A stretch of 64,000 bases of DNA from Owenia fusiformis. Taxonomy: Eukaryota; Annelida; Polychaeta; Sabellida; Oweniidae. Below, one piece after another: positions 1 through 64,000 of the stretch. The stretch covers positions 6,653,525 through 6,717,524 of the forward strand of contig CAIIXF020000004.1 in assembly GCA_903813345.2 (NCBI GenBank), given 5' to 3'. Each line of letters opens with the position of its first letter. Position 1 is the first letter of the stretch. Position numbers and translations under genes: made by a program. The notes beneath the pieces were generated by a model that worked only from the letters and a program-made list of their open reading frames with translations, did no database searches and had not been told where the DNA came from.

Positions 1-1456
1 ATGGGAGTTCTAATGTGATATGTACACTTCTACATTGGTTGGCCACTCTTAGATCTGTATGCAGGGATATACCTACAATAACAATACATTGGTTAACTAC
101 ATCTGTTGAACAGCTTTATCAGCTGACCATGGGAGTTCTAATGTGATATGTACTCTTCTACATCGGTTTGTCACTCTTAGGTCTGTATGCAGAGATATAC
201 CTACAATAACAATACATTGGTTAACTACATCAGCTTTATCAGCCGACCATGGAAGTTCTAATGGGATATGTACTCTTCTACATTGGTTGGCCACTCTTAA
301 GTCTGTATGCAGAGATATACCTACAATAACAATACATTGGTTAACTACAGCATACAGCTTTATCAGCTGACCATGGGAGTTCTAATGTGATATGTACTCT
401 TCTACATCGGTTTGTCACTCTTAGGTCTGTATGCAGAGATATACCTACAATAACAATACATTGGTTAACTACATCAGCTTTATCAGCTGACCATGGAAGT
501 TCTAATGTGATATGTACTCTTCTACATTGGTTGGCCACTCTTAAGTCTGTATGCAGAGATATACCTACAATAACAATACATTGGTTAACTACAGCATACA
601 GCTTTATCAGCTGACCATGGAAGTTCTAATGTGATATGTACTCTTCTACATTGGTTGGCCACTCTTAGATCTGTATGCAGGGATATACCTACAATAACAA
701 TACATTGGTTAACTACATCTGTTGAACAGCTTTATCAGCTGACCATGGGAGTTCTAATGTGATATGTACTCTTCTACATCGGTTTGTCACTCTTAGGTCT
801 GTATGCAGAGATATACCTACAATAACAATACATTGGTTAACTACATCAGCTTTATCAGCTGACCATGGAAGTTCTAATGTGATATGTACTCTTCTACATT
901 GGTTGGCCACTCTTAGGTCTGTATGCATGAATATACCTACAATAACAATACATTGGTTAACTACATTGTACAGCTTTGTCAGCTGACCATGGAAGTTCCA
1001 ATGTGATATGTACTCTTCTACATTGGTTGGCCACTCTTAGGTCTGTATGCAGGGATATACCTACAATAACAATACATTGGTTAACTACATTGTACAGCTT
1101 TGTCAGCTGACCATGGAAGTTCCAATGTGATATGTACTCTTCTACATTGGTTGGCCACTCTTAGGTCTGTATGCAGGGATATACCTACAATAACAATACA
1201 TTGGTTAACTACAGCATACAGCTTTATCAGCTGACCACGGGAGTTCTAATGTGATATGTACTCTTCTACATTGGTTGGCCACTCTTAGGTCTGTATGCAG
1301 AGATATACCTACAATAACAATACATTGGTTAACTACAGCATACAGCTTTATCAGCTGACCACGGGAGTTCCAATGTGATATGTACTCTTCTACATTGGTT
1401 GGCCACTCTTAGGTCTGTATGCAGAGATATACCTACAATAACAATACATTGGTTAA
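1..1456 (-). repeat. Tandem array of SBNO exon 17 with splice acceptors (12 copies visible)
   Basis: On the minus strand each unit reads attgttattgtag|GTATATCTC, coding [28 protein letters not shown], then part of the next residues, then a new intron end. First exon bases lie at 1432, 1308, 1184, 1060, 936, 816, 688, 564, 444, 320, 200 and 72, so periods are 120, 124 or 128 bp. The coding part is the SBNO block [20 protein letters not shown]. Two visible copies run on to AVQQ; others break earlier. No visible copy has a splice donor. The array continues past the left edge, where the copy that leads into the rest of the exon should lie. Confidence 0.92.
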
Positions 1457-1861
1457 CTGCATACGATGTTCTGAAGTTGCATATCTTTTGTTCTAAAAAG
1501 TTTAATCAGTGACTTGGACAATCAAGTTTAACACAAACCTGTTTGAGATTAATCAACAGGTTTTTAATTCAGCTGCAAGTTTTTGTAATTTGCACACATT
1601 ATGTAAATGGGTCCTTCTCTTGCTTTAATGTTGTACATTGTAACTTACATATTAATCAAGCTTACTTTTCAATTTGATTCATGACTTTTGAGTGGTCTTA
1701 TCATGGGATTTAGCATAGTTATTGACTAGGAAACTAGTTGAAGTGCAGAAGATGCTGTGAGTTCTGCTATTTTGGAAAAAATCCACCCAGTACTGAAAGA
1801 TGTGGTAGGTTGTCATATTGTAACTTTCTCTGAATAAAAATAGTTATACTAAAATACAGAC

Positions 1862-1922
1862 CTGTGCTTGCTGCATCTGATATTATGGCAACCAGTTTCT
1901 TTCCTGACATGAACAGATTCCT
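1862..1922 (-). CDS. SBNO1: SBNO exon 16
   Basis: Encodes aa 635-655, [20 protein letters not shown], with the next Gly split. It matches the family KQRFMDG..IAIISEAASSG and joins in frame to ISLHTDLR, the start of every copy in the array at the left edge. This is the evidence that the array is the next exon. Confidence 0.93.
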
Positions 1923-4900
1923 CTACAAGCATAAGAGAGACAAATTTATCAAAGCATGTTGCCACTTTTAGAAAATATGGATTATGTGACCATTATTGAC
2001 TGGAATTCCACAATGACTGAGTGATCTTAGGCCACTGAAAATTGATTATGCGTTAAAATCTGGAGTAAGGGCCATCTTTTAAGAGTGTGTGAGGTGAAAA
2101 AAACTCTATTTACTGTATTTCTCTTAGAATAGTACAAATACCATAACACATAAAAAGAAAGTGATCGATTAAGCGACACACCAATTTTAAAGTTTCTAAG
2201 TCATTAGACTTCATTGCAAATACATATAGGGGAGGTGAAGTTGAACATATATTTAACTTGAATGGCCTTTTTCCAGTGTTTGTATGTAAATACGGCTTCA
2301 TTGCCAAGTCAGAGATTATTTTTAAAAATAAACATAAAAAACAAAATGGCCACCATAGTGAGAAAAATGAGAATTATGATCGAGCTCCAATCCAGTTTTG
2401 TTAAAAAATCCAATCCAATCTTGTGTATTCATACCTCTTTTACATTGAGACTTTCTAAGCCTGCAAGATTATCTGAGGCTCTCAACTCATATGCTGGGAC
2501 ATCACCTGGATTGTGTCGTACAATTCTTCCCCTGCGTCCTGTCATCTCTGCCACTGCCTCTGGTCCACCTAATTGGTCAGTGATGTCATCCAATGGACTG
2601 AAATAACACATCATCATGTTTGTGATGTTAATCTTTCATGTTAATCTTCGACAACATCCAGATGCAACTTGTTAAATAAATTCATATGGCTGGAATATTA
2701 TTCTGCTGAATGGTTTCTAATCTCACACTACATTTGAGTTTTTTAATGAATTGTTTATATTGTACAATTGATCTTTATTAACAGTTTGTTTTCTTTTAGC
2801 CAAGTAAAAATATAGTATACTATTGTTATGTATTTGATGAATTCACAAAAAGTTTTTACACTCGGTTTCAAGTGGGTGCAAATGGTGGGTGTGAGCCTAT
2901 TATTAATATCACATGTGGGTGCAATGCCTACTTGCTTTAATACAAGGAAGATCACTGCATTAGTCACACACCTGTTTGGAAGATCTATCTTCTTGGCAAA
3001 ATCAAGCAGCATTGTCTTTGCTGTAACGCTCCAATCATCTTCCTTGACTTCATTCACTGCGGACATCTGGAGGAAAATATTGAGATAATATTAGATAATG
3101 GATTTGCACAAAAGCAACTAAAATAAAGGACCCACGGTCCTGTGCTCACACAGTGTTTTGTGCAGCCAATGATGATTGACTTTATACATGAGAAAGTTCC
3201 CTGAAAATGAGTCCTACTTTTTTCAAATTTTATAGTGTAAACACCAAAAACTGTAATTTCAAGAGCTTTGAAATGTTTAGAGAAATTAAGTTACATATAC
3301 AGCAACTACAACAAGTTATTTGAAAGTTCTACTTCAACAAAGTGTCTAGTATTTACAGAAAATTTGATTTTTTTGACGTCAAAATCAGCAATTTCTCGGA
3401 AACTGGGCGAACTTGACTCAATCCGAATAGCAGTTTTGATTTGTGCAGCCAATGTTGACGGATGGACGGACAGACGCCTGGTCGATCCCATAGGCTCACT
3501 GTGTGAGCCAAAAAGCAGTTGCAATATGAAAAAATTATTCGAAAGAAATGTACATGAGGCAAGAGACATTAAATACAAGGCATAAATATGAACAAGGCAT
3601 AACATGCAAAACGTCACCACATGCCCTTTCTTACAGACACCAAATGTCAAACGCAAACTACCGAACACCATCCAAAAAAAAATTGGAGACTTACAATATG
3701 AGATTTCTTCTGGTGGTTAAAAAAACTCACTGAATAACATACCTAAACAGATTCTTATTGAATTAGAAACAAAAAGTGAGTGAATTAGAAATACAGAATT
3801 AGAAACAACTACATTGTAAATGAAATAGCATTATATTGAATAAGAAACAAATACTTGCTGAACTAAAAATATACTATATTAGAAACAACAGTGAAACCTG
3901 TATATCTGTACACCTCTCTTATGAAAATAACTTTCTTTTTTGGCGCTAATTTTGTTATGTCACATCGACCCCGTGTGACATTCAGATTAGACAGGTTTAC
4001 TGAACTTACTTAATTAAAAACTTCCTGAATTAGAAACAACTTCCTGAATTAGAAAAAACTTACTGAATTAGAAAAAACTTACTGAATTAGAAAAAACTTA
4101 CTGAATTAGAAAAAACTTACTGAATTAGAAACAACTTACTGAATTGGGAACAACAGCTATGACTGTGGGAAAGTGTTGTTCTATAAATCTAGATAAGATT
4201 TCTCGACACAGTGAGATGAAACCTTGGACTGCTCCAACTCCCTTGTTAAGTTCACTCTCCATGCTGGCCTCTCCCGTTGTCTGGAGACCTAAATATATAT
4301 ACTTTTTTAATACAATTAGCCTTGCCCAAGTCGGTATTTTTTTACTTATCTGATCTTGAATTATTACCGCCTTGTACAATCCAATACATCTCCGCTGTTA
4401 TTATGCTGAAATATTCAACGGTTTCGAGATTTCCATAATACCTACGCTATCAGGGGTATCGCGAAACGTTATTGATCGACAGATATCGCGTGGACACAAT
4501 GCGTGACTTCAGGCTGAATGACCAATCAAAACGTTATCAGGTTGAGCTGCATAAACAAAACAAACTTCCCATCTATGACTTGAAATTCAATGATCTGATC
4601 TCGTGTTTCTTTAGAGTTACAATACATTATATAATTAAATGTACATTGGAAGGTAAGAGTCATTAATATAAATTAAATCATGCGATTCAATGTTGATTTA
4701 AAACTGATTTCGCGATGAAAATGCACGAAGACCTAGTCCAATGTAGCGAGTCATGTTGTCGTCGATCGGCGATTGAATCTCAGCCTTCATGTTCAGCGAT
4801 CGTTTGAACGTTTATTGTTGAAATCTTCTCACCTTTGGTGATCCGATCGATCAGAGACATATATATGTCTCTGGATCGATGCCCCGGCATCCACTAAACT

Positions 4901-7900
4901 CTCATTGATATTTATCTGATAAAATATTTGTATTTTCATGATGAATTCATGCTCAGATTCGTGCAAGATTTGTTCGTGAAAAGTCCTGGTAAAAAGTGTA
5001 CTTGTTTTTGACCCTGCATAATAATGAGCTAACGCTACAGGGCCGTCGTTGATTGGTCAACTTTTACCGACATCAACAAACTGTCGGTAAAGCATGTGGC
5101 TTTCTCTTTGGTACAAGGCGGTCATAATAGAAATCAAGATAAGTAAAAGAGACCGACTTGGGCAAGGCTATAATACAATATACTTATATAGATATAGAGC
5201 ACATATTTTCACTTAATGATAATAGGATAATTTCTTAGTTTTATCTTTTTTGACAATTTAATCCATCTTTTTTTCCATTTACATATCAATGAGAATCGCA
5301 TCAACTTGTTCCATTTACGTAATTCAAAAACTTGGAGTATGTAATGAAAATTATTTAAATCATTTCATATGTTTATTTTCTCCACTCACCTATGACTACA
5401 CTATGTCCAGCATTAAGTGCTTCTTTAGCCTCTTTCACAATGGCAGGCACTTTCATGCCCATGCTAAAACAACAAAACAAGAAACTCAAGGGTTATTACT
5501 TGTAGAATGGTTACCAGCGTAAGATCAAGAGTCAAATTACATTTTTTGCAAAACTGCTATCACAATGAACCCTCCCAATGGCCCAATGTTCGCAAAAATC
5601 AAACCAAATGTTAATCCACCGACCCATGAGAAGTGTGAACCCAGTTTTTTAACCATCCCAAGCATCTTACATTTTATTTTTTTTAATTTTATTTGAGACT
5701 GAAGTATGTATTCACAGTGCATTTTAATTATGAAATTGATCTTAGATAGCTTGTGAACATTTTCCATAGTAAATTACTGTACTCTGATCTCTGAGTGTAT
5801 TCAACTAACTGATTAATTTATTGTCAATTACTGACATTTCCCTACAATTGAGATATAAAACAAAAAGATGCAAACTGATTTAAATAAGTACTGACCACAT
5901 CTGTTTGAAGAACCTCTGATGGCAACCCCAGTATGATGCCCAGATTCTGTTATTGGTTGTTGCAGTTCTGCTAATTGCACTCTCTAAAGCTTTCCTTGTC
6001 TCATTCCTAAATGAAACAAAAAAATATTAAATCTTACTACATTGTCTCAACTTTATCACTGTATATGAACTATGTAGTTTCATGAGTTATATATCATATA
6101 TCAGTAGACCAAAGGATCAAATTGATGAGATATATTTCAACACTTAAACATGTTTATTGGATGAATTAACAGTTTTCACCATGTACCAGTGGTTTGCCAT
6201 TTTTCAATGTGAAACATGTAAATGTATACCATACTAGTCCACCAGCATAGTTCAGCTGTAACGTGTGTACCTCTTACACATTAGGTCCCAGATTCAATCC
6301 CCGGTTCTGGCAACACTTAATTTACATGTTTGCGTAAAGTACTTCAGGGTGTTTGACTGAGTGGTCCACAACTCATACAAAAGGCTGTGGTGTGTGGTGT
6401 GTGCTGACTAAGTATGAGTACACATAAAAAGAACATGGGGCTCCATCAAGGAGGGATTCCTTGGTCTGCCTTCAACGATTACACGCATTAAACAAAATAC
6501 AATACAATACTAAGTATATGTATACATTTTTACTAGAATATGTTACATACCATACATGAGCTGCTGTGTCGTACATCTTTATCTGATCCTTCGTTAACTC
6601 GGCTTCAATAGTGCAAAACTAAAATAACAAAGTTAAAATCATGCGTAAATTACAATGATTTAATACTTATGCAACTTATGTGAGAATGCATGTATTTTAT
6701 GGTTCATCTAGTAATAGTTTGTATTTTACAAGCAATTTTTTCATGCAAACATTTAGACATGGTCAAACACACATGCAACTATGCATCACTGCCAAAAAAG
6801 AATAAGACATAACTTAAACTCTACAATTTTGGTTAAGTTTGTAATACGGTAAAACCTGTGTACAGTGAACACATATTGAGCCACAAAAAAGTGTTCACTG
6901 TAGGAAGTGTTCACTTAAGACAGGACGTCATATAGAGAAGCCAATGGGGTTGCACTGAGAAAGGATGTTCACTAAGACAGGTTAAACTGTCCATGGGTAA
7001 ATGGATGGAGAATATCACAAACTATTGGGTTCTCGCGTTTAGGAAAGTATCAAGTAGACTGTCTTAAGATTTTTGGCAAGGGGTTCACTGTAACCCTACA
7101 ACCCCCCCCCCTGCCCTGTCTATGGGCCTGCTTACCTCGGCTTGTCTGAAGCTTAGGCCTCTAGATACATACATCCCCGATGATTTCATCTCCATAGCAA
7201 GCATCTCAGCAATACCTACAACAAGTGTATCAGAAGAATATTTTGAGTATAGCTTAGTTCTCGTGGGGGTGGTGTGTATAATGGGGGGTGGGGGGGTCAG
7301 AGGGACTTGTAGGTAGACTAATGGCTAAGGTAATGTTTCATTTCTATAGCATTTTTGATGATTGCGATGTTTACTGAAGTATTGCAAATATGGGCACATT
7401 TCCTTCTACATTTTCTTATATAATTACATGTACAGTATATGTGTCAGCGGTGTCCCCACAATTTTTCCAAGGGGGTGCGTTTACATAAAAAACACTCCCT
7501 GTGGACACCCTTGTGTGTATTTAACATATCTTATTCATTGTATGTACATACATAAGAGGGTTGTTCAAATAATGATACTTGTGTAATGTTCTTATTGTAA
7601 TGTAACTTATTTTTATGTTTCGAGATGAATCAACACAAAAATTCCAGAATTGTTGCAAATGTTTAAACCCCGTATAAAGTATGAATTTTTGTCACATCAC
7701 TTGAAAAAGAGTGTTTCTATGGAAACTATATGATGGCACCAGATCTTGGACACATATATGTATCCATACGCTTGGAGAAGTAATGTTGTCATTCTTAAAG
7801 AATTCTTATTGAATGAATACATTTTATAATACAATACTTTTATTTGAATTTAGCTTTCCACCTACCTAAACCTTTCCTATGTACAGAATCAAGGAACTGT

Positions 7901-10900
7901 TCAAATGATTTAAAGGGTGCGCCTTCACCCCATAATCCCAGTCTCTCCATGAATGCCTGAAAGCATAAACAAAATGGGGTAACATGGATTCTGGAGTTAG
8001 TATAGAGATCTACATGTATAGAGAACATTTACTGCTTAAAACCCAAATTAGCTATGCAACTGCAAAGGAAAAAACCTGTAGAAATCCAAGAGTTACTGGT
8101 GAAAGAAGGATATTTGAAAAATATAAGGTTCAATTTCACTAGATGATTTGCACTCCTATAAGTAATGTGAGATGAATTAGTAAAAATGAAATTTCAGTGC
8201 ACTGTTATCATAAGATAAAATTTTTGGATACATTTTTAATCATACAAAAAGTGGGAGGTTACTCTTACCATATTTTTGACATCAGTAACACCAGTCGCAC
8301 TGCAGTAAACAACCCTTGCTTTAGGTAGGATCCTACAAAAATATAATGTGTACTGAATCATAAAATGTCGAGGAACCTTTCCAGGAAATCAATTGATGCT
8401 GGCTTTATCGTGTTGATGATTGTGCTTGATCTAATGCGACATGTAGATAAATTACACAATCACAATGTAAGTTATTGAAAAATTCTGCATTGGAACAAGA
8501 CAAAGTCTTACAGAATATCGAGAGCAGAATAAATTCTGTATTGCACTTCAAATCATTCTATAGCCTAACGTTTTTATCATGTGATCTTAGGCCAATGCAT
8601 TTTATTTAGGAGATAATCCCTAGGAAATATTCTGTATTCTCCGTATTGCTACTGAGATTGTCCCCTCCGCTCCAATATTTTCTGTATTGCTACGGAGATG
8701 ATCAATGGTGAAAATCTCAGCAGCAATACAGATTGGTACAACACAAGAACTGACCTTTTAGAAGGCTTCATTTTACAGATCCTACAATAAAATCATTTCT
8801 CAAATAAAAAAATGAAAAGCCCATTTCACAAATGAAGCATTAAAATTCACCTTTGTATCGAAGCCACAGCCAGCGCCACCTTTGTGCTACTCTGTTCTTT
8901 ACCAGGTACAAAGTTCTTAGCTTTGTGGCACTCGTCAAATATGAGACAACCTTCAAAGTTTTCCCCTCCACACCATTTCACCAACTGTTGCAGTCTGCTC
9001 TGTTTAGCAGACCCAAAGAAACCTGGAGAAGAATAAAAAGCAATGCGTTAGGCCACACTATAGTTAAAAATTCCATATGCCATTGAAGTAAATGTTAGAA
9101 AAGTTAACAACAGGGTGGACCAAAAAATGTTAACTATTCTAATTTAACACTACTATGAGGGTGTAAATAAAGGATAATGACAGAAAAGTTAGCATTTTAT
9201 GTTATTTCACTTTGTATGATGTATAAGGTTTTATGTTTCATTTGCATGTTAATGCCTTGTTTGATTTTGCAATAATCTTCAAAGAAATTCAACAAAGAAA
9301 AAAGCAAAAACAAAATTTGAAACATAAATGCTATAGTTCAAACAACAAAATAGTCAGAGAAAAATATGAACACCTTGAATTATAACACGGCATTAAAATG
9401 CAAAATGTCACTACCTGTCTTTCGTAATAGAAACCAACCACCAAATGGCATTTGTTACATACACCAACCACCAAACACCATCCATAGAAAAAATCGGACA
9501 CTACAACAATATGTCAACACATACCTCCTTTCTGTGTTGATGAGACTAGTGTGGCGTATGTGCTGAAGATTACCCCATCTTTGAAGTCTGACGGCAACCC
9601 TAGTGCTCTGGTTTCCTTGTCTAGCTGTTGACAACCTTCTATCACTTTTACATAGCATCCTATATCCTCAAGATCTCTGAATAAAAAAAAATTATTTGTT
9701 CATCAAAGTGTGATCAAGAGAATAGTGTTATCAGGACCCATTATGCCTTTTTGATTTTGAATATATTTTGAGGGGAATTGATCTACTTACATATTTTTGA
9801 AATTTAAGTACATTGTGATTCTTTTGTTTATTCTGTACACTTCTTAAGATAAAATGCAATATATTTGATATAGAGTTTAGTAATGATAAAAACTTCTATA
9901 TGCATATGCATAATTATCATTCATCAATGAGGGAAGGAGAGGGTCTAATCTTCAATTCAAATATGATACATGCACTAATATGCAAAAGATGATGAGTTGA
10001 CCTGGTTGTTAAATGATAATGATATGTAAATGCATTCGTACCTCCTTGCATCTACAATTAGATCCGTAGAAATACTGAACCAAATATGCTTAGTGCGCCC
10101 TCTAGCGAAGTTATCTAGGACTATTCCTGCTACTTGACGTCCTTTCCCGACACCTGCTCCATCCCCAATAAAGAATCCAGCTCTTGTCTGGTTGGCTAAG
10201 ATAAGCTGATGACGTTGACACTTTACAAAGAAAAAAGTTTCATAAACAGTATATACACAAGGGATATGCAATGAGAGGTTTAGATAATATATTTATCCCA
10301 AGTAAGGAAATATGTGTATCTCTGGAAGGATAATACACATATTTCTATTTGTCCAAGACACACCATTAATGGACACAAAAAATGTTTACGCCACACTCTA
10401 AATAATATCATCTTCCTAGCAGGTGTCCAGAATCCGTACCTCTTTCTTCCCCCCTGCTATAACCAAGTTGGAAGCGCCCGATTAAACTGAATCATGTGAT
10501 CTAATTATGCGCCAATGACGTATCCATGATTACACTGCAACAGCGAATCAAATTGCGAGTTCTTAATCGGGGAAATGCTAACTGCTTATAGCAGGGGATA
10601 AAAAGAAAGGAGATATTCTGGATTTTGAAGCCCTGTGATCGGAAGATGGATAATATTCATATCCTTCTTTTAAGTATGCTAGAACCTCATTATAGGAATG
10701 GGATACAATTATTGTAACACATTTACTTTGGATTCTGTAATGATGTTTTTAAATGTAAAAGCGTTGCCAAAAATTTCAAAGTAATCAAGTTTGAGAAAGG
10801 CTTATATTTGTATACAGGACAAGGGCAAACAAATATCTTATGGCTCAAGAAAACTAAATCATAATGATGTGTTTCACAAAATCAATCATGTTGAAACATC

Positions 10901-12182
10901 TATCAAGTATGTTGGACTTACAGCATAAAGTATTCCCTCTAACTGTAAACTGCTTAGCTTTCCCTCCGATACTAGAGTTGGTGGAAGTGAATCCTGTAAA
11001 GGGTATGTAGGGTTAGGGAGATCCAAATCCTGAAAAAACAAAGGTTTATAGGATAAGAGACAATGTTGAAATGTCAAATTGTATGAAAAAACAAAACTGA
11101 TTTTTTCGAAGGAATATTAAATGACAATCTTGATATATGTGAGAGAATATTGATTTTTAAAACATAGAATGAGAACCAAATCAACAATTGTGTTATGGAG
11201 AGGGCAGTTAAATCATTATGAATCAAACTTTGTTTTTTTAAAACAAACTACATTTTGAGGCAAAAGGTACTGAGTTCAATTCCAGTACCTAGTGTGCCTT
11301 GTGGTCAGAAAATGTGGTAGGGGGAGGTCTAAAACGTCAACCGATTGGACTGAAATTTTTTGTGCTTGCTTTCATTTAACCAACTGGGCAAAACTCCATA
11401 TTGATCCGGAAAAAAAGTGAAAAGTGAAACACCCTAATATTCATACTTACAGCAAGCATGCCTGCCTCCACGATATCTCCTGGATGAGGTTGGGCACCTT
11501 CGAGTATTGCACTATGACGGTAGTTAGAAAACACTTCATCACTACAAAAATTCAAAGGCAAAAAATATTTTAATTTAGCATCCAAATATGAGAGCAAGCA
11601 AGCACCCACTTGATATTTTTAAGAGAAATGAAGTCTTGAATATAATGATTAGATTTTATAGGCCAGATTAAACTTTATCTAATATTCAATCTTGGTAGAA
11701 CAGGGATTTCATTAGCAGCAGGCAACAGGCGATTTTTACTGATTGTTTTCAAAAAACCACCTGTTGTTTTTAAGGACTTATCAACTTTTCCATATTTTTA
11801 TTCATTTAGCCTGTTGTGAGAAATTCTAGTGAAACCCCTGTAGAGTCACAGGTTTTGGAAAAGGTTGAATTGTTTACCTTAACTTAGCCTCCACACTCTC
11901 TTGTGCAATCTTCTCAATATCATCTCCCTCTTCTACAGTTTGCCCTATCTGTCTCTCTAACAACACTTGCGGCTTCTGTTGCTCCTTGAGGGCACGCATC
12001 GCTTGCATCTCATTGAACATTGGGGCTGTAGCATTTAGGGGGTTGCTTGTACCAAGAGCCTCCAGGAGAAGATTACTAGAGCCTGGCACTGAGTTGTAGG
12101 CTGTTGAAGGGTCCATGCTTTGGATATCTGTAAGAAACCTGGATGTAGGAAGGTTGTCAACACTTCTCTTACGAGCAATCAT
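1862..12182 (-). CDS. SBNO1: Strawberry notch (SBNO) homolog, 5' part of gene, 16 exons plus array exon
   Basis: This is a nuclear DExD/H helicase-like regulator of the strawberry notch family, which acts in Notch-linked transcription. Coding exons on the minus strand are 12182-11878, 11541-11451, 11029-10922, 10220-10042, 9676-9525, 9022-8851, 8332-8269, 7956-7866, 7215-7136, 6618-6551, 6006-5896, 5463-5390, 4288-4140, 3066-2972, 2597-2435 and 1922-1862, then an exon in the array below 1433. All junctions are GT/AG and keep frame (about 655 codons). Visible motifs are Walker [10 protein letters not shown] (aa 187-195), DECH (308-311), SAT (347-349), and family blocks [21 protein letters not shown] and [10 protein letters not shown]. 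An in-frame stop lies just upstream of the ATG. The N-terminus is much shorter than in vertebrate SBNO1, and the acidic linker expected between the exons ending at 4140 and starting at 3066 is absent. The C-terminal third is off the window. SBNO1 versus SBNO2 orthology is not decided; the symbol is for the family. Confidence 0.94.
2435..2597 (-). CDS. SBNO1: SBNO exon 15
   Basis: Encodes aa 580-634. [20 protein letters not shown] followed by RRGRIV is a near-exact family signature. The exon ends LNVKE|gtatga. Confidence 0.95.
2862..2966 (+). repeat. CAAGTGGGTGC dispersed repeat
   Basis: TTTCAAGTGGGTGCAAATGG ... TGTGGGTGC ... ACTTGCTTTAATACAAGGAA ... GATCACTGC. Same family as 16860-17037, 24298-24390 and 25417-25515. 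Confidence 0.55.
2972..3066 (-). CDS. SBNO1: SBNO exon 14
   Basis: Encodes aa 549-580, with acceptor cctccag and donor ACAG|gtgtgt. [15 protein letters not shown] corresponds to the helix before the conserved LDELIDELGGP block. Vertebrate SBNO1 has a long acidic insert before this point; here the preceding exon joins directly, or an exon was missed. Confidence 0.86.
3125..3515. mobile_element. Possible MITE with GCTCACACAGTG inverted repeats
   Basis: GCTCACACAGTG at about 3143 and CACTGTGTGAGC at about 3497 are exact inverted copies; GACGGATGGACGGACAGACG lies inside the right half. Boundaries and target duplication are unclear. Confidence 0.4.
3585..3735 (-). repeat. GTCACCAC-family repeat, worn, reverse
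   Basis: AACCACCAGAAGAAATCTCA, TATTGTAAGTCTCCAA at one end and GTGGTGACGTTTTGCATGTT at the other. In an SBNO intron. Confidence 0.5.
3770..4145 (-). repeat. Donor-site minisatellite (19-20 bp) at the SBNO exon 13 boundary
   Basis: Units read aattcagtaagttttttct on the minus strand, with about seven clean copies at 4025-4140 and degenerate ones back to about 3770. The first unit overlaps the exon end CCCAATTCA|gtaagt. A CAGTGAAACCTGT-ended element (3889-4002) interrupts the degenerate part. Confidence 0.85.
3889..4002. mobile_element. Short element with CAGTGAAACCTGT ends
   Basis: Starts CAGTGAAACCTGTATATCTG and ends AGACAGGTTTACTG. It sits inside the degenerate part of the donor-bearing array. 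Confidence 0.5.
4140..4288 (-). CDS. SBNO1: SBNO exon 13, with its donor embedded in a donor-bearing array
   Basis: Encodes aa 499-548, [17 protein letters not shown] through FIEQHFPTV. The end CCCAATTCA|gtaagt abuts a tandem repeat whose units re-create TTCA|gtaagt. If a downstream donor copy were used, the frame would end within five codons (Val-Ser-Cys-Phe-stop). Confidence 0.9.
4852..4873. repeat. Perfect 22-bp palindrome
   Basis: CAGAGACATAT followed by its exact inverse, itself flanked by GATCGAT on both sides. In an SBNO intron; function unknown. Confidence 0.6.
5390..5463 (-). CDS. SBNO1: SBNO exon 12
   Basis: Encodes aa 474-499. [17 protein letters not shown] aligns with the family block [20 protein letters not shown], which continues in exon 13. 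This begins the second RecA-like lobe. Confidence 0.92.
5896..6006 (-). CDS. SBNO1: SBNO exon 11
   Basis: Encodes aa 437-474. [17 protein letters not shown] matches the family block FWSAHQRFFKYLC. The donor is a less common TG|gtcagt. Confidence 0.92.
6236..6510 (+). mobile_element. tRNA-derived SINE (copy 1)
   Basis: Head with box A-like TAGTTCAGCTGTAACG and box B-like AGATTCAATCCC; body AGTACTTCAGGGTGTTTGAC, TGAGTGGTCCACAACTC; tail of repeated ATACA (AAAATACAATACAATAC). A second copy is at 61204-61548. Confidence 0.78.
6551..6618 (-). CDS. SBNO1: SBNO exon 10
   Basis: Encodes aa 415-437. [20 protein letters not shown] corresponds to the SBNO1 segment around VKMYNKAVKLW. Confidence 0.9.
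6847..6989. mobile_element. Short element with GGTAAAACCTGT ends
   Basis: Starts CGGTAAAACCTGTGTACAGT and ends AAGACAGGTTAAACTG, with repeated GTTCACT inside. Same family as 33314-33453, in an SBNO intron. Confidence 0.5.
7136..7215 (-). CDS. SBNO1: SBNO exon 9
   Basis: Encodes aa 388-414. [20 protein letters not shown] matches the SBNO block MEIVAMDMKLRGMYIARQL. The donor GAG|gtaagc lies only a few bases from a C-rich run (7102-7111) in the intron. Confidence 0.93.
7866..7956 (-). CDS. SBNO1: SBNO exon 8
   Basis: Encodes aa 358-388, [15 protein letters not shown] onward. The donor is at TTTAG|gtaggt rather than the GT seven bases earlier, because only this choice joins in frame to exon 9 (KGLG then IAEMLAMEM). 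Confidence 0.92.
8269..8332 (-). CDS. SBNO1: SBNO exon 7 (SAT motif)
   Basis: Encodes aa 336-357. [16 protein letters not shown] corresponds to motif III (SAT) of SBNO helicase-like proteins. Confidence 0.94.
8851..9022 (-). CDS. SBNO1: SBNO exon 6 (DECH box)
   Basis: Encodes aa 279-336. [12 protein letters not shown] is motif II (Walker B), aa 308-311 being DECH. This is the ATP-hydrolysis signature of the family. Confidence 0.95.
9365..9515 (-). repeat. GTCACCAC-family repeat, worn, reverse
   Basis: CATATTGTTGTAGTGTCCGA and TTGGTGGTTGGT plus AGTGACATTTTGCATTTTAA match the family in reverse. It ends beside the SBNO exon 5 donor. Confidence 0.5.
9525..9676 (-). CDS. SBNO1: SBNO exon 5
   Basis: Encodes aa 228-279 and starts [28 protein letters not shown] matches the family block GVIFATYSSLIGES. 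A reverse-orientation GTCACCAC-family repeat comes to within about 10 bp of its donor. Confidence 0.93.
10042..10220 (-). CDS. SBNO1: SBNO exon 4 (Walker A)
   Basis: Encodes aa 169-228. It holds [19 protein letters not shown] (ATP-binding motif I) and [17 protein letters not shown] (motif Ia region). This is the most diagnostic exon for the family. Confidence 0.96.
10400..10656. mobile_element. MITE-like element with CCTGCTATAA inner repeat (copy 1)
   Basis: The left end ATCATCTTCCTAGCAGGTGT, CCAGAATCCG mirrors the right end (ATTCTGGATTTTGAAG, GGAAGAT). Same family as 32872-33131. It lies in the SBNO intron between exons 3 and 4. Confidence 0.75.
10922..11029 (-). CDS. SBNO1: SBNO exon 3
   Basis: Encodes aa 133-168, 36 whole codons in phase 0. 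The end, [12 protein letters not shown], corresponds to the Q-motif-like LSALQLEAITYA of SBNO1 just before the Walker A block. Confidence 0.92.
11451..11541 (-). CDS. SBNO1: SBNO exon 2
   Basis: Encodes aa 102-132, with acceptor ttgtag and donor GCT|gtaagt. It contains the segment [20 protein letters not shown], which aligns with the conserved region leading into the helicase domain of SBNO proteins. Confidence 0.88.
11878..12182 (-). CDS. SBNO1: SBNO exon 1 (N-terminus)
   Basis: Encodes aa 1-101 from ATG at 12182 to donor AAG|gtaaac. It is polar and Ser/Gln/Met-rich, ending in a short acidic stretch ([12 protein letters not shown]). The codon two before the ATG is an in-frame TAA, which supports this start. 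Non-coding exons further upstream are possible in the shared promoter region. Confidence 0.82.
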
Positions 12183-13294
12183 GGCTTAATATGTTATAAA
12201 GAGAAGCAATCCTTTTCATTTGACATTTTATTTTTCAACTATTTTTCTGCTAAGTGATATAAAAGTTCAAAACATCTACAAATATAGTACTCACATATGT
12301 ATGAGGTACTAAAGGATACAATACATATGGCCATTGGATTTAAAATGGGGTCAAAAGAATAACATTTTTTTCACTTTGCTCAATTTGAGCAGAAAAATAC
12401 AATACTTTCAATACAATCTTTTTACCGCTGCTAGACCTGTTACGCTGTTATGATTTTTTGCGGTAAAATTATTGACAGTTGACGGCTCAAACTAATTATT
12501 TAAGAACTTCAAAACTATACAAGGTAGGACAATGAAAATATTTATATAAATCAATCAATATGTTGTGCATAACTGGTAAAATTTTCAAATACATAGCTGA
12601 ATGATTTCAATATGAATTAACTGGAGTTTGATGATAAGTATTACAACCACTTCAAATCCAATATGGCGTCAACGTTATAAGTGGCGCAAAATCAAAGTTT
12701 GCACTAAAATACGTCACAATCTGGCCCTGTGTGATGGCAAACTGCGTAGTATTTTATGCCAGTGCCGGAAAAGTCCGATAGTTGAAATAGTAGACAGAGC
12801 TGCCCAGCCTCTAGTACCATTGAGTATCAAAGTTTTAACCTTACGCCTAGAGATGGTCCTATTTACAGTCACAACATTTACAAAAATAACATCGGGGCAA
12901 GTGCATCTGATTCTGGGCAGTGACGAAGTAGCCCTATCTTCTAAGTTCGATGGAGGACCCCTAGGCTCATCAAATTGAAAACATGTTGGAGGAAAACGAG
13001 TTTTTGTAGAAATCTGAAATTTTACTTCACCGTCGATTTCTTGTTTTGAAATGGATCGATTGCCTTGATATTTCTCAGTGTTACGAGACTTTATTTTATC
13101 TTTTCAAATTGGGCATTAAGAATGCAAGAATATCGTAAAACGTAAAGATATTACCTATAATACGCAAAACAAAATTTTAAGATTTCCGCGCCATTTTGAT
13201 ATTTTTTAGCGATGAAATTACACGTATCACGAAATACGTTTCAATATAAGTTCGTGATTCATCACAAGCTTACATTATTGATTTACCCGGGAAA
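12183..13294. promoter_or_regulatory. Divergent promoter region between SBNO and ACER3-like genes
   Basis: This 1.1-kb stretch separates the two start codons on opposite strands, so both promoters and 5' UTRs must lie here. No TATA box or other element can be assigned by eye. A 348-nt plus-strand open frame (12631-12978) has no recognisable protein similarity and may be 5' UTR or chance. Confidence 0.6.
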
Positions 13295-13385
13295 ATGGCA
13301 CCGAACGGCTACTGGGGTGAGAGGACCGCCACAATCGACTGGTGCGAAGAGAACTATGAAGTAAATTACTACATTGCAGAGTTTT
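13295..13385 (+). CDS. ACER3: ACER3-like exon 1
   Basis: Encodes aa 1-30, MAPNGYWGERTATIDWCEEN then YEVNYYIAEF. It includes the calcium-site motif DWCEEN and Glu29. The donor is TTTT|gtaagt. Confidence 0.96.
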
Positions 13386-16300
13386 GTAAGTATTTAGTAT
13401 GTATTCTACATTCTGTGCGAGTTTTGGGAGTCTGTTATAACTCAGACACTCTAAACATCTGATCTAAAGTTTGGTAAAAAATATTCACCGGGCGATAACA
13501 TGTTTGTTTACATTCTCAACAGAAAATTCTAGAAAATATATGTTTCATCTGTTGAATTCGATGATTCGCATTCAATATTTAGCTTACTGAGCTCTGCGTT
13601 CATCTGCATTTGATAGTATCGGCCTAGAACATGGTAACTTGTTTTGTGTCACAATCTCTTCATTTGCGAAACAGTTGCGGATGAGTGCATATTGAACGCC
13701 ATCCATTCAGGGATTCTAATGAGCACATAATAAAACTGTATATATTAGTACAAATATATAAGTGATTTTAGACTTTATGAAAATATTAGCACAAGTTAGA
13801 GGCACAAGTGTAAGCACAGGCGAAAAACAAGCTCCACAAGACCATTTAGCGGCATTATAGCGCATAAAAGGATGCGATTACAAACAAACATTCTGTAGCC
13901 CATTTCACTGTTTTATTGCGTCAGTAAAACCTTAAAAATAAGAAATCAAAAGATCAATGCAATAATATATGGAAAAATGTATGCCTATTGTACATACATG
14001 TAGATTTACTCCCGTCGAGAGCTACTTAGATTTTGAAAGTATAGCTCTCTATCGCTAGGATCAACAGCTTAAGAATCCTGACTTCAAAGAAAATTTCAGG
14101 GAATTCAGCTGACTCATGTTGCACATTATATACCTGAAAATGTATCCTACATCGCCATCTTTCATTCAGCTCAACTATAGAACGTCTCACTGCCCTATGT
14201 ATCGATCAGGACTTCATTTTATTGGTCGTGTCAAAAGTTTTGGCCAGGTATATTCAATATGGCGGCTTGACGTTTCCCAAGTTGTGCATGCGTTGATAGT
14301 ATTTCCGTTTAACCGCCATATTGGAAATGGGTATCGAACAAAAAACGATTAGAACTCCTGATCGCCATAGAAGCACATCCGCGATCCTACATGCACGGGG
14401 AAAGTAGACACATATGAGCCCATATGTAGGCTACAGTTTGAGACAAACAGCAAGCCGTTGACTGGCGCTGATCAAATTAAGATGTTACAATTCTTCAGCT
14501 GGGAGATCCTCACGATGGAGAGCTATACTTTCAAAATCTAACATGGTAGCTCTCGACGTGAGTAAATGTAGATGACATTTGTTTATTTGTCTTTGATTGC
14601 TTCTACTTTGGCTAATAAAGTGTGTGGCCTCTTAAATTTTGATGCTTTTCTGCCATAGTATTTTCAAAAGGATTAGCACGCTGACATTTTTTAGATTACA
14701 AGAGGGCACAGGCTTATTGCACAAAAATTAAATAATCTGAAATATACAAATGTCATTCATGTATAATATGAATATACTTTTCCATATATTATTGCACAAT
14801 GGTCTCCTAATTTCTCAATTTTGGTGTTCTACTGACGCAATAAAAAATAAAGTAAACAAATGTAAATGTGTTTGAATTCACATTTAGCATAATTAAACTT
14901 TGTTAAAGGAGGAGGTAAATTAGCGCAACCGATTTTGGACAGTCATGATCATATGTTGGATTTTGGCCATTTTCTGAGGATTTAAACAATTGCATATGTT
15001 AGGCCAATGCATTACCTCCAGGAAAATCACTTCTAGAGATGATAAAATAATTTCGAATTTGAGACAGGGTAGATGCAAACAACCCACCAACATGTTTTTT
15101 TCCTGAAATGTTTTCCTAATTTTCGACCCCTTTCATCCCTGCTTTTTTAATTTTTCTTGCATGAATATGTTGTGTTTTGACACATAGTTAACCACTTTAA
15201 AGGAATACATGATTCCTTCAGGGGTTTTAAAGATACCCATTACGGGTGACCAAACTCAGCTGAAAGCAATGATTTTCCCCATGGGAAAATAACGTGGGGA
15301 ATATTGTTTTCCACTTTATCTAAAAGGAATCATTTATGACAAAAAATATTCAGAAAACCACTTTATGACGGATTCTCCAAATTGCATTATTGAACTTAAA
15401 GGAAGAATAAAATACAAACTGATTTAGGCTTGCCCAAATCAAACTCCATACTGACTGTGGTGGATGACCATTTTGTCAGCCTTTTATACAGATATATAAA
15501 CAAAACATTTACAAATTTGGTTAATGAAAATGATGAATGGAAATCTGCACTAAAGGCTAATGATCAGATGATACAGACTTACTTTGAGCAGTATAACGTT
15601 TATAAGGCTAAAGTTAGCACTACATGTAGTTTGTGACCTGAGAAATGCCTCTAGTGTCATCATAAATTAGAATACACAAATGGTTGTCATGACATTAAAG
15701 GTAAACAAACATGTAAACACAAATGTCAGTCTGTTCTCCTTTGATTTTTTCATCAAAGACATGCAAAGTTTCCATATTCATAAATGTACATTAAAAATAC
15801 ATGACTGAATTTCATGACTGAATGGTAAATGCAAGCCTATTCTCTAAATAACTAAAATGCAATACCTGCCTGAGAGAAATGCAATGCTTTAGAGATAAAA
15901 CACAATGCCTCGGAGATTACTGCACAAACACAATAAGCAGTTTAGAGGTACAATTTTGAGAATATCTGTTTATCCACAAATACATGTACATAGATAAAAT
16001 AATATTTTGAAAGGGACATAATAAGTACTAGTCTACTTAGAGTGTTGCACTTACAACAGTTCTAGTTTTTCACTGCAATTTATTTAATAGAGATGGCCCT
16101 GTGCCAAATGCAATCTATCTCTATAGCAACTGTTTGTTGGTGCAGGTTGAGCTAGATCTTTAAATCAGCTTTCCCCCAAAGCCTATAGTTCAGTACATAA
16201 TCTGTTCCATTATATAAACTTACAGAAGTAATATAGAAGTAATTAGTTGCCATTATTCAAACATTTTATTTGCATTTAATCCAAATTGATATTTGTAAAT

Positions 16301-19300
16301 CAGCACTTTTATTAGCTGAAATACTTTCAATGGTAATAATTGTAAGAGTTTGAAATGAATGTAATTGAATTATTTAGGTTTGAATTTTAGTTTATTTATG
16401 TCGTCCTATGTAACTCAACTTTCTTTTTAAGGTATTTCCACGTGTTAAGAAATGTTAATGGCTTCTTGGTCCTATTTTTTTAATTTCTGGGAATAACCTT
16501 GAATTAGAAAAGGAGGTACACTGTTATATCAGCTTTAGAGATGTAGCTGTTTGTAATATCTCTTTTGATAAAAAACGTGAGATTATCACTTGAGAAAATC
16601 TCAATGTCATTATCTCCAAGTAACTGCATGATTTTTGTCACATTTCCACAGTGTGCACTTGCTCCTTTGCAAATACCAGTAAAATTTCCATTTTATTTTA
16701 TAGTTATAGTCATTTTATGACTTTTTGCACATTCGAAATATATGTGTTTTAAGCTTCTAATGACACACCCATGTCAAATGGAAGTAATTAAGAGTATTTT
16801 CTTTCTGAAAGATGATTCTAATTTACTTCAAATTTTGAAGTGCTATCAGTGATCTCCACAGGCTTTTTTCTCAAGTGGGTGCAAAACTCTCATTTCAGAC
16901 CAAAATGTGCCCATTTTCATGATTTTTCTCATTTTCAAGTGGGTGCAAATGGATTTTCAGCCGGGTACATGCCTATTTTTAAAATCTTAGGTGGGTGCTC
17001 GCCCACTTGTTTTAATGCTGGGGAGATCACCGGCTATTATTCTTGAAGCCTTGTTATTTTACTAATTACAGTCCTTACCACAAATTTTAAGAGGCAAACA
17101 TTATGATTCTATCACCTATACTATATATTATGATCCATACTGTCTATATATTTTATTTCAGGGAACACAATTAGTAATGTGTCTTTGATTCTACCACCCA
17201 TACCATATAATATTATATTTTTCAGGGAACACAATCAGCAATGTGTCTTTGATTCTACCACCCATAAAATATAATATTATTTTTCAGGGAACACAATCAG
17301 CAATGTGTCTTTGATTCTACCACCCATACAATATAATATTATTTTTCAGGTAACACAATCAGCAATGTGTCTTTGATTCTACCACCCATACAATATAATA
17401 TTATTTTTCAGGGAACACAATCAGCAATGTGTCTTTGATTCTACCACCCATACAATATAATATTATTTTTCAGGTAACACAATCAGTAATGTGTCTTTGA
17501 TTCTACCACCCATATGATATAATATTATTTTTCAGGGAACACAATCAGCAATGTGTCTTTGATTCTACCACCCATACTATATTATATATTTCAGGGAACA
17601 CAATCAGTAATGTATCTTTGATTCTACCACCCATACTATATTATATTAAATTTCAGGGAACACAACCAGTAGTGTATCTATGATTCTACCACCCATACTA
17701 TATAGTAGTAATACCATATACATTTTTTTTCAGGGAACACAATCAGCAATGTATCTATGATTTTACCACCCATACTATATAACATTATATTTCAGGGAAC
17801 ACAATCAGCAATGTGTCTATGATTCTACCACCCATACTACATTATATTATATTTCAGGGAACACAATCAGCAATGTGTCTATGATTCTACCACCCATACT
17901 ACATTATATTATATTTCAGGGAACACAATCAGCAATGTGTCTATGATTCTACCACCCATACTACATTATATTATATTTCAGGGAACACAATCAGCAATGT
18001 GTCCATGATTCTACCACCCATACTATATAATATTATATTTCAGGGAACACAATCAGCAATGTATCTATGATTCTACCACCCATACCATTTAATATTATAT
18101 TTCAGGGAACACAATCAGCAATGTATCTATGATTCTACCACCCATACTATATTATATTATATTTCAGGGAACACAATCAGCAATGTATCTATGATTCTAC
18201 CACCCATAATGGGTGCTGTGTTTGCCTGGTTGGATGGGCTGGAGGCTAAAATCTTCTGGAGTCATATATCTCTACTATGTAAGTATTACAATTCTTCATT
18301 TTAATGCTAAAATGCTCTGGAGTAGTAATAGATGGGAACGGGAAGTGGTTATGAATGAGGGCCTACTAACATATCTTATGTCACCACCACAAATGGTGAT
18401 ATATTAGTCTCTCAACATTTTTGTGGACAGTTTTAGGCAGTCAGCATTTAGCATTCATTGGATGGCTTTCTGCATTTGTTGTTCAGTGGTTGGTGTTTTG
18501 TGTTTGTAACAAATAGCATGTGGTGCCATTTTGCTCATCAGTCTTGTTGGCAGGCCCGTAGCCAGGGGGGTTCAATGGGTTTGAGCGAACCCTCCCCCCT
18601 GGCCAGTTTTTCGCCATTCTGAACATTTTTGAAGTGATTTTGGCCATTTTTGGACAAAAATTGTCAAAAGTGAACCCCCCTTGAAATTGCCAAAAAGTGA
18701 GCCCCCTTTGTAAATCCTGGCTATGGGCCTGCTTGTTGGTATAGTTGTATTAGGGAATTGCTTCATGTTTAAATTATTGTATGATAGATGGGTTATCATT
18801 GTAATTGTTAATGAGTACATTTAACAAGGAACATTTTCGACCATATTTGCTCGTGTAACTCTTAAACCATCAAAAAATATTTTGATTCAATATGAACATT
18901 AATAACACTCTACCCCCATTTTGGGATCCAAAACAATATCAAACATAAGAAAAAGAGGAACCTTTAGATGAGTCAGAATATGTTGCCCTTAGTTAATTGC
19001 TATGTTAAATCCCCATTCCCTTTCCTCTTTATTAATTTAACTTCCCTCAAAAATATTAACATTTTGCCCTGCTATGATATTCTCAAAGGGAATGCATAAG
19101 ATTGATGTTGGAAGTGAAACAGACAGACAGATATGAATTTTTAATGGCTGTCTGTCTCTCTCCTTTAGGTTTCATTATGTGAATAACATAGTTTAATGTG
19201 GGTAATCTTTTTACTTAATTGCTGTGTATCCAATCTAATTACCAATATATCATTGTATCTGACAAATGTATAAGTTAGGATGAAGTACTGTACAAGTGTG

Positions 19301-22300
19301 CATGCATCACTTTATATTTAGGATGTAGTACTGTACAAGTGTGCATGCAGTACTGTATAAGTATGCATGCAGTGCTATAGAAGTATATGCATGCAGTACT
19401 GAAGTATTGTATAAGTGAAGCATGAAGTATCGTATAAGTATGCATGCAGTATTGTATAAATATATGCATGCAGTACTGTATAAGTCTGCATGTAGTACAG
19501 TACAAAGGTGCTTGTAATACTGTGTAAATGTGCATGCAGTACTGTATAAGTATGCATGCAGTGCTATAGAAGTATATGCATGCAGTACTGAAGTATCGTA
19601 TAAGTGAAGCATGAAGTATTGTATAAGTATGCATGCAGTATTGTATAAATACATGCATGCAATACTGCATAAGTCTGCATGTAGTACAGTACAAAGGTGC
19701 TTATAATACTGTATAAATGTGCATGCAGTACTGTATAAATGTGCATGCAGTACTGAATAAGTATGCATGCAGTATTGTACAGGTGTTCAAGTAGTACTGT
19801 ATAAAGATGCACATAGTACTGTATAAACTTGTGTTAAATATCATATCTGGAAGAGATTGATTCTTCAAGCCCCTTAAATTGATGGACAAAGTTAAATGTT
19901 TAAAAGAGTCATTGTAGAAAGCATATCAATGTTTCTTTTGCAATCTTATTTTCTAAAAAATAATTCAAGTATAAAAATTATCAAAGATTTAAGATTCATT
20001 AATGTGCAAATCCATTAGAATTAGAGAATGTCCCATTTTAAAAGCTATGCAGATCGCCTTGAAATCCAAGGATTTTTCAGAACTGTTTGACTTTTACCTC
20101 TATATATAGGTTAGAAAATAATTAATCATCTCCTTCTTTTCAATGAGAAATAATTTATATGATTTTAGATTTACTTCATTGAATATAGTAAAATATGTGC
20201 AGTGTGAGCATACCATTAAGAGCATAACATGTGAACACATTTTCCTAAATGTAATTTGCAAGTATCTAATCTTAGAGTACCTCAGTACATGCATATACAG
20301 GGTGGGCCAAAAAAACACCACTTTTTTTCAAAATGCTATAACTTTTTTAATTTTTGATAATAAATCATAATTTGCATACCAAATGAATCTTGAGGTTGTT
20401 ATCTAGCCATTGATCATGAATTATACACTTTTACTTGAATAAAATATGTCACCAGCGTCTCACTTAAACATGTGGTGTGCCATGAGAAATAAGCATAATT
20501 TGCAAAATGTTCCTGAACTGATACGGCCTGATGATCGCCAAGCTAATAGCCCTGATGCAAATCCCAGTGAGTATAGGGTATGGGAAGGTCTCCAGGAGAT
20601 TGTATGAAGGCACCCAATCTAAAAAATTGCTCAACTAAAGCAGGCAATTAAGACAGGTTGAAAAAAACTAAGCTAACATTTAATTGATACTGCAATATCA
20701 GCAAGGCGACTAGAACTGAAATTTATCATCAATTAGGTTGGCGGACCAATTGAACTCCCCTTTTAGATCAAATATAATCCAAGTTGAAGGACTTGTTACA
20801 TTATATTATTACTAAGAACCCTTGGCACTATATAACTGCAAACTTTGGGGTATGTGACATACTGTTATATTGTCTCCAACTTTTTTGTGGATAGCAGTCG
20901 GTGTTTGGCAGTCAGTGTTTGGCAGTTAGTGTTTGGCATTCAGTGTCTGTAACAAATGTTAATGCCTTGTTTATTATCAACGGTTAATGTCATTGTTACA
21001 CTTCAAGTTTTGACATTATGTGATGTTCATACCTTGTTTTATATTGTTTATAGGTGTTGGTTTGGGATCCTGGTGTTTTCATATGACCCTTCTGTACAGT
21101 GGGCAGGTAAGTCAAATACTTAACATTTAAGTTTTAACCTAAGTTAAATGAATTAGAATGGGAAAATACTTAACATTAAGTTTTAACCTAAGTTAAATGA
21201 ATTAGAATGGGAAAATACTTAACATTAAAGTTTTAACCTAAGATAAATGAATTAGAATGGGAAAATACTTAACATTAAGTTTTTACCTAAGTTAAATGAA
21301 TTAGAATGGGAAAATACTTAACATTAAGTTTTAACCTAAGTTAAATGAATTAGAATGGGAAAATACTTAACATTAAGTTTTAACCTAAGTTAAATGAATT
21401 AGAATGGGAAAATACTTAACATTAAGTTTTAACCTAAGTTAAATGAATTAGAATGGGAAAATACTTAACATTAAGTTTTTACCTAAGTTAAATGAATTAG
21501 AATGGGAAAATACTTAACATTAAGTTTTAACCTAAGTTAAATGAATTAGAATGGGAAAATACTTAACATTAAAGTTTTAACCTAAGATAAATGAATTAGA
21601 ATGGGAAAATACTTAACATTAAGTTTTAACCTAAGTTAAATGAATTAGAATGGGAAAATACTTAACATTAAAGTTTTAACCTAAGATAAATGAATTAGAA
21701 TGGGAAAATACTTAACATTAAGTTTTAACCTAAGTTAAATGAATTAGAATGGGGAAATACTTAACATTAAAGTTTTAACCTAAGATAAATGAATTAGAAT
21801 GGGAAAATACTTAACATTAAAGTTTTAACCTAAGATAAATGAATTAGAATGGGAAAATACTTAACATTAAAGTTTTAACCTAAGATAAATGAATTAGAAT
21901 GGGGAAATACTGCAGTGTTGAAAGCATTTTCTCAAAGATGATACCAATATTTCCCTTATGTACAATCATAGATTTTATGTCACCACCCCATGTGGTGAGT
22001 GGTGACATTTTGTTATTATCCCAACGAACGAAGTTCGGTAGGGATATAGTGAAGCGTGAAGCCCTCCGTCCGTCAGTCCGTCAGTCCGTCATTCTAAACC
22101 AAAGTAATAAATATTATTGTTTGACATTTTGGTAGTATATTCGCAACATCTATCTATTTCACATATGTTCCGTGTTTTTTATCCTGACCCCAGGGGCCGT
22201 GTATGGGGGGTCAGGAAAACAGAAATTTTCACTGATTTTTAGATCTTTCTGAAGTATAGCTTTATTATACTCAAATGAAAGGCAATTAATAGTAGATTGC

Positions 22301-25300
22301 AAATATTGTATCTTTTTTCTGATTCAAGCCTCGTAAAATTCAAAATGGCCGTCTAATTTTAGATTTCGCAATAATTTTTTGATCCCTTCAACGTATAGCT
22401 ATATAATACTCAAATTGAAGGAATTTTGGAGTAGATCACTATTATGGTATTATTTTTCAGATTTGTACCTCAGAAAATTCAAAATGGCTGCTTTGCAGGA
22501 GTTCGCAATTCTAAAATCTAAATTTTTCAACCAAAGTAATGAGTATAATTGATTGTAATTCGGTAATTGATATTTTGTTCGTTGGGATTTGCTACTCCGC
22601 GGAGTTGCCATTATTTAATTTGCAGTCCCCTTCTCAATTTTACTTGCCAGGTAACCACGGTGATTAAAAAACTGTTCTGGAATAAAATAAGACCTGTGCT
22701 TTGAATAATTGCTTTTTCAAAATTTCTTACAATTTTAGAAATCCAGGGTCATTTTAAAAACATCCTTTTGAGCAGACCAACAGGAATTTATACTCCTGTT
22801 TAATGATTTAATGTAATACTGTAGACAGTAAAGGTAATAATTCAAACTTATTTTTAGGCCTTTTGCAATTTTAGTTTACCAGTGATATAAAAATATACAA
22901 TAAAATATATCAGCGCATCATTTTTATTACTTTTTTATTCAACTTGGCCAGGCGGAATAAATAGTAAATAACAACAAAGTTCACCTGGTAAAAATAAACA
23001 TGCAAGTTTGCACATATTGGATTTTTATTTAGTTTTATTTGTTTAAACAAAATAGTTTGCCAATTACACAGCAATATGTAAACTTTAAACTGACCAATTT
23101 TGAGAAATCCTGAATCCAAATCTGGTCAATATGTTCAATAAGATTCGTTTTTCCAAAATTTTGAATTTGTTTAGAATTGAAGCAAGATGGTGCAGTTTTG
23201 AAAGTGCGTTTATTTTTACATGAACATTCACATGTATATAACTTTTTCGTGGATTTTGATTGGTGTTTGGTATTTGATATTTGGCTATTAGTGTGCAGCT
23301 TTCTGCGGTTGGAATTAGTAACAAATGGCAGGTGGTGACATTTTGCAGGTTAATGCCCTGTGCAACATTGTGCAACAATGAAATAAAAAGTAAAATTATT
23401 AATCATTATATCACATGTACAATTTATGAAATGGACCGTTATTAATCATTATATCTCATGTACAATTCATGAAATGGACCACCATAGACTAAAATAGCAA
23501 AAATAACATTGTTTATCAGAATGAATGTGTTTCCGTGGAAGCTTGTGAGTATGAAAAAGTGCTGCACTTAGAATTGATATTTTAGGCAAGCATTATCATT
23601 TATCTCTCTTATCAAGGTACGTGGAGGAAGGATGAATCTAGGGTAACATTTTGAAAGATTGTTCCAATTTTGAGACTTGAGAAAAGTTTTATGATGTCAT
23701 CACCAGAAGTGGTGACATATTTTTATAGTCTCCAATTTTTTGTGGATGGTGTTTGGAAGTTGGCATTTGTTTTTAGGGGGTTGGTGTCTGTTTCAAGTTC
23801 TTACAACTTTTTGAACAAGTACTGTTTATGGACTGATATTTGAACTGTAAACATATATAAACATGTTATGATTCACAACGCAATTCTTCCAAATCTGTTA
23901 ACATGACAAAAAAAATAAGTAAACTTGTAACATTTTGTAACAATTTTTAACCATTTAAATTAGCAATAACTTACAATGGTGACATTTTGTCCTCGCAAAA
24001 ACATTTATGGGGATCTTATACCCTATTCCTGTCTGGCCATGCAGACCAGCCGGAATTTACCACTGAAGTTATATAACCATTTCCCAGGGATTGAATTGGC
24101 ATTTCATTTTCCTCTTCAAGTCATAATTCTCCTACCTTGTTTCAGAATTTGTATCACCTTCTTAAAGAACAAGCAATTGATAAGAATGATTAGACGAAGT
24201 AGTGAATAAGTGCACACTCCAGAAATGTTAAAACACGACCTATATATGACAAACCTTGGCCTATTTAATTGATAAATGGTTTACAAATCAGTTTCTCCCC
24301 AGAATTTTTTCTCAAGTGGGTGAAAATACCAATTTTCACAATTTTGACTGAAATTGGTCAAAATATGCCCATTTTTATCACACCATCGGTGGGATATAGT
24401 CGTCATACTGGTCGTGATCGTGGTCGTGATCGTGGTCGTGGTCGTGATCGTGATCGTGATCGTCCCGCTTTTCGTCATCGCCGTTTAAGGAAAACTGCTC
24501 ATCAGATTTTCTCCAAATTCGCAGAGATGATAGAGCATATGAAGTACTAGAGCTGATTAACTTTTGGGTGGCCATCTTGTTTTCTGGCGGCCATTTTGAA
24601 GGTTTTTCGAAAAATCTTGTCATCGCCATTTCAGGAAAACCGCTCATCGGATTTCCTTCAAATTTACACAAATGATAGAGGATATCAAGTTCTAGAGCTG
24701 ATTAACTTTTGGGTGGCCATCTTGTTTTCTGGCAGCCATTTTGAAGATTTTTCGAAAAATCTTGTCATCGCCATTTCAGAAAATCCGCTCATTGGATTTA
24801 CTTCAAATTTACACACATGATAGAGGATATCAAGTACTAGAGCTGATTAACTTTTGGGCGGCCATCTTGTTTTCTGATGGCCATTTTGAAGGTTTTTCGA
24901 AAAATCTTGTCATCGCCATTTCAGGAAAACCGCTCATCGGATTTCCTTCAAAATTACACAAATGATAGAGGATATCAAGTACTAGAGCTGATTAACTTTT
25001 GGGCGGCCATCTTGTTTTCTGGCAGCCATTTTGAAGATTTTTCGAAAAATCTTGTCATCGCCATTTCAGAAAATCCGCTCATCGGATTTCCTTCAAATTT
25101 ACACACATGATAGAGGATATCAAGTACTAGAGCTGATTAACTTTTGGGCGGCCATCTTGTTTTCTGGTGGCCATTTTGAAGGTTTTTCGAAAAATCTTGT
25201 CATCGCCATTTCAGGAAAACCGCTCATCGGATTTCCTTCAAATTTACACAAATGATAGAGGATATCAAGTACTAGAGCTGATTAACTTTTGGGTGGCCAT

Positions 25301-28300
25301 CTTGTTTTCTTGTTCTTGAAATTTGTAAACATAATAGGAGAACAGTGTTCCTGGTTCATAGTGTCTGCCTATTTGATGGTGTGATCTCGTTCACGTCCTG
25401 TGCCTTGTTCATAATTTTTCTCATTTTCAAGTGGGTGCAAATGGATTTTCAGATGGGTGCAGACTTGTTTTTTAAATCTCATGTGGGTGCTTGCTTTTAT
25501 GCTGGGGAGATCACTGCAAATATAGAACAGATAAATCCTACAACTGAAAGTGATTTATATAGCAGTCCACTTTGGTATGTTGCTTGAAGAGAAGAGGGGA
25601 AATGTGAATTATAAATTACTCTTTATTGTAGCTTTGAAGGGTTTAGTAGGTTCTGGTATGTTTAAAAGGTTTACTTATGAGTGTAATTTATATGCTGGTA
25701 AATTGTGTCTAGAGTGCACATCATTTCATACAATTATAAAGGGACCACCTCAGTATCATTTTCGAACCCATAAACCTGCATATACAATGTAGTACTTGGT
25801 ACATGGATATCTGATGATGCACTACCTAACACCCACTATGATTTTTATGTCACCACCAAAAGTGGTGACATATTGTTATGGTCTCCGTTTTTTTTATGTC
25901 ACCACCAAAAGTGGTGACATATTGTTATGGTCTCCGTTTTTTTTGCGACGGCGGTTGGCGTCCGGCGTCCGGCGGTTGGTGGTTGGCGTCCGGCGTCTGT
26001 AACAATTTCTTACAACTTCCTATAACTTAACAAACACTGTTTAGACTGACTTCAATTTTTTTCTAAATCATCTACATGTTCTCAGAAGTTCAAATCTGAC
26101 TTTAGATTTGACATTTGACCTTCAATGACCTTCTCAAGGTCAAAAAGGTCTTTTTTCAACTTGCTTCACATTGACTAAATTTTTTTTCAAAATCATCTAC
26201 ATGTTCTCAGAAATTCAAATCTGACTTTAGATTTGACTTTAGATTTGACATTTGACCTTCAAATCTGACTTTAGATTTGACATTTGACCTTCAATGACCT
26301 TCTCAAGGTCAAAAAAGGTCAAAAAGGTCTGTTTTCAACTTGCTTCAAATTGACTAATTTTTTTTTCAAAATCATCTATGTGTTCTCAGAAATTCAAATC
26401 TGACTTTAGATTTGACTTAAGATTTGACATTTGACCTTCAATGACCTTCTCAAAATCAAAAAAGGTCAAAAAGGTCTTTTTTCAACTTGCTTCAAATTGA
26501 CTAAATTTTTTTTTCAAAATCATCTACATGTTCTCAGAAATTCAAATCTGACTTTAGATTTGACATTTGACCTTCAATGACCTTCTCAAGGTCAAAAAAG
26601 GTCAAAAAGGTCTGTTTTCAACTTGCTTCAAATTGACTAAAATTTTTTTTAAAAATCATCTACGTGTTCTCAGAAATTCAAATCTGACTTTAGATTTGAC
26701 TTAAGATTTGACATTTGACCTTCAATGACCTTCTCAAAGTCAAAAAAGGTCAAAAAGGTCTTTTTTCAAATTGCTTCTAATTGACTAAATTTTTTTTTCA
26801 AAATCATCTACATGTTCTCAGAAATTCAAATCTGACTTTAGATTTGACATTTGACCTTCAATGATCTTCTCAATGTCAAAAAAGGTCAAAAAGGTCTTTT
26901 TTCATCTTGCTTCAAATTGACTAAATTTTTTTTTCAAAATCATCTACATGTTCTCAGAAATTCAAATATGACTTTAGTTTTGACTTTAGATTTGACATTT
27001 GACCTTCAATGTCCTTCTCAAGGTCAAAAAAGGTCAAAAAGGTCTTTTTTCAACTTGCTTCAAATTGACTAATTTTTTTTTCAAAATCATCTACATGTTC
27101 TCAGAAATTCAAATTTGACGTTTACAAGTTCTCAGAAGTTCAAATCTGACTTTAGATTTGACCTTTGACCTTCAATGACCTTCTCAAGGTCAAAAAGGTC
27201 TTTTTTCAACTTGCTTCAAATTGACTAATTCTTTTTTCAAAATCATCTACATGTTCTCAGAAGTTCAAATCTGACTTTAGATTTGACATTTGACCTTCAA
27301 TGACCTTTTCAAGGTCAAAAAGGTCTTTTTTCAACTTGCTTCAAATTTACTTAATTTTTTTTTTCAAAATCATCTACATGTTCTCAGAAGTTCAAATCTG
27401 ACTTTACATTTGACCTTCAATGACCTTCTCAATGTCAAAAAAAGTCAAAGAGGTATTTTTTCAACTTGCTTCAAATTGAAGAATTTTTTTTTCAAAATCA
27501 TCTACATGTTTTAAGAAGTTCAAATCAAACCTTCTTAAGGTCAAAAGGTATTTTCCAACTTTTTTTAAATTGACCAAATTATTTTAGGTGGTGACATTTT
27601 GTCATGTTAATGCCTTGTTCAATTTTGATAATGATGGTAATTTTTGAGATCTTGGCATTTCAAGGGGAGTTTGAATTTAACAATTATAATGGTACAGAAT
27701 TTAGCCAAAAAGCCCATCAAATGTATTATAACTCCTATATTTTTCATTGATGGCACAGAATAAAGCCAAAAAGCCCACCAAGTATATTTTATTGAATGCA
27801 TGTTCAGTGTATATTTCATTGATGTTTTATATTTTCTAGTTGCTTGACGAGCTTCCAATGATCTGGGGAACATCAACTCTTATATATGCAATGTAAGTAA
27901 ATTTGCCTCATGTGTTTAGATTTGCTTCACCTAGCATAAATTTGCCTCACTTATTTCAACATGCCTCAAATATTTGAATTTGCCTCACCCATTTTTCTTA
28001 TTCATAACATTTGCCTCATCAAAATTGTACACAATATTATTTAAACTGAATTATGAAAATGAGGTCCAGTGGTTTGTATTATATTCACTTTAGCTTAAAG
28101 CCTCACCCATTTCAAGTTGCCTCACCTATTTGAATTTGCCTCACCTATTTCAAGTTGTCTCACCCATTCCATGTTGCCTCACCCATTTCATGTTGCCTCA
28201 CCTATTTCAAGTTGCCCCACCTATTTCAAGTAGCCTCACCTATTTCAAGTTGCCTCACCTATTTCAAGTTGTCTCACCTATTTCAAGTTGCCTCACCGAT

Positions 28301-31300
28301 TTCAAGTTGCCTCACCTATTTCAAGTTACCCCACCTATTTCAAGTTGCCTCACCTATTTCAAGTTGCCTCAATCATTTCAAGTTGCCTCACCTATTTCAA
28401 GTTGCCTCACCCATTTCAAGTTGTCTCACCTTTTTCAAGTTGCCTCACCCATTTCAAGTTGCCTCATCTATTTCAAGTTGCCTCAATCATTTCAAGTTGC
28501 CTCACCTATTTCAAGTTGCCTCACCCATTTAAAGTTGTCTCACCTATTTCAAGTTGCCTCACCCATTTCAAGTTGCCTCACCCATTTCAACTTGCCTCAC
28601 CTATTTCAAGATGCCTCACCTATTTCAAGTTGCCTCACCTATTTCAAGATGCCTCACCTATTTCAAGTTGCCTCACCTATTTCAAGATGCCTCACCTATT
28701 TCAAGCTGCCTCACCTATTTCAAGTTGTCTCACCTATTTCAAGATGCCTCACCTATTTCAAGTTGCCTCACCTATTTCAAGATGCCTCACCTATTTCAAG
28801 TTGCCTCACCTATTTCAAGTTGCCTCACCTATTTCAAGTTGCCTCACCCATTTAAAGTTGTCTCACCTATTTCAAGTTGCCTCACCCATTTCAAGTTGCC
28901 TCATCTATTTCAAGTTGCCTCAATCATTTCAAGTTGCCTCACCTATTTCAAGTTGCCTCACCCATTTCAAGTTTTCTCACCCATTTCAAGTTGACTCACA
29001 TATTTCAAGTTGCCTCAATCATTTCAAGTTGCCTCACCTATTTCAAGTTGCCTCACCCATTTCAAGTTAAATCACCCATTTCAAGTTGACTCACCTATTT
29101 CAAGTTACCTCACCAATTTCAAGTTGCCTCACTATTACATAGCTATGCCCTTGGCATATGTACATGTTCTTATTCATTTGCTTATTTGATTATAACTTAA
29201 GTCATATGTCAAGCTCCTGTGTGCCCCTCCCCCTTCCCTTAAACATTACAATGATTAAACCACTGGAGTTAAAACTGCTTGAGAGCATTTCAAGGGATGG
29301 TGTTGGCTGTGGATCTCAGAATGCTAGAGTTAACATTAAGAGATTTTTAGATGATTTTAATATGTCTTTTTTTTACTTGTATTCACAGTGTATTGTATTA
29401 TTAGACTCAAAATGTCCCCAAGGTTATTATTTTATAAAGGAAAATTAAGAAAAGCTTTCCTGAAAAAAACACACAAAAAACTATTCATTATTACACTTTA
29501 ATAAAATCACCAGGAAATAATACTATTCATAACTTATAATTCTTTGTTATCAAAAGTGGTGTTCCTTCATTATGGTGATTTCTGAGTACCATATATTTCA
29601 ACATTTCAATATAAGGATACACAAATACAGAATCTTTCCTTGATGAACTTCATTCAAGGAAGGAATTTTTATGATTTCCTCCTATTACTCACACAATAAA
29701 GCCTAAATAGATAGTGTTAGTCTTTGTACCCCTCTCTCCTCACCCTTGTGTAGAAGTTGTGTAAAAAATGTGTGATTAATTAATGACCAAAATTGTGTAA
29801 GACACAAATTACATGAGGTACATGTATGATTTGTATAAGCATTCTTAAAGAGGTAATTAGCGACTAATTAGTGACAGACCCCTTCCTCCAATTAGAAACT
29901 ATGGTCAGATTTTAACAAATATCTTATTTTCATAATTCACAAAATATGGTTTATTATAACTATAGTACTGTATAGTAAGTATTAATATAATATTAATGCT
30001 TGATATTAAAAAGATAAAGAGTCCAAAGGTCTATTATAATGAACGAATTGAACAAATCAGCTGTATATACAGGGTACGTAGCTACCCCGAATCCTAGCTT
30101 CTGACTTCTACAAAATATTTTAGTTTTAAGATCTTATGAAAGTAAAAGTAAAAAAAGAAGAAACGAACAGCCCAGGCTGATGAAAATTCCCGATCATTAT
30201 AGGGACCAATACGTTAATATTGTTTGAAATTATGACAAAGAATGAACATGAATGTTAAATAATGCCTAAATTGCCCAATTTATGTGCGGAACAAGACTTT
30301 GGGCTCTAGAATTTTTTGGGCCTCAGTTTTTCTCTGGGCACACTAACGAAGAGGGGGGGGGAGTAGCCAGGGTCCTACCCTCCCCCTTATCCATCACTGA
30401 ATGTACAGTAAAATAAGACCCTTTTCTCCCCCTATTCTGGTATGTTGTACTGTCAATTTGATATAATTTAGCTTAGTATACATACTCTGAATATATGATA
30501 TACATTCATACCACCTTCTGGATAATTGTATTTACTTGTATTTTGATGATACATCATGTTGCTAGGTTATTACAGTATTACATGCATGGCTCCTACCTAA
30601 TAAGGGCTCCCAATGGGGAAACATAAATGACTTAATGATATTCAGTTTTATACCACCTTCTTCATTTTACCCCACTCTCAGCAGGCCTGTAGCCAGGATC
30701 TGCCAAGGGGGGGGGGGTCACTTTTGACAACTTTGGCCCAGATATGGCTAAAATCACTTGAGAAGTGGTCAAAATGCTGAAAAACTGCATGATTCTGAAA
30801 GAATTTTTGGCCAGGGGGGGTTCGCAGGGTTAGGGCTACGGGCCTGCTCAGTGCCAATCTCTTCCTTGCAGGGAGGATATAATCAGAGGGAGAGGGGAAC
30901 AGGAGAGGGGGGAGGGGGGTGGGCAGGGTCCTGGTATAACAAAACAGAAACTGGCATTTTGATACAGTCCAAAAACAGGGACAGCGAAAAGTTGATTAAC
31001 TCAGTCAATCTTGCGACCCCGCGTGCAGAGTCTAGTTAAACTACAGGACGAAGCTCTCTTTTAAGAAGTGAAGTCAAGCGAATGCAAAGGATACAATCTT
31101 GCATATTCTGCCTTGAGATTTCAGAATTCTTTAGTTCATTCAATGTTGATTTTGTCATGAAAGTTTGATGAAAATTTGCCTAGTATGGATTCAAAAACTG
31201 CAGTATCTTACAAAAACATGCTTCAAGTGGGCACTTCAAATGTGCCTACCCTGTATATCAGTTTAGGTTTTGATAAATGTGACTAGAGTGATCTGGTTGT

Positions 31301-34300
31301 AACCCTTGGGTGCCTACCCTGTATATCAGTTTTAGGTTTTGATAAATGTGACTAAAGTGATCGGGTTGTAACCCTTGGGTGCCTACCCTGTATATCAGTT
31401 TTAGGTTTTGATAAATGTGACTAAAGTGATCGGGTTGTAACCCTTGGGTGCCTACCCTGTATATCAGTTTAGGTTTTGATATATGTGACTAAAGTGATCG
31501 GGTTGTAACCCTTGGGTGCCTACCCTGTATATCAGTTTAGGTTTTGATATATGTGACTAAAGTGATCTGGTTGTAACCCTTGGGTGCCTACCCTGTATAT
31601 CAGTTTAGGTTTTGATATATGTGACTAAAGTGATCTGGTTGTAACCCTTGGGTGCCTACCCTGTATATCAGTTTAGGTTTTGATATATGTGACTAAAGTG
31701 ATCTGGTTGTAACCCTTGGGTGCCTACCCTGTATATCAGTTTAGGTTTTGATAAATGTGACTAAAGTGATCTGGTTGTAACCCTTGGGTGCCTACCCTGT
31801 ATATCAGTTTAGGTTTTGATAAATGTGACTAAAGTGATCTGGTTGTAACCCGTGGGTGCCTACCCTGTATATCAGTTTTAGGTTTTGATAAATGTGACTA
31901 AAGTGATCTGGTTGTAACCCTTGGGTGCCTACCCTGTATATCAGTTTAGGTTTTGATATATGTGACTAAAGTGATCTGGTTGTAACCCTTGGGTGCCTAC
32001 CCTGTATATCAGTTTAGGTTTTGATAAATGTGACTAAAGTGATCTGGTTGTAACCCTTGGGTGCCTACCCTGTATATCAGTTTTAGGTTTTGATAAATGT
32101 GACTAAAGTGATTGGGTTGTAACCCTTGGGTGCCTACCCTGTATATCAGTTTTAGGTTTTGATAAATGTGACTAAAGTGATCGGGTTGTAACCCTTGGGT
32201 GCCTACCCTGTATATCAGTTTAGGTTTTGATATATGTGACTAAAGTGATCTGGTTGTAACCCTTGGGTGCCTACCCTGTATATCAGTTTTAGGTTTTGAT
32301 AAATGTGACTTAAGTGATCTGGTTGTAACCCTTGGGTGCCTACCCTGTATATCAGTTTTAGGTTTTGATAAATGTGACTAAAGTGATCTGGTTGTAACCC
32401 TTGGGTGCCTCACATATATCACCATGGACGCTTATCAGTTATCAGTTCATCAAATGAAATATTTATTTAACTGATTTTCTGAAGAGGCTCAATATGCTTA
32501 TACCTGGCACTATCAACTAACCCTTGCAAATAATGTACAATATGAGGCACTGTTTGATAACCCTTGCAGATAATGTATGATAGGCACTGTTTGTAAACCC
32601 TTGCAGATAATGTACAATAGGCACTGTTTGTAAACCCTTGCAGATCATGTACAATAGGCACTGTTTGTAAACCCTTACAGATAATGTATAATAGGCACTT
32701 TTGGATGACCCTTACAAATAATTTGGATCTTCTTTGACTGTCTCTTAGTAAAATCCGAAGGGCCAGAATATAAAAAATGTTAAATGAAAACAATATAATG
32801 AACTAAAAATATGTTAAAAGACATGTCCAATTACTTGATTCAAAGTTTTATTTATTCATAGAAGTCCATGATTTGCATCCTCCGATCACAGGGCTCCAAA
32901 AATCCAGAATATATTATTTCTTCTTACCCCCTGCGATAAGCAGTTAGCATTTTCCCGATTAAGAACTCGCAATCTGATTGGCTGTCGCAACACTGCAACA
33001 GAAATCATGTATAAGTCACTGCGCATAATTAGATCACGTGATTCAGTTTAATCGGGCACTTCCAAATTGGTTATAGCAGGGGGAAGAAGGAGGTACGGAT
33101 TCTGGATACCTGCTTAGGAGGATGATGATTTGTTATGATTTGTTTCAGAAGAGAGTGGGGAAAGAAGCAACACAAGTTTTATCCAATTGTTTTCATTTGT
33201 TTTAGGTATCAGGTTAACAGCCCCCCTGGTCACACCCACTATAAGCTTATTATTGGACTCTTCCTTTACTGTGTAGCAGTAACTGCGGTATGTATACTAG
33301 ATTGATAATACTCCAGTAAAACCTGTCTTAGTGAACACCTGTCTCCAGTAAACACCTGCGTTCAGTAAACACCACTTCAAGACACATTTTACCTTGACAC
33401 CTGTATACAATCCCCATTTTGTCATAGGTGATTACTTTATACAGGTTTTACTGCATACATGGTGTTAAATCAATATGTTCTCCCTTTAATTTCAAAAGTA
33501 TGACCCTCTGTGCATAAAAGTCCATCTAGTTGAGCAACAGTCATCTGAAACTTCTTGAAGAGTAAATGCTCCATGAAGCTTAGTTTGAATGTGCCCCAAA
33601 GAACAATTCAGATATATTGCACACAGGAAATTTATAAGACATTATTTTGATGTTAAACCTAAGGGGAGAACATATTTATTTGACACCCTGTAGATGCCTT
33701 TATTTTTATTGACATTATTTTGCTCACATAGCATTTTTTCTGATTAATCTACTGATCATACTCAACTAGATTTATTTTCACCAATTTCAAAAGCGATAAA
33801 GTGTTCATGTTTTCAAGTCCTTACATACAGTTTAGGTACCTCTGTATGTATTTTATAAATTATCCTTATATGATCCGGATACATCATGATCTACTTTAAG
33901 TTATTCAACATAAGATTATCTTTATATGATAGGTTACATCATGATATTATATGATCTTAGGACTTTTAAAGCAACCTGTAAGTGCTAAGTTATTCAACCA
34001 TTGATTATTAATGCCAGGGCCGTCAGATGGGGGGGGGGGTGCGATGGGTGCGACCGCGTCCCCCTTTGTCACCCCCCAAAATAAATTTGAAAAAAAAATA
34101 TTTTTTTTGTAATTTTTTTTCATTGACTCATACACTTTGAAAGTACCCAGAAAGCACCAAATAGCATCTGAAAATTGTAAAATTTTCTAGGGGTATTGGC
34201 CACCCCTCACACTTCCCCACAAAACAATGGAAAAGTTCTAAATTTATTTTAGTGTTTTGTCTCAGACACTTTTAAAGTGCCCAGACATCATCAAATAGCT

Positions 34301-37300
34301 CCTTAATATACACTGTAGTTAGTATTTCTGGGGGACTTGCTCCCCCTCTTGCATCTTGCACTTGCATAACCCCCTCCCCCCTCCAAAAAAAAAAAGTGAT
34401 TTTCTCAAATTCTTTAATTGACTCATACACTTTGAAAGTGCCGAGAAAGCACCAAATAGCGTCGTAAAATTGTAAAATTTTCTAGGGGGAGTGGGCCACC
34501 CCTCACACCCCAAACAAAACAATGGAAAAGTTCTGAATTTGTTTTATGTATTGTCTCAGACACTTTTAAATTACCCAGACATCATCAAATAGCTCCTTGA
34601 TAACGTTAATGATTCCGGAAGTCTAACACTTACTCGCCCTCTGGCATCCCCACTCCACCTCCCCCTCTGGCAGCCCCACCCCCCTTAACACCCCCCCCCC
34701 AAAAAAAATTGAGATTTTTCAAAATTTCTTATTGACTCATACCCTTTAGAAGTGCCCATAAAGCACCAAATAGCATCTAAAAATTGTAAAATTTTCTTGG
34801 GAAATAGGCACAGACACTTTTAAAGTGCCCAAACTTCATCGAATAGCACCTTGCTATTGTAAATTTTGATATGGGGGACAAACACTTGCTCCCCCTCTGG
34901 CACCCCAGCCCCACCTCTCCCTCTGGCATCCCTCCCCCCCCTTTGACACCCCCAAAATTTGAAAAAAATTGTGATTGTTTTTAAATGTTTTTATTGACTA
35001 ATACACTTTAAAAGTGCCTAGAAGCACAAAAATATCATCTTTAAATTGTGAAATTTTCTAGGAGAGTTAGCCACCCCTCACATCCCCCACAAAACAAAAG
35101 AAAATATTCTGAATTTCATGTAATGTCTCAGACATTTTTTAAGTGCCCAGACATCATTAAATAGCACCTTGATATGGTCAATGTTTCTGGCGGACAACCC
35201 CTTGCTCCCCTACTGGCACCCCACCCCACTTCACACTCTCATCCTCTTTGACACCCCCAAAAGAATTTGAAAAAAAAATCACATTTTTCTTATTGACTCA
35301 TAACGCACAGGTGTACCAGATGGTTGCAAATTCGCTCCAAATACAACCAAATTTCAAAATTTTCCTGGGGGAGAACCCCCAGACCCCCCTGAATGCTCGT
35401 TTTTTTATTCACTCAACTCTTATTCCCGTGGTGGTGGCGTACTACTTAGAAACTTACACTTTGAAAGTGCCCAGAAAGCACCAAATAGCATCTCAAAACT
35501 GTAAAATTTTCTAGGGGGAGTGGACCACTCCTCACACCCCCACAAAACAATTGGAAAAGTGTCTTACGGGCCTGAATGCCATCTATTTAATAAATGATTT
35601 GCTTTTTATTTCCAGATCTATATATTTAATAAAAACCCAGTATTTCATGAGGTAAGTGAAGCATTTGCATTTCAACTTTAGTCTTACAAATAATATGGAC
35701 CCTCCCCCTAACTACCCATTTCCAGAGGCAATCAGTCAGAATCTGGGTTAAGTTAGAATAAGGAGGGGGGGTGAAGGGGATAGTTGAGCAACTGTTTGGA
35801 TTTTCCATAATAAGCGGGAAAACACACCCGAACAGAATATAATGAAAAAAAATATAATTGATTTTGGCAGGGGGGTAAAGTACAAGTGTTATAAAAGAAC
35901 TTTTATTACTCTTACAATTACACTTTAGGTGTAGGTCAACATGAATAAGAATTGTATTATGTTTGAAAACAATATTGGACACTGGTCCCTAAAGAAAACC
36001 ATTTTTATTTTAAGCTAAAACTGAAAATGAAGTCCAAATTGTAGTATAATACCATATGGTTAAAATTTTGTGAGGACATATTTTCATGGTGTCCAACTTT
36101 TTTGTGACAGCGTTCAGTCGTTGGTGTTTGGCATCTTTAACAAATGGCAGGTGGTGTATGTCAATAACTTGTCTGTTTTAGCTTTGCTCTTTAATTTTAA
36201 GTTTCTTGTTATATTCCAGGCTGCCTATGGTTTAATGGTGTTCACCCTTATCTATCTCTCTAGAAGAATTATGAGGTAAGAATGTATGAATTATGACTAA
36301 ACTGAATTGATTTTCCTTGCAAGCCCATTTCTCTCAATATTGTATAACCATATTTATACTATCCATATTTAGCAAACAATAGTATAATAACATCATTTCG
36401 AAGGGCAAAATAGTGAAATATTGGACAGAGGGAAAATTGTTGGCCGTTAATGCATTATTTGCCCGCCACTATGACGTCACAAAATAAATGCCTTTTAAAC
36501 TAGCTAGCTATAGCACTAATACCCCTAGAACAGGCCCAGCAAGGTGGTAATAATGGGAAATGTTAAATGGAAAAATATGGATAATATAAAAATGTTAATA
36601 GCTACCCATCGTGATAGCCGCGTCCCCTTTGTCTTTATCCTTCCAAACGGCAGATAAGAGGGGCTCTGGCATGCCAGAATGATAGCTACCATATCATTTG
36701 AGAAATGGGCTCGCAAAAATGTATTTTTAAGCTGTTCTTTATAATGGAGCTCTCTTATAATGGGCTACATCAAGGTAGAATCGCATCGTCATCAATGTAC
36801 CTTTACAACTTTTTTCAGTATTTGTAACCAAAAAGAAGTCACACTTTGATTATAAACGGCCTGATTCATTGATGAAATAGCGCCTCCTAAGATTAGAGAA
36901 ATGAAATTGGATTTGAAAAACATGTCTGAAGCATTGAGATCTTACCCAGGAACATGGTCTGCATTATCTTACTGATTTCAAAGAATTGCATGGTTGTACA
37001 TGTATTTGTTTGTGCATATGTTTTCTAAAAAATAATTTGTATTGCTTTTCAGATTAACCAATGGTAACAAGTCATGGTTAATTTTTGCCAGGCTTGTCAT
37101 CTATGCAACTGGATTGATTTGTGCTCTGGAACCTTACCACATGCCTATTTATTTTTCAGATTAACCAATGGTAGCAAGTCATGATTAATTTTCGCCAGGC
37201 TTGTCATCTATGCAACTGGATTTGTGCTCTTGAACCTTACCACATGCCTATTTATTTTTCAGATTAACCAATGGTAACAAGTCATGGTTATGCTTTGCAA

Positions 37301-40300
37301 GACTTGTAATCTATGCAACTGGATTTGTTCTCTGGAACCTTACCACATGCCTATTTATTTTTCAGATTAACCAATGGTAGCAAGTCATGGTTATGCTTTG
37401 CAAGACTTGTAATCTATGCAACTGGATTTGTTCTCTGGAACCTTACCACATGCCTATTTATTTTTCAGATTAACAAATGGTAGCAAGTCATGGTTATGCT
37501 TTGCAAGACTTGTAATCTATGCAACTGGATTTGTTCTCTGGAACCTTACCACATGCCTATTTATTTTTCAGATTAACCAATGGTAGCAAGTCATGGTTAT
37601 GCTTTGCAAGACTTGTAATCTATGCAACTGGATTTGTGCTCTGGAACCTTACCACATGCCTATTTGTTTTTCAGATTAACCAATGGTAGCAAGTCATGGT
37701 TATGCTTTGCTAGTCATGTCATCAATGCAACTGGATTTGTGCTATGGAACATAACCACATGCCTATTTACTTTTCAGATTAACCAATGGTAGCAAGTCAT
37801 GGTTCTGCTTTGCCAGTCATGTCATCTATTCAACTGGATTTGTGCTATGGAACCTTACCACATGCCTATTTATTTTTCAGATTAACCAATGGTAGCAAGT
37901 CATGGTTATGCTTTGCAAGACTTGTCATCTATGCAACTGGATTTATGCTTTAGAACCTAACCACATGCCTATTTATTTTTCAGATTAACCAATGGTAGCA
38001 AGTCATGGTTATGCTTTGCTAGTCTTGTCATCTATGCAACTGGATTTATGCTTTAGAACCTAACCACATGCCTATTTATTTTTCAGATTAACCAATGGTA
38101 GCAAGTCATGGTTATGCTTCGCAAGTCTTGTCATCTATGCAACTGGATTTATGCTTTAGAACCTAACCACATGCCTATTTATTTTTCAGATTAACCAATG
38201 GTAGCAAGTCATGGTTATGCTTCTCCAGTCTTGTCATTTATGCAACCGGATTTGTGCTCTAGAACCTAACCACATGCCTATTTATATTTCAGATTAACCA
38301 ATGGTAGCAAGTCATGGTTATGCTTCTCCAGTCTTGTCATTTATGCAACCGGATTTGTCCTCTGGAATCTTACCACATGCCTATTTATTTTTCAGATTAA
38401 CCAATGGTAGCAAGTCATGGTTATGCTTTGCCAGTCATGTCATCTATGCAACTGGATTTGTGCTTTTGAACCTTACCACATGCCTATTTATTTTTCAGAT
38501 TAACCAATGGTAGCAAATCATGGTTATGCTTCGCTAGTCTTTTCATCTATGCAACTGGATTTGTGCTCTGGAACCTTACCACATGCCTATTTTCTTTTCA
38601 AATTAACCAATGGTAGCAAGTCATGATTATGCTTTGCTAGACTTGTCATCTATGCAACTGGATTTATGCCATGGAACCTTACCACATGCCTATTTACTTT
38701 TCAGAGTAACCAATGGTAGCAAGTCATGGTTATGCTTCGCTAGTCTTGTCATCTATGCAACTGGATTTGTGCTCTGGAATCTTGACCACATGTTCTGTGA
38801 TAAAGTGATGTAAGCATTATAGAGATACCTTTAACTAATCTTTTAAAGTAAACTTTCACCTGTGAAAACTCTTCTCGAAATTCAACCTTTTCAAGAAATG
38901 TTTAAAACAACCCCAACCCATCACGATCAATAATATTTGAATGTTAAGAAAATATTTTTAATCTTTATTTAATTGTAGAATCAGAATTTTATTGCAATAT
39001 AATATTTTTGACAAACTTAATTGTCCATATACAAATATGATTTACATCTAATTACACATCATTGCTCTTCATAAGTTTTTATGTTACACATAGGTCAGTA
39101 CGCAATAGTGTACCACATGGTCTGCGTCCTGTGACGCAGCTACACGCATGGTGGCATCTGTTCGCTGGACTGGGAACTCATACAAGCATCGTCTTCTTGT
39201 GAGTTTTGGAAATTTCTCATTTTTTAAAAATATGTGTTTTTCTCGCATTTTTTTAGTTGTTTATTTATTTATTTTTTTCATTAGTGACAGTCCTGATAAC
39301 CCACAATAAAGGTTTTCAAGAATTCCCCACAAATTTTGTTGTACTATATATATTTTTTATAGTATTGACAACTTTTTGAAATAAAGTTGCTCTTATTGCC
39401 ATATGAAATAAAAGTTTTAAAGTATTACCTAAGAAAATAAAATGTTCTTGGTTACCGTGTCTCGTAACACCTTTTATTCACAAGGCTGGATTATAGGGTA
39501 TACTTAGTTGGTCACACTTAATTTTGATCCACGATATAGTTCTCAAGACAATGTACTAATACCTTTGACATACATTAAAGTATAGGTAATAGGATAAATT
39601 GCCTACAACTGAGTAAATGTTTTACAGCATCCTGTTTATCAAGAGAAAATAGTGCAATAGCCTTATAATGGTATAACCCCTATAAACCATGTTAATGTAT
39701 CTTACTTGCAGCACTCACTCCAGATACAGGTGTTTGAAGAGAGACCTACACTTAAAGGTAAAAAGCTTAAATTAACCCAGAATCAAACCAAACCAAATAT
39801 TGATGTATTTACTCGCATGCTCAGTTGATACAAGTACATCAAGAAATTAGAAAAGGGAACTACAGTAAAAACTGTCTAAGTGGATCACCTTTGATACCAA
39901 ATGGTTTTCCACATGGGAGGTGTTCCCCTTACAGAAAGTGTTTCATTTAAAATTAAGTCAGTTGGTATTAGGACTCTGAAGTGTCCAACTAACACTGAGG
40001 TGCTCCACTTCTAGAGGAGTTCCACTTAAGGGTTTTATTGTGCCAGTCTTAGACAATCATGATCATGTTGAATACATTTTAGAAAAATGTGAAAAAAATA
40101 AAGAAAAAGCTTGATTGCAAAAAAGATGAGAGATTACTAAAGTTGCCATGTTATCTTATTCATGTACATGTAGATGCTGAAAATGTTAACTGATTCAGAA
40201 GAAAGAATAACTGGCTCTGGGTCTATTGGTCTCGTGAGCAGGGCTTATGTTGCTAATAAATACATTGACCAACCTCAATTGGCAATGATTCTGTCTATGC

Positions 40301-40598
40301 CCTCTAGAGCTTGTCTAGTCCAGTATTCATGTTATAACACAGACTTATTTTGTGTATTTTGTATTTCTAATAGATGCTGGGAGGATGGTTTCCATTTGTA
40401 AGAGCCTCTAGCCATACTAAGGGAGTAATTCGCAGTAATGGTGCACAGCATGAAAATGGTGTACAACAAATGAATGGAGACCAGTATAGTAATGGTGTCA
40501 AGCACGACAATGGTTTACAGAACAGTAATGGTGTTACACCCAACAGTAATCCTGGTACCAGTTATACAAGACATGGTACAGCATATAGTACAGCATAA
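13295..40598 (+). CDS. ACER3: Alkaline ceramidase 3-like (11 exons, complete)
   Basis: A multi-pass ER/Golgi membrane enzyme that hydrolyses ceramide (ACER3 prefers unsaturated long-chain species) to sphingosine and fatty acid. Exons: 13295-13385, 18168-18278, 21054-21106, 27840-27892, 33206-33287, 35616-35651, 36220-36275, 38705-38809, 39094-39198, 39712-39757 and 40374-40598; 963 nt, 320 aa, all junctions in frame. Known human ACER3 Ca2+ and Zn2+ ligands and catalytic residues all appear four positions earlier: D15, W16, E18, N20, E29 (for D19, W20, E22, N24, E33), S73, H77, D88 (S77, H81, D92) and H213, H217 (H217, H221). This supports both the model and catalytic competence. The last 60 or so residues are an Asn/Gly-rich polar tail not seen in human ACER3 (267 aa). 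Exons 2 and 8 are each preceded by 16 partial copies of themselves; the last copy was chosen because only it continues into conserved sequence and a donor. Confidence 0.95.
14905..15345 (+). mobile_element. Single-arm copy of the AAAGGAGG foldback element
   Basis: AAAGGAGGAGGTAAATTAGC, GCAACCGATTTTGGACAGTC through TCCCCATGGGAAAATAACGT matches one arm and the centre of 46141-46864; the opposite arm is missing. Confidence 0.75.
15423..15636 (+). other. Exon-like open frame of unknown nature in ACER3-like intron 1
   Basis: After a possible acceptor (actgatttag) about 70 codons stay open with protein-like composition (LTVVDDHFVSLLYRYINKTF and more). There is no ATG at its start, no convincing donor and no family I recognise. 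It could be a cryptic exon, a decayed element or chance. Confidence 0.2.
16860..17037 (+). repeat. CAAGTGGGTGC dispersed repeat
   Basis: Two nested starts (CTCAAGTGGGTGC, TTCAAGTGGGTGCAAATGGA), then CACTTGTTTTAATGCTGGGG, AGATCACCGGC. Fullest copy of the family. Confidence 0.6.
17155..18210 (+). repeat. Tandem array of ACER3 exon 2 starts with acceptors (17 copies, 62 bp)
   Basis: Each unit is an AT-rich tail, tttcag, and the first 41 nt of exon 2 (GGAACACAATCAGCAATGTG onward). Acceptor-to-exon boundaries fall at 17162, 17226, 17288, 17350, 17412, 17474, 17536, 17595, 17657, 17734, 17796, 17858, 17920, 17982, 18044, 18106 and 18168. The spacing is exactly 62 bp except for 64, 59 and 77. The last copy is the real exon. 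Copies 17350 and 17474 read ttcag|gtaaca. Confidence 0.95.
18168..18278 (+). CDS. ACER3: ACER3-like exon 2 (last of 17 acceptor copies)
   Basis: Encodes W31 to C68: WNTISNVSMILPPIMGAVFA, then WLDGLEAKIFWSHISLL. Only this copy continues beyond CCACCCATA into coding sequence and a donor (CTAT|gtaagt). Confidence 0.95.
18378..18550 (+). repeat. GTCACCAC-family dispersed repeat
   Basis: Starts ATGTCACCACCACAAATGGT and ends near GTGGTGCCATTTTGCTCATC, with the family's internal TTTTTGTGGACAG, TTGGTGTTTTGTGTTTGTAAC. The CAGGCCCGTAGC element is inserted at its right end. Confidence 0.6.
18551..18731. mobile_element. MITE-like element with CAGGCCCGTAGC ends (copy 1)
   Basis: Ends are CAGGCCCGTAGCCAGGGGGG and the inverted GCTATGGGCCTG. 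Flanks are CTTGTTGG on both sides, an 8-bp target duplication. No coding capacity. Confidence 0.75.
19270..19830. repeat. Minisatellite, GTATGCATGCAGTACTGTATA type, with higher-order structure
   Basis: A 20-25-bp unit containing GCATGCAGTACTG is repeated across the interval; about nine variant units form a higher-order block of roughly 188 bp seen twice (from about 19341 and 19529). It lies in ACER3-like intron 2. Confidence 0.85.
20298..20760 (+). pseudogene. Degraded Tc1/mariner-type transposon
   Basis: Begins CAGGGTGGGCCAAAAAAACA after a TA, a typical terminal repeat start. At about 20548-20740 a decayed transposase C-terminus is visible: SPDANPSEYRVWEGLQEIV, the family's NSPDLNP..Y..W..LQ catalytic-domain end. 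Most of the transposase is deleted and the rest has stops. The right end was not found. Confidence 0.7.
20845..20990 (+). repeat. GTCACCAC-family repeat, worn copy
   Basis: Contains GTGACATACTGTTATATTGTCTCC, repeated TCAGTGTTTGGCA and TAATGCCTTGTTTATT, the family's head, middle and tail in order. Confidence 0.5.
21054..21106 (+). CDS. ACER3: ACER3-like exon 3
   Basis: Encodes C68 to Q85, VGLGSWCFHMTLLYSGQ. It contains the catalytic Ser73 and zinc ligand His77 of the family motif GSWCFHMTL. The donor CAG|gtaagt is followed almost at once by a 49-bp minisatellite. Confidence 0.96.
21110..21905. repeat. 49-bp minisatellite at the start of ACER3-like intron 3 (about 16 copies)
   Basis: Unit AAGTTTTAACCTAAGTTAAA TGAATTAGAATGGGAAAATA CTTAACATT, with two alternating subtypes (extra A; AGATAAATG). 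It begins within about ten bases of the exon 3 donor. Confidence 0.93.
22017..22588. mobile_element. MITE-like element with ATCCCAACGAAC ends
   Basis: Left end ATCCCAACGAACGAAGTTCG, right end GTTCGTTGGGAT (inverted). The inside has CCGTCAGTCCGTCAGTCCGT and AT-rich sequence with three worn sub-repeats. No open frame of note. Confidence 0.6.
23240..23370 (+). repeat. GTCACCAC-family repeat, head lost
   Basis: Retains the TTTGGTATTTGATATTTGGC middle and the tail AGGTGGTGACATTTTGCAGG, TTAATGCCCTGTGCAAC. Confidence 0.5.
23694..23992 (+). repeat. GTCACCAC-family repeat
   Basis: Head ATGTCATCACCAGAAGTGGTGACATA, middle TTTTTTGTGGATGGTGTTTG, and tail AATGGTGACATTTTGTCCTC. Confidence 0.55.
24400..24480. 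repeat. Simple repeat of CGTGATCGTGGT type
   Basis: A hexamer-based repeat (CGTGAT/CGTGGT) of about 70 bp. Open frames across it on both strands (Arg-Asp and His-Asp runs) are artefacts of the repeat. Confidence 0.85.
24500..25310. repeat. 145-bp tandem repeat (about 5.5 copies)
   Basis: Units contain ATCTTGTCATCGCCATTTCA, GGATATCAAGTACTAGAGCT and GGCGGCCATCTTGTTTTCTG. Adjacent copies are 145 bp apart, and two alternating subtypes (ggaaaaccg, gaaaatccg) suggest a 290-bp higher-order unit. In ACER3-like intron 3. Confidence 0.9.
25417..25515 (+). repeat. CAAGTGGGTGC dispersed repeat
   Basis: TTTTCAAGTGGGTGCAAATG, GATTTTCAGATGGGTGC and TATGCTGGGGAGATCACTGC. A partial copy (start only) lies at 24298-24390. 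Confidence 0.55.
25847..27627 (+). repeat. GTCACCAC-family element inflated by an internal satellite
   Basis: The head ATGTCACCACCAAAAGTGGT, GACATATTGTTATGGTCTCC is present twice in tandem (48-bp unit), then GTTGGCGTCCGGCGTC repeats. About ten copies of a 130-175-bp unit follow (TCATCTACATGTTCTCAGAA, GACCTTCAATGACCTTCTCA). The tail is GGTGGTGACATTTTGTCATG, TTAATGCCTTGTTC. Confidence 0.8.
27840..27892 (+). CDS. ACER3: ACER3-like exon 4
   Basis: Encodes aa 86-102, LLDELPMIWGTSTLIYA, matching LLDELPMIYSCCIFVY of ACER3. Asp88 is the catalytic aspartate. The donor GCAAT|gtaagt is followed by a 20-bp minisatellite. Confidence 0.96.
28060..29140. repeat. 20-bp minisatellite TTGCCTCACCTATTTCAAG in ACER3-like intron 4 (about 54 copies)
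   Basis: The unit TTGCCTCACCTATTTCAAG(T) is repeated with few changes. Degenerate copies reach back to 27905, within about 12 bp of the exon 4 donor. Long open frames (up to 260 codons, SCLTYFKLPHLFQVA type) occur in all three plus-strand frames and are repeat artefacts. Confidence 0.93.
30682..30846. mobile_element. MITE-like element with CAGGCCTGTAGC ends (copy 2)
   Basis: Ends CAGGCCTGTAGCCAGGATC and inverted GGGCTACGGGCCTG, with CTCAG on both flanks (5-bp target duplication). The interior resembles copy 3. Confidence 0.7.
30985..31100 (+). repeat. Dispersed repeat shared with 51898-51990
   Basis: GTGCAGAGTCTAGTTAAACT and CTCTCTTTTAAGAAGTGAAG also occur, reverse-complemented, at 51898-51990. 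Confidence 0.55.
31240..32412. repeat. 68-bp minisatellite in ACER3-like intron 4 (about 17 copies)
   Basis: Unit GTGCCTACCCTGTATATCAG, TTTAGGTTTTGATAAATGTG, ACTAAAGTGATCTGGTTGTA, ACCCTTGG, with 67-70-bp spacing. It ends with a truncated unit GTGCCTCACATATATC. Confidence 0.93.
32515..32712. repeat. 37-bp minisatellite (about 5 copies)
   Basis: Unit: AACCCTTGCAGATAATGTAC, AATAGGCACTGTTTGTA. It follows the 68-bp array after about 100 bp. Confidence 0.85.
32872..33131. mobile_element. MITE-like element with CCTGCTATAA inner repeat (copy 2)
   Basis: Homologous to 10400-10656 in reverse orientation. Long inverted ends include CCAGAAT and CCCCTGCNATAA / TTATAGCAGGGG; the core is CCCGATTAAGAACTCGCAAT and GATTCAGTTTAATCGGGC. 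It lies just before ACER3-like exon 5. Confidence 0.75.
33206..33287 (+). CDS. ACER3: ACER3-like exon 5
   Basis: Encodes M103 to A130: YQVNSPPGHTHYKLIIGLFL then YCVAVTA, a loop followed by a hydrophobic membrane segment. The donor is GCG|gtatgt. Confidence 0.9.
33314..33453. mobile_element. Short element with CAGTAAAACCTGT inverted ends
   Basis: Starts CAGTAAAACCTGTCTTAGTG and ends ACAGGTTTTACTG. Related sequences with the same ends are at 6847-6989, 3889-4002 and, more worn, 39864-40045. The ends resemble those of pogo/Tigger-type elements, but no transposase is present. Confidence 0.6.
34014..35575. repeat. Degenerate tandem repeat of about 290 bp with G/C runs
   Basis: About five copies of a unit with GACTCATACACTTTGAAAGT, GCCCAGAAAGCACCAAATAG, TGTAAAATTTTCTAGGGG and C-runs. 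It begins AGGGCCGTCAGATGGGGGG and ends TTACGGGCCTG, and may be an expanded element. In ACER3-like intron 5. Confidence 0.7.
35616..35651 (+). CDS. ACER3: ACER3-like exon 6 (micro-exon)
   Basis: Twelve whole codons, IYIFNKNPVFHE (aa 131-142), matching VYLKVKEPIFHQ of ACER3. The acceptor is tttccag and the donor GAG|gtaagt. Confidence 0.92.
36055..36165 (+). repeat. GTCACCAC-family repeat, worn copy
   Basis: GTGAGGACATATTTTCATGG, TGTCCAACTTTTTTGTGACA, CAAATGGCAGGTGGTG follow the family order. It lies just before ACER3-like exon 7. Confidence 0.5.
36220..36275 (+). CDS. ACER3: ACER3-like exon 7
   Basis: Encodes aa 143-161, AAYGLMVFTLIYLSRRIM(R), matching VMYGMLVFTLVLRSIYI of ACER3; a membrane segment. 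The donor is ATGAG|gtaaga. Confidence 0.93.
37053..38809 (+). repeat. Tandem array of ACER3 exon 8 with acceptors (17 copies, 103 bp)
   Basis: Unit: about 80 nt of exon 8 (ATTAACCAATGGTAGCAAGT onward) followed by ctatttatttttcag. Boundaries are at 37053, 37160, then every 103 bp to 38705. The copy at 38602 has caa instead of cag, so its acceptor is dead; several copies carry TAG in the exon frame (GCTTTAGAACC). The copy next to the upstream intron (37053) is the most diverged. Confidence 0.95.
38705..38809 (+). CDS. ACER3: ACER3-like exon 8 (last of 17 acceptor copies)
   Basis: Encodes aa 161-196: VTNGSKSWLCFASLVIYATG, FVLWNLDHMFCDKV. FVLWNLDHMFC matches FLFWNIDNIFC of ACER3. Only this copy of the 103-bp array keeps GACCACATGTTCTGTG and a donor (GTGAT|gtaagc). 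Confidence 0.94.
39094..39198 (+). CDS. ACER3: ACER3-like exon 9
   Basis: Encodes M196 to F230. TQLHAWWHLFAGLGTHTSIV carries zinc ligands His213 and His217 (family TQFHAWWHILTGLGSYLHI). Confidence 0.96.
39712..39757 (+). CDS. ACER3: ACER3-like exon 10
   Basis: Encodes aa 231-246, THSRYRCLKRDLHLK, a basic segment equivalent to the end of the last membrane helix and the cytosolic tail of ACER3. Donor AAAG|gtaaaa is weak, which leaves room for alternative joining to 40174. Confidence 0.85.
40374..40598 (+). CDS. ACER3: ACER3-like exon 11 (C-terminal tail)
   Basis: Encodes aa 247-320. It starts MLGGWFPFVRAS (ACER3: FLFGIWPVILF) and runs into a low-complexity tail with an N-G-V/L/D motif about every five to eight residues, then TAA at 40596-40598. 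The tail is probably disordered and cytosolic. Confidence 0.9.
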   Translation: MLGGWFPFVRASSHTKGVIRSNGAQHENGVQQMNGDQYSNGVKHDNGLQNSNGVTPNSNPGTSYTRHGTAYSTA

Positions 40599-40879
40599 AA
40601 CAGCATACACAACAGCAATGTGAAGTGGTGTTACCATAGCAACATGTGATATAACAACATGCAACATTGATGTCATAGAAACGTGTGCTTCTAACATATG
40701 CTCGTTAAAGGTCATCACAATTTTTGACATCATTGTAACATTTAGTCATTCAGCTGGTGAAGCCATGTATCATCCAGTGATGTCATGGGGATCTGTGATG
40801 TTGTTAAGTATTACACATCAGGGAGCATTAACAGAAGTTTGTAAAGTTAAAAATTCCTTGGTGTATTGTTTCTTACCAT

Positions 40880-41170
40880 GAAGTTATTCTTTCCATGGTA
40901 TTGTTCCCTTGCCATGAAGAAGTCATTGTTTCCATGGTATTGTTCCCTTACCATGAAGAAGTCATTGTTTCCATGGTATTGTTCCCTTACCATGAAGAAG
41001 TCATTGTTTCCATGGTATTGTTCCTTACCATGAAGAAGTCATTGTTTCCATGGTATTGTTCCCTTACCATGAAGAAGTCATTGTTTCCATGGTATTGTTC
41101 CCTTACCATGAAGAAGTCATTGTTTCCATGGTATTGTTCCCTCACCATGAAGTTATTGTTTCCATGGTTA
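40880..41170 (+). repeat. 39-bp tandem repeat in the ACER3-like 3' region (about 7 copies)
   Basis: Unit CCATGGTATTGTTCCCTTAC, CATGAAGAAGTCATTGTTT. Each unit contains both CCATGG and ACCATG, so the RNA of every unit can pair as a short stem. Confidence 0.88.
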
Positions 41171-41423
41171 CAACAATATGTTGAGGAATCTCTATAGCTA
41201 GGCACATTCTACTAATGTTTATCTTTTTACTAGTCTTGGGATGTTCTTGCCATTTTTCTTAAAAATCAAACTTCCATTAAGGTGACTCGGTCTCTCTCTC
41301 TTGATCCTGTTATACCCAAAACATTTAAGTTCATGATGACTTTTAACTCACACTATCAACCTTAAATCGGTAGAGGTAAATTATAAGGTGTGCAAACATA
41401 TTGATTGTACAAGATACAGGTCA

Positions 41424-41627
41424 CAGGCCCGTAGCTAGAATTTGCCAAGGGGGGGTTCAGTTTTCAAAAATTTCCAGGGGGGGTTCACATTTGACAATTT
41501 TGGCCCAAATATGGCTAAAATCACTTGAGAAGTACTAAAGATTGTGAAAAACTGCATGATTTTGAAAGAATTTTTGGCCAGGGGGGGTTCGCCCGAACCC
41601 TGCGAACCCCCCCTGGCTACGGGCCTG
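41424..41627. mobile_element. MITE-like element with CAGGCCCGTAGC ends (copy 3)
   Basis: Ends CAGGCCCGTAGC and GCTACGGGCCTG. GGTCA on both flanks (5-bp target duplication). The interior has GGGGGGTTCGCC and its inverted copy GCGAACCCCCC. Confidence 0.78.
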
Positions 41628-42479
41628 GGTCATATTGAATTTGATTTATTTTAGCATATTTTAGTTTGAGAGTACTATACTGTATACTGAGTCACTTTAA
41701 TTCAAATCTCATGTTCAGGTCCGGTACATCATTTCATTCTCCTAGTTTCTTGTGTTTAGTGTGTGTCTGCTTCCTCTACTCTCTGCAGACCCTTGGTTCA
41801 CTTAAGAATCAGAAAATTTGTAAATTAAAGAGAACATCTAACATACATCATTTTTAGAAAATTTTCTTTGTTTATTATGCAATTATTAACTTTGATATGA
41901 CATCATTAAGAGTGATAAAGCCAAATATGAGGACTCTGGTTAATTGAAGATCTGCAGAGAAATGGATGTTGTAGATTTGCAATGAACTGAATGCTTGGAG
42001 ATTTGCATCATTTATATATGACAGTATGACAGTATACCTATGCATGCAGGCTGTTAGTCAGGTTTTCATGTTCTCAGGAAATGTATCAATAGGTGTTAGT
42101 TTTAGGAACAAGAATGATTTTATAGAATTGCATGATTCATATTTATTGTGTTTGTTTACACAGATATATGAAAAATTATTAATATTTGTTTCCAGTTGTC
42201 AGGTTAAAGTTTTTACAGTAAAAGGTGTCATCCCATTTTGTTCTGACCAACGGAATTACATGTAGGCTCTCTTGTAGGAACACAGAACGAAAATTGAATG
42301 TTCATGTTTATGTTCATTTTATTTTTAACTACAGCTGTTATATACATCATTTTAAAGCTGTTTAAGCCTTTTAATCAGATGACACCATTCTTACATATAC
42401 CTCTGAGTCTTACTCTAGACCATTCCACTTAATTTGCACCCATGGTCTGCTGTATTTTAATAAAAGTGTTTGTATGGGA

Positions 42480-42665
42480 AATCTCATGAGCAAATGTAAA
42501 TGAAAGTCCAATTTTGCAACTAATGCCATCAGCAGGCCAAAATGAAATTTCAAATTCGCACCTTATGCCATCAGCAGCCCAAAATGTAAGTTCAAATTTG
42601 CAAATAATGCCACCAGTAGCCCAAAATGAAAGTTTAAATTTGCAATTAATGCCATCAGCATTTTA
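42480..42665. repeat. 58-bp tandem repeat (about 3 copies)
   Basis: Units share AATGCCATCAGCAGGCCAAA, ATGAAATTTCAAATTTGCA. Confidence 0.75.
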
Positions 42666-43394
42666 ATTGGCCTTAGCACTCAAAGATGGATTAAGTTGCT
42701 AATAAATAAATAGCACATGACTGACACTTTTGTCCCTGTACATAGTTGCAGTCTAGATTCAATACATGGGATATAACATCATACTTATAAGAATACAAAG
42801 TAAAAATATTTTAGTATTTACACTTGAATTGCTATGAGTTTGATAGCTTTAATTGCTTTCAGTGTTTCTGACTGTTATATTATTATGACCTAACTATAAA
42901 TGTATTTTATCAAAATGTTGGCAATCTTCTTTTCTTAAGTGAGCAGGTCAATATTTGGAAGTTGTCCCAAAATGTAATAAATTTCATTTCTGGTTTACCT
43001 CCTTCCACTCCTTAAAAAATTTAACTCCATATTTTTTATTTTTTGCAATGAGTTGGTAAATCCAAAAGCTCATGAAGCTTCCCTTTTAAGGTGAAATGTA
43101 TGTAACTAGTAAGGAATATTGACTTATATGTTTAAATCTGCCAATGTTCATGTTTATTACTAGATTAGTATTTATTTGTTGTACTATATTATGTTCAAGA
43201 ATTTATTCAGAGCTTGAATTTTAGTCTATTACACCTACATGTACTTGTAATATTATCTAAATTCCTTATGCATGAACTTGTAATGCTTCTATACTTGTTA
43301 AGTGTTTGTTGATTGAAGTATGCACTTGTAATGTCATCTAAATTCCCAAATGCATGGACATAATGTTTCATCAGTTGCTTATGTATTTACTGAT

Positions 43395-43775
43395 TGAAAT
43401 ATGTACTTGTAATATTTTCTAATTTTCATATGCTTGAACTTGTAATATTTCTGCACTGGCTTAAGTACTTGTAATATTTTCTAATTTTCATATGCTTGAA
43501 CTTGTAATATTTCTGCACTGGCTTAAGTACTTGTAATATTTTCTAATTTTCATATGCTTGAACTTGTAATATTTCTGCACTGGCTTAAGTACTTGTAATA
43601 TTTTCTAATTTTCATATGCTTGAACTTGTAATATTTCTGCACTGGCTTAAGTACTTGTAATATTTTCTAATTTTCATATGCTTGAAATTGTAATAGTTTT
43701 GCACTGGCTTAAGTACTTGTAATATTTTCTAATTTTCATATGCTTGAACTTGTAATAGTTCTGCACTGGCTTAAG
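43395..43775. repeat. 62-bp tandem repeat (about 6 copies)
   Basis: Unit: GTACTTGTAATATTTTCTAA, TTTTCATATGCTTGAACTTG, TAATATTTCTGCACTGGCTT, AA. Confidence 0.9.
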
Positions 43776-45890
43776 TATCAACGAATTGAAATATATATTT
43801 GTATATGTAACTATATAGGATTTGGGGACTACAATGATTTTTTAAATGACAGACATTTATTAGGCGTTACAAATTTACAAATAAGGAATTTTATGATAGA
43901 ATTTGACATGTACATGTATGTAATTATTTCATGAATCGCTGTATTATTAATGAAGCATTGTATATATATATTGTATGGATTGGTCACTGTGATTGCTAAA
44001 TGTAATGCAACCACGGGTAGCCATATAGGCGGGCTTTTACATGTTAATCAAAATTAAACTATCTTTATATAGCGTCCCCACGTTACCAAGGCAACGGTTG
44101 TGAATTCTTATTTGAGAGAGTAATATTTATCAGTGTACACTAGGAATGCTGAGAGGACTAACATTTGTGAATAATCCACTGGGATTGAAATACCCCCAGT
44201 AAGTATAGGGAGGTATGCAGTCTGAAATTACCCTAGACAGCACACCCAGTAACTAATCATTTTGTAAGCCTCTCAATCTGTGATATACAAATATAATGTT
44301 TTAAATTTTAATATTTAGTCAAAGAGCTGTATGTTATAGATTTATATTTATTGTTTACCATGAGCGTGCATGTAAAATGTACAATGTGTAACATTAAAAA
44401 GTTGTAAGAAAAAGTGCTTTAAAACCAAGACGTGTTCGTTTGCATCTAATCACTCGGAAAAATAAAAAAAAACAGTGAATGTTCATTTGAGACATTGGGG
44501 ATATATCAGAGTTTCAACCAATTTAAGAATTTATATATAGGTGGTCATTTTTGACTGTAAGAAATAAAGGTCAAAGGGATGCCATTTGTACTTTCTTTAA
44601 TTGTAGCATTTTAAGTTGATCCAAATGTGTTTGTCTAGAATAAAATAGGCTCATATATAGTACATATGTTATAGAGCCATCTCTTCTCAAATTGACTTTT
44701 TGGAGATACTCGCTATGAAACACCATGTGTGTCATTTGTTGAGCTACTGTGTGGGTCGTTTCCAGGAATTTAAACTAGAACTTACTGGTTTGATTGGTGT
44801 TTCAAATTGATGGTTAATGATTGGATACTGTTCCTACTACGCCAATAGACTAGATGCCAGTAGAAATAATCTTGATTTACGTCATTAAATATTCAAAATT
44901 CAGTCAAAGTGATGTCATATTTGAAATCTGCATGTAAAAGTACATCTAGATATATGGTTTCGAAAATTGTCTATCAACTTTGAAAAGATTTTTTTGAAAA
45001 TGTCACTTTTTGTTCTAGTTGATTCCCCATAGACCCCATGTTACAAAATCACAAAAAGTGAATTATCTTATCTTGTATTGGACAAATAACAGTTTCTTTT
45101 ACTGGACATATTTTAATTTGCATAACTATTAGATACATAAGGGTTATATGAAAATTGAACCACGCAAATAGATGTAATTTAAGTTAAAGGGAACTTTCTA
45201 CTATACCCGCCATGCTATCTGACCCGAGCGAGCCATAAGGTGGTGATCTGGTAACTACATACCTACTCGCATCTGCGTTAATAATTTTAAAAAATGCTTG
45301 CGGTCAATAGTTCCATCCAACTGTATACGTTTATCGTCGTATATATATACCGTTTTGTCAGTTCATTGAACTTATACTGATCATGAAAACTTTGAAATAA
45401 TCAACTTGTTTATGTAATGACTCACTTTAAAGGATCATGACTCACTTTAAAGGATCGTGTTTATAATACACTACAACTACTAGGGCTTCTAGGGCACGGA
45501 GACAAGCATTTACTTATAATGTGCATAATCTACACTAGTTCAACGCCGTTAAACTCAATAACGGCGTTCTTTATTATTAGGAATTTTCTTGGAGCCGTTG
45601 ACATGTCAGATAAGAAACGAGGCCCAGGCTAGGTCTAATGTTGTTGGACTAAATATACACGTGCAGATGACAGTGCATTCACAGTCTCTAGTTGATGGAG
45701 CTTTATTGATTTTAGTAAATATAATAGTTCGACATGACCCTTTAAAGTATACGTATAAGTTGTACTTTCACTTAGGTATGATAGACTATGATTGATTATA
45801 AGTGGGGAGTGAAATTCTCAATTACGCAATTAAAAGGATATTAACAGTTAAGAGTATAAAACGACGTACCCTACATTAATCTCTTAATTT
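43776..45890. other. Intergenic stretch without recognised genes
   Basis: AT-rich sequence between the ends of the converging ACER3-like and linker-like genes. Short open frames here show no family features. I see no RNA gene or element boundary. Confidence 0.5.
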
Positions 45891-45894
45891 AAAT

Positions 45895-47530
45895 TTAAAA
45901 GTGGCAACATTGGATTTTCAGTCCTAAAATCTTATCTGTAAAGTATTGTATATATGTTTTTTTTGGCGAATCAGTCGACAAATCTTTTTCAATTTTTTTA
46001 GTTATGATTCTTTGTATTGAACTGATATGTTTTTGGGCATTCTTGGAAAGTGTTAAGGTGGCCATTTGGATTTCCGTCCTAAAATCTTGTCTGTCGAGGC
46101 TTGTGTTCAGGTTTCTAGCCTAACATTTTGAGAGTTTCACCTGAAAGGAGGAGGGAAGTTAGCGCAACAGATTTTGGACAGTCATATTTTTGATTTTGGC
46201 CATTTTCTGGGGATTTAAACAGTTGCATATGTTAGGCGAATTCATTACCTCCAGGAAAATCACTTCTAGAGATGATAAAATAATTTCGACTTTGAGACAG
46301 GGTAGATGCAAACAACCCACCCACATGTTTTTCCTGAAATGTTTTCCTGATTTTCAACCCCTTCCATCCTTGCTTTTTTAATTTTTCTTGCATCAATACG
46401 TTGCGTTTTGACACACAGTTAATCCCTTAAAAGGAATAAATGATTCCATTTAGATAAAGTGGAAAACAATATTTCCCATGTTATTTTCCTATAGGAAAAA
46501 TCATTGCTTTCAGCTAAGTTTGGTCACCCATAATGTGTATCTTTAAAACCCCTTAAGGAATCACTTATTCCTTTAAAGTGGTTAACTATGTGTCAAAATG
46601 CAACATATTGATGCAAGAAAAATTAAAAAAGCAGGGATGGAAGGGGTAGAAAATTAGGAAAACATTTCAAAAAAATCATGTGGGTGGGTTGTTTGCATCT
46701 ACCCTGTCTCAAAGTCAAAATTATTTTATCATCGGTAGAAGTGATTTTCCTGGAGGTAATGCATTGGCCTAACATATGCAATTGTTTAAATCCTCAGAAA
46801 ATGGCCAAAATCAAACATATGACTGTCCAAAATCTGTTGCGCTAATTTCCCTCCTCCTTTTCAGAATCGTCAGTAACTATAATAGTTTAGAACTGAAGAG
46901 TTTTGGGGCATTCTTATAATAAATGATAAGGCAGCCAACTTGGATTTCCTTCTTAATATCTTGTCTGTCGAGTGTCGAGGCTTGTCTAAATGTTTTCAGC
47001 AAAACAATTTCGGGAAAAAGTCATAAGAAAGTTAAAAACTAATTATTTTTTGGGCATTCTAGGTAAATGTTAAGGTGGCCATTTTGTTTTTTTGTTCTTA
47101 AACGTGTCTACCGATCATTGTCTACAGGTTCCAGCCAAACCATTTCATGAATTAATTTGTAGTTTTAAGAATGGTTCTACGTATGTATCCTGAATAAACG
47201 TTGAGGCAGCGATTTTGAATTTTTTGTCCTAATTAGTGTTTACAAATTTGTAGCCAAATACGGTTTGTGGGAACGGAAATTTTCCTTTCTATGAAACGAA
47301 ATGAAAATTTAGAACTGATTAGTTTTTAAGCATTCTGGGTAAACACGCCCATTTTGATTTTCCTGTCCTTTTTGTTGGCCAGTCTACATGCTTCCAGCCA
47401 AGCTGTTTGAGGTGTTCAGCTGAAATTTTCAGGAATGTTTGTAAGATTTTAGGAATTATGGATATGCTAAGGATTTTGTGTCAAAAATCTTATCCGTCTC
47501 GTCTACAGGTTTCAAGGATGCGATAATGTT
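45895..47530. repeat. Worn tandem repeat interrupted by a foldback element
   Basis: Degenerate units of roughly 130-150 bp recur with GGGCATTCT, TTAAGGTGGCCATTTTGGAT, CTTGTCTGTCGAGGCTTGTC and TTCCAGCCAAACCATTTCA, at about 45905, 46020, 46905, 47050, 47190, 47330 and 47460. The 46141-46864 palindrome splits the series. Confidence 0.6.
46141..46864. mobile_element. Foldback (near-palindromic) element, about 720 bp
   Basis: Left arm CTGAAAGGAGGAGGGAAGTT, AGCGCAACAGATTTTGGACA. The right end is its inverted copy (GCTAATTTCCCTCCTCCTTT, TCAG). Arms of about 340 bp meet near 46475 (TTTCCCATGTTATTTTCCTA). No coding capacity. A single-arm copy lies at 14905-15345. Confidence 0.85.
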
Positions 47531-48660
47531 AACTCTGTGTCTTGTTTTGATTTTCGTTACAAAAGGTTATCGTCCCAATATGTATCAATGTGGTTCGTCT
47601 GTCTGTCGAGATATCTCCTAGAACATTTGACATTTGAACCATATTATTATTAATTACAGTATTCGCATGTGTAAAAATAGTTATGAATTACAAATCTATA
47701 GAAGGGTCGTGCTTGTCAAAACATAGGGCCTGCCGAGGGAAGCCTTTATTGCCCAAACCGAGGCATGTTCCATGGCATAGTGACATAACCTCTAGATAAA
47801 ATGTGAAGCAGTCATCTATTCTTGATATAATTAAGTCGAATTGTCAATGTGCAATGATCGCTACTAAGTGAAGTAGGCTAAATGTTGTAATCTAATTGTA
47901 CTTAATTGCAACCACTTTATCAATAATGTTGCACTCGGGACATCAATCCACAAATATTTTAGATGAAGAAAAATAGATGATATGGTTTTATATTCCCGAT
48001 TTTTATTTTAAGACTTGATAATCATGACGGCACCGCACGTTCTTTGTGAGAGTTTAATGTATTTCAGTCGTGATTAGAAAAAAGTGAGAAGAAAAACATT
48101 TTAAGAGCATATTAAAATGAATAACATTAGTCACATTGTATAAATTATATGCAGGTTAATCAATATTATCATTTACAATACCATGTTTAGAGCAATATCA
48201 GGTATATAAACATAAAACAATGTACAGGGTGTCAAAAAACAACGGCACCCCCCCCCCCTCTACAGCAAAAGGTACTTAATGTTACATGGTGTGTCATATC
48301 TCATTTTAAAGACAATTTAATTCTGGAGTTACCTGAGAAATTTCAGCTTTATATCATATAATTTTACAGATTTACAGCTGATTCTTAGTAGTTAGTATGA
48401 CCACCAGTTGCTCCTCAAACATGATGATCAATTATGGTCGCAATAAAGAAATACATATATAACAGCAAGTGAAAATCACATGTAGGATTTGGAATAGGAA
48501 CTATATCAGGGATGATATTGGGATTAGAGGGATGATATCAGGGATGATATGGATAGTCAACCCGGGTATTTATTCAAAAATGCTCATTTCTCCATATTTT
48601 ACTTTTTCAATTTTTTTCATTTTTTCACATTCAGCAGAGGAGTTTGGGAATATATTGCTC
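47531..48660. other. Intergenic stretch without recognised genes
   Basis: AT-rich. ACAGGGTGTCAAAAAAC at about 48223 resembles a Tc1/mariner terminus but no matching end was found. A GGGATGATAT repeat lies at about 48505-48550. Confidence 0.45.
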
Positions 48661-48665
48661 TTGAC

Positions 48666-49320
48666 TTATATAATGGTTCATTCTGTATATCGTGTTTATA
48701 CTCGAGTGAGTATATAATATATTCACAAGTGAGCGTAGCGAACGAGTGAATATATTATATTCTCACGAGAGTATAAAATGCACGATATACAGATTGAACC
48801 ATTATATAATCTTATTATGCCACTCTAAGTTCAATTACAGTTGATTCAAACACAATCATAACAATTATAAAAACCATAAAAATATCCCACAGCCAACTCA
48901 GTAATGCCGATGTTGATCTCGATCCATTTATGACGTCACTTGATTCTAGCAAATCATGTGGGAACCATTTATGACGTCACTTGATTCTAGGAAATCATGT
49001 GTAACAAACCAAGGGCGTTACAATACCCGGGAATTTATCGGTTCGTGCAGTACTTGTTTGTGATAGCGCGCAGCTCATTCACTGAACGAAACGCTACTTC
49101 CCGCTGAAAACACCGGGTATTGATCTTTCCCTTGAACAAACCATACACCTCGTTCTTCGGTCAATATTCATTAGTTCCCAGAATGCACTTCTACAGTGGT
49201 ATAGGCTTACGCTGGAGTGTATACGGTGGAGTGTATACGATGACGATATACCACTCTCCATTGTATATCGTTGTTATAGACCCATGTTATACAACTGTAA
49301 TCGGACTTAGAGTGGTATAA
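48666..49320. mobile_element. Composite palindromic element with CCACTCTAAG ends (copy 1)
   Basis: A near-perfect 145-bp palindrome (TTATATAATGGTTCATTCTG and its inverse) is followed at 48816 by TTATGCCACTCTAAGTTC, whose inverted partner GACTTAGAGTGGTATAA ends at 49320. The same two-part order is seen at 55291-55646. Confidence 0.75.
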
Positions 49321-49326
49321 AATCGT

Positions 49327-49442
49327 TATTCACCTGTCGGGATGATATGGGGAATATCCCTCGGATGATATCAATGGCCTGGGAAATATTGTCATCACCC
49401 TTGTGATATTTCCCATATCAAATCCCTCCTGGTGAATAACTT
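49327..49442. mobile_element. Short palindromic element with GTTATTCACC ends
   Basis: Begins GTTATTCACCTGTCGGGATG and ends ATCCCTCCTGGTGAATAAC; inside are GATGATAT and GATATTTCCC repeats. It directly adjoins the composite element. Confidence 0.55.
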
Positions 49443-49621
49443 CTTTGTATATGACAGCTAGGCCAGACAATTTAAGCTGCTAAACCTCAAATCTAAAGTC
49501 CAAACATTTTGGGTATTTAAAATACAATCTATAATTATAGAGTTTATCACCAAGGATATTGTTGGAGTTGAAATATAGTTAATCATTTATCAAAAGTCCA
49601 ATTTCTTATATATGTATTTTG

Positions 49622-49817
49622 TTAATGCCAAACTGCATTTGAGCAAACCTCTTTGAAATCGTGTCCATGGTAATAGTAGCCTATAAGCGGCGATGACTCG
49701 AGGAAATAAGGCAGGAACGCATATCCTCTAAATTTATAGTCACCGGAATAGTTCCATATCATTTCACCCGAGGCCACAAAGTGAGTTAACTCGATTTTCA
49801 AGAAACCCTTGACATCC
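49622..49817 (-). CDS. Linker-like exon 6 (C-terminal domain and stop)
   Basis: Encodes aa 193-257: DVKGFLKIELTHFVASGEMI, WNYSGDYKFRGYAFLPYF and a last Cys before SNAVWH-stop (TAA 49624-49622). The turn pattern SGDYKFRGYAFLP resembles the barrel domain of linker chains. Confidence 0.85.
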
Positions 49818-52800
49818 CTGAAAGACAAAGAACAATACATTTCATATTCAAGTTGGAATTTGCAAAGGTCTTTTGCCAAATATTAACATGATTAAGAAAA
49901 GAGAACAACGTTTGATCTATGGTTTTAATGACAAGAAACTTCTTGTCATTAGATTACATTATGAAGATAATATTTCCGACATTTAATTTTCCGAGCCTGG
50001 CAAAAATTAGGCAATAGGTAAATTAAATGATTAGGCAACATTACCACTTATACAGTATTATGATGAAAATACTTAGAAGGATTTTTATTATTTAGAAGAA
50101 TACCAGAGCTTTTATTCACCTTCCATTGGTATCTTTAAAACTATATTCCCCCGTTCCAGTTCCTCGGAAAACCTGCGGGAAATGTTCTGATATCGTCGTT
50201 TCTTTTACTAAGCAAATAATTTTGACTTCAGAGGAAGCATCTGGGAAACATGTCTGGCGTTTTGGAAGAACAGCTATATATGGGTGGCCGGGTACCACGG
50301 GATTTGCTGAAAAATGTAAACATTATAGTTACATTATTCATATTATTATTTTTTGTAACAAAGTCTATATCTCCTTTATCATTAATTTGTCATTGTCACT
50401 GGATCATTCTGTCCCCTCATTTTGATGCGATTTTGCGTCTACAGCATACAGCTCTGCATGTTTCACCATTATCCGTATAATCCATACAAAATGAATATAA
50501 TTGCACAAAGGCCCCGAGATTCCCACTTTCTAACTTGAAATAAATATGATCTCGGCCTATAATTGCTAAAATTCAAAATAAATGTGAAGTTATTAATATA
50601 TACTGTTTGACTGTATTAGTAAAAGAAAGACAAGATTAAAATTGTTATTTTGCATAGATGCTTGTTTAAAACTCCAAATTATATTAACATGAGATAATGT
50701 ACAGTATAATACTCACTGAATGCTCTCCATATTAATACAAGGCATTAACATGACAAAATGTCACCATCTAGTCGAAGCAAGATAAAAAAGACCTTTTTTG
50801 ACCCTGAGGAGGTCATTAAAGGTCAAATCTATTTTGACCCAACAAGTTGAAAAAAGACCTTTTTGACCTTTTTTCATTGAAGGTCAAAACTTAAATATAA
50901 AGCCAGATTTGAACTTCTGAAAACATGTAGATGATTTTGAAAACAATTGAAGTCAGTCTATACAGTATTTGTTAAGTTATTGGAAGTTGTAAGAATTTGT
51001 TACAGACGCCGATCGCCAACCGTCAACCACCAACCGCCAACCGCCGACCGCCGTCAAAAAAGAGACCATTACAATATGTCACCACTTTTTGGTGGTGACG
51101 TAATACGTACTTGAAAGAATCAAAACCAGATGCCATTTTAAAACTAATAATGGGATAGTCAACGTTAACTCACTGCACGTTTCATTAGCCTCATCGGATC
51201 CATCTAGACAATCAACCACCCCATCACAGCCCTGTAAATGGATATTTTGTGAAACTTCAACTGTTTAAAACGTTAGTTGCTCAGGTCTGGTTCAAAGCCA
51301 GAATCATATCTATGGGGAGTGACAAAATTCTCCCTTTCGCAGTTCGCTCTTTGAATCAGAACGTTCGCAAATATGTACTGAAAAAGCACTCAAAAAGGAC
51401 AAAATTTGATTGGTCAATATTTTCCCACTATGCATTTCGCGTAGCTATTTGTGTGATCCAAAAGTTCTAAATCAAACTAATTACGCAATTTTGTTTTTAC
51501 ACCCGCAAACAGCATGTACAACTGACCTATCAATATATTCCTTACAATCCCAAGTATCTCCCAAAAGATCCACGATATGTTATAAATTGGTGACGTTATT
51601 CAGGATTCAGAGTGCTTTAAATTCTCCCTGGTCGTTTTAGTTTTCATCGAATTAAACTACTTTATAATTGACGCAATGCTTTGAAAGAACCAACATCAGG
51701 CTTATACGACATGGAAACTCTGGAGTATGATAATATATCCGTGAACGCCACAGTTCAACGATATCTCCAACCATACATGATACGGTAACGGTCAAGTTGG
51801 TTTTCAAGATGATGCAACTGAACATCTAAGCTCTTAATTATAAACTCTCATGATGTTACCACATCGCCACATATCGGTTACCTTATCATCTGTAAAACCA
51901 AAATCCCAGCTACCTTCTACCCTTTGCATTCGTTTGACTTCACTTCTTAAAAGAGAGCTTAGTTTAACTAGACTCTGCATGCAGGGTAGCTACCTTCCCT
52001 TAAGCAGTGGGAGTTATCGTTGAACTGATAGTGCCTACGCATGGTATACGAGTATGCCCAAATGGTCATGGTCATACTCCAGAGTTTCCATGTCACATAA
52101 GCCTTAGATCTAGTTCAAATATCAAAGCATTATTCCAACTATAAAGCAGTATAATTCAATAAAAAAACTAATAATATTTAAATCAACACTTATTGTATGC
52201 CATCTTAAATGCGAAGGTAACTACCGTTACCTACAGTTGATGATGACCAGTGATTCGGTGGTAACAGGTTGACCAAGCCTGCTTAAAGGCCCAGTCATGA
52301 TTGTATATTTATTTCATATTTATTTATATTTATTTCGTGTAATTGTAGTGAATTGTACGTCCACACCAACGGCGCTTTGATGGCGCTTTAATGCGGCGTG
52401 CGAAGCGGCTTTGCACGTCGCCTTAAAGCGCCATCAAAGCGCCATCAAAGCGCCGTTGGTGTGAACGTAGCTTTATGCTCACCAACAGATGATGGATACA
52501 CTCTCCTGATTCTTTGCAGCGCAAATGACTCTTCTTGGCACACTTATTTACTGGAAATAGAAAAACAAGAAACAAAGATATGACATAAATTCATTTCACG
52601 CTTAATACCACCATGTAAATATTAACAGGCAATAATGCAATTCTCTCTAATATTATTAGATAAAGCTTTGATTGAATGAATTATCATTTTTCATTCACAG
52701 TATAATGATTTAAACTATCGACTTTGTTGTGTACTATGTTACATCATTGATAACTCTATAATTTGAGGTGTTTCGAAACTATAACTAGGAATAAAGCATT

Positions 52801-54963
52801 ACTTGCGAAATGTCCCAACCTGTTATTTGTTACAGATGCCGAACGCCGAACATCAACCTCTCTCTTTCATGCCCCTCTGGATTCAATAACAGCTTATACA
52901 TGTAGGATACATGTAGTATATTCTATTTATTCTGATTGCCATCAAGGAGCCTAATTAGTACAATTAAATGATAATTTAATTAGCCTAATTAAAGGGATAT
53001 GTTTCATAACTTACTTAGACACTTCCCTTAATTAGCTTAATTAGGTTAATCATCTATTGGTCCTTATTGAATTAAGGTGGGACATTCATACAGTATGTGT
53101 CCTAAGGAATATTTTATTGTTTTGGCTTAGCTTAATATGTTCAATTGTTATCTACTTTACCCTAAATTTGGGGGTTCAAGGGTGGGTTGTGGGTTGTTTT
53201 CAGTGGTCATACTTCTTTGAAGTTCAGTGGAATAGTGAAGTCCGAGTTACCTCGTGACCTTTGTGACTTCGTGTCTTGTGATCTTTGTCCAGGGGATGGA
53301 TCATTCTTATTTCATTTTTCCTATACTTTCATTTGTATTACTTCCATCAACAAACTGTTTATAATTTCATAAATCCAATTATTGCATAATTATCATATAC
53401 TGACACTTTAATTCACTACTCAATGGTAGGCTCTTGAGTTGACATTACATCTTAAGCTACGTTCACACCAAAGGCGCTTTGATGGCGCTTTAATGCGACG
53501 TGCAAAGCGGCTTTGCACACCGCATTAAAGCGCCATCAAAACGCCGTTTTTGTGAAGTGTGAACCTAGCTTTAGTATTATATTTGTATCTTATCTGTTGT
53601 AGTTACCTTGAGGATAAATAAGATCTGTCATCCGTTCGACATCTCCCTTGGTACTCTTCAGACGATCAAGTTTCAGTGCATTGTCCTTAGTTATCTTCTG
53701 GAACCGTTCCTCGAGGCTGAAATTGAACACAGATTAAAGCTAAGTTCACACCAACAGCACTTTGATGACGCTTTAATGCTGCGTTCAAAGCGGCATCAAA
53801 GCGTCGTTGGTGTAAACTTAGCTTTAAGAATCGCCCAAAAATTAAACTATCCTCCATCATTTCCATTAAGTTTTCTTATATCCAAATATCTGAAGCTAAC
53901 ACCCCAGTCACATTTGTCGCACGGCGCCCTCAAGTCGACCTCAGATCAATTAAATCAGTGAATTTCTGTGGCGAGCGTAGAAAAACTACGCTCGCCTTGT
54001 GGCCTCCGTACGGCGAATGCAGATTTTTACAGGCCGCAGGGAAGGCGTAGAAATTATAACTCGAAGTTATGATATTTGTTCACTTCTGAGGTCCCCATAG
54101 AAATCAACTGGCTCTACAAGATTGAATCATTATTTGTCAATGTTTCACGATCACTTTTCATTTGATATTACATCCTAGCACTATGAATAACATTTATAAA
54201 TTGTCTTGATGTAAATAAAATGAAAAAAAGTATTATTTATCAACACAAATTTAAAATTCACCGTGCAGCTGCCGTGGGAAATGTGTGACTGCAAAAGTAT
54301 GAGAGCGCAGAAATTCCACGGCGAGCGTAGAAATGTTACTGGCCGCAGAAATGATAGACCGCAAGGTCGCCGTAGGAAATGTGACTGGGGTGTTAGTTCC
54401 CACCAACGGCGGTTTGATGGCGCTTTAATGCGGCGTGCAAAGCGCCGTTGGCGTGAACTTAACTTCACAAATATTTCAATAGAATAATAGAATTTCTTTA
54501 ATCATTTAAAGCTTAGTTCACACCAACGGCGCTTTGACGGCGCTTTAGTGCGGCGTGCAACGCGGCTTCGACGGCCCTCTAAAGCGCCATAAAAAGCGCC
54601 GTTGGTGTGATTGAACTTAGCTTAATAATTTCAAATCCTTCAAAAAATGTCGTTAACGAGTCAAGCGTTGGTAAATTATGTTATTTAGAGAACAAATATT
54701 TCTAGAATTGTTTTTAAAATTAAGAATACTTTCTTTTTTCTTTTCATCACCCAGTGTTCATGTTGTTTCTCCCAAAGCTACCATACTTATAAGTACTAAA
54801 TCAATTACCCAGCTATTATTTCTTGTTGGGATTTAAGTCTTGAGTTGATGATCTCTGGTTTTATTGTTGTGGTAGCTGCATCCAGCTTGCAGTCACACGA
54901 TGCCCTCACTTGCCCCGTATTGCAGATACACAGCACTAGCAGTATAAATCTTGCAGCCATCAT
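49622..54963 (-). CDS. Secreted LDLa protein, extracellular hemoglobin linker-like (6 exons, complete)
   Basis: Exons on the minus strand: 54963-54809, 53716-53607, 52550-52483, 51231-51174, 50306-50120 and 49817-49622; 774 nt, 257 aa, all GT/AG and in frame. A signal peptide (MMAARFILLVLCICNTGQVRA) is followed by a polar heptad-like, probably coiled-coil segment (about 25-88). One LDL-receptor class A module spans 92-130, with six cysteines (C92, C100, C106, C113, C119, C130) and the calcium motif CDGVVDCLDGSDE. A beta-rich domain of about 125 residues follows. Order and length are those of linker chains that hold together the giant extracellular hemoglobin of annelids; the C-terminal domain is only loosely similar, so this function is inference. 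In-frame ATGs exist upstream (about 54991 and 55014); 54963 gives the best signal peptide. The LDLa module is split over two exons, and palindromic MITEs lie within about 20 bp of two splice sites. Confidence 0.85.
50120..50306 (-). CDS. Linker-like exon 5 (C-terminal domain)
   Basis: Encodes aa 131-192 and the split Arg193: TNPVVPGHPYIAVLPKRQTC, then alternating hydrophobic/polar strands with Cys residues (KIICLVKE). The acceptor is tttttcag. Confidence 0.85.
50738..51101 (-). repeat. GTCACCAC-family element, reverse orientation
   Basis: On the minus strand the head is GTCACCACCAAAAAGTGGTG, ACATATTGTAATGGTCTC, then GGCGGTTGGCGGTTGGTGGT, the TCATCTACATGTTTTCAGAA and AGGTCAAAAAGGTC unit once, and the tail GTGACATTTTGTCATGTTAA. 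It shows what the family looks like without the satellite expansion seen at 25847-27627. Confidence 0.75.
51174..51231 (-). CDS. Linker-like exon 4 (second half of LDLa)
   Basis: Encodes aa 112-130, GCDGVVDCLDGSDEANETC, the calcium-binding half of an LDLa module. The donor is TGCA|gtgagt. Confidence 0.92.
51698..52108. mobile_element. MITE-like element with long inverted ends
   Basis: GGCTTATACGACATGGAAAC, TCTGGAGTATGA at the left and TCATACTCCAGAGTTTCCAT, GTCACATAAGCC at the right are inverted copies of about 30 bp. It carries the 30985-31100-type segment at 51898-51990. In the linker-like gene, intron 3. Confidence 0.7.
52367..52475. mobile_element. Palindromic MITE, CACACCAACGGCGC type (copy 1)
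   Basis: CACACCAACGGCGCTTTGAT and its inverse with the GCGGCGTGC/GCACGTCGC centre. It ends 8 bp from the linker-like exon 3 donor. One half has an extra CGCCATCAAAG unit. Confidence 0.85.
52483..52550 (-). CDS. Linker-like exon 3 (first half of LDLa)
   Basis: Encodes aa 89-111, VNKCAKKSHLRCKESGECIH HLL, carrying three of the six LDLa cysteines. The donor TTG|gtgagc is 8 bp from the end of a palindromic MITE. Confidence 0.85.
53458..53574. mobile_element. Palindromic MITE (copy 2)
   Basis: AGCTACGTTCACACCAAAGG to TGTGAACCTAGCT, bounded by TTAA-like sites. In linker-like intron 2. Confidence 0.82.
53607..53716 (-). CDS. Linker-like exon 2 (coiled-coil region)
   Basis: Encodes aa 52-88: LEERFQKITKDNALKLDRLK, STKGDVERMTDLIYPQ, charged with leucines in heptad-like spacing. 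A TTAA-flanked MITE sits about 18 bp upstream of the acceptor. Confidence 0.85.
53738..53823. mobile_element. Palindromic MITE (copy 3) with TTAA duplication
   Basis: AGCTAAGTTCACACCAACAG to GTGTAAACTTAGCT, with TTAA directly on both sides (53734-53737, 53824-53827), a piggyBac-type target site. The centre is shortened. Confidence 0.85.
54397..54467. mobile_element. Palindromic MITE (copy 4, shortened)
   Basis: GTTCCCACCAACGGCGGTTT to CGCCGTTGGCGTGAAC; one inner arm is deleted. Confidence 0.75.
54510..54622. mobile_element. Palindromic MITE (copy 5)
   Basis: AGCTTAGTTCACACCAACGG to GTGTGATTGAACTTAGCT, TTAA at the left edge and TTAA overlapping the right. Lies in linker-like intron 1. Confidence 0.82.
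54809..54963 (-). CDS. Linker-like exon 1 (signal peptide)
   Basis: Encodes aa 1-51 plus two bases of Gly52: hydrophobic FILLVLCIC core, likely cleavage after VRA, then SCDCKLDAATTTIKPEIINS. The donor is GCTGG|gtaatt. Confidence 0.82.
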
Positions 54964-55290
54964 GGTTATTAATGATACAGAGTAGTTCATTGACTTTATA
55001 TATTTTGTTTGCATAATAAGGTTCAGAGTCCAAAGCAATGATAGTGTCTGTGCTTTTTGATGTCACTAAATGTACTTTTAGGAGAGATATAGAGAAGCTG
55101 TTTGTCCGTCCACACAATCGTTCATCCGTCTGATAGTGTGCCGGGACGATACTTCAAATAATGGTCCCCAGCTCTGGTTTGAATTCCATAGGCTGATAGC
55201 TTATGGGAATGGAATCTTTGCTCGAGAACTTTCAATTTGGTCACTAGTATTCAAAATAATTTCCATTTTACTAAAACATGTAATATGAGG

Positions 55291-55646
55291 TTATATAATG
55301 GTTGATTCAGTATATCGTGTTTATACTCAAGTGAGTATATGATATATTCACGAGTGACTGAAGGGAACGAGTGAATATATCATATACTCACGAGAGTATA
55401 ACGATATACAGAATCAACCATTATATGATCTTATTATCCCACCCTTATCTTTAATCAATAAAAGGTTAATCTAAATTCAGCAGTTGTATATCAAGTCGAA
55501 GAGTTGTATACGCTGCCCAGGAGTTGTATACGCTATCCAGGAGTTGTATATCGTTCTCAAGAGTTGTATACGATGAGTGTTGGTTTCATATTGCAGTTAT
55601 ACAGTGCCATTATACAATCATATAAAGCACTTAGGGTGGGATAATC
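55291..55646. mobile_element. Composite palindromic element with CCACCCT ends (copy 2)
   Basis: Palindrome TTATATAATGGTTGATTCAG to its inverse at 55427, then CTTATTATCCCACCCT to AGGGTGGGATAAT at 55645. Inside the second part GAGTTGTATACGCTGCCCAG-type units repeat about four times. Confidence 0.75.
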
Positions 55647-55649
55647 GTT

Positions 55650-56420
55650 GATAGCTGTTTGGCCGATTTGATTTGTATTTTATATAGACTGATGCCTAAT
55701 GGGCATATGACCATTTCCAGGAAGGAATTTCCAATATGACGCCCAATTCTATATGGCTGCCATTTCTCTTAAAAGGATTTTTTTAATTTTGTAAGGTTTG
55801 CAATCTCTTAATAAATAGCTGCTTAAACTATAGTAGCAGCGATTCTGCACGAAAACTTGAAGATTTTTTTTCTGTCAATGCATTTTTCATGATATATTCA
55901 AAATTGGGTTATATACAACAAAATATTTTTGCTCAAAAATACACAACTCCCACTTAGTTAGGTCTATCACTAAATATTCAAAGTTAATGATTTGATAAAA
56001 TATTATGTTGAGATTTGCTAGTTCATGGTTTCGTTGTTATCTAGTTTGATTTAATTTCTCATTATCTGTCCAGTCCTTTATACCAAATTAATCTAGCATT
56101 AATCTAAATCAAGTCTGATAATATTTGAATACGTCGTAAGACCGGAGGTTTACGACGTGATACAAGTATTTTCGGCGGGAGATTTGTAAGTACTCATTTA
56201 TTTCGACGTTTTGACAGAATTATGGTTCTTTCCCTTTCGTAGAAACATTGACCATGCCATGCGGATATACCTCTTATATCACTGCGTCTTAACATGTCGT
56301 CTGGACACGGTCTAGTTTTTAATATAGGGACCCTGCCAACCGGAACGGCATTCGCACATGTCATGGCAACTTTCAGCCTTAAATGTTGTTTCGCAAGTCT
56401 TGACGACGACCACTATCCTT
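55650..56420. other. Intergenic stretch without recognised genes
   Basis: AT-rich; nothing recognised beyond short inverted repeats such as ACGTCGTAAG/TTTACGACGT near 56125-56160. Confidence 0.45.
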
Positions 56421-56424
56421 CGTT

Positions 56425-57141
56425 AAAGGTCCATGTGCAGTATGGCAAGTGATTTTAGACAGTCATATCTTTCACCATGAGTACTTCCTGGGAATAAATA
56501 CAGTGGTTTTTATTTAAACAATGTTTTGTTTCAAGTAAAGTACCCATGATGATAAATATATCAATCGATCATTTCGAAAAATTATAGGGACCCCATGTCA
56601 ACATTTTATCAAAATGTTGAACCTATTTACTAAAAGAGGATCTCCCTTTTCAGCTGATTTTTATTGCATGAAAATATTATTCAAAAAGGGGCCTACAACT
56701 TCTTCAAAAGAGAATGGTATTGAGTCTAGTTTTAAAAGTCTAGACCAAAATTGTGATGAAAACAATGGATAGCACGAGTTTTCCCTATGGGAAAATAACA
56801 TGGTATATGTGCTTTTTAACTTTAGCGCATTTCAATACCAATCCCCTTTTCAGAAGTTGTAAATATAGTGTAGAAGAAACTTTCGGTATGGTTAAATCGA
56901 GAAAAACAAGTTCCTATTTTTAGATAATAAGCCAAACATTTTCTAAAAAGTGCCCAGATGGGGTCTTAAATCATAATTTTTCAGAGAGTTGGATTGATAT
57001 TTTACTATCACTGTAACTTCACTTGAAAGAAAACATATTGTTTTTATAAAAACCACTGTACATGTATTTATGGCCAGAAAGTACTCATGGTGAAAGATAT
57101 GACCGTCTAAAATCACTTGCCATATTGCACATGGACCTTTT
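56425..57141. mobile_element. Foldback element, about 717 bp, related to the one at 46141
   Basis: Left end AAAGGTCCATGTGCAGTATG, GCAAGTGATTTTAGACAGTC; the right end is the inverse (GACCGTCTAAAATCACTTGC, CATATTGCACATGGACCTTT). The core CCCTATGGGAAAATAACATG and the TTTNGACAGTCATAT motif are shared with 46141-46864, though the outer ends differ. Confidence 0.8.
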
Positions 57142-58185
57142 GAATGTTTAACCATGTTAGTTAACTTCCTTTGTTACCAGGCAACCCATTAATTGTGTAA
57201 AAACCCTCTCCTTTCATCTCTCAAATTGGTAGCGAGACCCATAGGAGAGCTATTTTTATGAGAAGTGAGTTCAGGGCAAACACCATCACTCTCCCTGGAT
57301 GGAAGAACAAGTGCACAGAAGATAGCATTTAATATAGTACTATATAAGAGGCATAGTAATTTATTCTTGATAATAATCACGGGTTTTAAATGCCAACACC
57401 TGTAATGGACAGGTAATATACAGGTATAATTCAGGTGAAAACGGGGTGAAAACAAGGGTTTGGCTCAATCGCTTTGTTTATCCCATTTGGTGATGCATTC
57501 CAGGGGCGGATCTGGGAACCAACAAGGGAGGAGCGCCAATTTCCAATTTCAGGCCAAATAAAAAACTGCTCAGAAATTACCAAATAGGCCCACTTTTTGG
57601 GCCTTAAGGCCTTTTTTGGCCCAATTTTTTTTTTCTGGGCCCACCCAAGGGGGGAAAATGACATAACATGGTCATACATAAAATTAACAAATTAGATGAT
57701 ACTTCTTCAAATGCCATAGTTTATAAAGAAATGGAACTACCGAGGAAGCAAAATTCGCCACAATACATTATCCAAGAATTGCATGCATAACGCACACCAA
57801 AATGATCGTTGGACAGTATCCGATTCACAGTTGTTGGATTGTCCCAGCCTATAGCTTGTGTTGAGCGGATCGAGCCGATCCGTAATTTTGAACTGGGTAC
57901 AACTTGGCTATATAGCAACTCCCTCATTGTGTTTACAACCATTGCTGTCTGAAAACTATGACTTGATAAATAGAAACCTGTTTGCGAAGCAAAAAAACGC
58001 AAGGGTTTATTGAAGAGGAGTGTATGGTAGAAATTAATGAACCGACACGGCGTTTGAAATATTTGTAAGTTTTGTCGCATAAAAAGCGTATACTATTCTA
58101 TTTTTTCATCATTTTAATCGTATGATTTTTGTAATTTAGAGGCGGCTCCGCAAGATATACGGCGTAATTAGAAAAGTCAATAACT
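57142..58185. other. Stretch upstream of the SDR remnant
   Basis: Contains CAGGGGCGGATCTGGGAACC (57501 on) with GGGCCTTAAGGCC, probably part of a worn G-rich element up to about 57655. No exon or promoter could be recognised. Confidence 0.45.
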
Positions 58186-59016
58186 ATGAGGTTTGAAGGA
58201 AAAGCCGTGATTGTAACTGGCTCGAGCGCAGGCATAGGGAAAGCCACGGCTATACTGTTTGCGAAAGAAGGGGGAAATGTTCTAGTATGTGGACGTGACT
58301 TAGAGAAAATCAACAAAACTGTCGAAGAATGTAAAGCAGTCGGAAGAAAAGACGCGAAGTTTCCGTTCATTTAAGGAGACATCGCAAATGACGACATCAT
58401 TAAGAAGATTAAGGGCAAAGCCGTTGAAACATTCGGTAAAATCGACGTTCTCGTCAACAATGCAGGAATCCTGGCTTTTCATGATTTAGAAACGGTTTCC
58501 ATGGACGTGTTTGATGAGAAGGTAAAGATCTTATTACGTGCTCCAATCTACCTTTCGCAACTATGTTTCCCAGAGCTCGTCAAGACCCAGGGAAATATCG
58601 TTAACATTTCAAGCATGTACGGATTCAAACCTGCCAGCATGGCCCCGGTTTACAATATCATGAAATCCGCCATGAATATGTTTACCCAAATGTGCCGCCC
58701 TTGAGTTCGCCGCTAAAGGCGTCCGCGTCAACTCCTTAAACCCTGGACATCTTGAGACTGATTTAATGAAGAGGGTTGGTCTTAGCCAAAACGAGGTTAC
58801 GAAAATATATTCAGATATTGCGAACACCGTACCTATTAAGAAGACTGGAAGCAGTGAGGACTGTGCGATAGTTGCCGTGTTTTTGGCGTCAGACGATGCA
58901 CGTGTATGATGAATGGGTCGATGGTGGTACAAGACGGTGGAAATCTCTTGATCGGGCTAGACAGGGGAACAGTCGGTTCAGACAACGCTGCTCACGACCA
59001 GCAACATTTAGGCTAG
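58186..59016 (+). pseudogene. Intronless short-chain dehydrogenase/reductase, broken
   Basis: A classical SDR (NAD(P)-dependent oxidoreductase) read in one piece without introns. It has MRFEGKAVIVTGSSAGIGKA (cofactor motif TGxxxGIG, aa 12-18), VLVNNAGI (NNAG), NISSMYG (catalytic Ser) and YNIMKSA (the YxxxK motif). A TAA at 58372-58374 interrupts the frame before GDIAND. An extra base near 58688-58691 shifts it (MFTQ then CAALEFAAKGVRVN). A second shift near 58904-58912 precedes GSMVVQDGGNLLIG, and the last stop is 59014-59016. Total length matches a normal SDR of about 270 aa. Either a pseudogene, perhaps a retrocopy, or a gene with sequencing errors. Substrate unknown. Confidence 0.85.
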
Positions 59017-61203
59017 AAGGAGCCAATTTGAAAAATATATCTCTCGTCTATTCGTTCATAACTGTTAACCAAATATCCCGAATGGACTGGATAGGGGGCG
59101 GTTGAAAATCCCGCTAACGCAAGTACCTCTCGTTTAGAATTATCTAGATACTATCATACTAAAACTGGTAAAACCAATTCTGATTTATTAGAGATTGCAG
59201 TGGATCCTACAATGGTTAAACCGATAACCAGAACATGACATTTTATATGATTCATAAAACGAATGTTTTTGCTATATAGTTTTAGAGGGAATCTAAGCGG
59301 TATATAATTTTATAAACTAGAAGTGATACTAACATAAATAAGTTTGTTGGCTAATTTGAATGCAATTAAAACAATATGCAAGCATTTTCGAAAAAACATG
59401 TAACGATTGTATTAAAAATATTCGGTGAATAAAATACAACTCCTGTAAATACTTTCTGTTATCTTTTAAGAGGCATTGTCGGTTAGAGGGGGCAATTTTT
59501 CAACGTTTCGTATATCATGTTCCTGTTGATGATTTTATTTGGGAATTTCAAACTTGATAAAGTGACATATTTTTGAAAGTTCAGTGAATTTTCTTCACGA
59601 AACGTTTAAAAATAACAGTTGCAAAACGAAAATTGTTAGCCTTTGTTTATTATATGTTGTTCTACCGTGAAAGCATAATGGTGCTCCCTCATCTACGTGA
59701 CGACTAGCTAAATGCGGGGAATTCCGAAGCAGGGTGACACGGATAAGACGAAAACACAATCGCCACTTCAATAACATTTCCCTGTTTATTTTGTTTGAAA
59801 TGATCATTATTTACATATCACGTAGCTAATGACGCGAACGGATTGCAATGATATAGAGTAAAATAATCCCATAACGATGCAGAAAAGTGTACCTTGGTCT
59901 GAGAAAACCCACCCCGTTTATTCAATGCATAGGCTAAGGTCGATATAAATAATTCTTAAATAAAGATGGCATGATTTTGGATTCTGATGGTACTGACATC
60001 TTTATACTGGACAAGAATCTATGTTCAATGGTGTACTAAGCAGTCAATATGGTACAACGAAAATGGGACTTCTGCGCATGTTAAAATTTTTCGTCAAAAC
60101 TCAACTTTTGTTCAAGTTGATACGATTGTCTTTCGAACTAGAGACTTACCTCATTCGAAAGATCATAAAAGACTTTATCTTTACTGAAAATCTTAGATCC
60201 AAACATAGTAGAATACGCCGTCAGTCCGCATTTGATTTTTTGAAGTGAGTTTCGTAGATCGTCAGATTTCTCCGACTGATATCGGGTTATCTCAAACTGG
60301 TTCGTTTATAAATACGAATTTCTTTACCGTTTTAAGGCGCATGCTCAAAATTGATTTATAAACGTTATTGGTTGATGGTTTTTCTCCTGCGCATGCGTGA
60401 AGTCTGATGAACACTTATGACGAAGACCGGAGCAAACATTACTAGCTCTCGAACGAAATTCCAAGATTGAGGTCATTTCGCCGTGTTTGCTAAGTGTGTA
60501 CACGTGAATGACAAGCTGTTTTGAGTAGATCGGGTACCTGTTTTAGACACAACATTGATTTAGCTTGACATTGATGTGCACATTGGCACTTTTGAGCATG
60601 TTAATACAAGTTTTTACACTCTTAGCACGAGACGGGTTTTCGAAAAATCTGTTATCTGATTCACTCGATTGTCGTATGGATATGTATTTCTGCTGACATT
60701 TCAACACCACATCACATAGAATTACGATGCAGAATGATAATAAAACACAAAACAACTACTAAATTCCACTTGTTATTTCACAGGAGGTAAAAATGCAAAC
60801 TGCCTAGATTCTTTGTAAGGGTCGTCAGACATCGGATTGGCCGCCATATTTGAAATGAAAATATCACTAAATAGAGGTCTGCACATGTATCAACATTTCG
60901 ACTGTAAGGGCCATATTAATTAAGTCCCAGTTGTACAGTTGTTGTTCTGTTTCGTTCGGTAAAATAACCCACTGAGCCAACTATAAGCGCAATATATGAA
61001 TGCAATAGTACCGTAAAAATGCTTATGCTAAAAATGAAAATGCGATTGCCAAACATCATGTATCTTGTTTGTATTAACATACAAACTAACTAATAAGTTT
61101 GAGAAGTTCACCTGTGTACTTTAATCCGCAATTTATCTAAAACCTACTACAAGTACGACATCTATCTTTAGATATAAAGTTTCATTGTGTCTTGAACCGA
61201 CTA
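59017..61203. other. Stretch without recognised genes
   Basis: AT-rich with scattered short frames (for example 59987-60248) that show no family features. One minus-strand frame (60755-60543) looks like a secreted peptide but lacks an ATG. Confidence 0.45.
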
Positions 61204-61548
61204 TATTGTATTGTATTGTATTTTGTTTACCAATAATGAAGGTGAGCAATAACTCTTGGGTATATCCCGTATATATACGGTCGTTATTTACGTAATTAAC
61301 CTGGAAGATAGACCCAGAAACCCCTCCTTGAAGGGGCCCTGTGTTCTTTTATGAGCACTTATACATAGACATACAAGTACACACCAAAGCCGTTTGTACG
61401 AGTTGCGGACCACTCAGTCAAACACCCTGAAGTGCTTCATGCAAATAAGCAAATGTAATCTTGCCTGGACCGGGGATCGAATTTGGGACCTATTGCGTAA
61501 GAGGTACATGCGCTACCGCTGAGATACACGGGTGGACTAGTATAGTAT
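61204..61548 (-). mobile_element. tRNA-derived SINE (copy 2)
   Basis: In reverse: head GTATCTCAGCGGTAGCGC (box A) and AAATTCGATCCC (box B), body CACTTCAGGGTGTTTGACTG, AGTGGTCCGCAACTC, and tail ATACAATACAATACA. The head is closer to a tRNA than in copy 1. The 3' part has extra sequence. Confidence 0.8.
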
Positions 61549-61804
61549 GATCTGATTATCCCATACCAATATTCATGGTCATTTGGTTCACATTTGTTCG
61601 ATATCCAACCAACCGTTATTATTATTATAGCATATTCATGTCCAGTTCTGTTATCTTGGTCGTGGCCAGATTTTCCTGTTCTTTCAGATATGCATCCACA
61701 TTCATTTTCTAGAATCGTTGCATACTAGGAATACGTATGCTCCTTCCCTTCTTAAAATCATCAAAAAGATTGCGATTGTCTGCGTTTTTCTCCATTGTTG
61801 TTAA

Positions 61805-61880
61805 AGTCCACACCAACGACGCTTTGATGGCGCATTAAAGCGTCGTGCAAAGCGGCTTTTCACGGAGCTTTAAAGGGTGA
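61805..61880. mobile_element. Palindromic MITE (copy 6, truncated)
   Basis: TTAAAGTCCACACCAACGAC, GCTTTGATGGCGCATTAAAG; the right arm degenerates after CACGGAGCTTTAAAG. A further scrap, AAAGCGCCATCAAAG, is at 62436-62450. Confidence 0.65.
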
Positions 61881-62448
61881 CGCATATCGTTTAGCAAATC
61901 GAACGCTCGTTTCTGGTGTTGCTCACCGTTTAGTATAAAAGGCCCGATCCCGGAATAATACTCAAGGGTTCACAGGTTCGAGGTCGTTGTGTCAACACCT
62001 CTAACTGTTATATAGCATAAGTATATTATAGATTGTCACACATTTATAAAAGGGTGATTTTTATTTTGACAAATCAATTCCACATTTATGGGTGAAGTTT
62101 CAGGATCTTCTGTTTGTGTATAATAAGGAAAAATTGGCATCTAAATTTCCCCATAACGTAATAGCACACAGCTTGGCATATGAAATATCCTACAAATGAA
62201 ACAAAGCAGTTCTAATACAAGGATTTATATTGGCTGTTGTACATGTATTCTTTGAACGCAATCACTCTATGGATAACGTTTTCAAAATCATTATAAACGG
62301 ATTACTTTATCTCAAAGACAATTTCAATGAACTGGATTTTACAGAACTCCCCTTATTTCTAAAAATGGACTGATCCAGTTGACTCGCCTGGAGCCGCCAT
62401 ATTGTTTTTATACGGGAAGCTTATCGGAACCCTTTAAAGCGCCATCAA

Positions 62449-63778
62449 AGGCAAAACTGCCCTAATTCACGTCACCATACTAGTCAATGGGCAAAAGGGC
62501 AAAAGCCTGACTTTTTATCTCCAGTTATGGATTTATGTGGCCTCACTGGCCTATCTGAGGTTCTAAAGCTATGTCTAAGCTACATCTTGACACTAAACTC
62601 AATAGGGGCCAATCATCTACTTTTTGAAATAATTGGTCAATTGTGACACTACCCCCTCTCTCTGCAGACACAAATTGAAATTCACAAAAATGAAGGCAAA
62701 ATTAATACGCCACTTGACTCGAAATTGTCCTTCAGATAACCCAAATAAACGCATTTTCAGAAGAAATGGCATGTTGCCATTGCAAAAAGATTACAACTGT
62801 GCCTACATACTAGCTTACTGACTCGTCATGATCACAATTGTGTTGGGACTACATTTATTTTTGAATACTACTTTTTTCTATTCAGCGGAAGTGACGTATT
62901 AGGGCATTTTGGCCTAATATCCACATGGTTGGATGATTTCTGGCTTTAAATTGCGTTTTTCCAATTTACTAGAGTTTTTCAAGTAGTTTTGTGCAGTTTA
63001 AGAATATTCTGACAGCAATTATGAAAAATATGGCTACTTCATTACCCCTGGGGTCATTTTTCCAAGAACCCAATGGTTTTCCTTTAAATTTGACTAGTTT
63101 TTCATTTACATCATGAAATCCACTGCCTGATGGTGACATTTTTCAGTATCGTGTCAAGAAATTGAGTATTTTATTGCATATTGCGATTTTTAGCCAAAAT
63201 CACTGAACCGTGAACCAGAAAATTGGACAAATTTGGCCCACTTTTTGGCAAAATCTTACTAAAATCATCACTTTTTCATACTTTATTCCATTCAACAACC
63301 TCCTGATTTGAAAAATGATGACAAATTTGATCAGTTTTGACTCTGGCCTAGAGAATTGGGACTTTTGAGATATTATTTAGCTCGAATTTAGTCATTCAGA
63401 GTGAACAAATACATCAAAAATTGACACTTAACTCACCAATTTCTGACTGCACCCCCGATATGTACCTTCTTTCTATACTGGAAACCATAAGATGGAAAAT
63501 TCAATCTTTATGATGAATAGCAACTCGTTGGCTTCCCCATTTACGACAACAAATGACATTTAAGGGTCACTAAGGACAAAATTGTAGCCAAATATCGTCA
63601 AAATCAGTGGTTTTTGGGGTAAAAAGCGAAAACTGCTGATTCAGCAAAAACATTAAATTTGTTCATGAAAATTCCCCTTTTTGCCTCCGTCCAAAATATG
63701 TTTCACACTAATAAACTTCAATTCTGGGCGATTTTGAGTAGTTTTAAAAAATTTTGGTCACTTTCACATGTGACTAAT
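62449..63778 (+). repeat. First unit of a 1330-bp tandem repeat
   Basis: The first 222 bases (62449-62670) recur without a difference at 63779-64000, an offset of exactly 1330. The unit contains no coding sequence I recognise. The left edge falls in a scrap of the palindromic MITE (AAAGCGCCATCAAAG). Confidence 0.85.
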
Positions 63779-64000
63779 AGGCAAAACTGCCCTAATTCAC
63801 GTCACCATACTAGTCAATGGGCAAAAGGGCAAAAGCCTGACTTTTTATCTCCAGTTATGGATTTATGTGGCCTCACTGGCCTATCTGAGGTTCTAAAGCT
63901 ATGTCTAAGCTACATCTTGACACTAAACTCAATAGGGGCCAATCATCTACTTTTTGAAATAATTGGTCAATTGTGACACTACCCCCTCTCTCTGCAGACA
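63779..64000 (+). repeat. Second unit of the 1330-bp repeat, cut by the window end
   Basis: Identical over all 222 visible bases to 62449-62670 (AGGCAAAACTGCCCTAATTC through CCCTCTCTCTGCAGACA). Confidence 0.85.

Follow-up and report, generated by a model that had tools for sequence, protein, structure and literature searches.

The window, the whole 64-kb stretch of DNA analysed here, contains exons of two neighbouring genes, SBNO on the reverse strand and ACER on the forward strand. As the original prediction had claimed, four tandem arrays overlie exon–intron junctions in these genes (exons 8, 13 and 17 are numbered below as in that prediction). All four are recovered by Tandem Repeats Finder, and reading of the individual copies bears out that the repeat units hold a splice signal together with adjacent coding sequence, the signals being mostly intact. 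Three of the arrays lie on acceptors and one on a donor. Many other arrays in the window lie away from junctions; the Tandem Repeats Finder list comes to 53 rows, overlapping rows included. A search of the window against Rfam gave no match, and a COX1 search aimed at mitochondrial DNA was equally negative.

ACER exon 1 (13295..13385, +) matches the Pfam Ceramidase family and is followed by the donor GTAAGT at 13386. As this is an ordinary GT donor, a GC-AG first intron was rejected. The acceptor array of exon 2 occupies 17135..18208 (+; Tandem Repeats Finder 62 bp x17.1, copies read). Each unit consists of 21 nt of intron and 41 nt of exon, and the AG is present in 17/17 copies. Only the last copy, with its exon start at 18168, continues into the exon, which from this exon-proximal acceptor spans 18168..18278 (+). 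Joining exons 1, 2 and 3 (the coding part of the last being 21054..21104, +, with a donor within the next few bases) via the acceptor at 18168 gives a protein that aligns without gaps to alkaline ceramidase 3 (6g7o), residues 4-82, with an E value of 6e-32. A 49 bp x16 array (21114..21911, +) begins a few bases into the intron past the exon 3 donor, and its unit does not include the splice site. The acceptor array of exon 8 (37046..38792, +; Tandem Repeats Finder 103 bp x16.9) was read as 17 copies of a unit with about 16 nt of intron and about 87 nt of exon, the AG being kept in 16/17. The reading frame is kept only by the last copy (exon start 38705), which as read from the sequence forms the coding exon 38705..38809 (+) with a donor GTAAGC at 38810. 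By eye, one base of the true exon is absent from all 16 intron-side copies, and 6/16 of these contain an in-frame stop.

The SBNO exon 17 acceptor array fills positions 1..1458 of the window (-; Tandem Repeats Finder 124 bp x11.8, copies read). Its unit combines about 33 nt of the intron 3' end with about 91 nt of the exon 5' part. The array extends past the left window edge to about -270 (L003 2730-3000), and the genuine exon 17 copy, which matches Helicase_C_4, lies there. At least 12 copies had been predicted within the window; the array itself stands, but it comprises 14 junction copies and the true exon is outside the window. The search pattern that picked out these 14 acceptors includes the AG; the acceptors are spaced 120-128 bases apart, so that there is no space for a missed copy. 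Pfam AAA_34 is matched by two SBNO exons, one above the cut-off and one below. The donor array of exon 13 (4016..4145, -; Tandem Repeats Finder 19 bp x6.8) has the unit TCA|GTAAGTT, with the true exon end at about 4140, and keeps the GT in 5/7 of the copies caught by pattern. Because only the exon-proximal copy of an array runs on into conserved exon, the exon-proximal site is probably the one used; that copy would be the coding copy and the remaining copies (referred to below as decoys) would be intronic.

Similar arrays occur elsewhere in the assembly (498 Mb, 12 large contigs). The sample comprised 202 exons of other genes, of which 158 were kinase/SNF2 exons and 44 were myosin exons. The kinase/SNF2 set used 95/144 matches to PF00069 (48 of the 49 left out exceeded 400 bases, and one shorter match on C9 was also omitted) and 67/73 matches to PF00176 (the 6 left out exceeded 400 bases); four of the resulting 162 rows were array copies, giving 158 exons. 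For myosin, loci were obtained for 30/92 matches, 59 matches entered one analysis and 47 the placement test, the placement set consisting of 44 exons in 25 non-overlapping loci. On the 404 edges sampled there were 12 further edge-spanning arrays (about 3% of edges); they lie in unrelated genes, seven of the 12 large contigs being represented, and affect both acceptors and donors. An initial sweep flagged many short arrays near edges, and the printed ones were judged by eye. Arrays so judged to span the junction are those of L057, L059, L060, L062, L067, L078, L080 (two), L128, L135 and L146; a unit of exon, splice site and intron was also read in L020 and L014, the latter with a few exon bases only. 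With 8 bases between the end of its array and the HMM match, L057 is uncounted by the automatic placement rule.

A single array unit is common to L060 and L062, related genes separated by about 29 kb, with a copy number of at least 3.6 in the former and 2.1 in the latter in this one assembly. Tandem arrays are difficult to assemble, and reads falsely collapsed or expanded could in principle have created or altered them. The many substitutions between copies, the intact flanks, the unit common to these two genes and the recurrence of the pattern in unrelated genes across these seven contigs make such an artefact extremely improbable.

The original prediction held that ordinary minisatellites avoid exon edges and that a replication- or recombination-based process might amplify junctions; RNA-templated or R-loop-linked amplification would be examples. 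The number of cases in unrelated genes is in keeping with such targeting, as is the small amount of intron, by eye about 16-33 nt, that the units of the window's three acceptor arrays contain. The placement of the arrays argues against it. Summed over three sets of the sample, 15/45 arrays span an exon edge, where 19.8 would be expected at random. Per set, with period >=30 and score >=120, the values are 10/16 (10.8 expected), 2/17 (5.05) and 3/12 (3.9), and with a looser limit 10/30 (11.9), 2/24 (5.3) and 3/18 (4.6); edges in these tests are those of HMM matches rather than annotated exons, the list of window exons is approximate, and the kinase/SNF2 stretches have short flanks of 330 bases. 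The refuting scan that the original prediction had proposed, run here on the sample, thus shows spanning at or below the random expectation, and nothing in it points to a junction-targeted process. The same genes also hold many off-junction arrays, and acceptors and donors are both hit. A process aimed at junctions is therefore considered very unlikely. A bias in the position of the junction within the unit seemed possible by eye, on numbers that are too small.

Avoidance of exon edges was not borne out either, as array coverage hardly falls at the sampled edges: at acceptors it goes from 4.65% over the final 20 nt of intron to 3.8% over the initial 20 nt of exon, and at donors it is 2.5% on both sides of the edge. 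Background coverage is 16% in 20 stretches of 2.4 kb taken at round-number positions, a few long arrays supplying most of it. With the same limits as for this background, coverage is 8.5% in the myosin loci, 3.7% in the kinase/SNF2 stretches and 16.4% in the window. At the limits of the placement test no array lies inside a sampled exon; at lower limits there is one short array of this kind (L133 850-875).

AG or GT is kept in 88/93 of the junction copies caught by pattern in the 16 arrays listed, a count that takes in 6/14 of the SBNO exon 17 copies and is made without L146. This suggests that the choice of splice site is positional. Retention of the signals also speaks for arrays that are functional, in which repeated acceptors or donors recruit parts of the spliceosome or yield regulated isoforms and are kept by selection. 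However, unit length is a multiple of 3 in only 2/16 of the arrays listed, and this, with the base missing from all ACER exon 8 decoys and the stops in 6/16 of them, makes it unlikely that use of a decoy would give useful protein. The absence of a junction excess in the sample also counts against functional arrays. So does a ceramidase relative on C10 that has only two arrays >100 bases, a weak test of conservation since this relative seems to be without the same introns.

The variation among decoys bears on the same question. The codon test was applied to 8 acceptor arrays, the donor arrays, L062 and L146 being left out; L067 was dropped because its frame is ambiguous, and one L020 decoy failed the 25% mismatch limit. 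Variants in the exonic parts of decoys fall at codon positions 1/2/3 in the ratio 15/12/40 (40/67 at the third position, P 2.5e-5), variants within one array being not fully independent. This coding-like pattern favours functional arrays. The singletons, in contrast, number 21 N:13 S, which is near neutral when 73% N is assumed (P 0.10); variants present in multiple copies are 12 N:21 S, a borderline difference from the singletons (Fisher P 0.051), and the coding signature lies in these older variants. With L067 included the total is 34 N:34 S. Variant alleles per site amount to 0.082 at positions 1-2, 0.242 at position 3 and 0.293 in the intron part. The signature comes from ACER exon 2, ACER exon 8, SBNO exon 17 and L059, and is absent in L020 (4 N:1 S), L057 (2:1) and L080 (1:0). 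The intron part of the SBNO exon 17 array is nearly invariant (0.04 variants per site), so third positions there are not simply intron-like. Weighing these observations, maintenance of the arrays by selection is improbable, and the proposal that they act as splicing regulators is unsupported. For ACER exon 2, divergence increases with distance (rho 0.76, P 0.0007), as it does marginally for ACER exon 8 (0.49, P 0.054), with no such trend in SBNO exon 17 (-0.43, P 0.14) or L059 (-0.21, 4 decoys). We infer that the functional exon has given rise to decoys repeatedly and that these later decay; alternatively, the coding signature could mean that some decoys are translated.

The original prediction knew of no described system of this kind. 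Comparable arrays have been reported, as 'mirages' in amphioxus and in human segmental duplications. In amphioxus, junction-spanning minisatellites are described in Adh3, the globins BflGb6 and BflGb9, troponin C and PGBD5 (PMC3087553, PMC3902484), and the data suggest that they leave regular splicing undisturbed (PMC3087553). The likeness is close: both are minisatellite-like tandem duplications over an exon–intron boundary at 5' or 3' sites, AG/GT is kept in many but not all copies, several genes are affected, and homogenization spares the copies at the edge of the cluster (PMC3087553, PMC3902484). Here, too, the unit has exon, adjoining intron and a splice site, and both 5' and 3' boundaries are affected. 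The muscle myosin of the present host is closest to that of scallop, and an amphioxus source is unlikely. Unlike amphioxus, the host appears to be lophotrochozoan, and two of its arrays reach 17 copies, compared with up to 7 in the amphioxus globins and PGBD5; the edge rate of about 3% (404 edges) and the coding signature in decoys go beyond those accounts as available (PMC3087553, PMC3902484). The human repeats are likewise minisatellites at exon–intron boundaries, with units averaging 30 bp and 27 intron modifications; about half are coding, and most of the modifications also have a repeat-retaining transcript (PMC2812944), whereas the extra copies here appear purely intronic. The Rogers model, as outlined in PMC3087553, derives new introns from tandem duplications carrying AG/GT proto-splice sites. 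It shares with the present case a duplicated segment with splice signals, so that a repeat can turn into intron; the arrays described here enlarge existing introns, and no new intron is shown.

The most probable account by a good distance is that the arrays are 'mirages', minisatellites seeded from local DNA that by chance straddled a splice junction and then grew neutrally. A tandem duplication would first take in the intron end and exon start or, at a donor, the exon end and intron start; the arrays read have the exon, splice site and intron unit that this step requires. Splicing would stay with the copy adjoining the exon body, leaving the mRNA unchanged and the extra copies as intron, and neutral growth would be tolerated for this reason. 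The array would then grow and shrink by ordinary minisatellite mutation, pushing copies of the functional exon into the intron to decay there, a turnover suggested by the codon-position variation and, in one array, by divergence rising with distance. Placement would be undirected toward junctions, as in the sample, where spanning is no commoner than random placement.

It is less likely, though conceivable, that the arrays serve as living exon archives: with each round of growth the edge of the functional exon would be duplicated into the intron, decoys would record past exon alleles, and unequal exchange may return decoy sequence to the exon, making the arrays local engines of exon change. In a stronger form of this idea, some decoys may enter mRNA and be under selection as alternative starts of the exon. 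The arrays extend an amphioxus curiosity to a seemingly lophotrochozoan genome, in which an array lies on about 3% of the exon edges sampled. The repeated seeding of intronic repeats from coding sequence that this suggests bears on intron growth and on the origin of alternative exons. With up to 17 near-identical consecutive acceptors, among which position is the sole obvious difference, the arrays also represent a natural experiment on splice-site choice. Junction arrays of this kind may be mis-annotated by gene finders.

The four arrays that the original prediction placed at splice junctions were all recovered by Tandem Repeats Finder. On the minus strand, the array at the SBNO exon 17 acceptor (1-1458) consists of units of approximately 33 intron bases and 91 exon bases, and that at the SBNO exon 13 donor (4016-4145) of a 19-base unit surrounding the GTAAGT donor. 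On the plus strand, the printed copies of the ACER exon 2 acceptor array (17135-18208) contain approximately 21 intron bases ending in TTTCAG and the first 41 exon bases, and those of the ACER exon 8 acceptor array (37046-38792) approximately 16 intron bases and 87 exon bases. The SBNO exon 17 array extends 271 bases beyond the left edge of the window into the neighbouring 3 kb (L003), which also holds the copy continuous with the conserved exon. This part brings the total to 14 junction copies, at intervals of 120-128 bases. Left of the array, L003 also carries a pair of segments (approximately 660-1090 and 2210-2600) that by eye resemble an inverted repeat. A further array (21114-21911, 49 bp, 16 copies) begins a few bases past the donor of ACER exon 3, and that splice site is not part of the repeated unit.

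Continuation into coding sequence is observed only in the copy adjoining the exon body. Joining ACER exons 1, 2 and 3 via the last acceptor (18168) gives a protein that aligns ungapped to residues 4-82 of alkaline ceramidase 3 (6g7o, which we take to be the human enzyme). All 16 remaining copies at ACER exon 8 are, by eye, one base short of the true exon, and six of them contain an in-frame stop. The true copy of SBNO exon 17 matches Helicase_C_4. On these grounds of frame and homology the intron-side copies, or decoys, appear to be intron. The AG or GT is retained in 88 of the 93 junction copies caught by sequence patterns, and of the 16 arrays listed two have a unit length divisible by three. 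Since by eye the decoy splice sites seem no poorer than the true one, the choice of site would have to be positional. Exon definition would be the simplest way to such a choice. Two ACER exon 2 decoys (17350 and 17474) read CAG followed directly by GTAAC, an acceptor and then a donor-like GT, resembling a recursive splice site.

The intron-side copies of eight acceptor arrays were compared with one another at sites in the exon part of the unit. Of the 67 distinct variants, 15 lie at the first codon position, 12 at the second and 40 at the third (chi-square P 2.5e-5), and 33 are nonsynonymous, against approximately 47-50 expected, although numbers are small and variants within one array have common ancestry. 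Per site, positions 1-2 carry 0.082 variant alleles, position 3 carries 0.242 and the intron part 0.293. A copy that had never been coding should not give such a pattern. Singleton variants, however, are near neutral (21 nonsynonymous to 13 synonymous), whereas multi-copy variants are not (12 to 21; Fisher P 0.051). The simplest account is that the copies would derive from the functional exon at differing times, constraint being lost once they lie in the intron. Divergence from the true exon grows with distance at ACER exon 2 (rho 0.76, P 0.0007), weakly so at ACER exon 8 (rho 0.49, P 0.054), and shows no such trend at SBNO exon 17 (rho -0.43, P 0.14). Two observations speak against descent followed by relaxation: the intron part of SBNO exon 17 is itself almost invariant, and the coding signature is absent from three arrays elsewhere in the genome with few variants each (L020, L057 and L080). 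Translation of the decoys is a possible alternative. The coding signature is the sole new point that deserves a genome-wide test.

The genome sampled comprises 498,259,871 bases in 525 contigs, the 12 large contigs (C1-C12) being 31.9-62.2 Mb each. Myosin head matches gave 30 loci, from which 44 exons in 25 non-overlapping loci were tested. A further 158 exons, in 114 stretches, came from matches to protein kinase and SNF2. Among the sampled stretches, acceptor arrays are found in L020, L057, L059, L060, L062, L067, L080 and L146, and donor arrays in L014 (a unit with only a few exon bases), L078, L080, L128 and L135. By an automatic rule, 12 arrays (10 kinase/SNF2 and 2 myosin) cross one of the 404 edges of the 202 exons, approximately 3%, and seven large contigs out of the 12 carry junction arrays of the sample (C1, C2, C4, C5, C10, C11 and C12). 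This frequency is notable. L060 and L062 hold related genes approximately 29 kb apart with a 119-base unit in common, in unequal copy numbers, and are therefore not independent cases. By eye, ATACTCAA(C/T)TG stands at both the intron end and the exon end of this unit, possibly as microhomology where the first duplication arose. In one SNF2 gene on C2 the array is visible as five tandem matches in the domain search.

As one of two readings, the original prediction proposed a process that amplifies junctions. In its own proposed test, run on the sample by repositioning each array at random within its own stretch, arrays on exon edges (the edges of HMM matches) do not exceed random placement: 10 of 16 arrays are spanning in the kinase/SNF2 stretches (10.8 expected), 2 of 17 in the myosin loci (5.05) and 3 of 12 in the window to 41,500 with L003 (3.9). 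With a looser limit, 10 of 30 arrays are spanning (11.9), 2 of 24 (5.3) and 3 of 18 (4.6), respectively. As a raw count, no array lies wholly within an exon in the kinase/SNF2 and myosin sets at the limits used. On the acceptor side, array coverage (period at least 30, score at least 120) changes little across the edge: the final 20 bases of the intron stand at 4.65%, the initial 20 bases of the exon at 3.8% and positions 50-75 bases in at 2.7%. The corresponding values on the donor side are 2.5%, 2.5% and 1.4%. Overall, coverage amounts to 16% in 20 stretches of 2.4 kb taken at round-number positions, 8.5% in the myosin loci, 3.7% in the kinase/SNF2 stretches and 16.4% in the window. Minisatellites are thus dense in this genome and meet junctions in the sample at about chance frequency or below. 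Nothing points to a junction-seeking process.

The original prediction knew of no comparable system, but the kind is already known. Junction-spanning minisatellites, there termed mirages, are described in amphioxus (PMC3087553 and PMC3902484), the second of these papers adding PGBD5 and citing troponin C, and tandem repeats at exon-intron boundaries are described in human segmental duplications (PMC2812944). The four arrays are real examples of this kind. Within the open-licence literature no report of junction-spanning arrays in annelids or molluscs was found, and the host group looks new.

A muscle myosin heavy chain gene (G000:C9:37986009-37994334, L169) shows 12 tandem exon-like matches to motor domain model positions of approximately 25-84, two with identical printed upstream sequence, and is perhaps a large alternative-exon cluster. 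The muscle myosin head matches best 1dfk, presumably scallop myosin, and like entries (597.7 bits), then 3i5f, presumably squid myosin (583.5), and then Myosin-6 entries (552.8). Nine large contigs out of the 12 carry Fox domain matches, counted irrespective of class; four of these follow one another on C8 and three on C10, and two form a pair on C3. The published descriptions of Owenia fusiformis give 12 chromosome-scale scaffolds and 505.8 Mb (PMC9977687), and place Fox genes on nine chromosomes out of 12, with foxQ2 tandem duplications on two (PMC9539403); the chromosome numbering differs. Within the window, a 19 bp array of 54.6 copies (28100-29136) contains reading frames that stay open for up to 278 aa, which is probably fortuitous, and 58375-58701 (plus strand) is part of a short-chain dehydrogenase gene (Pfam adh_short).
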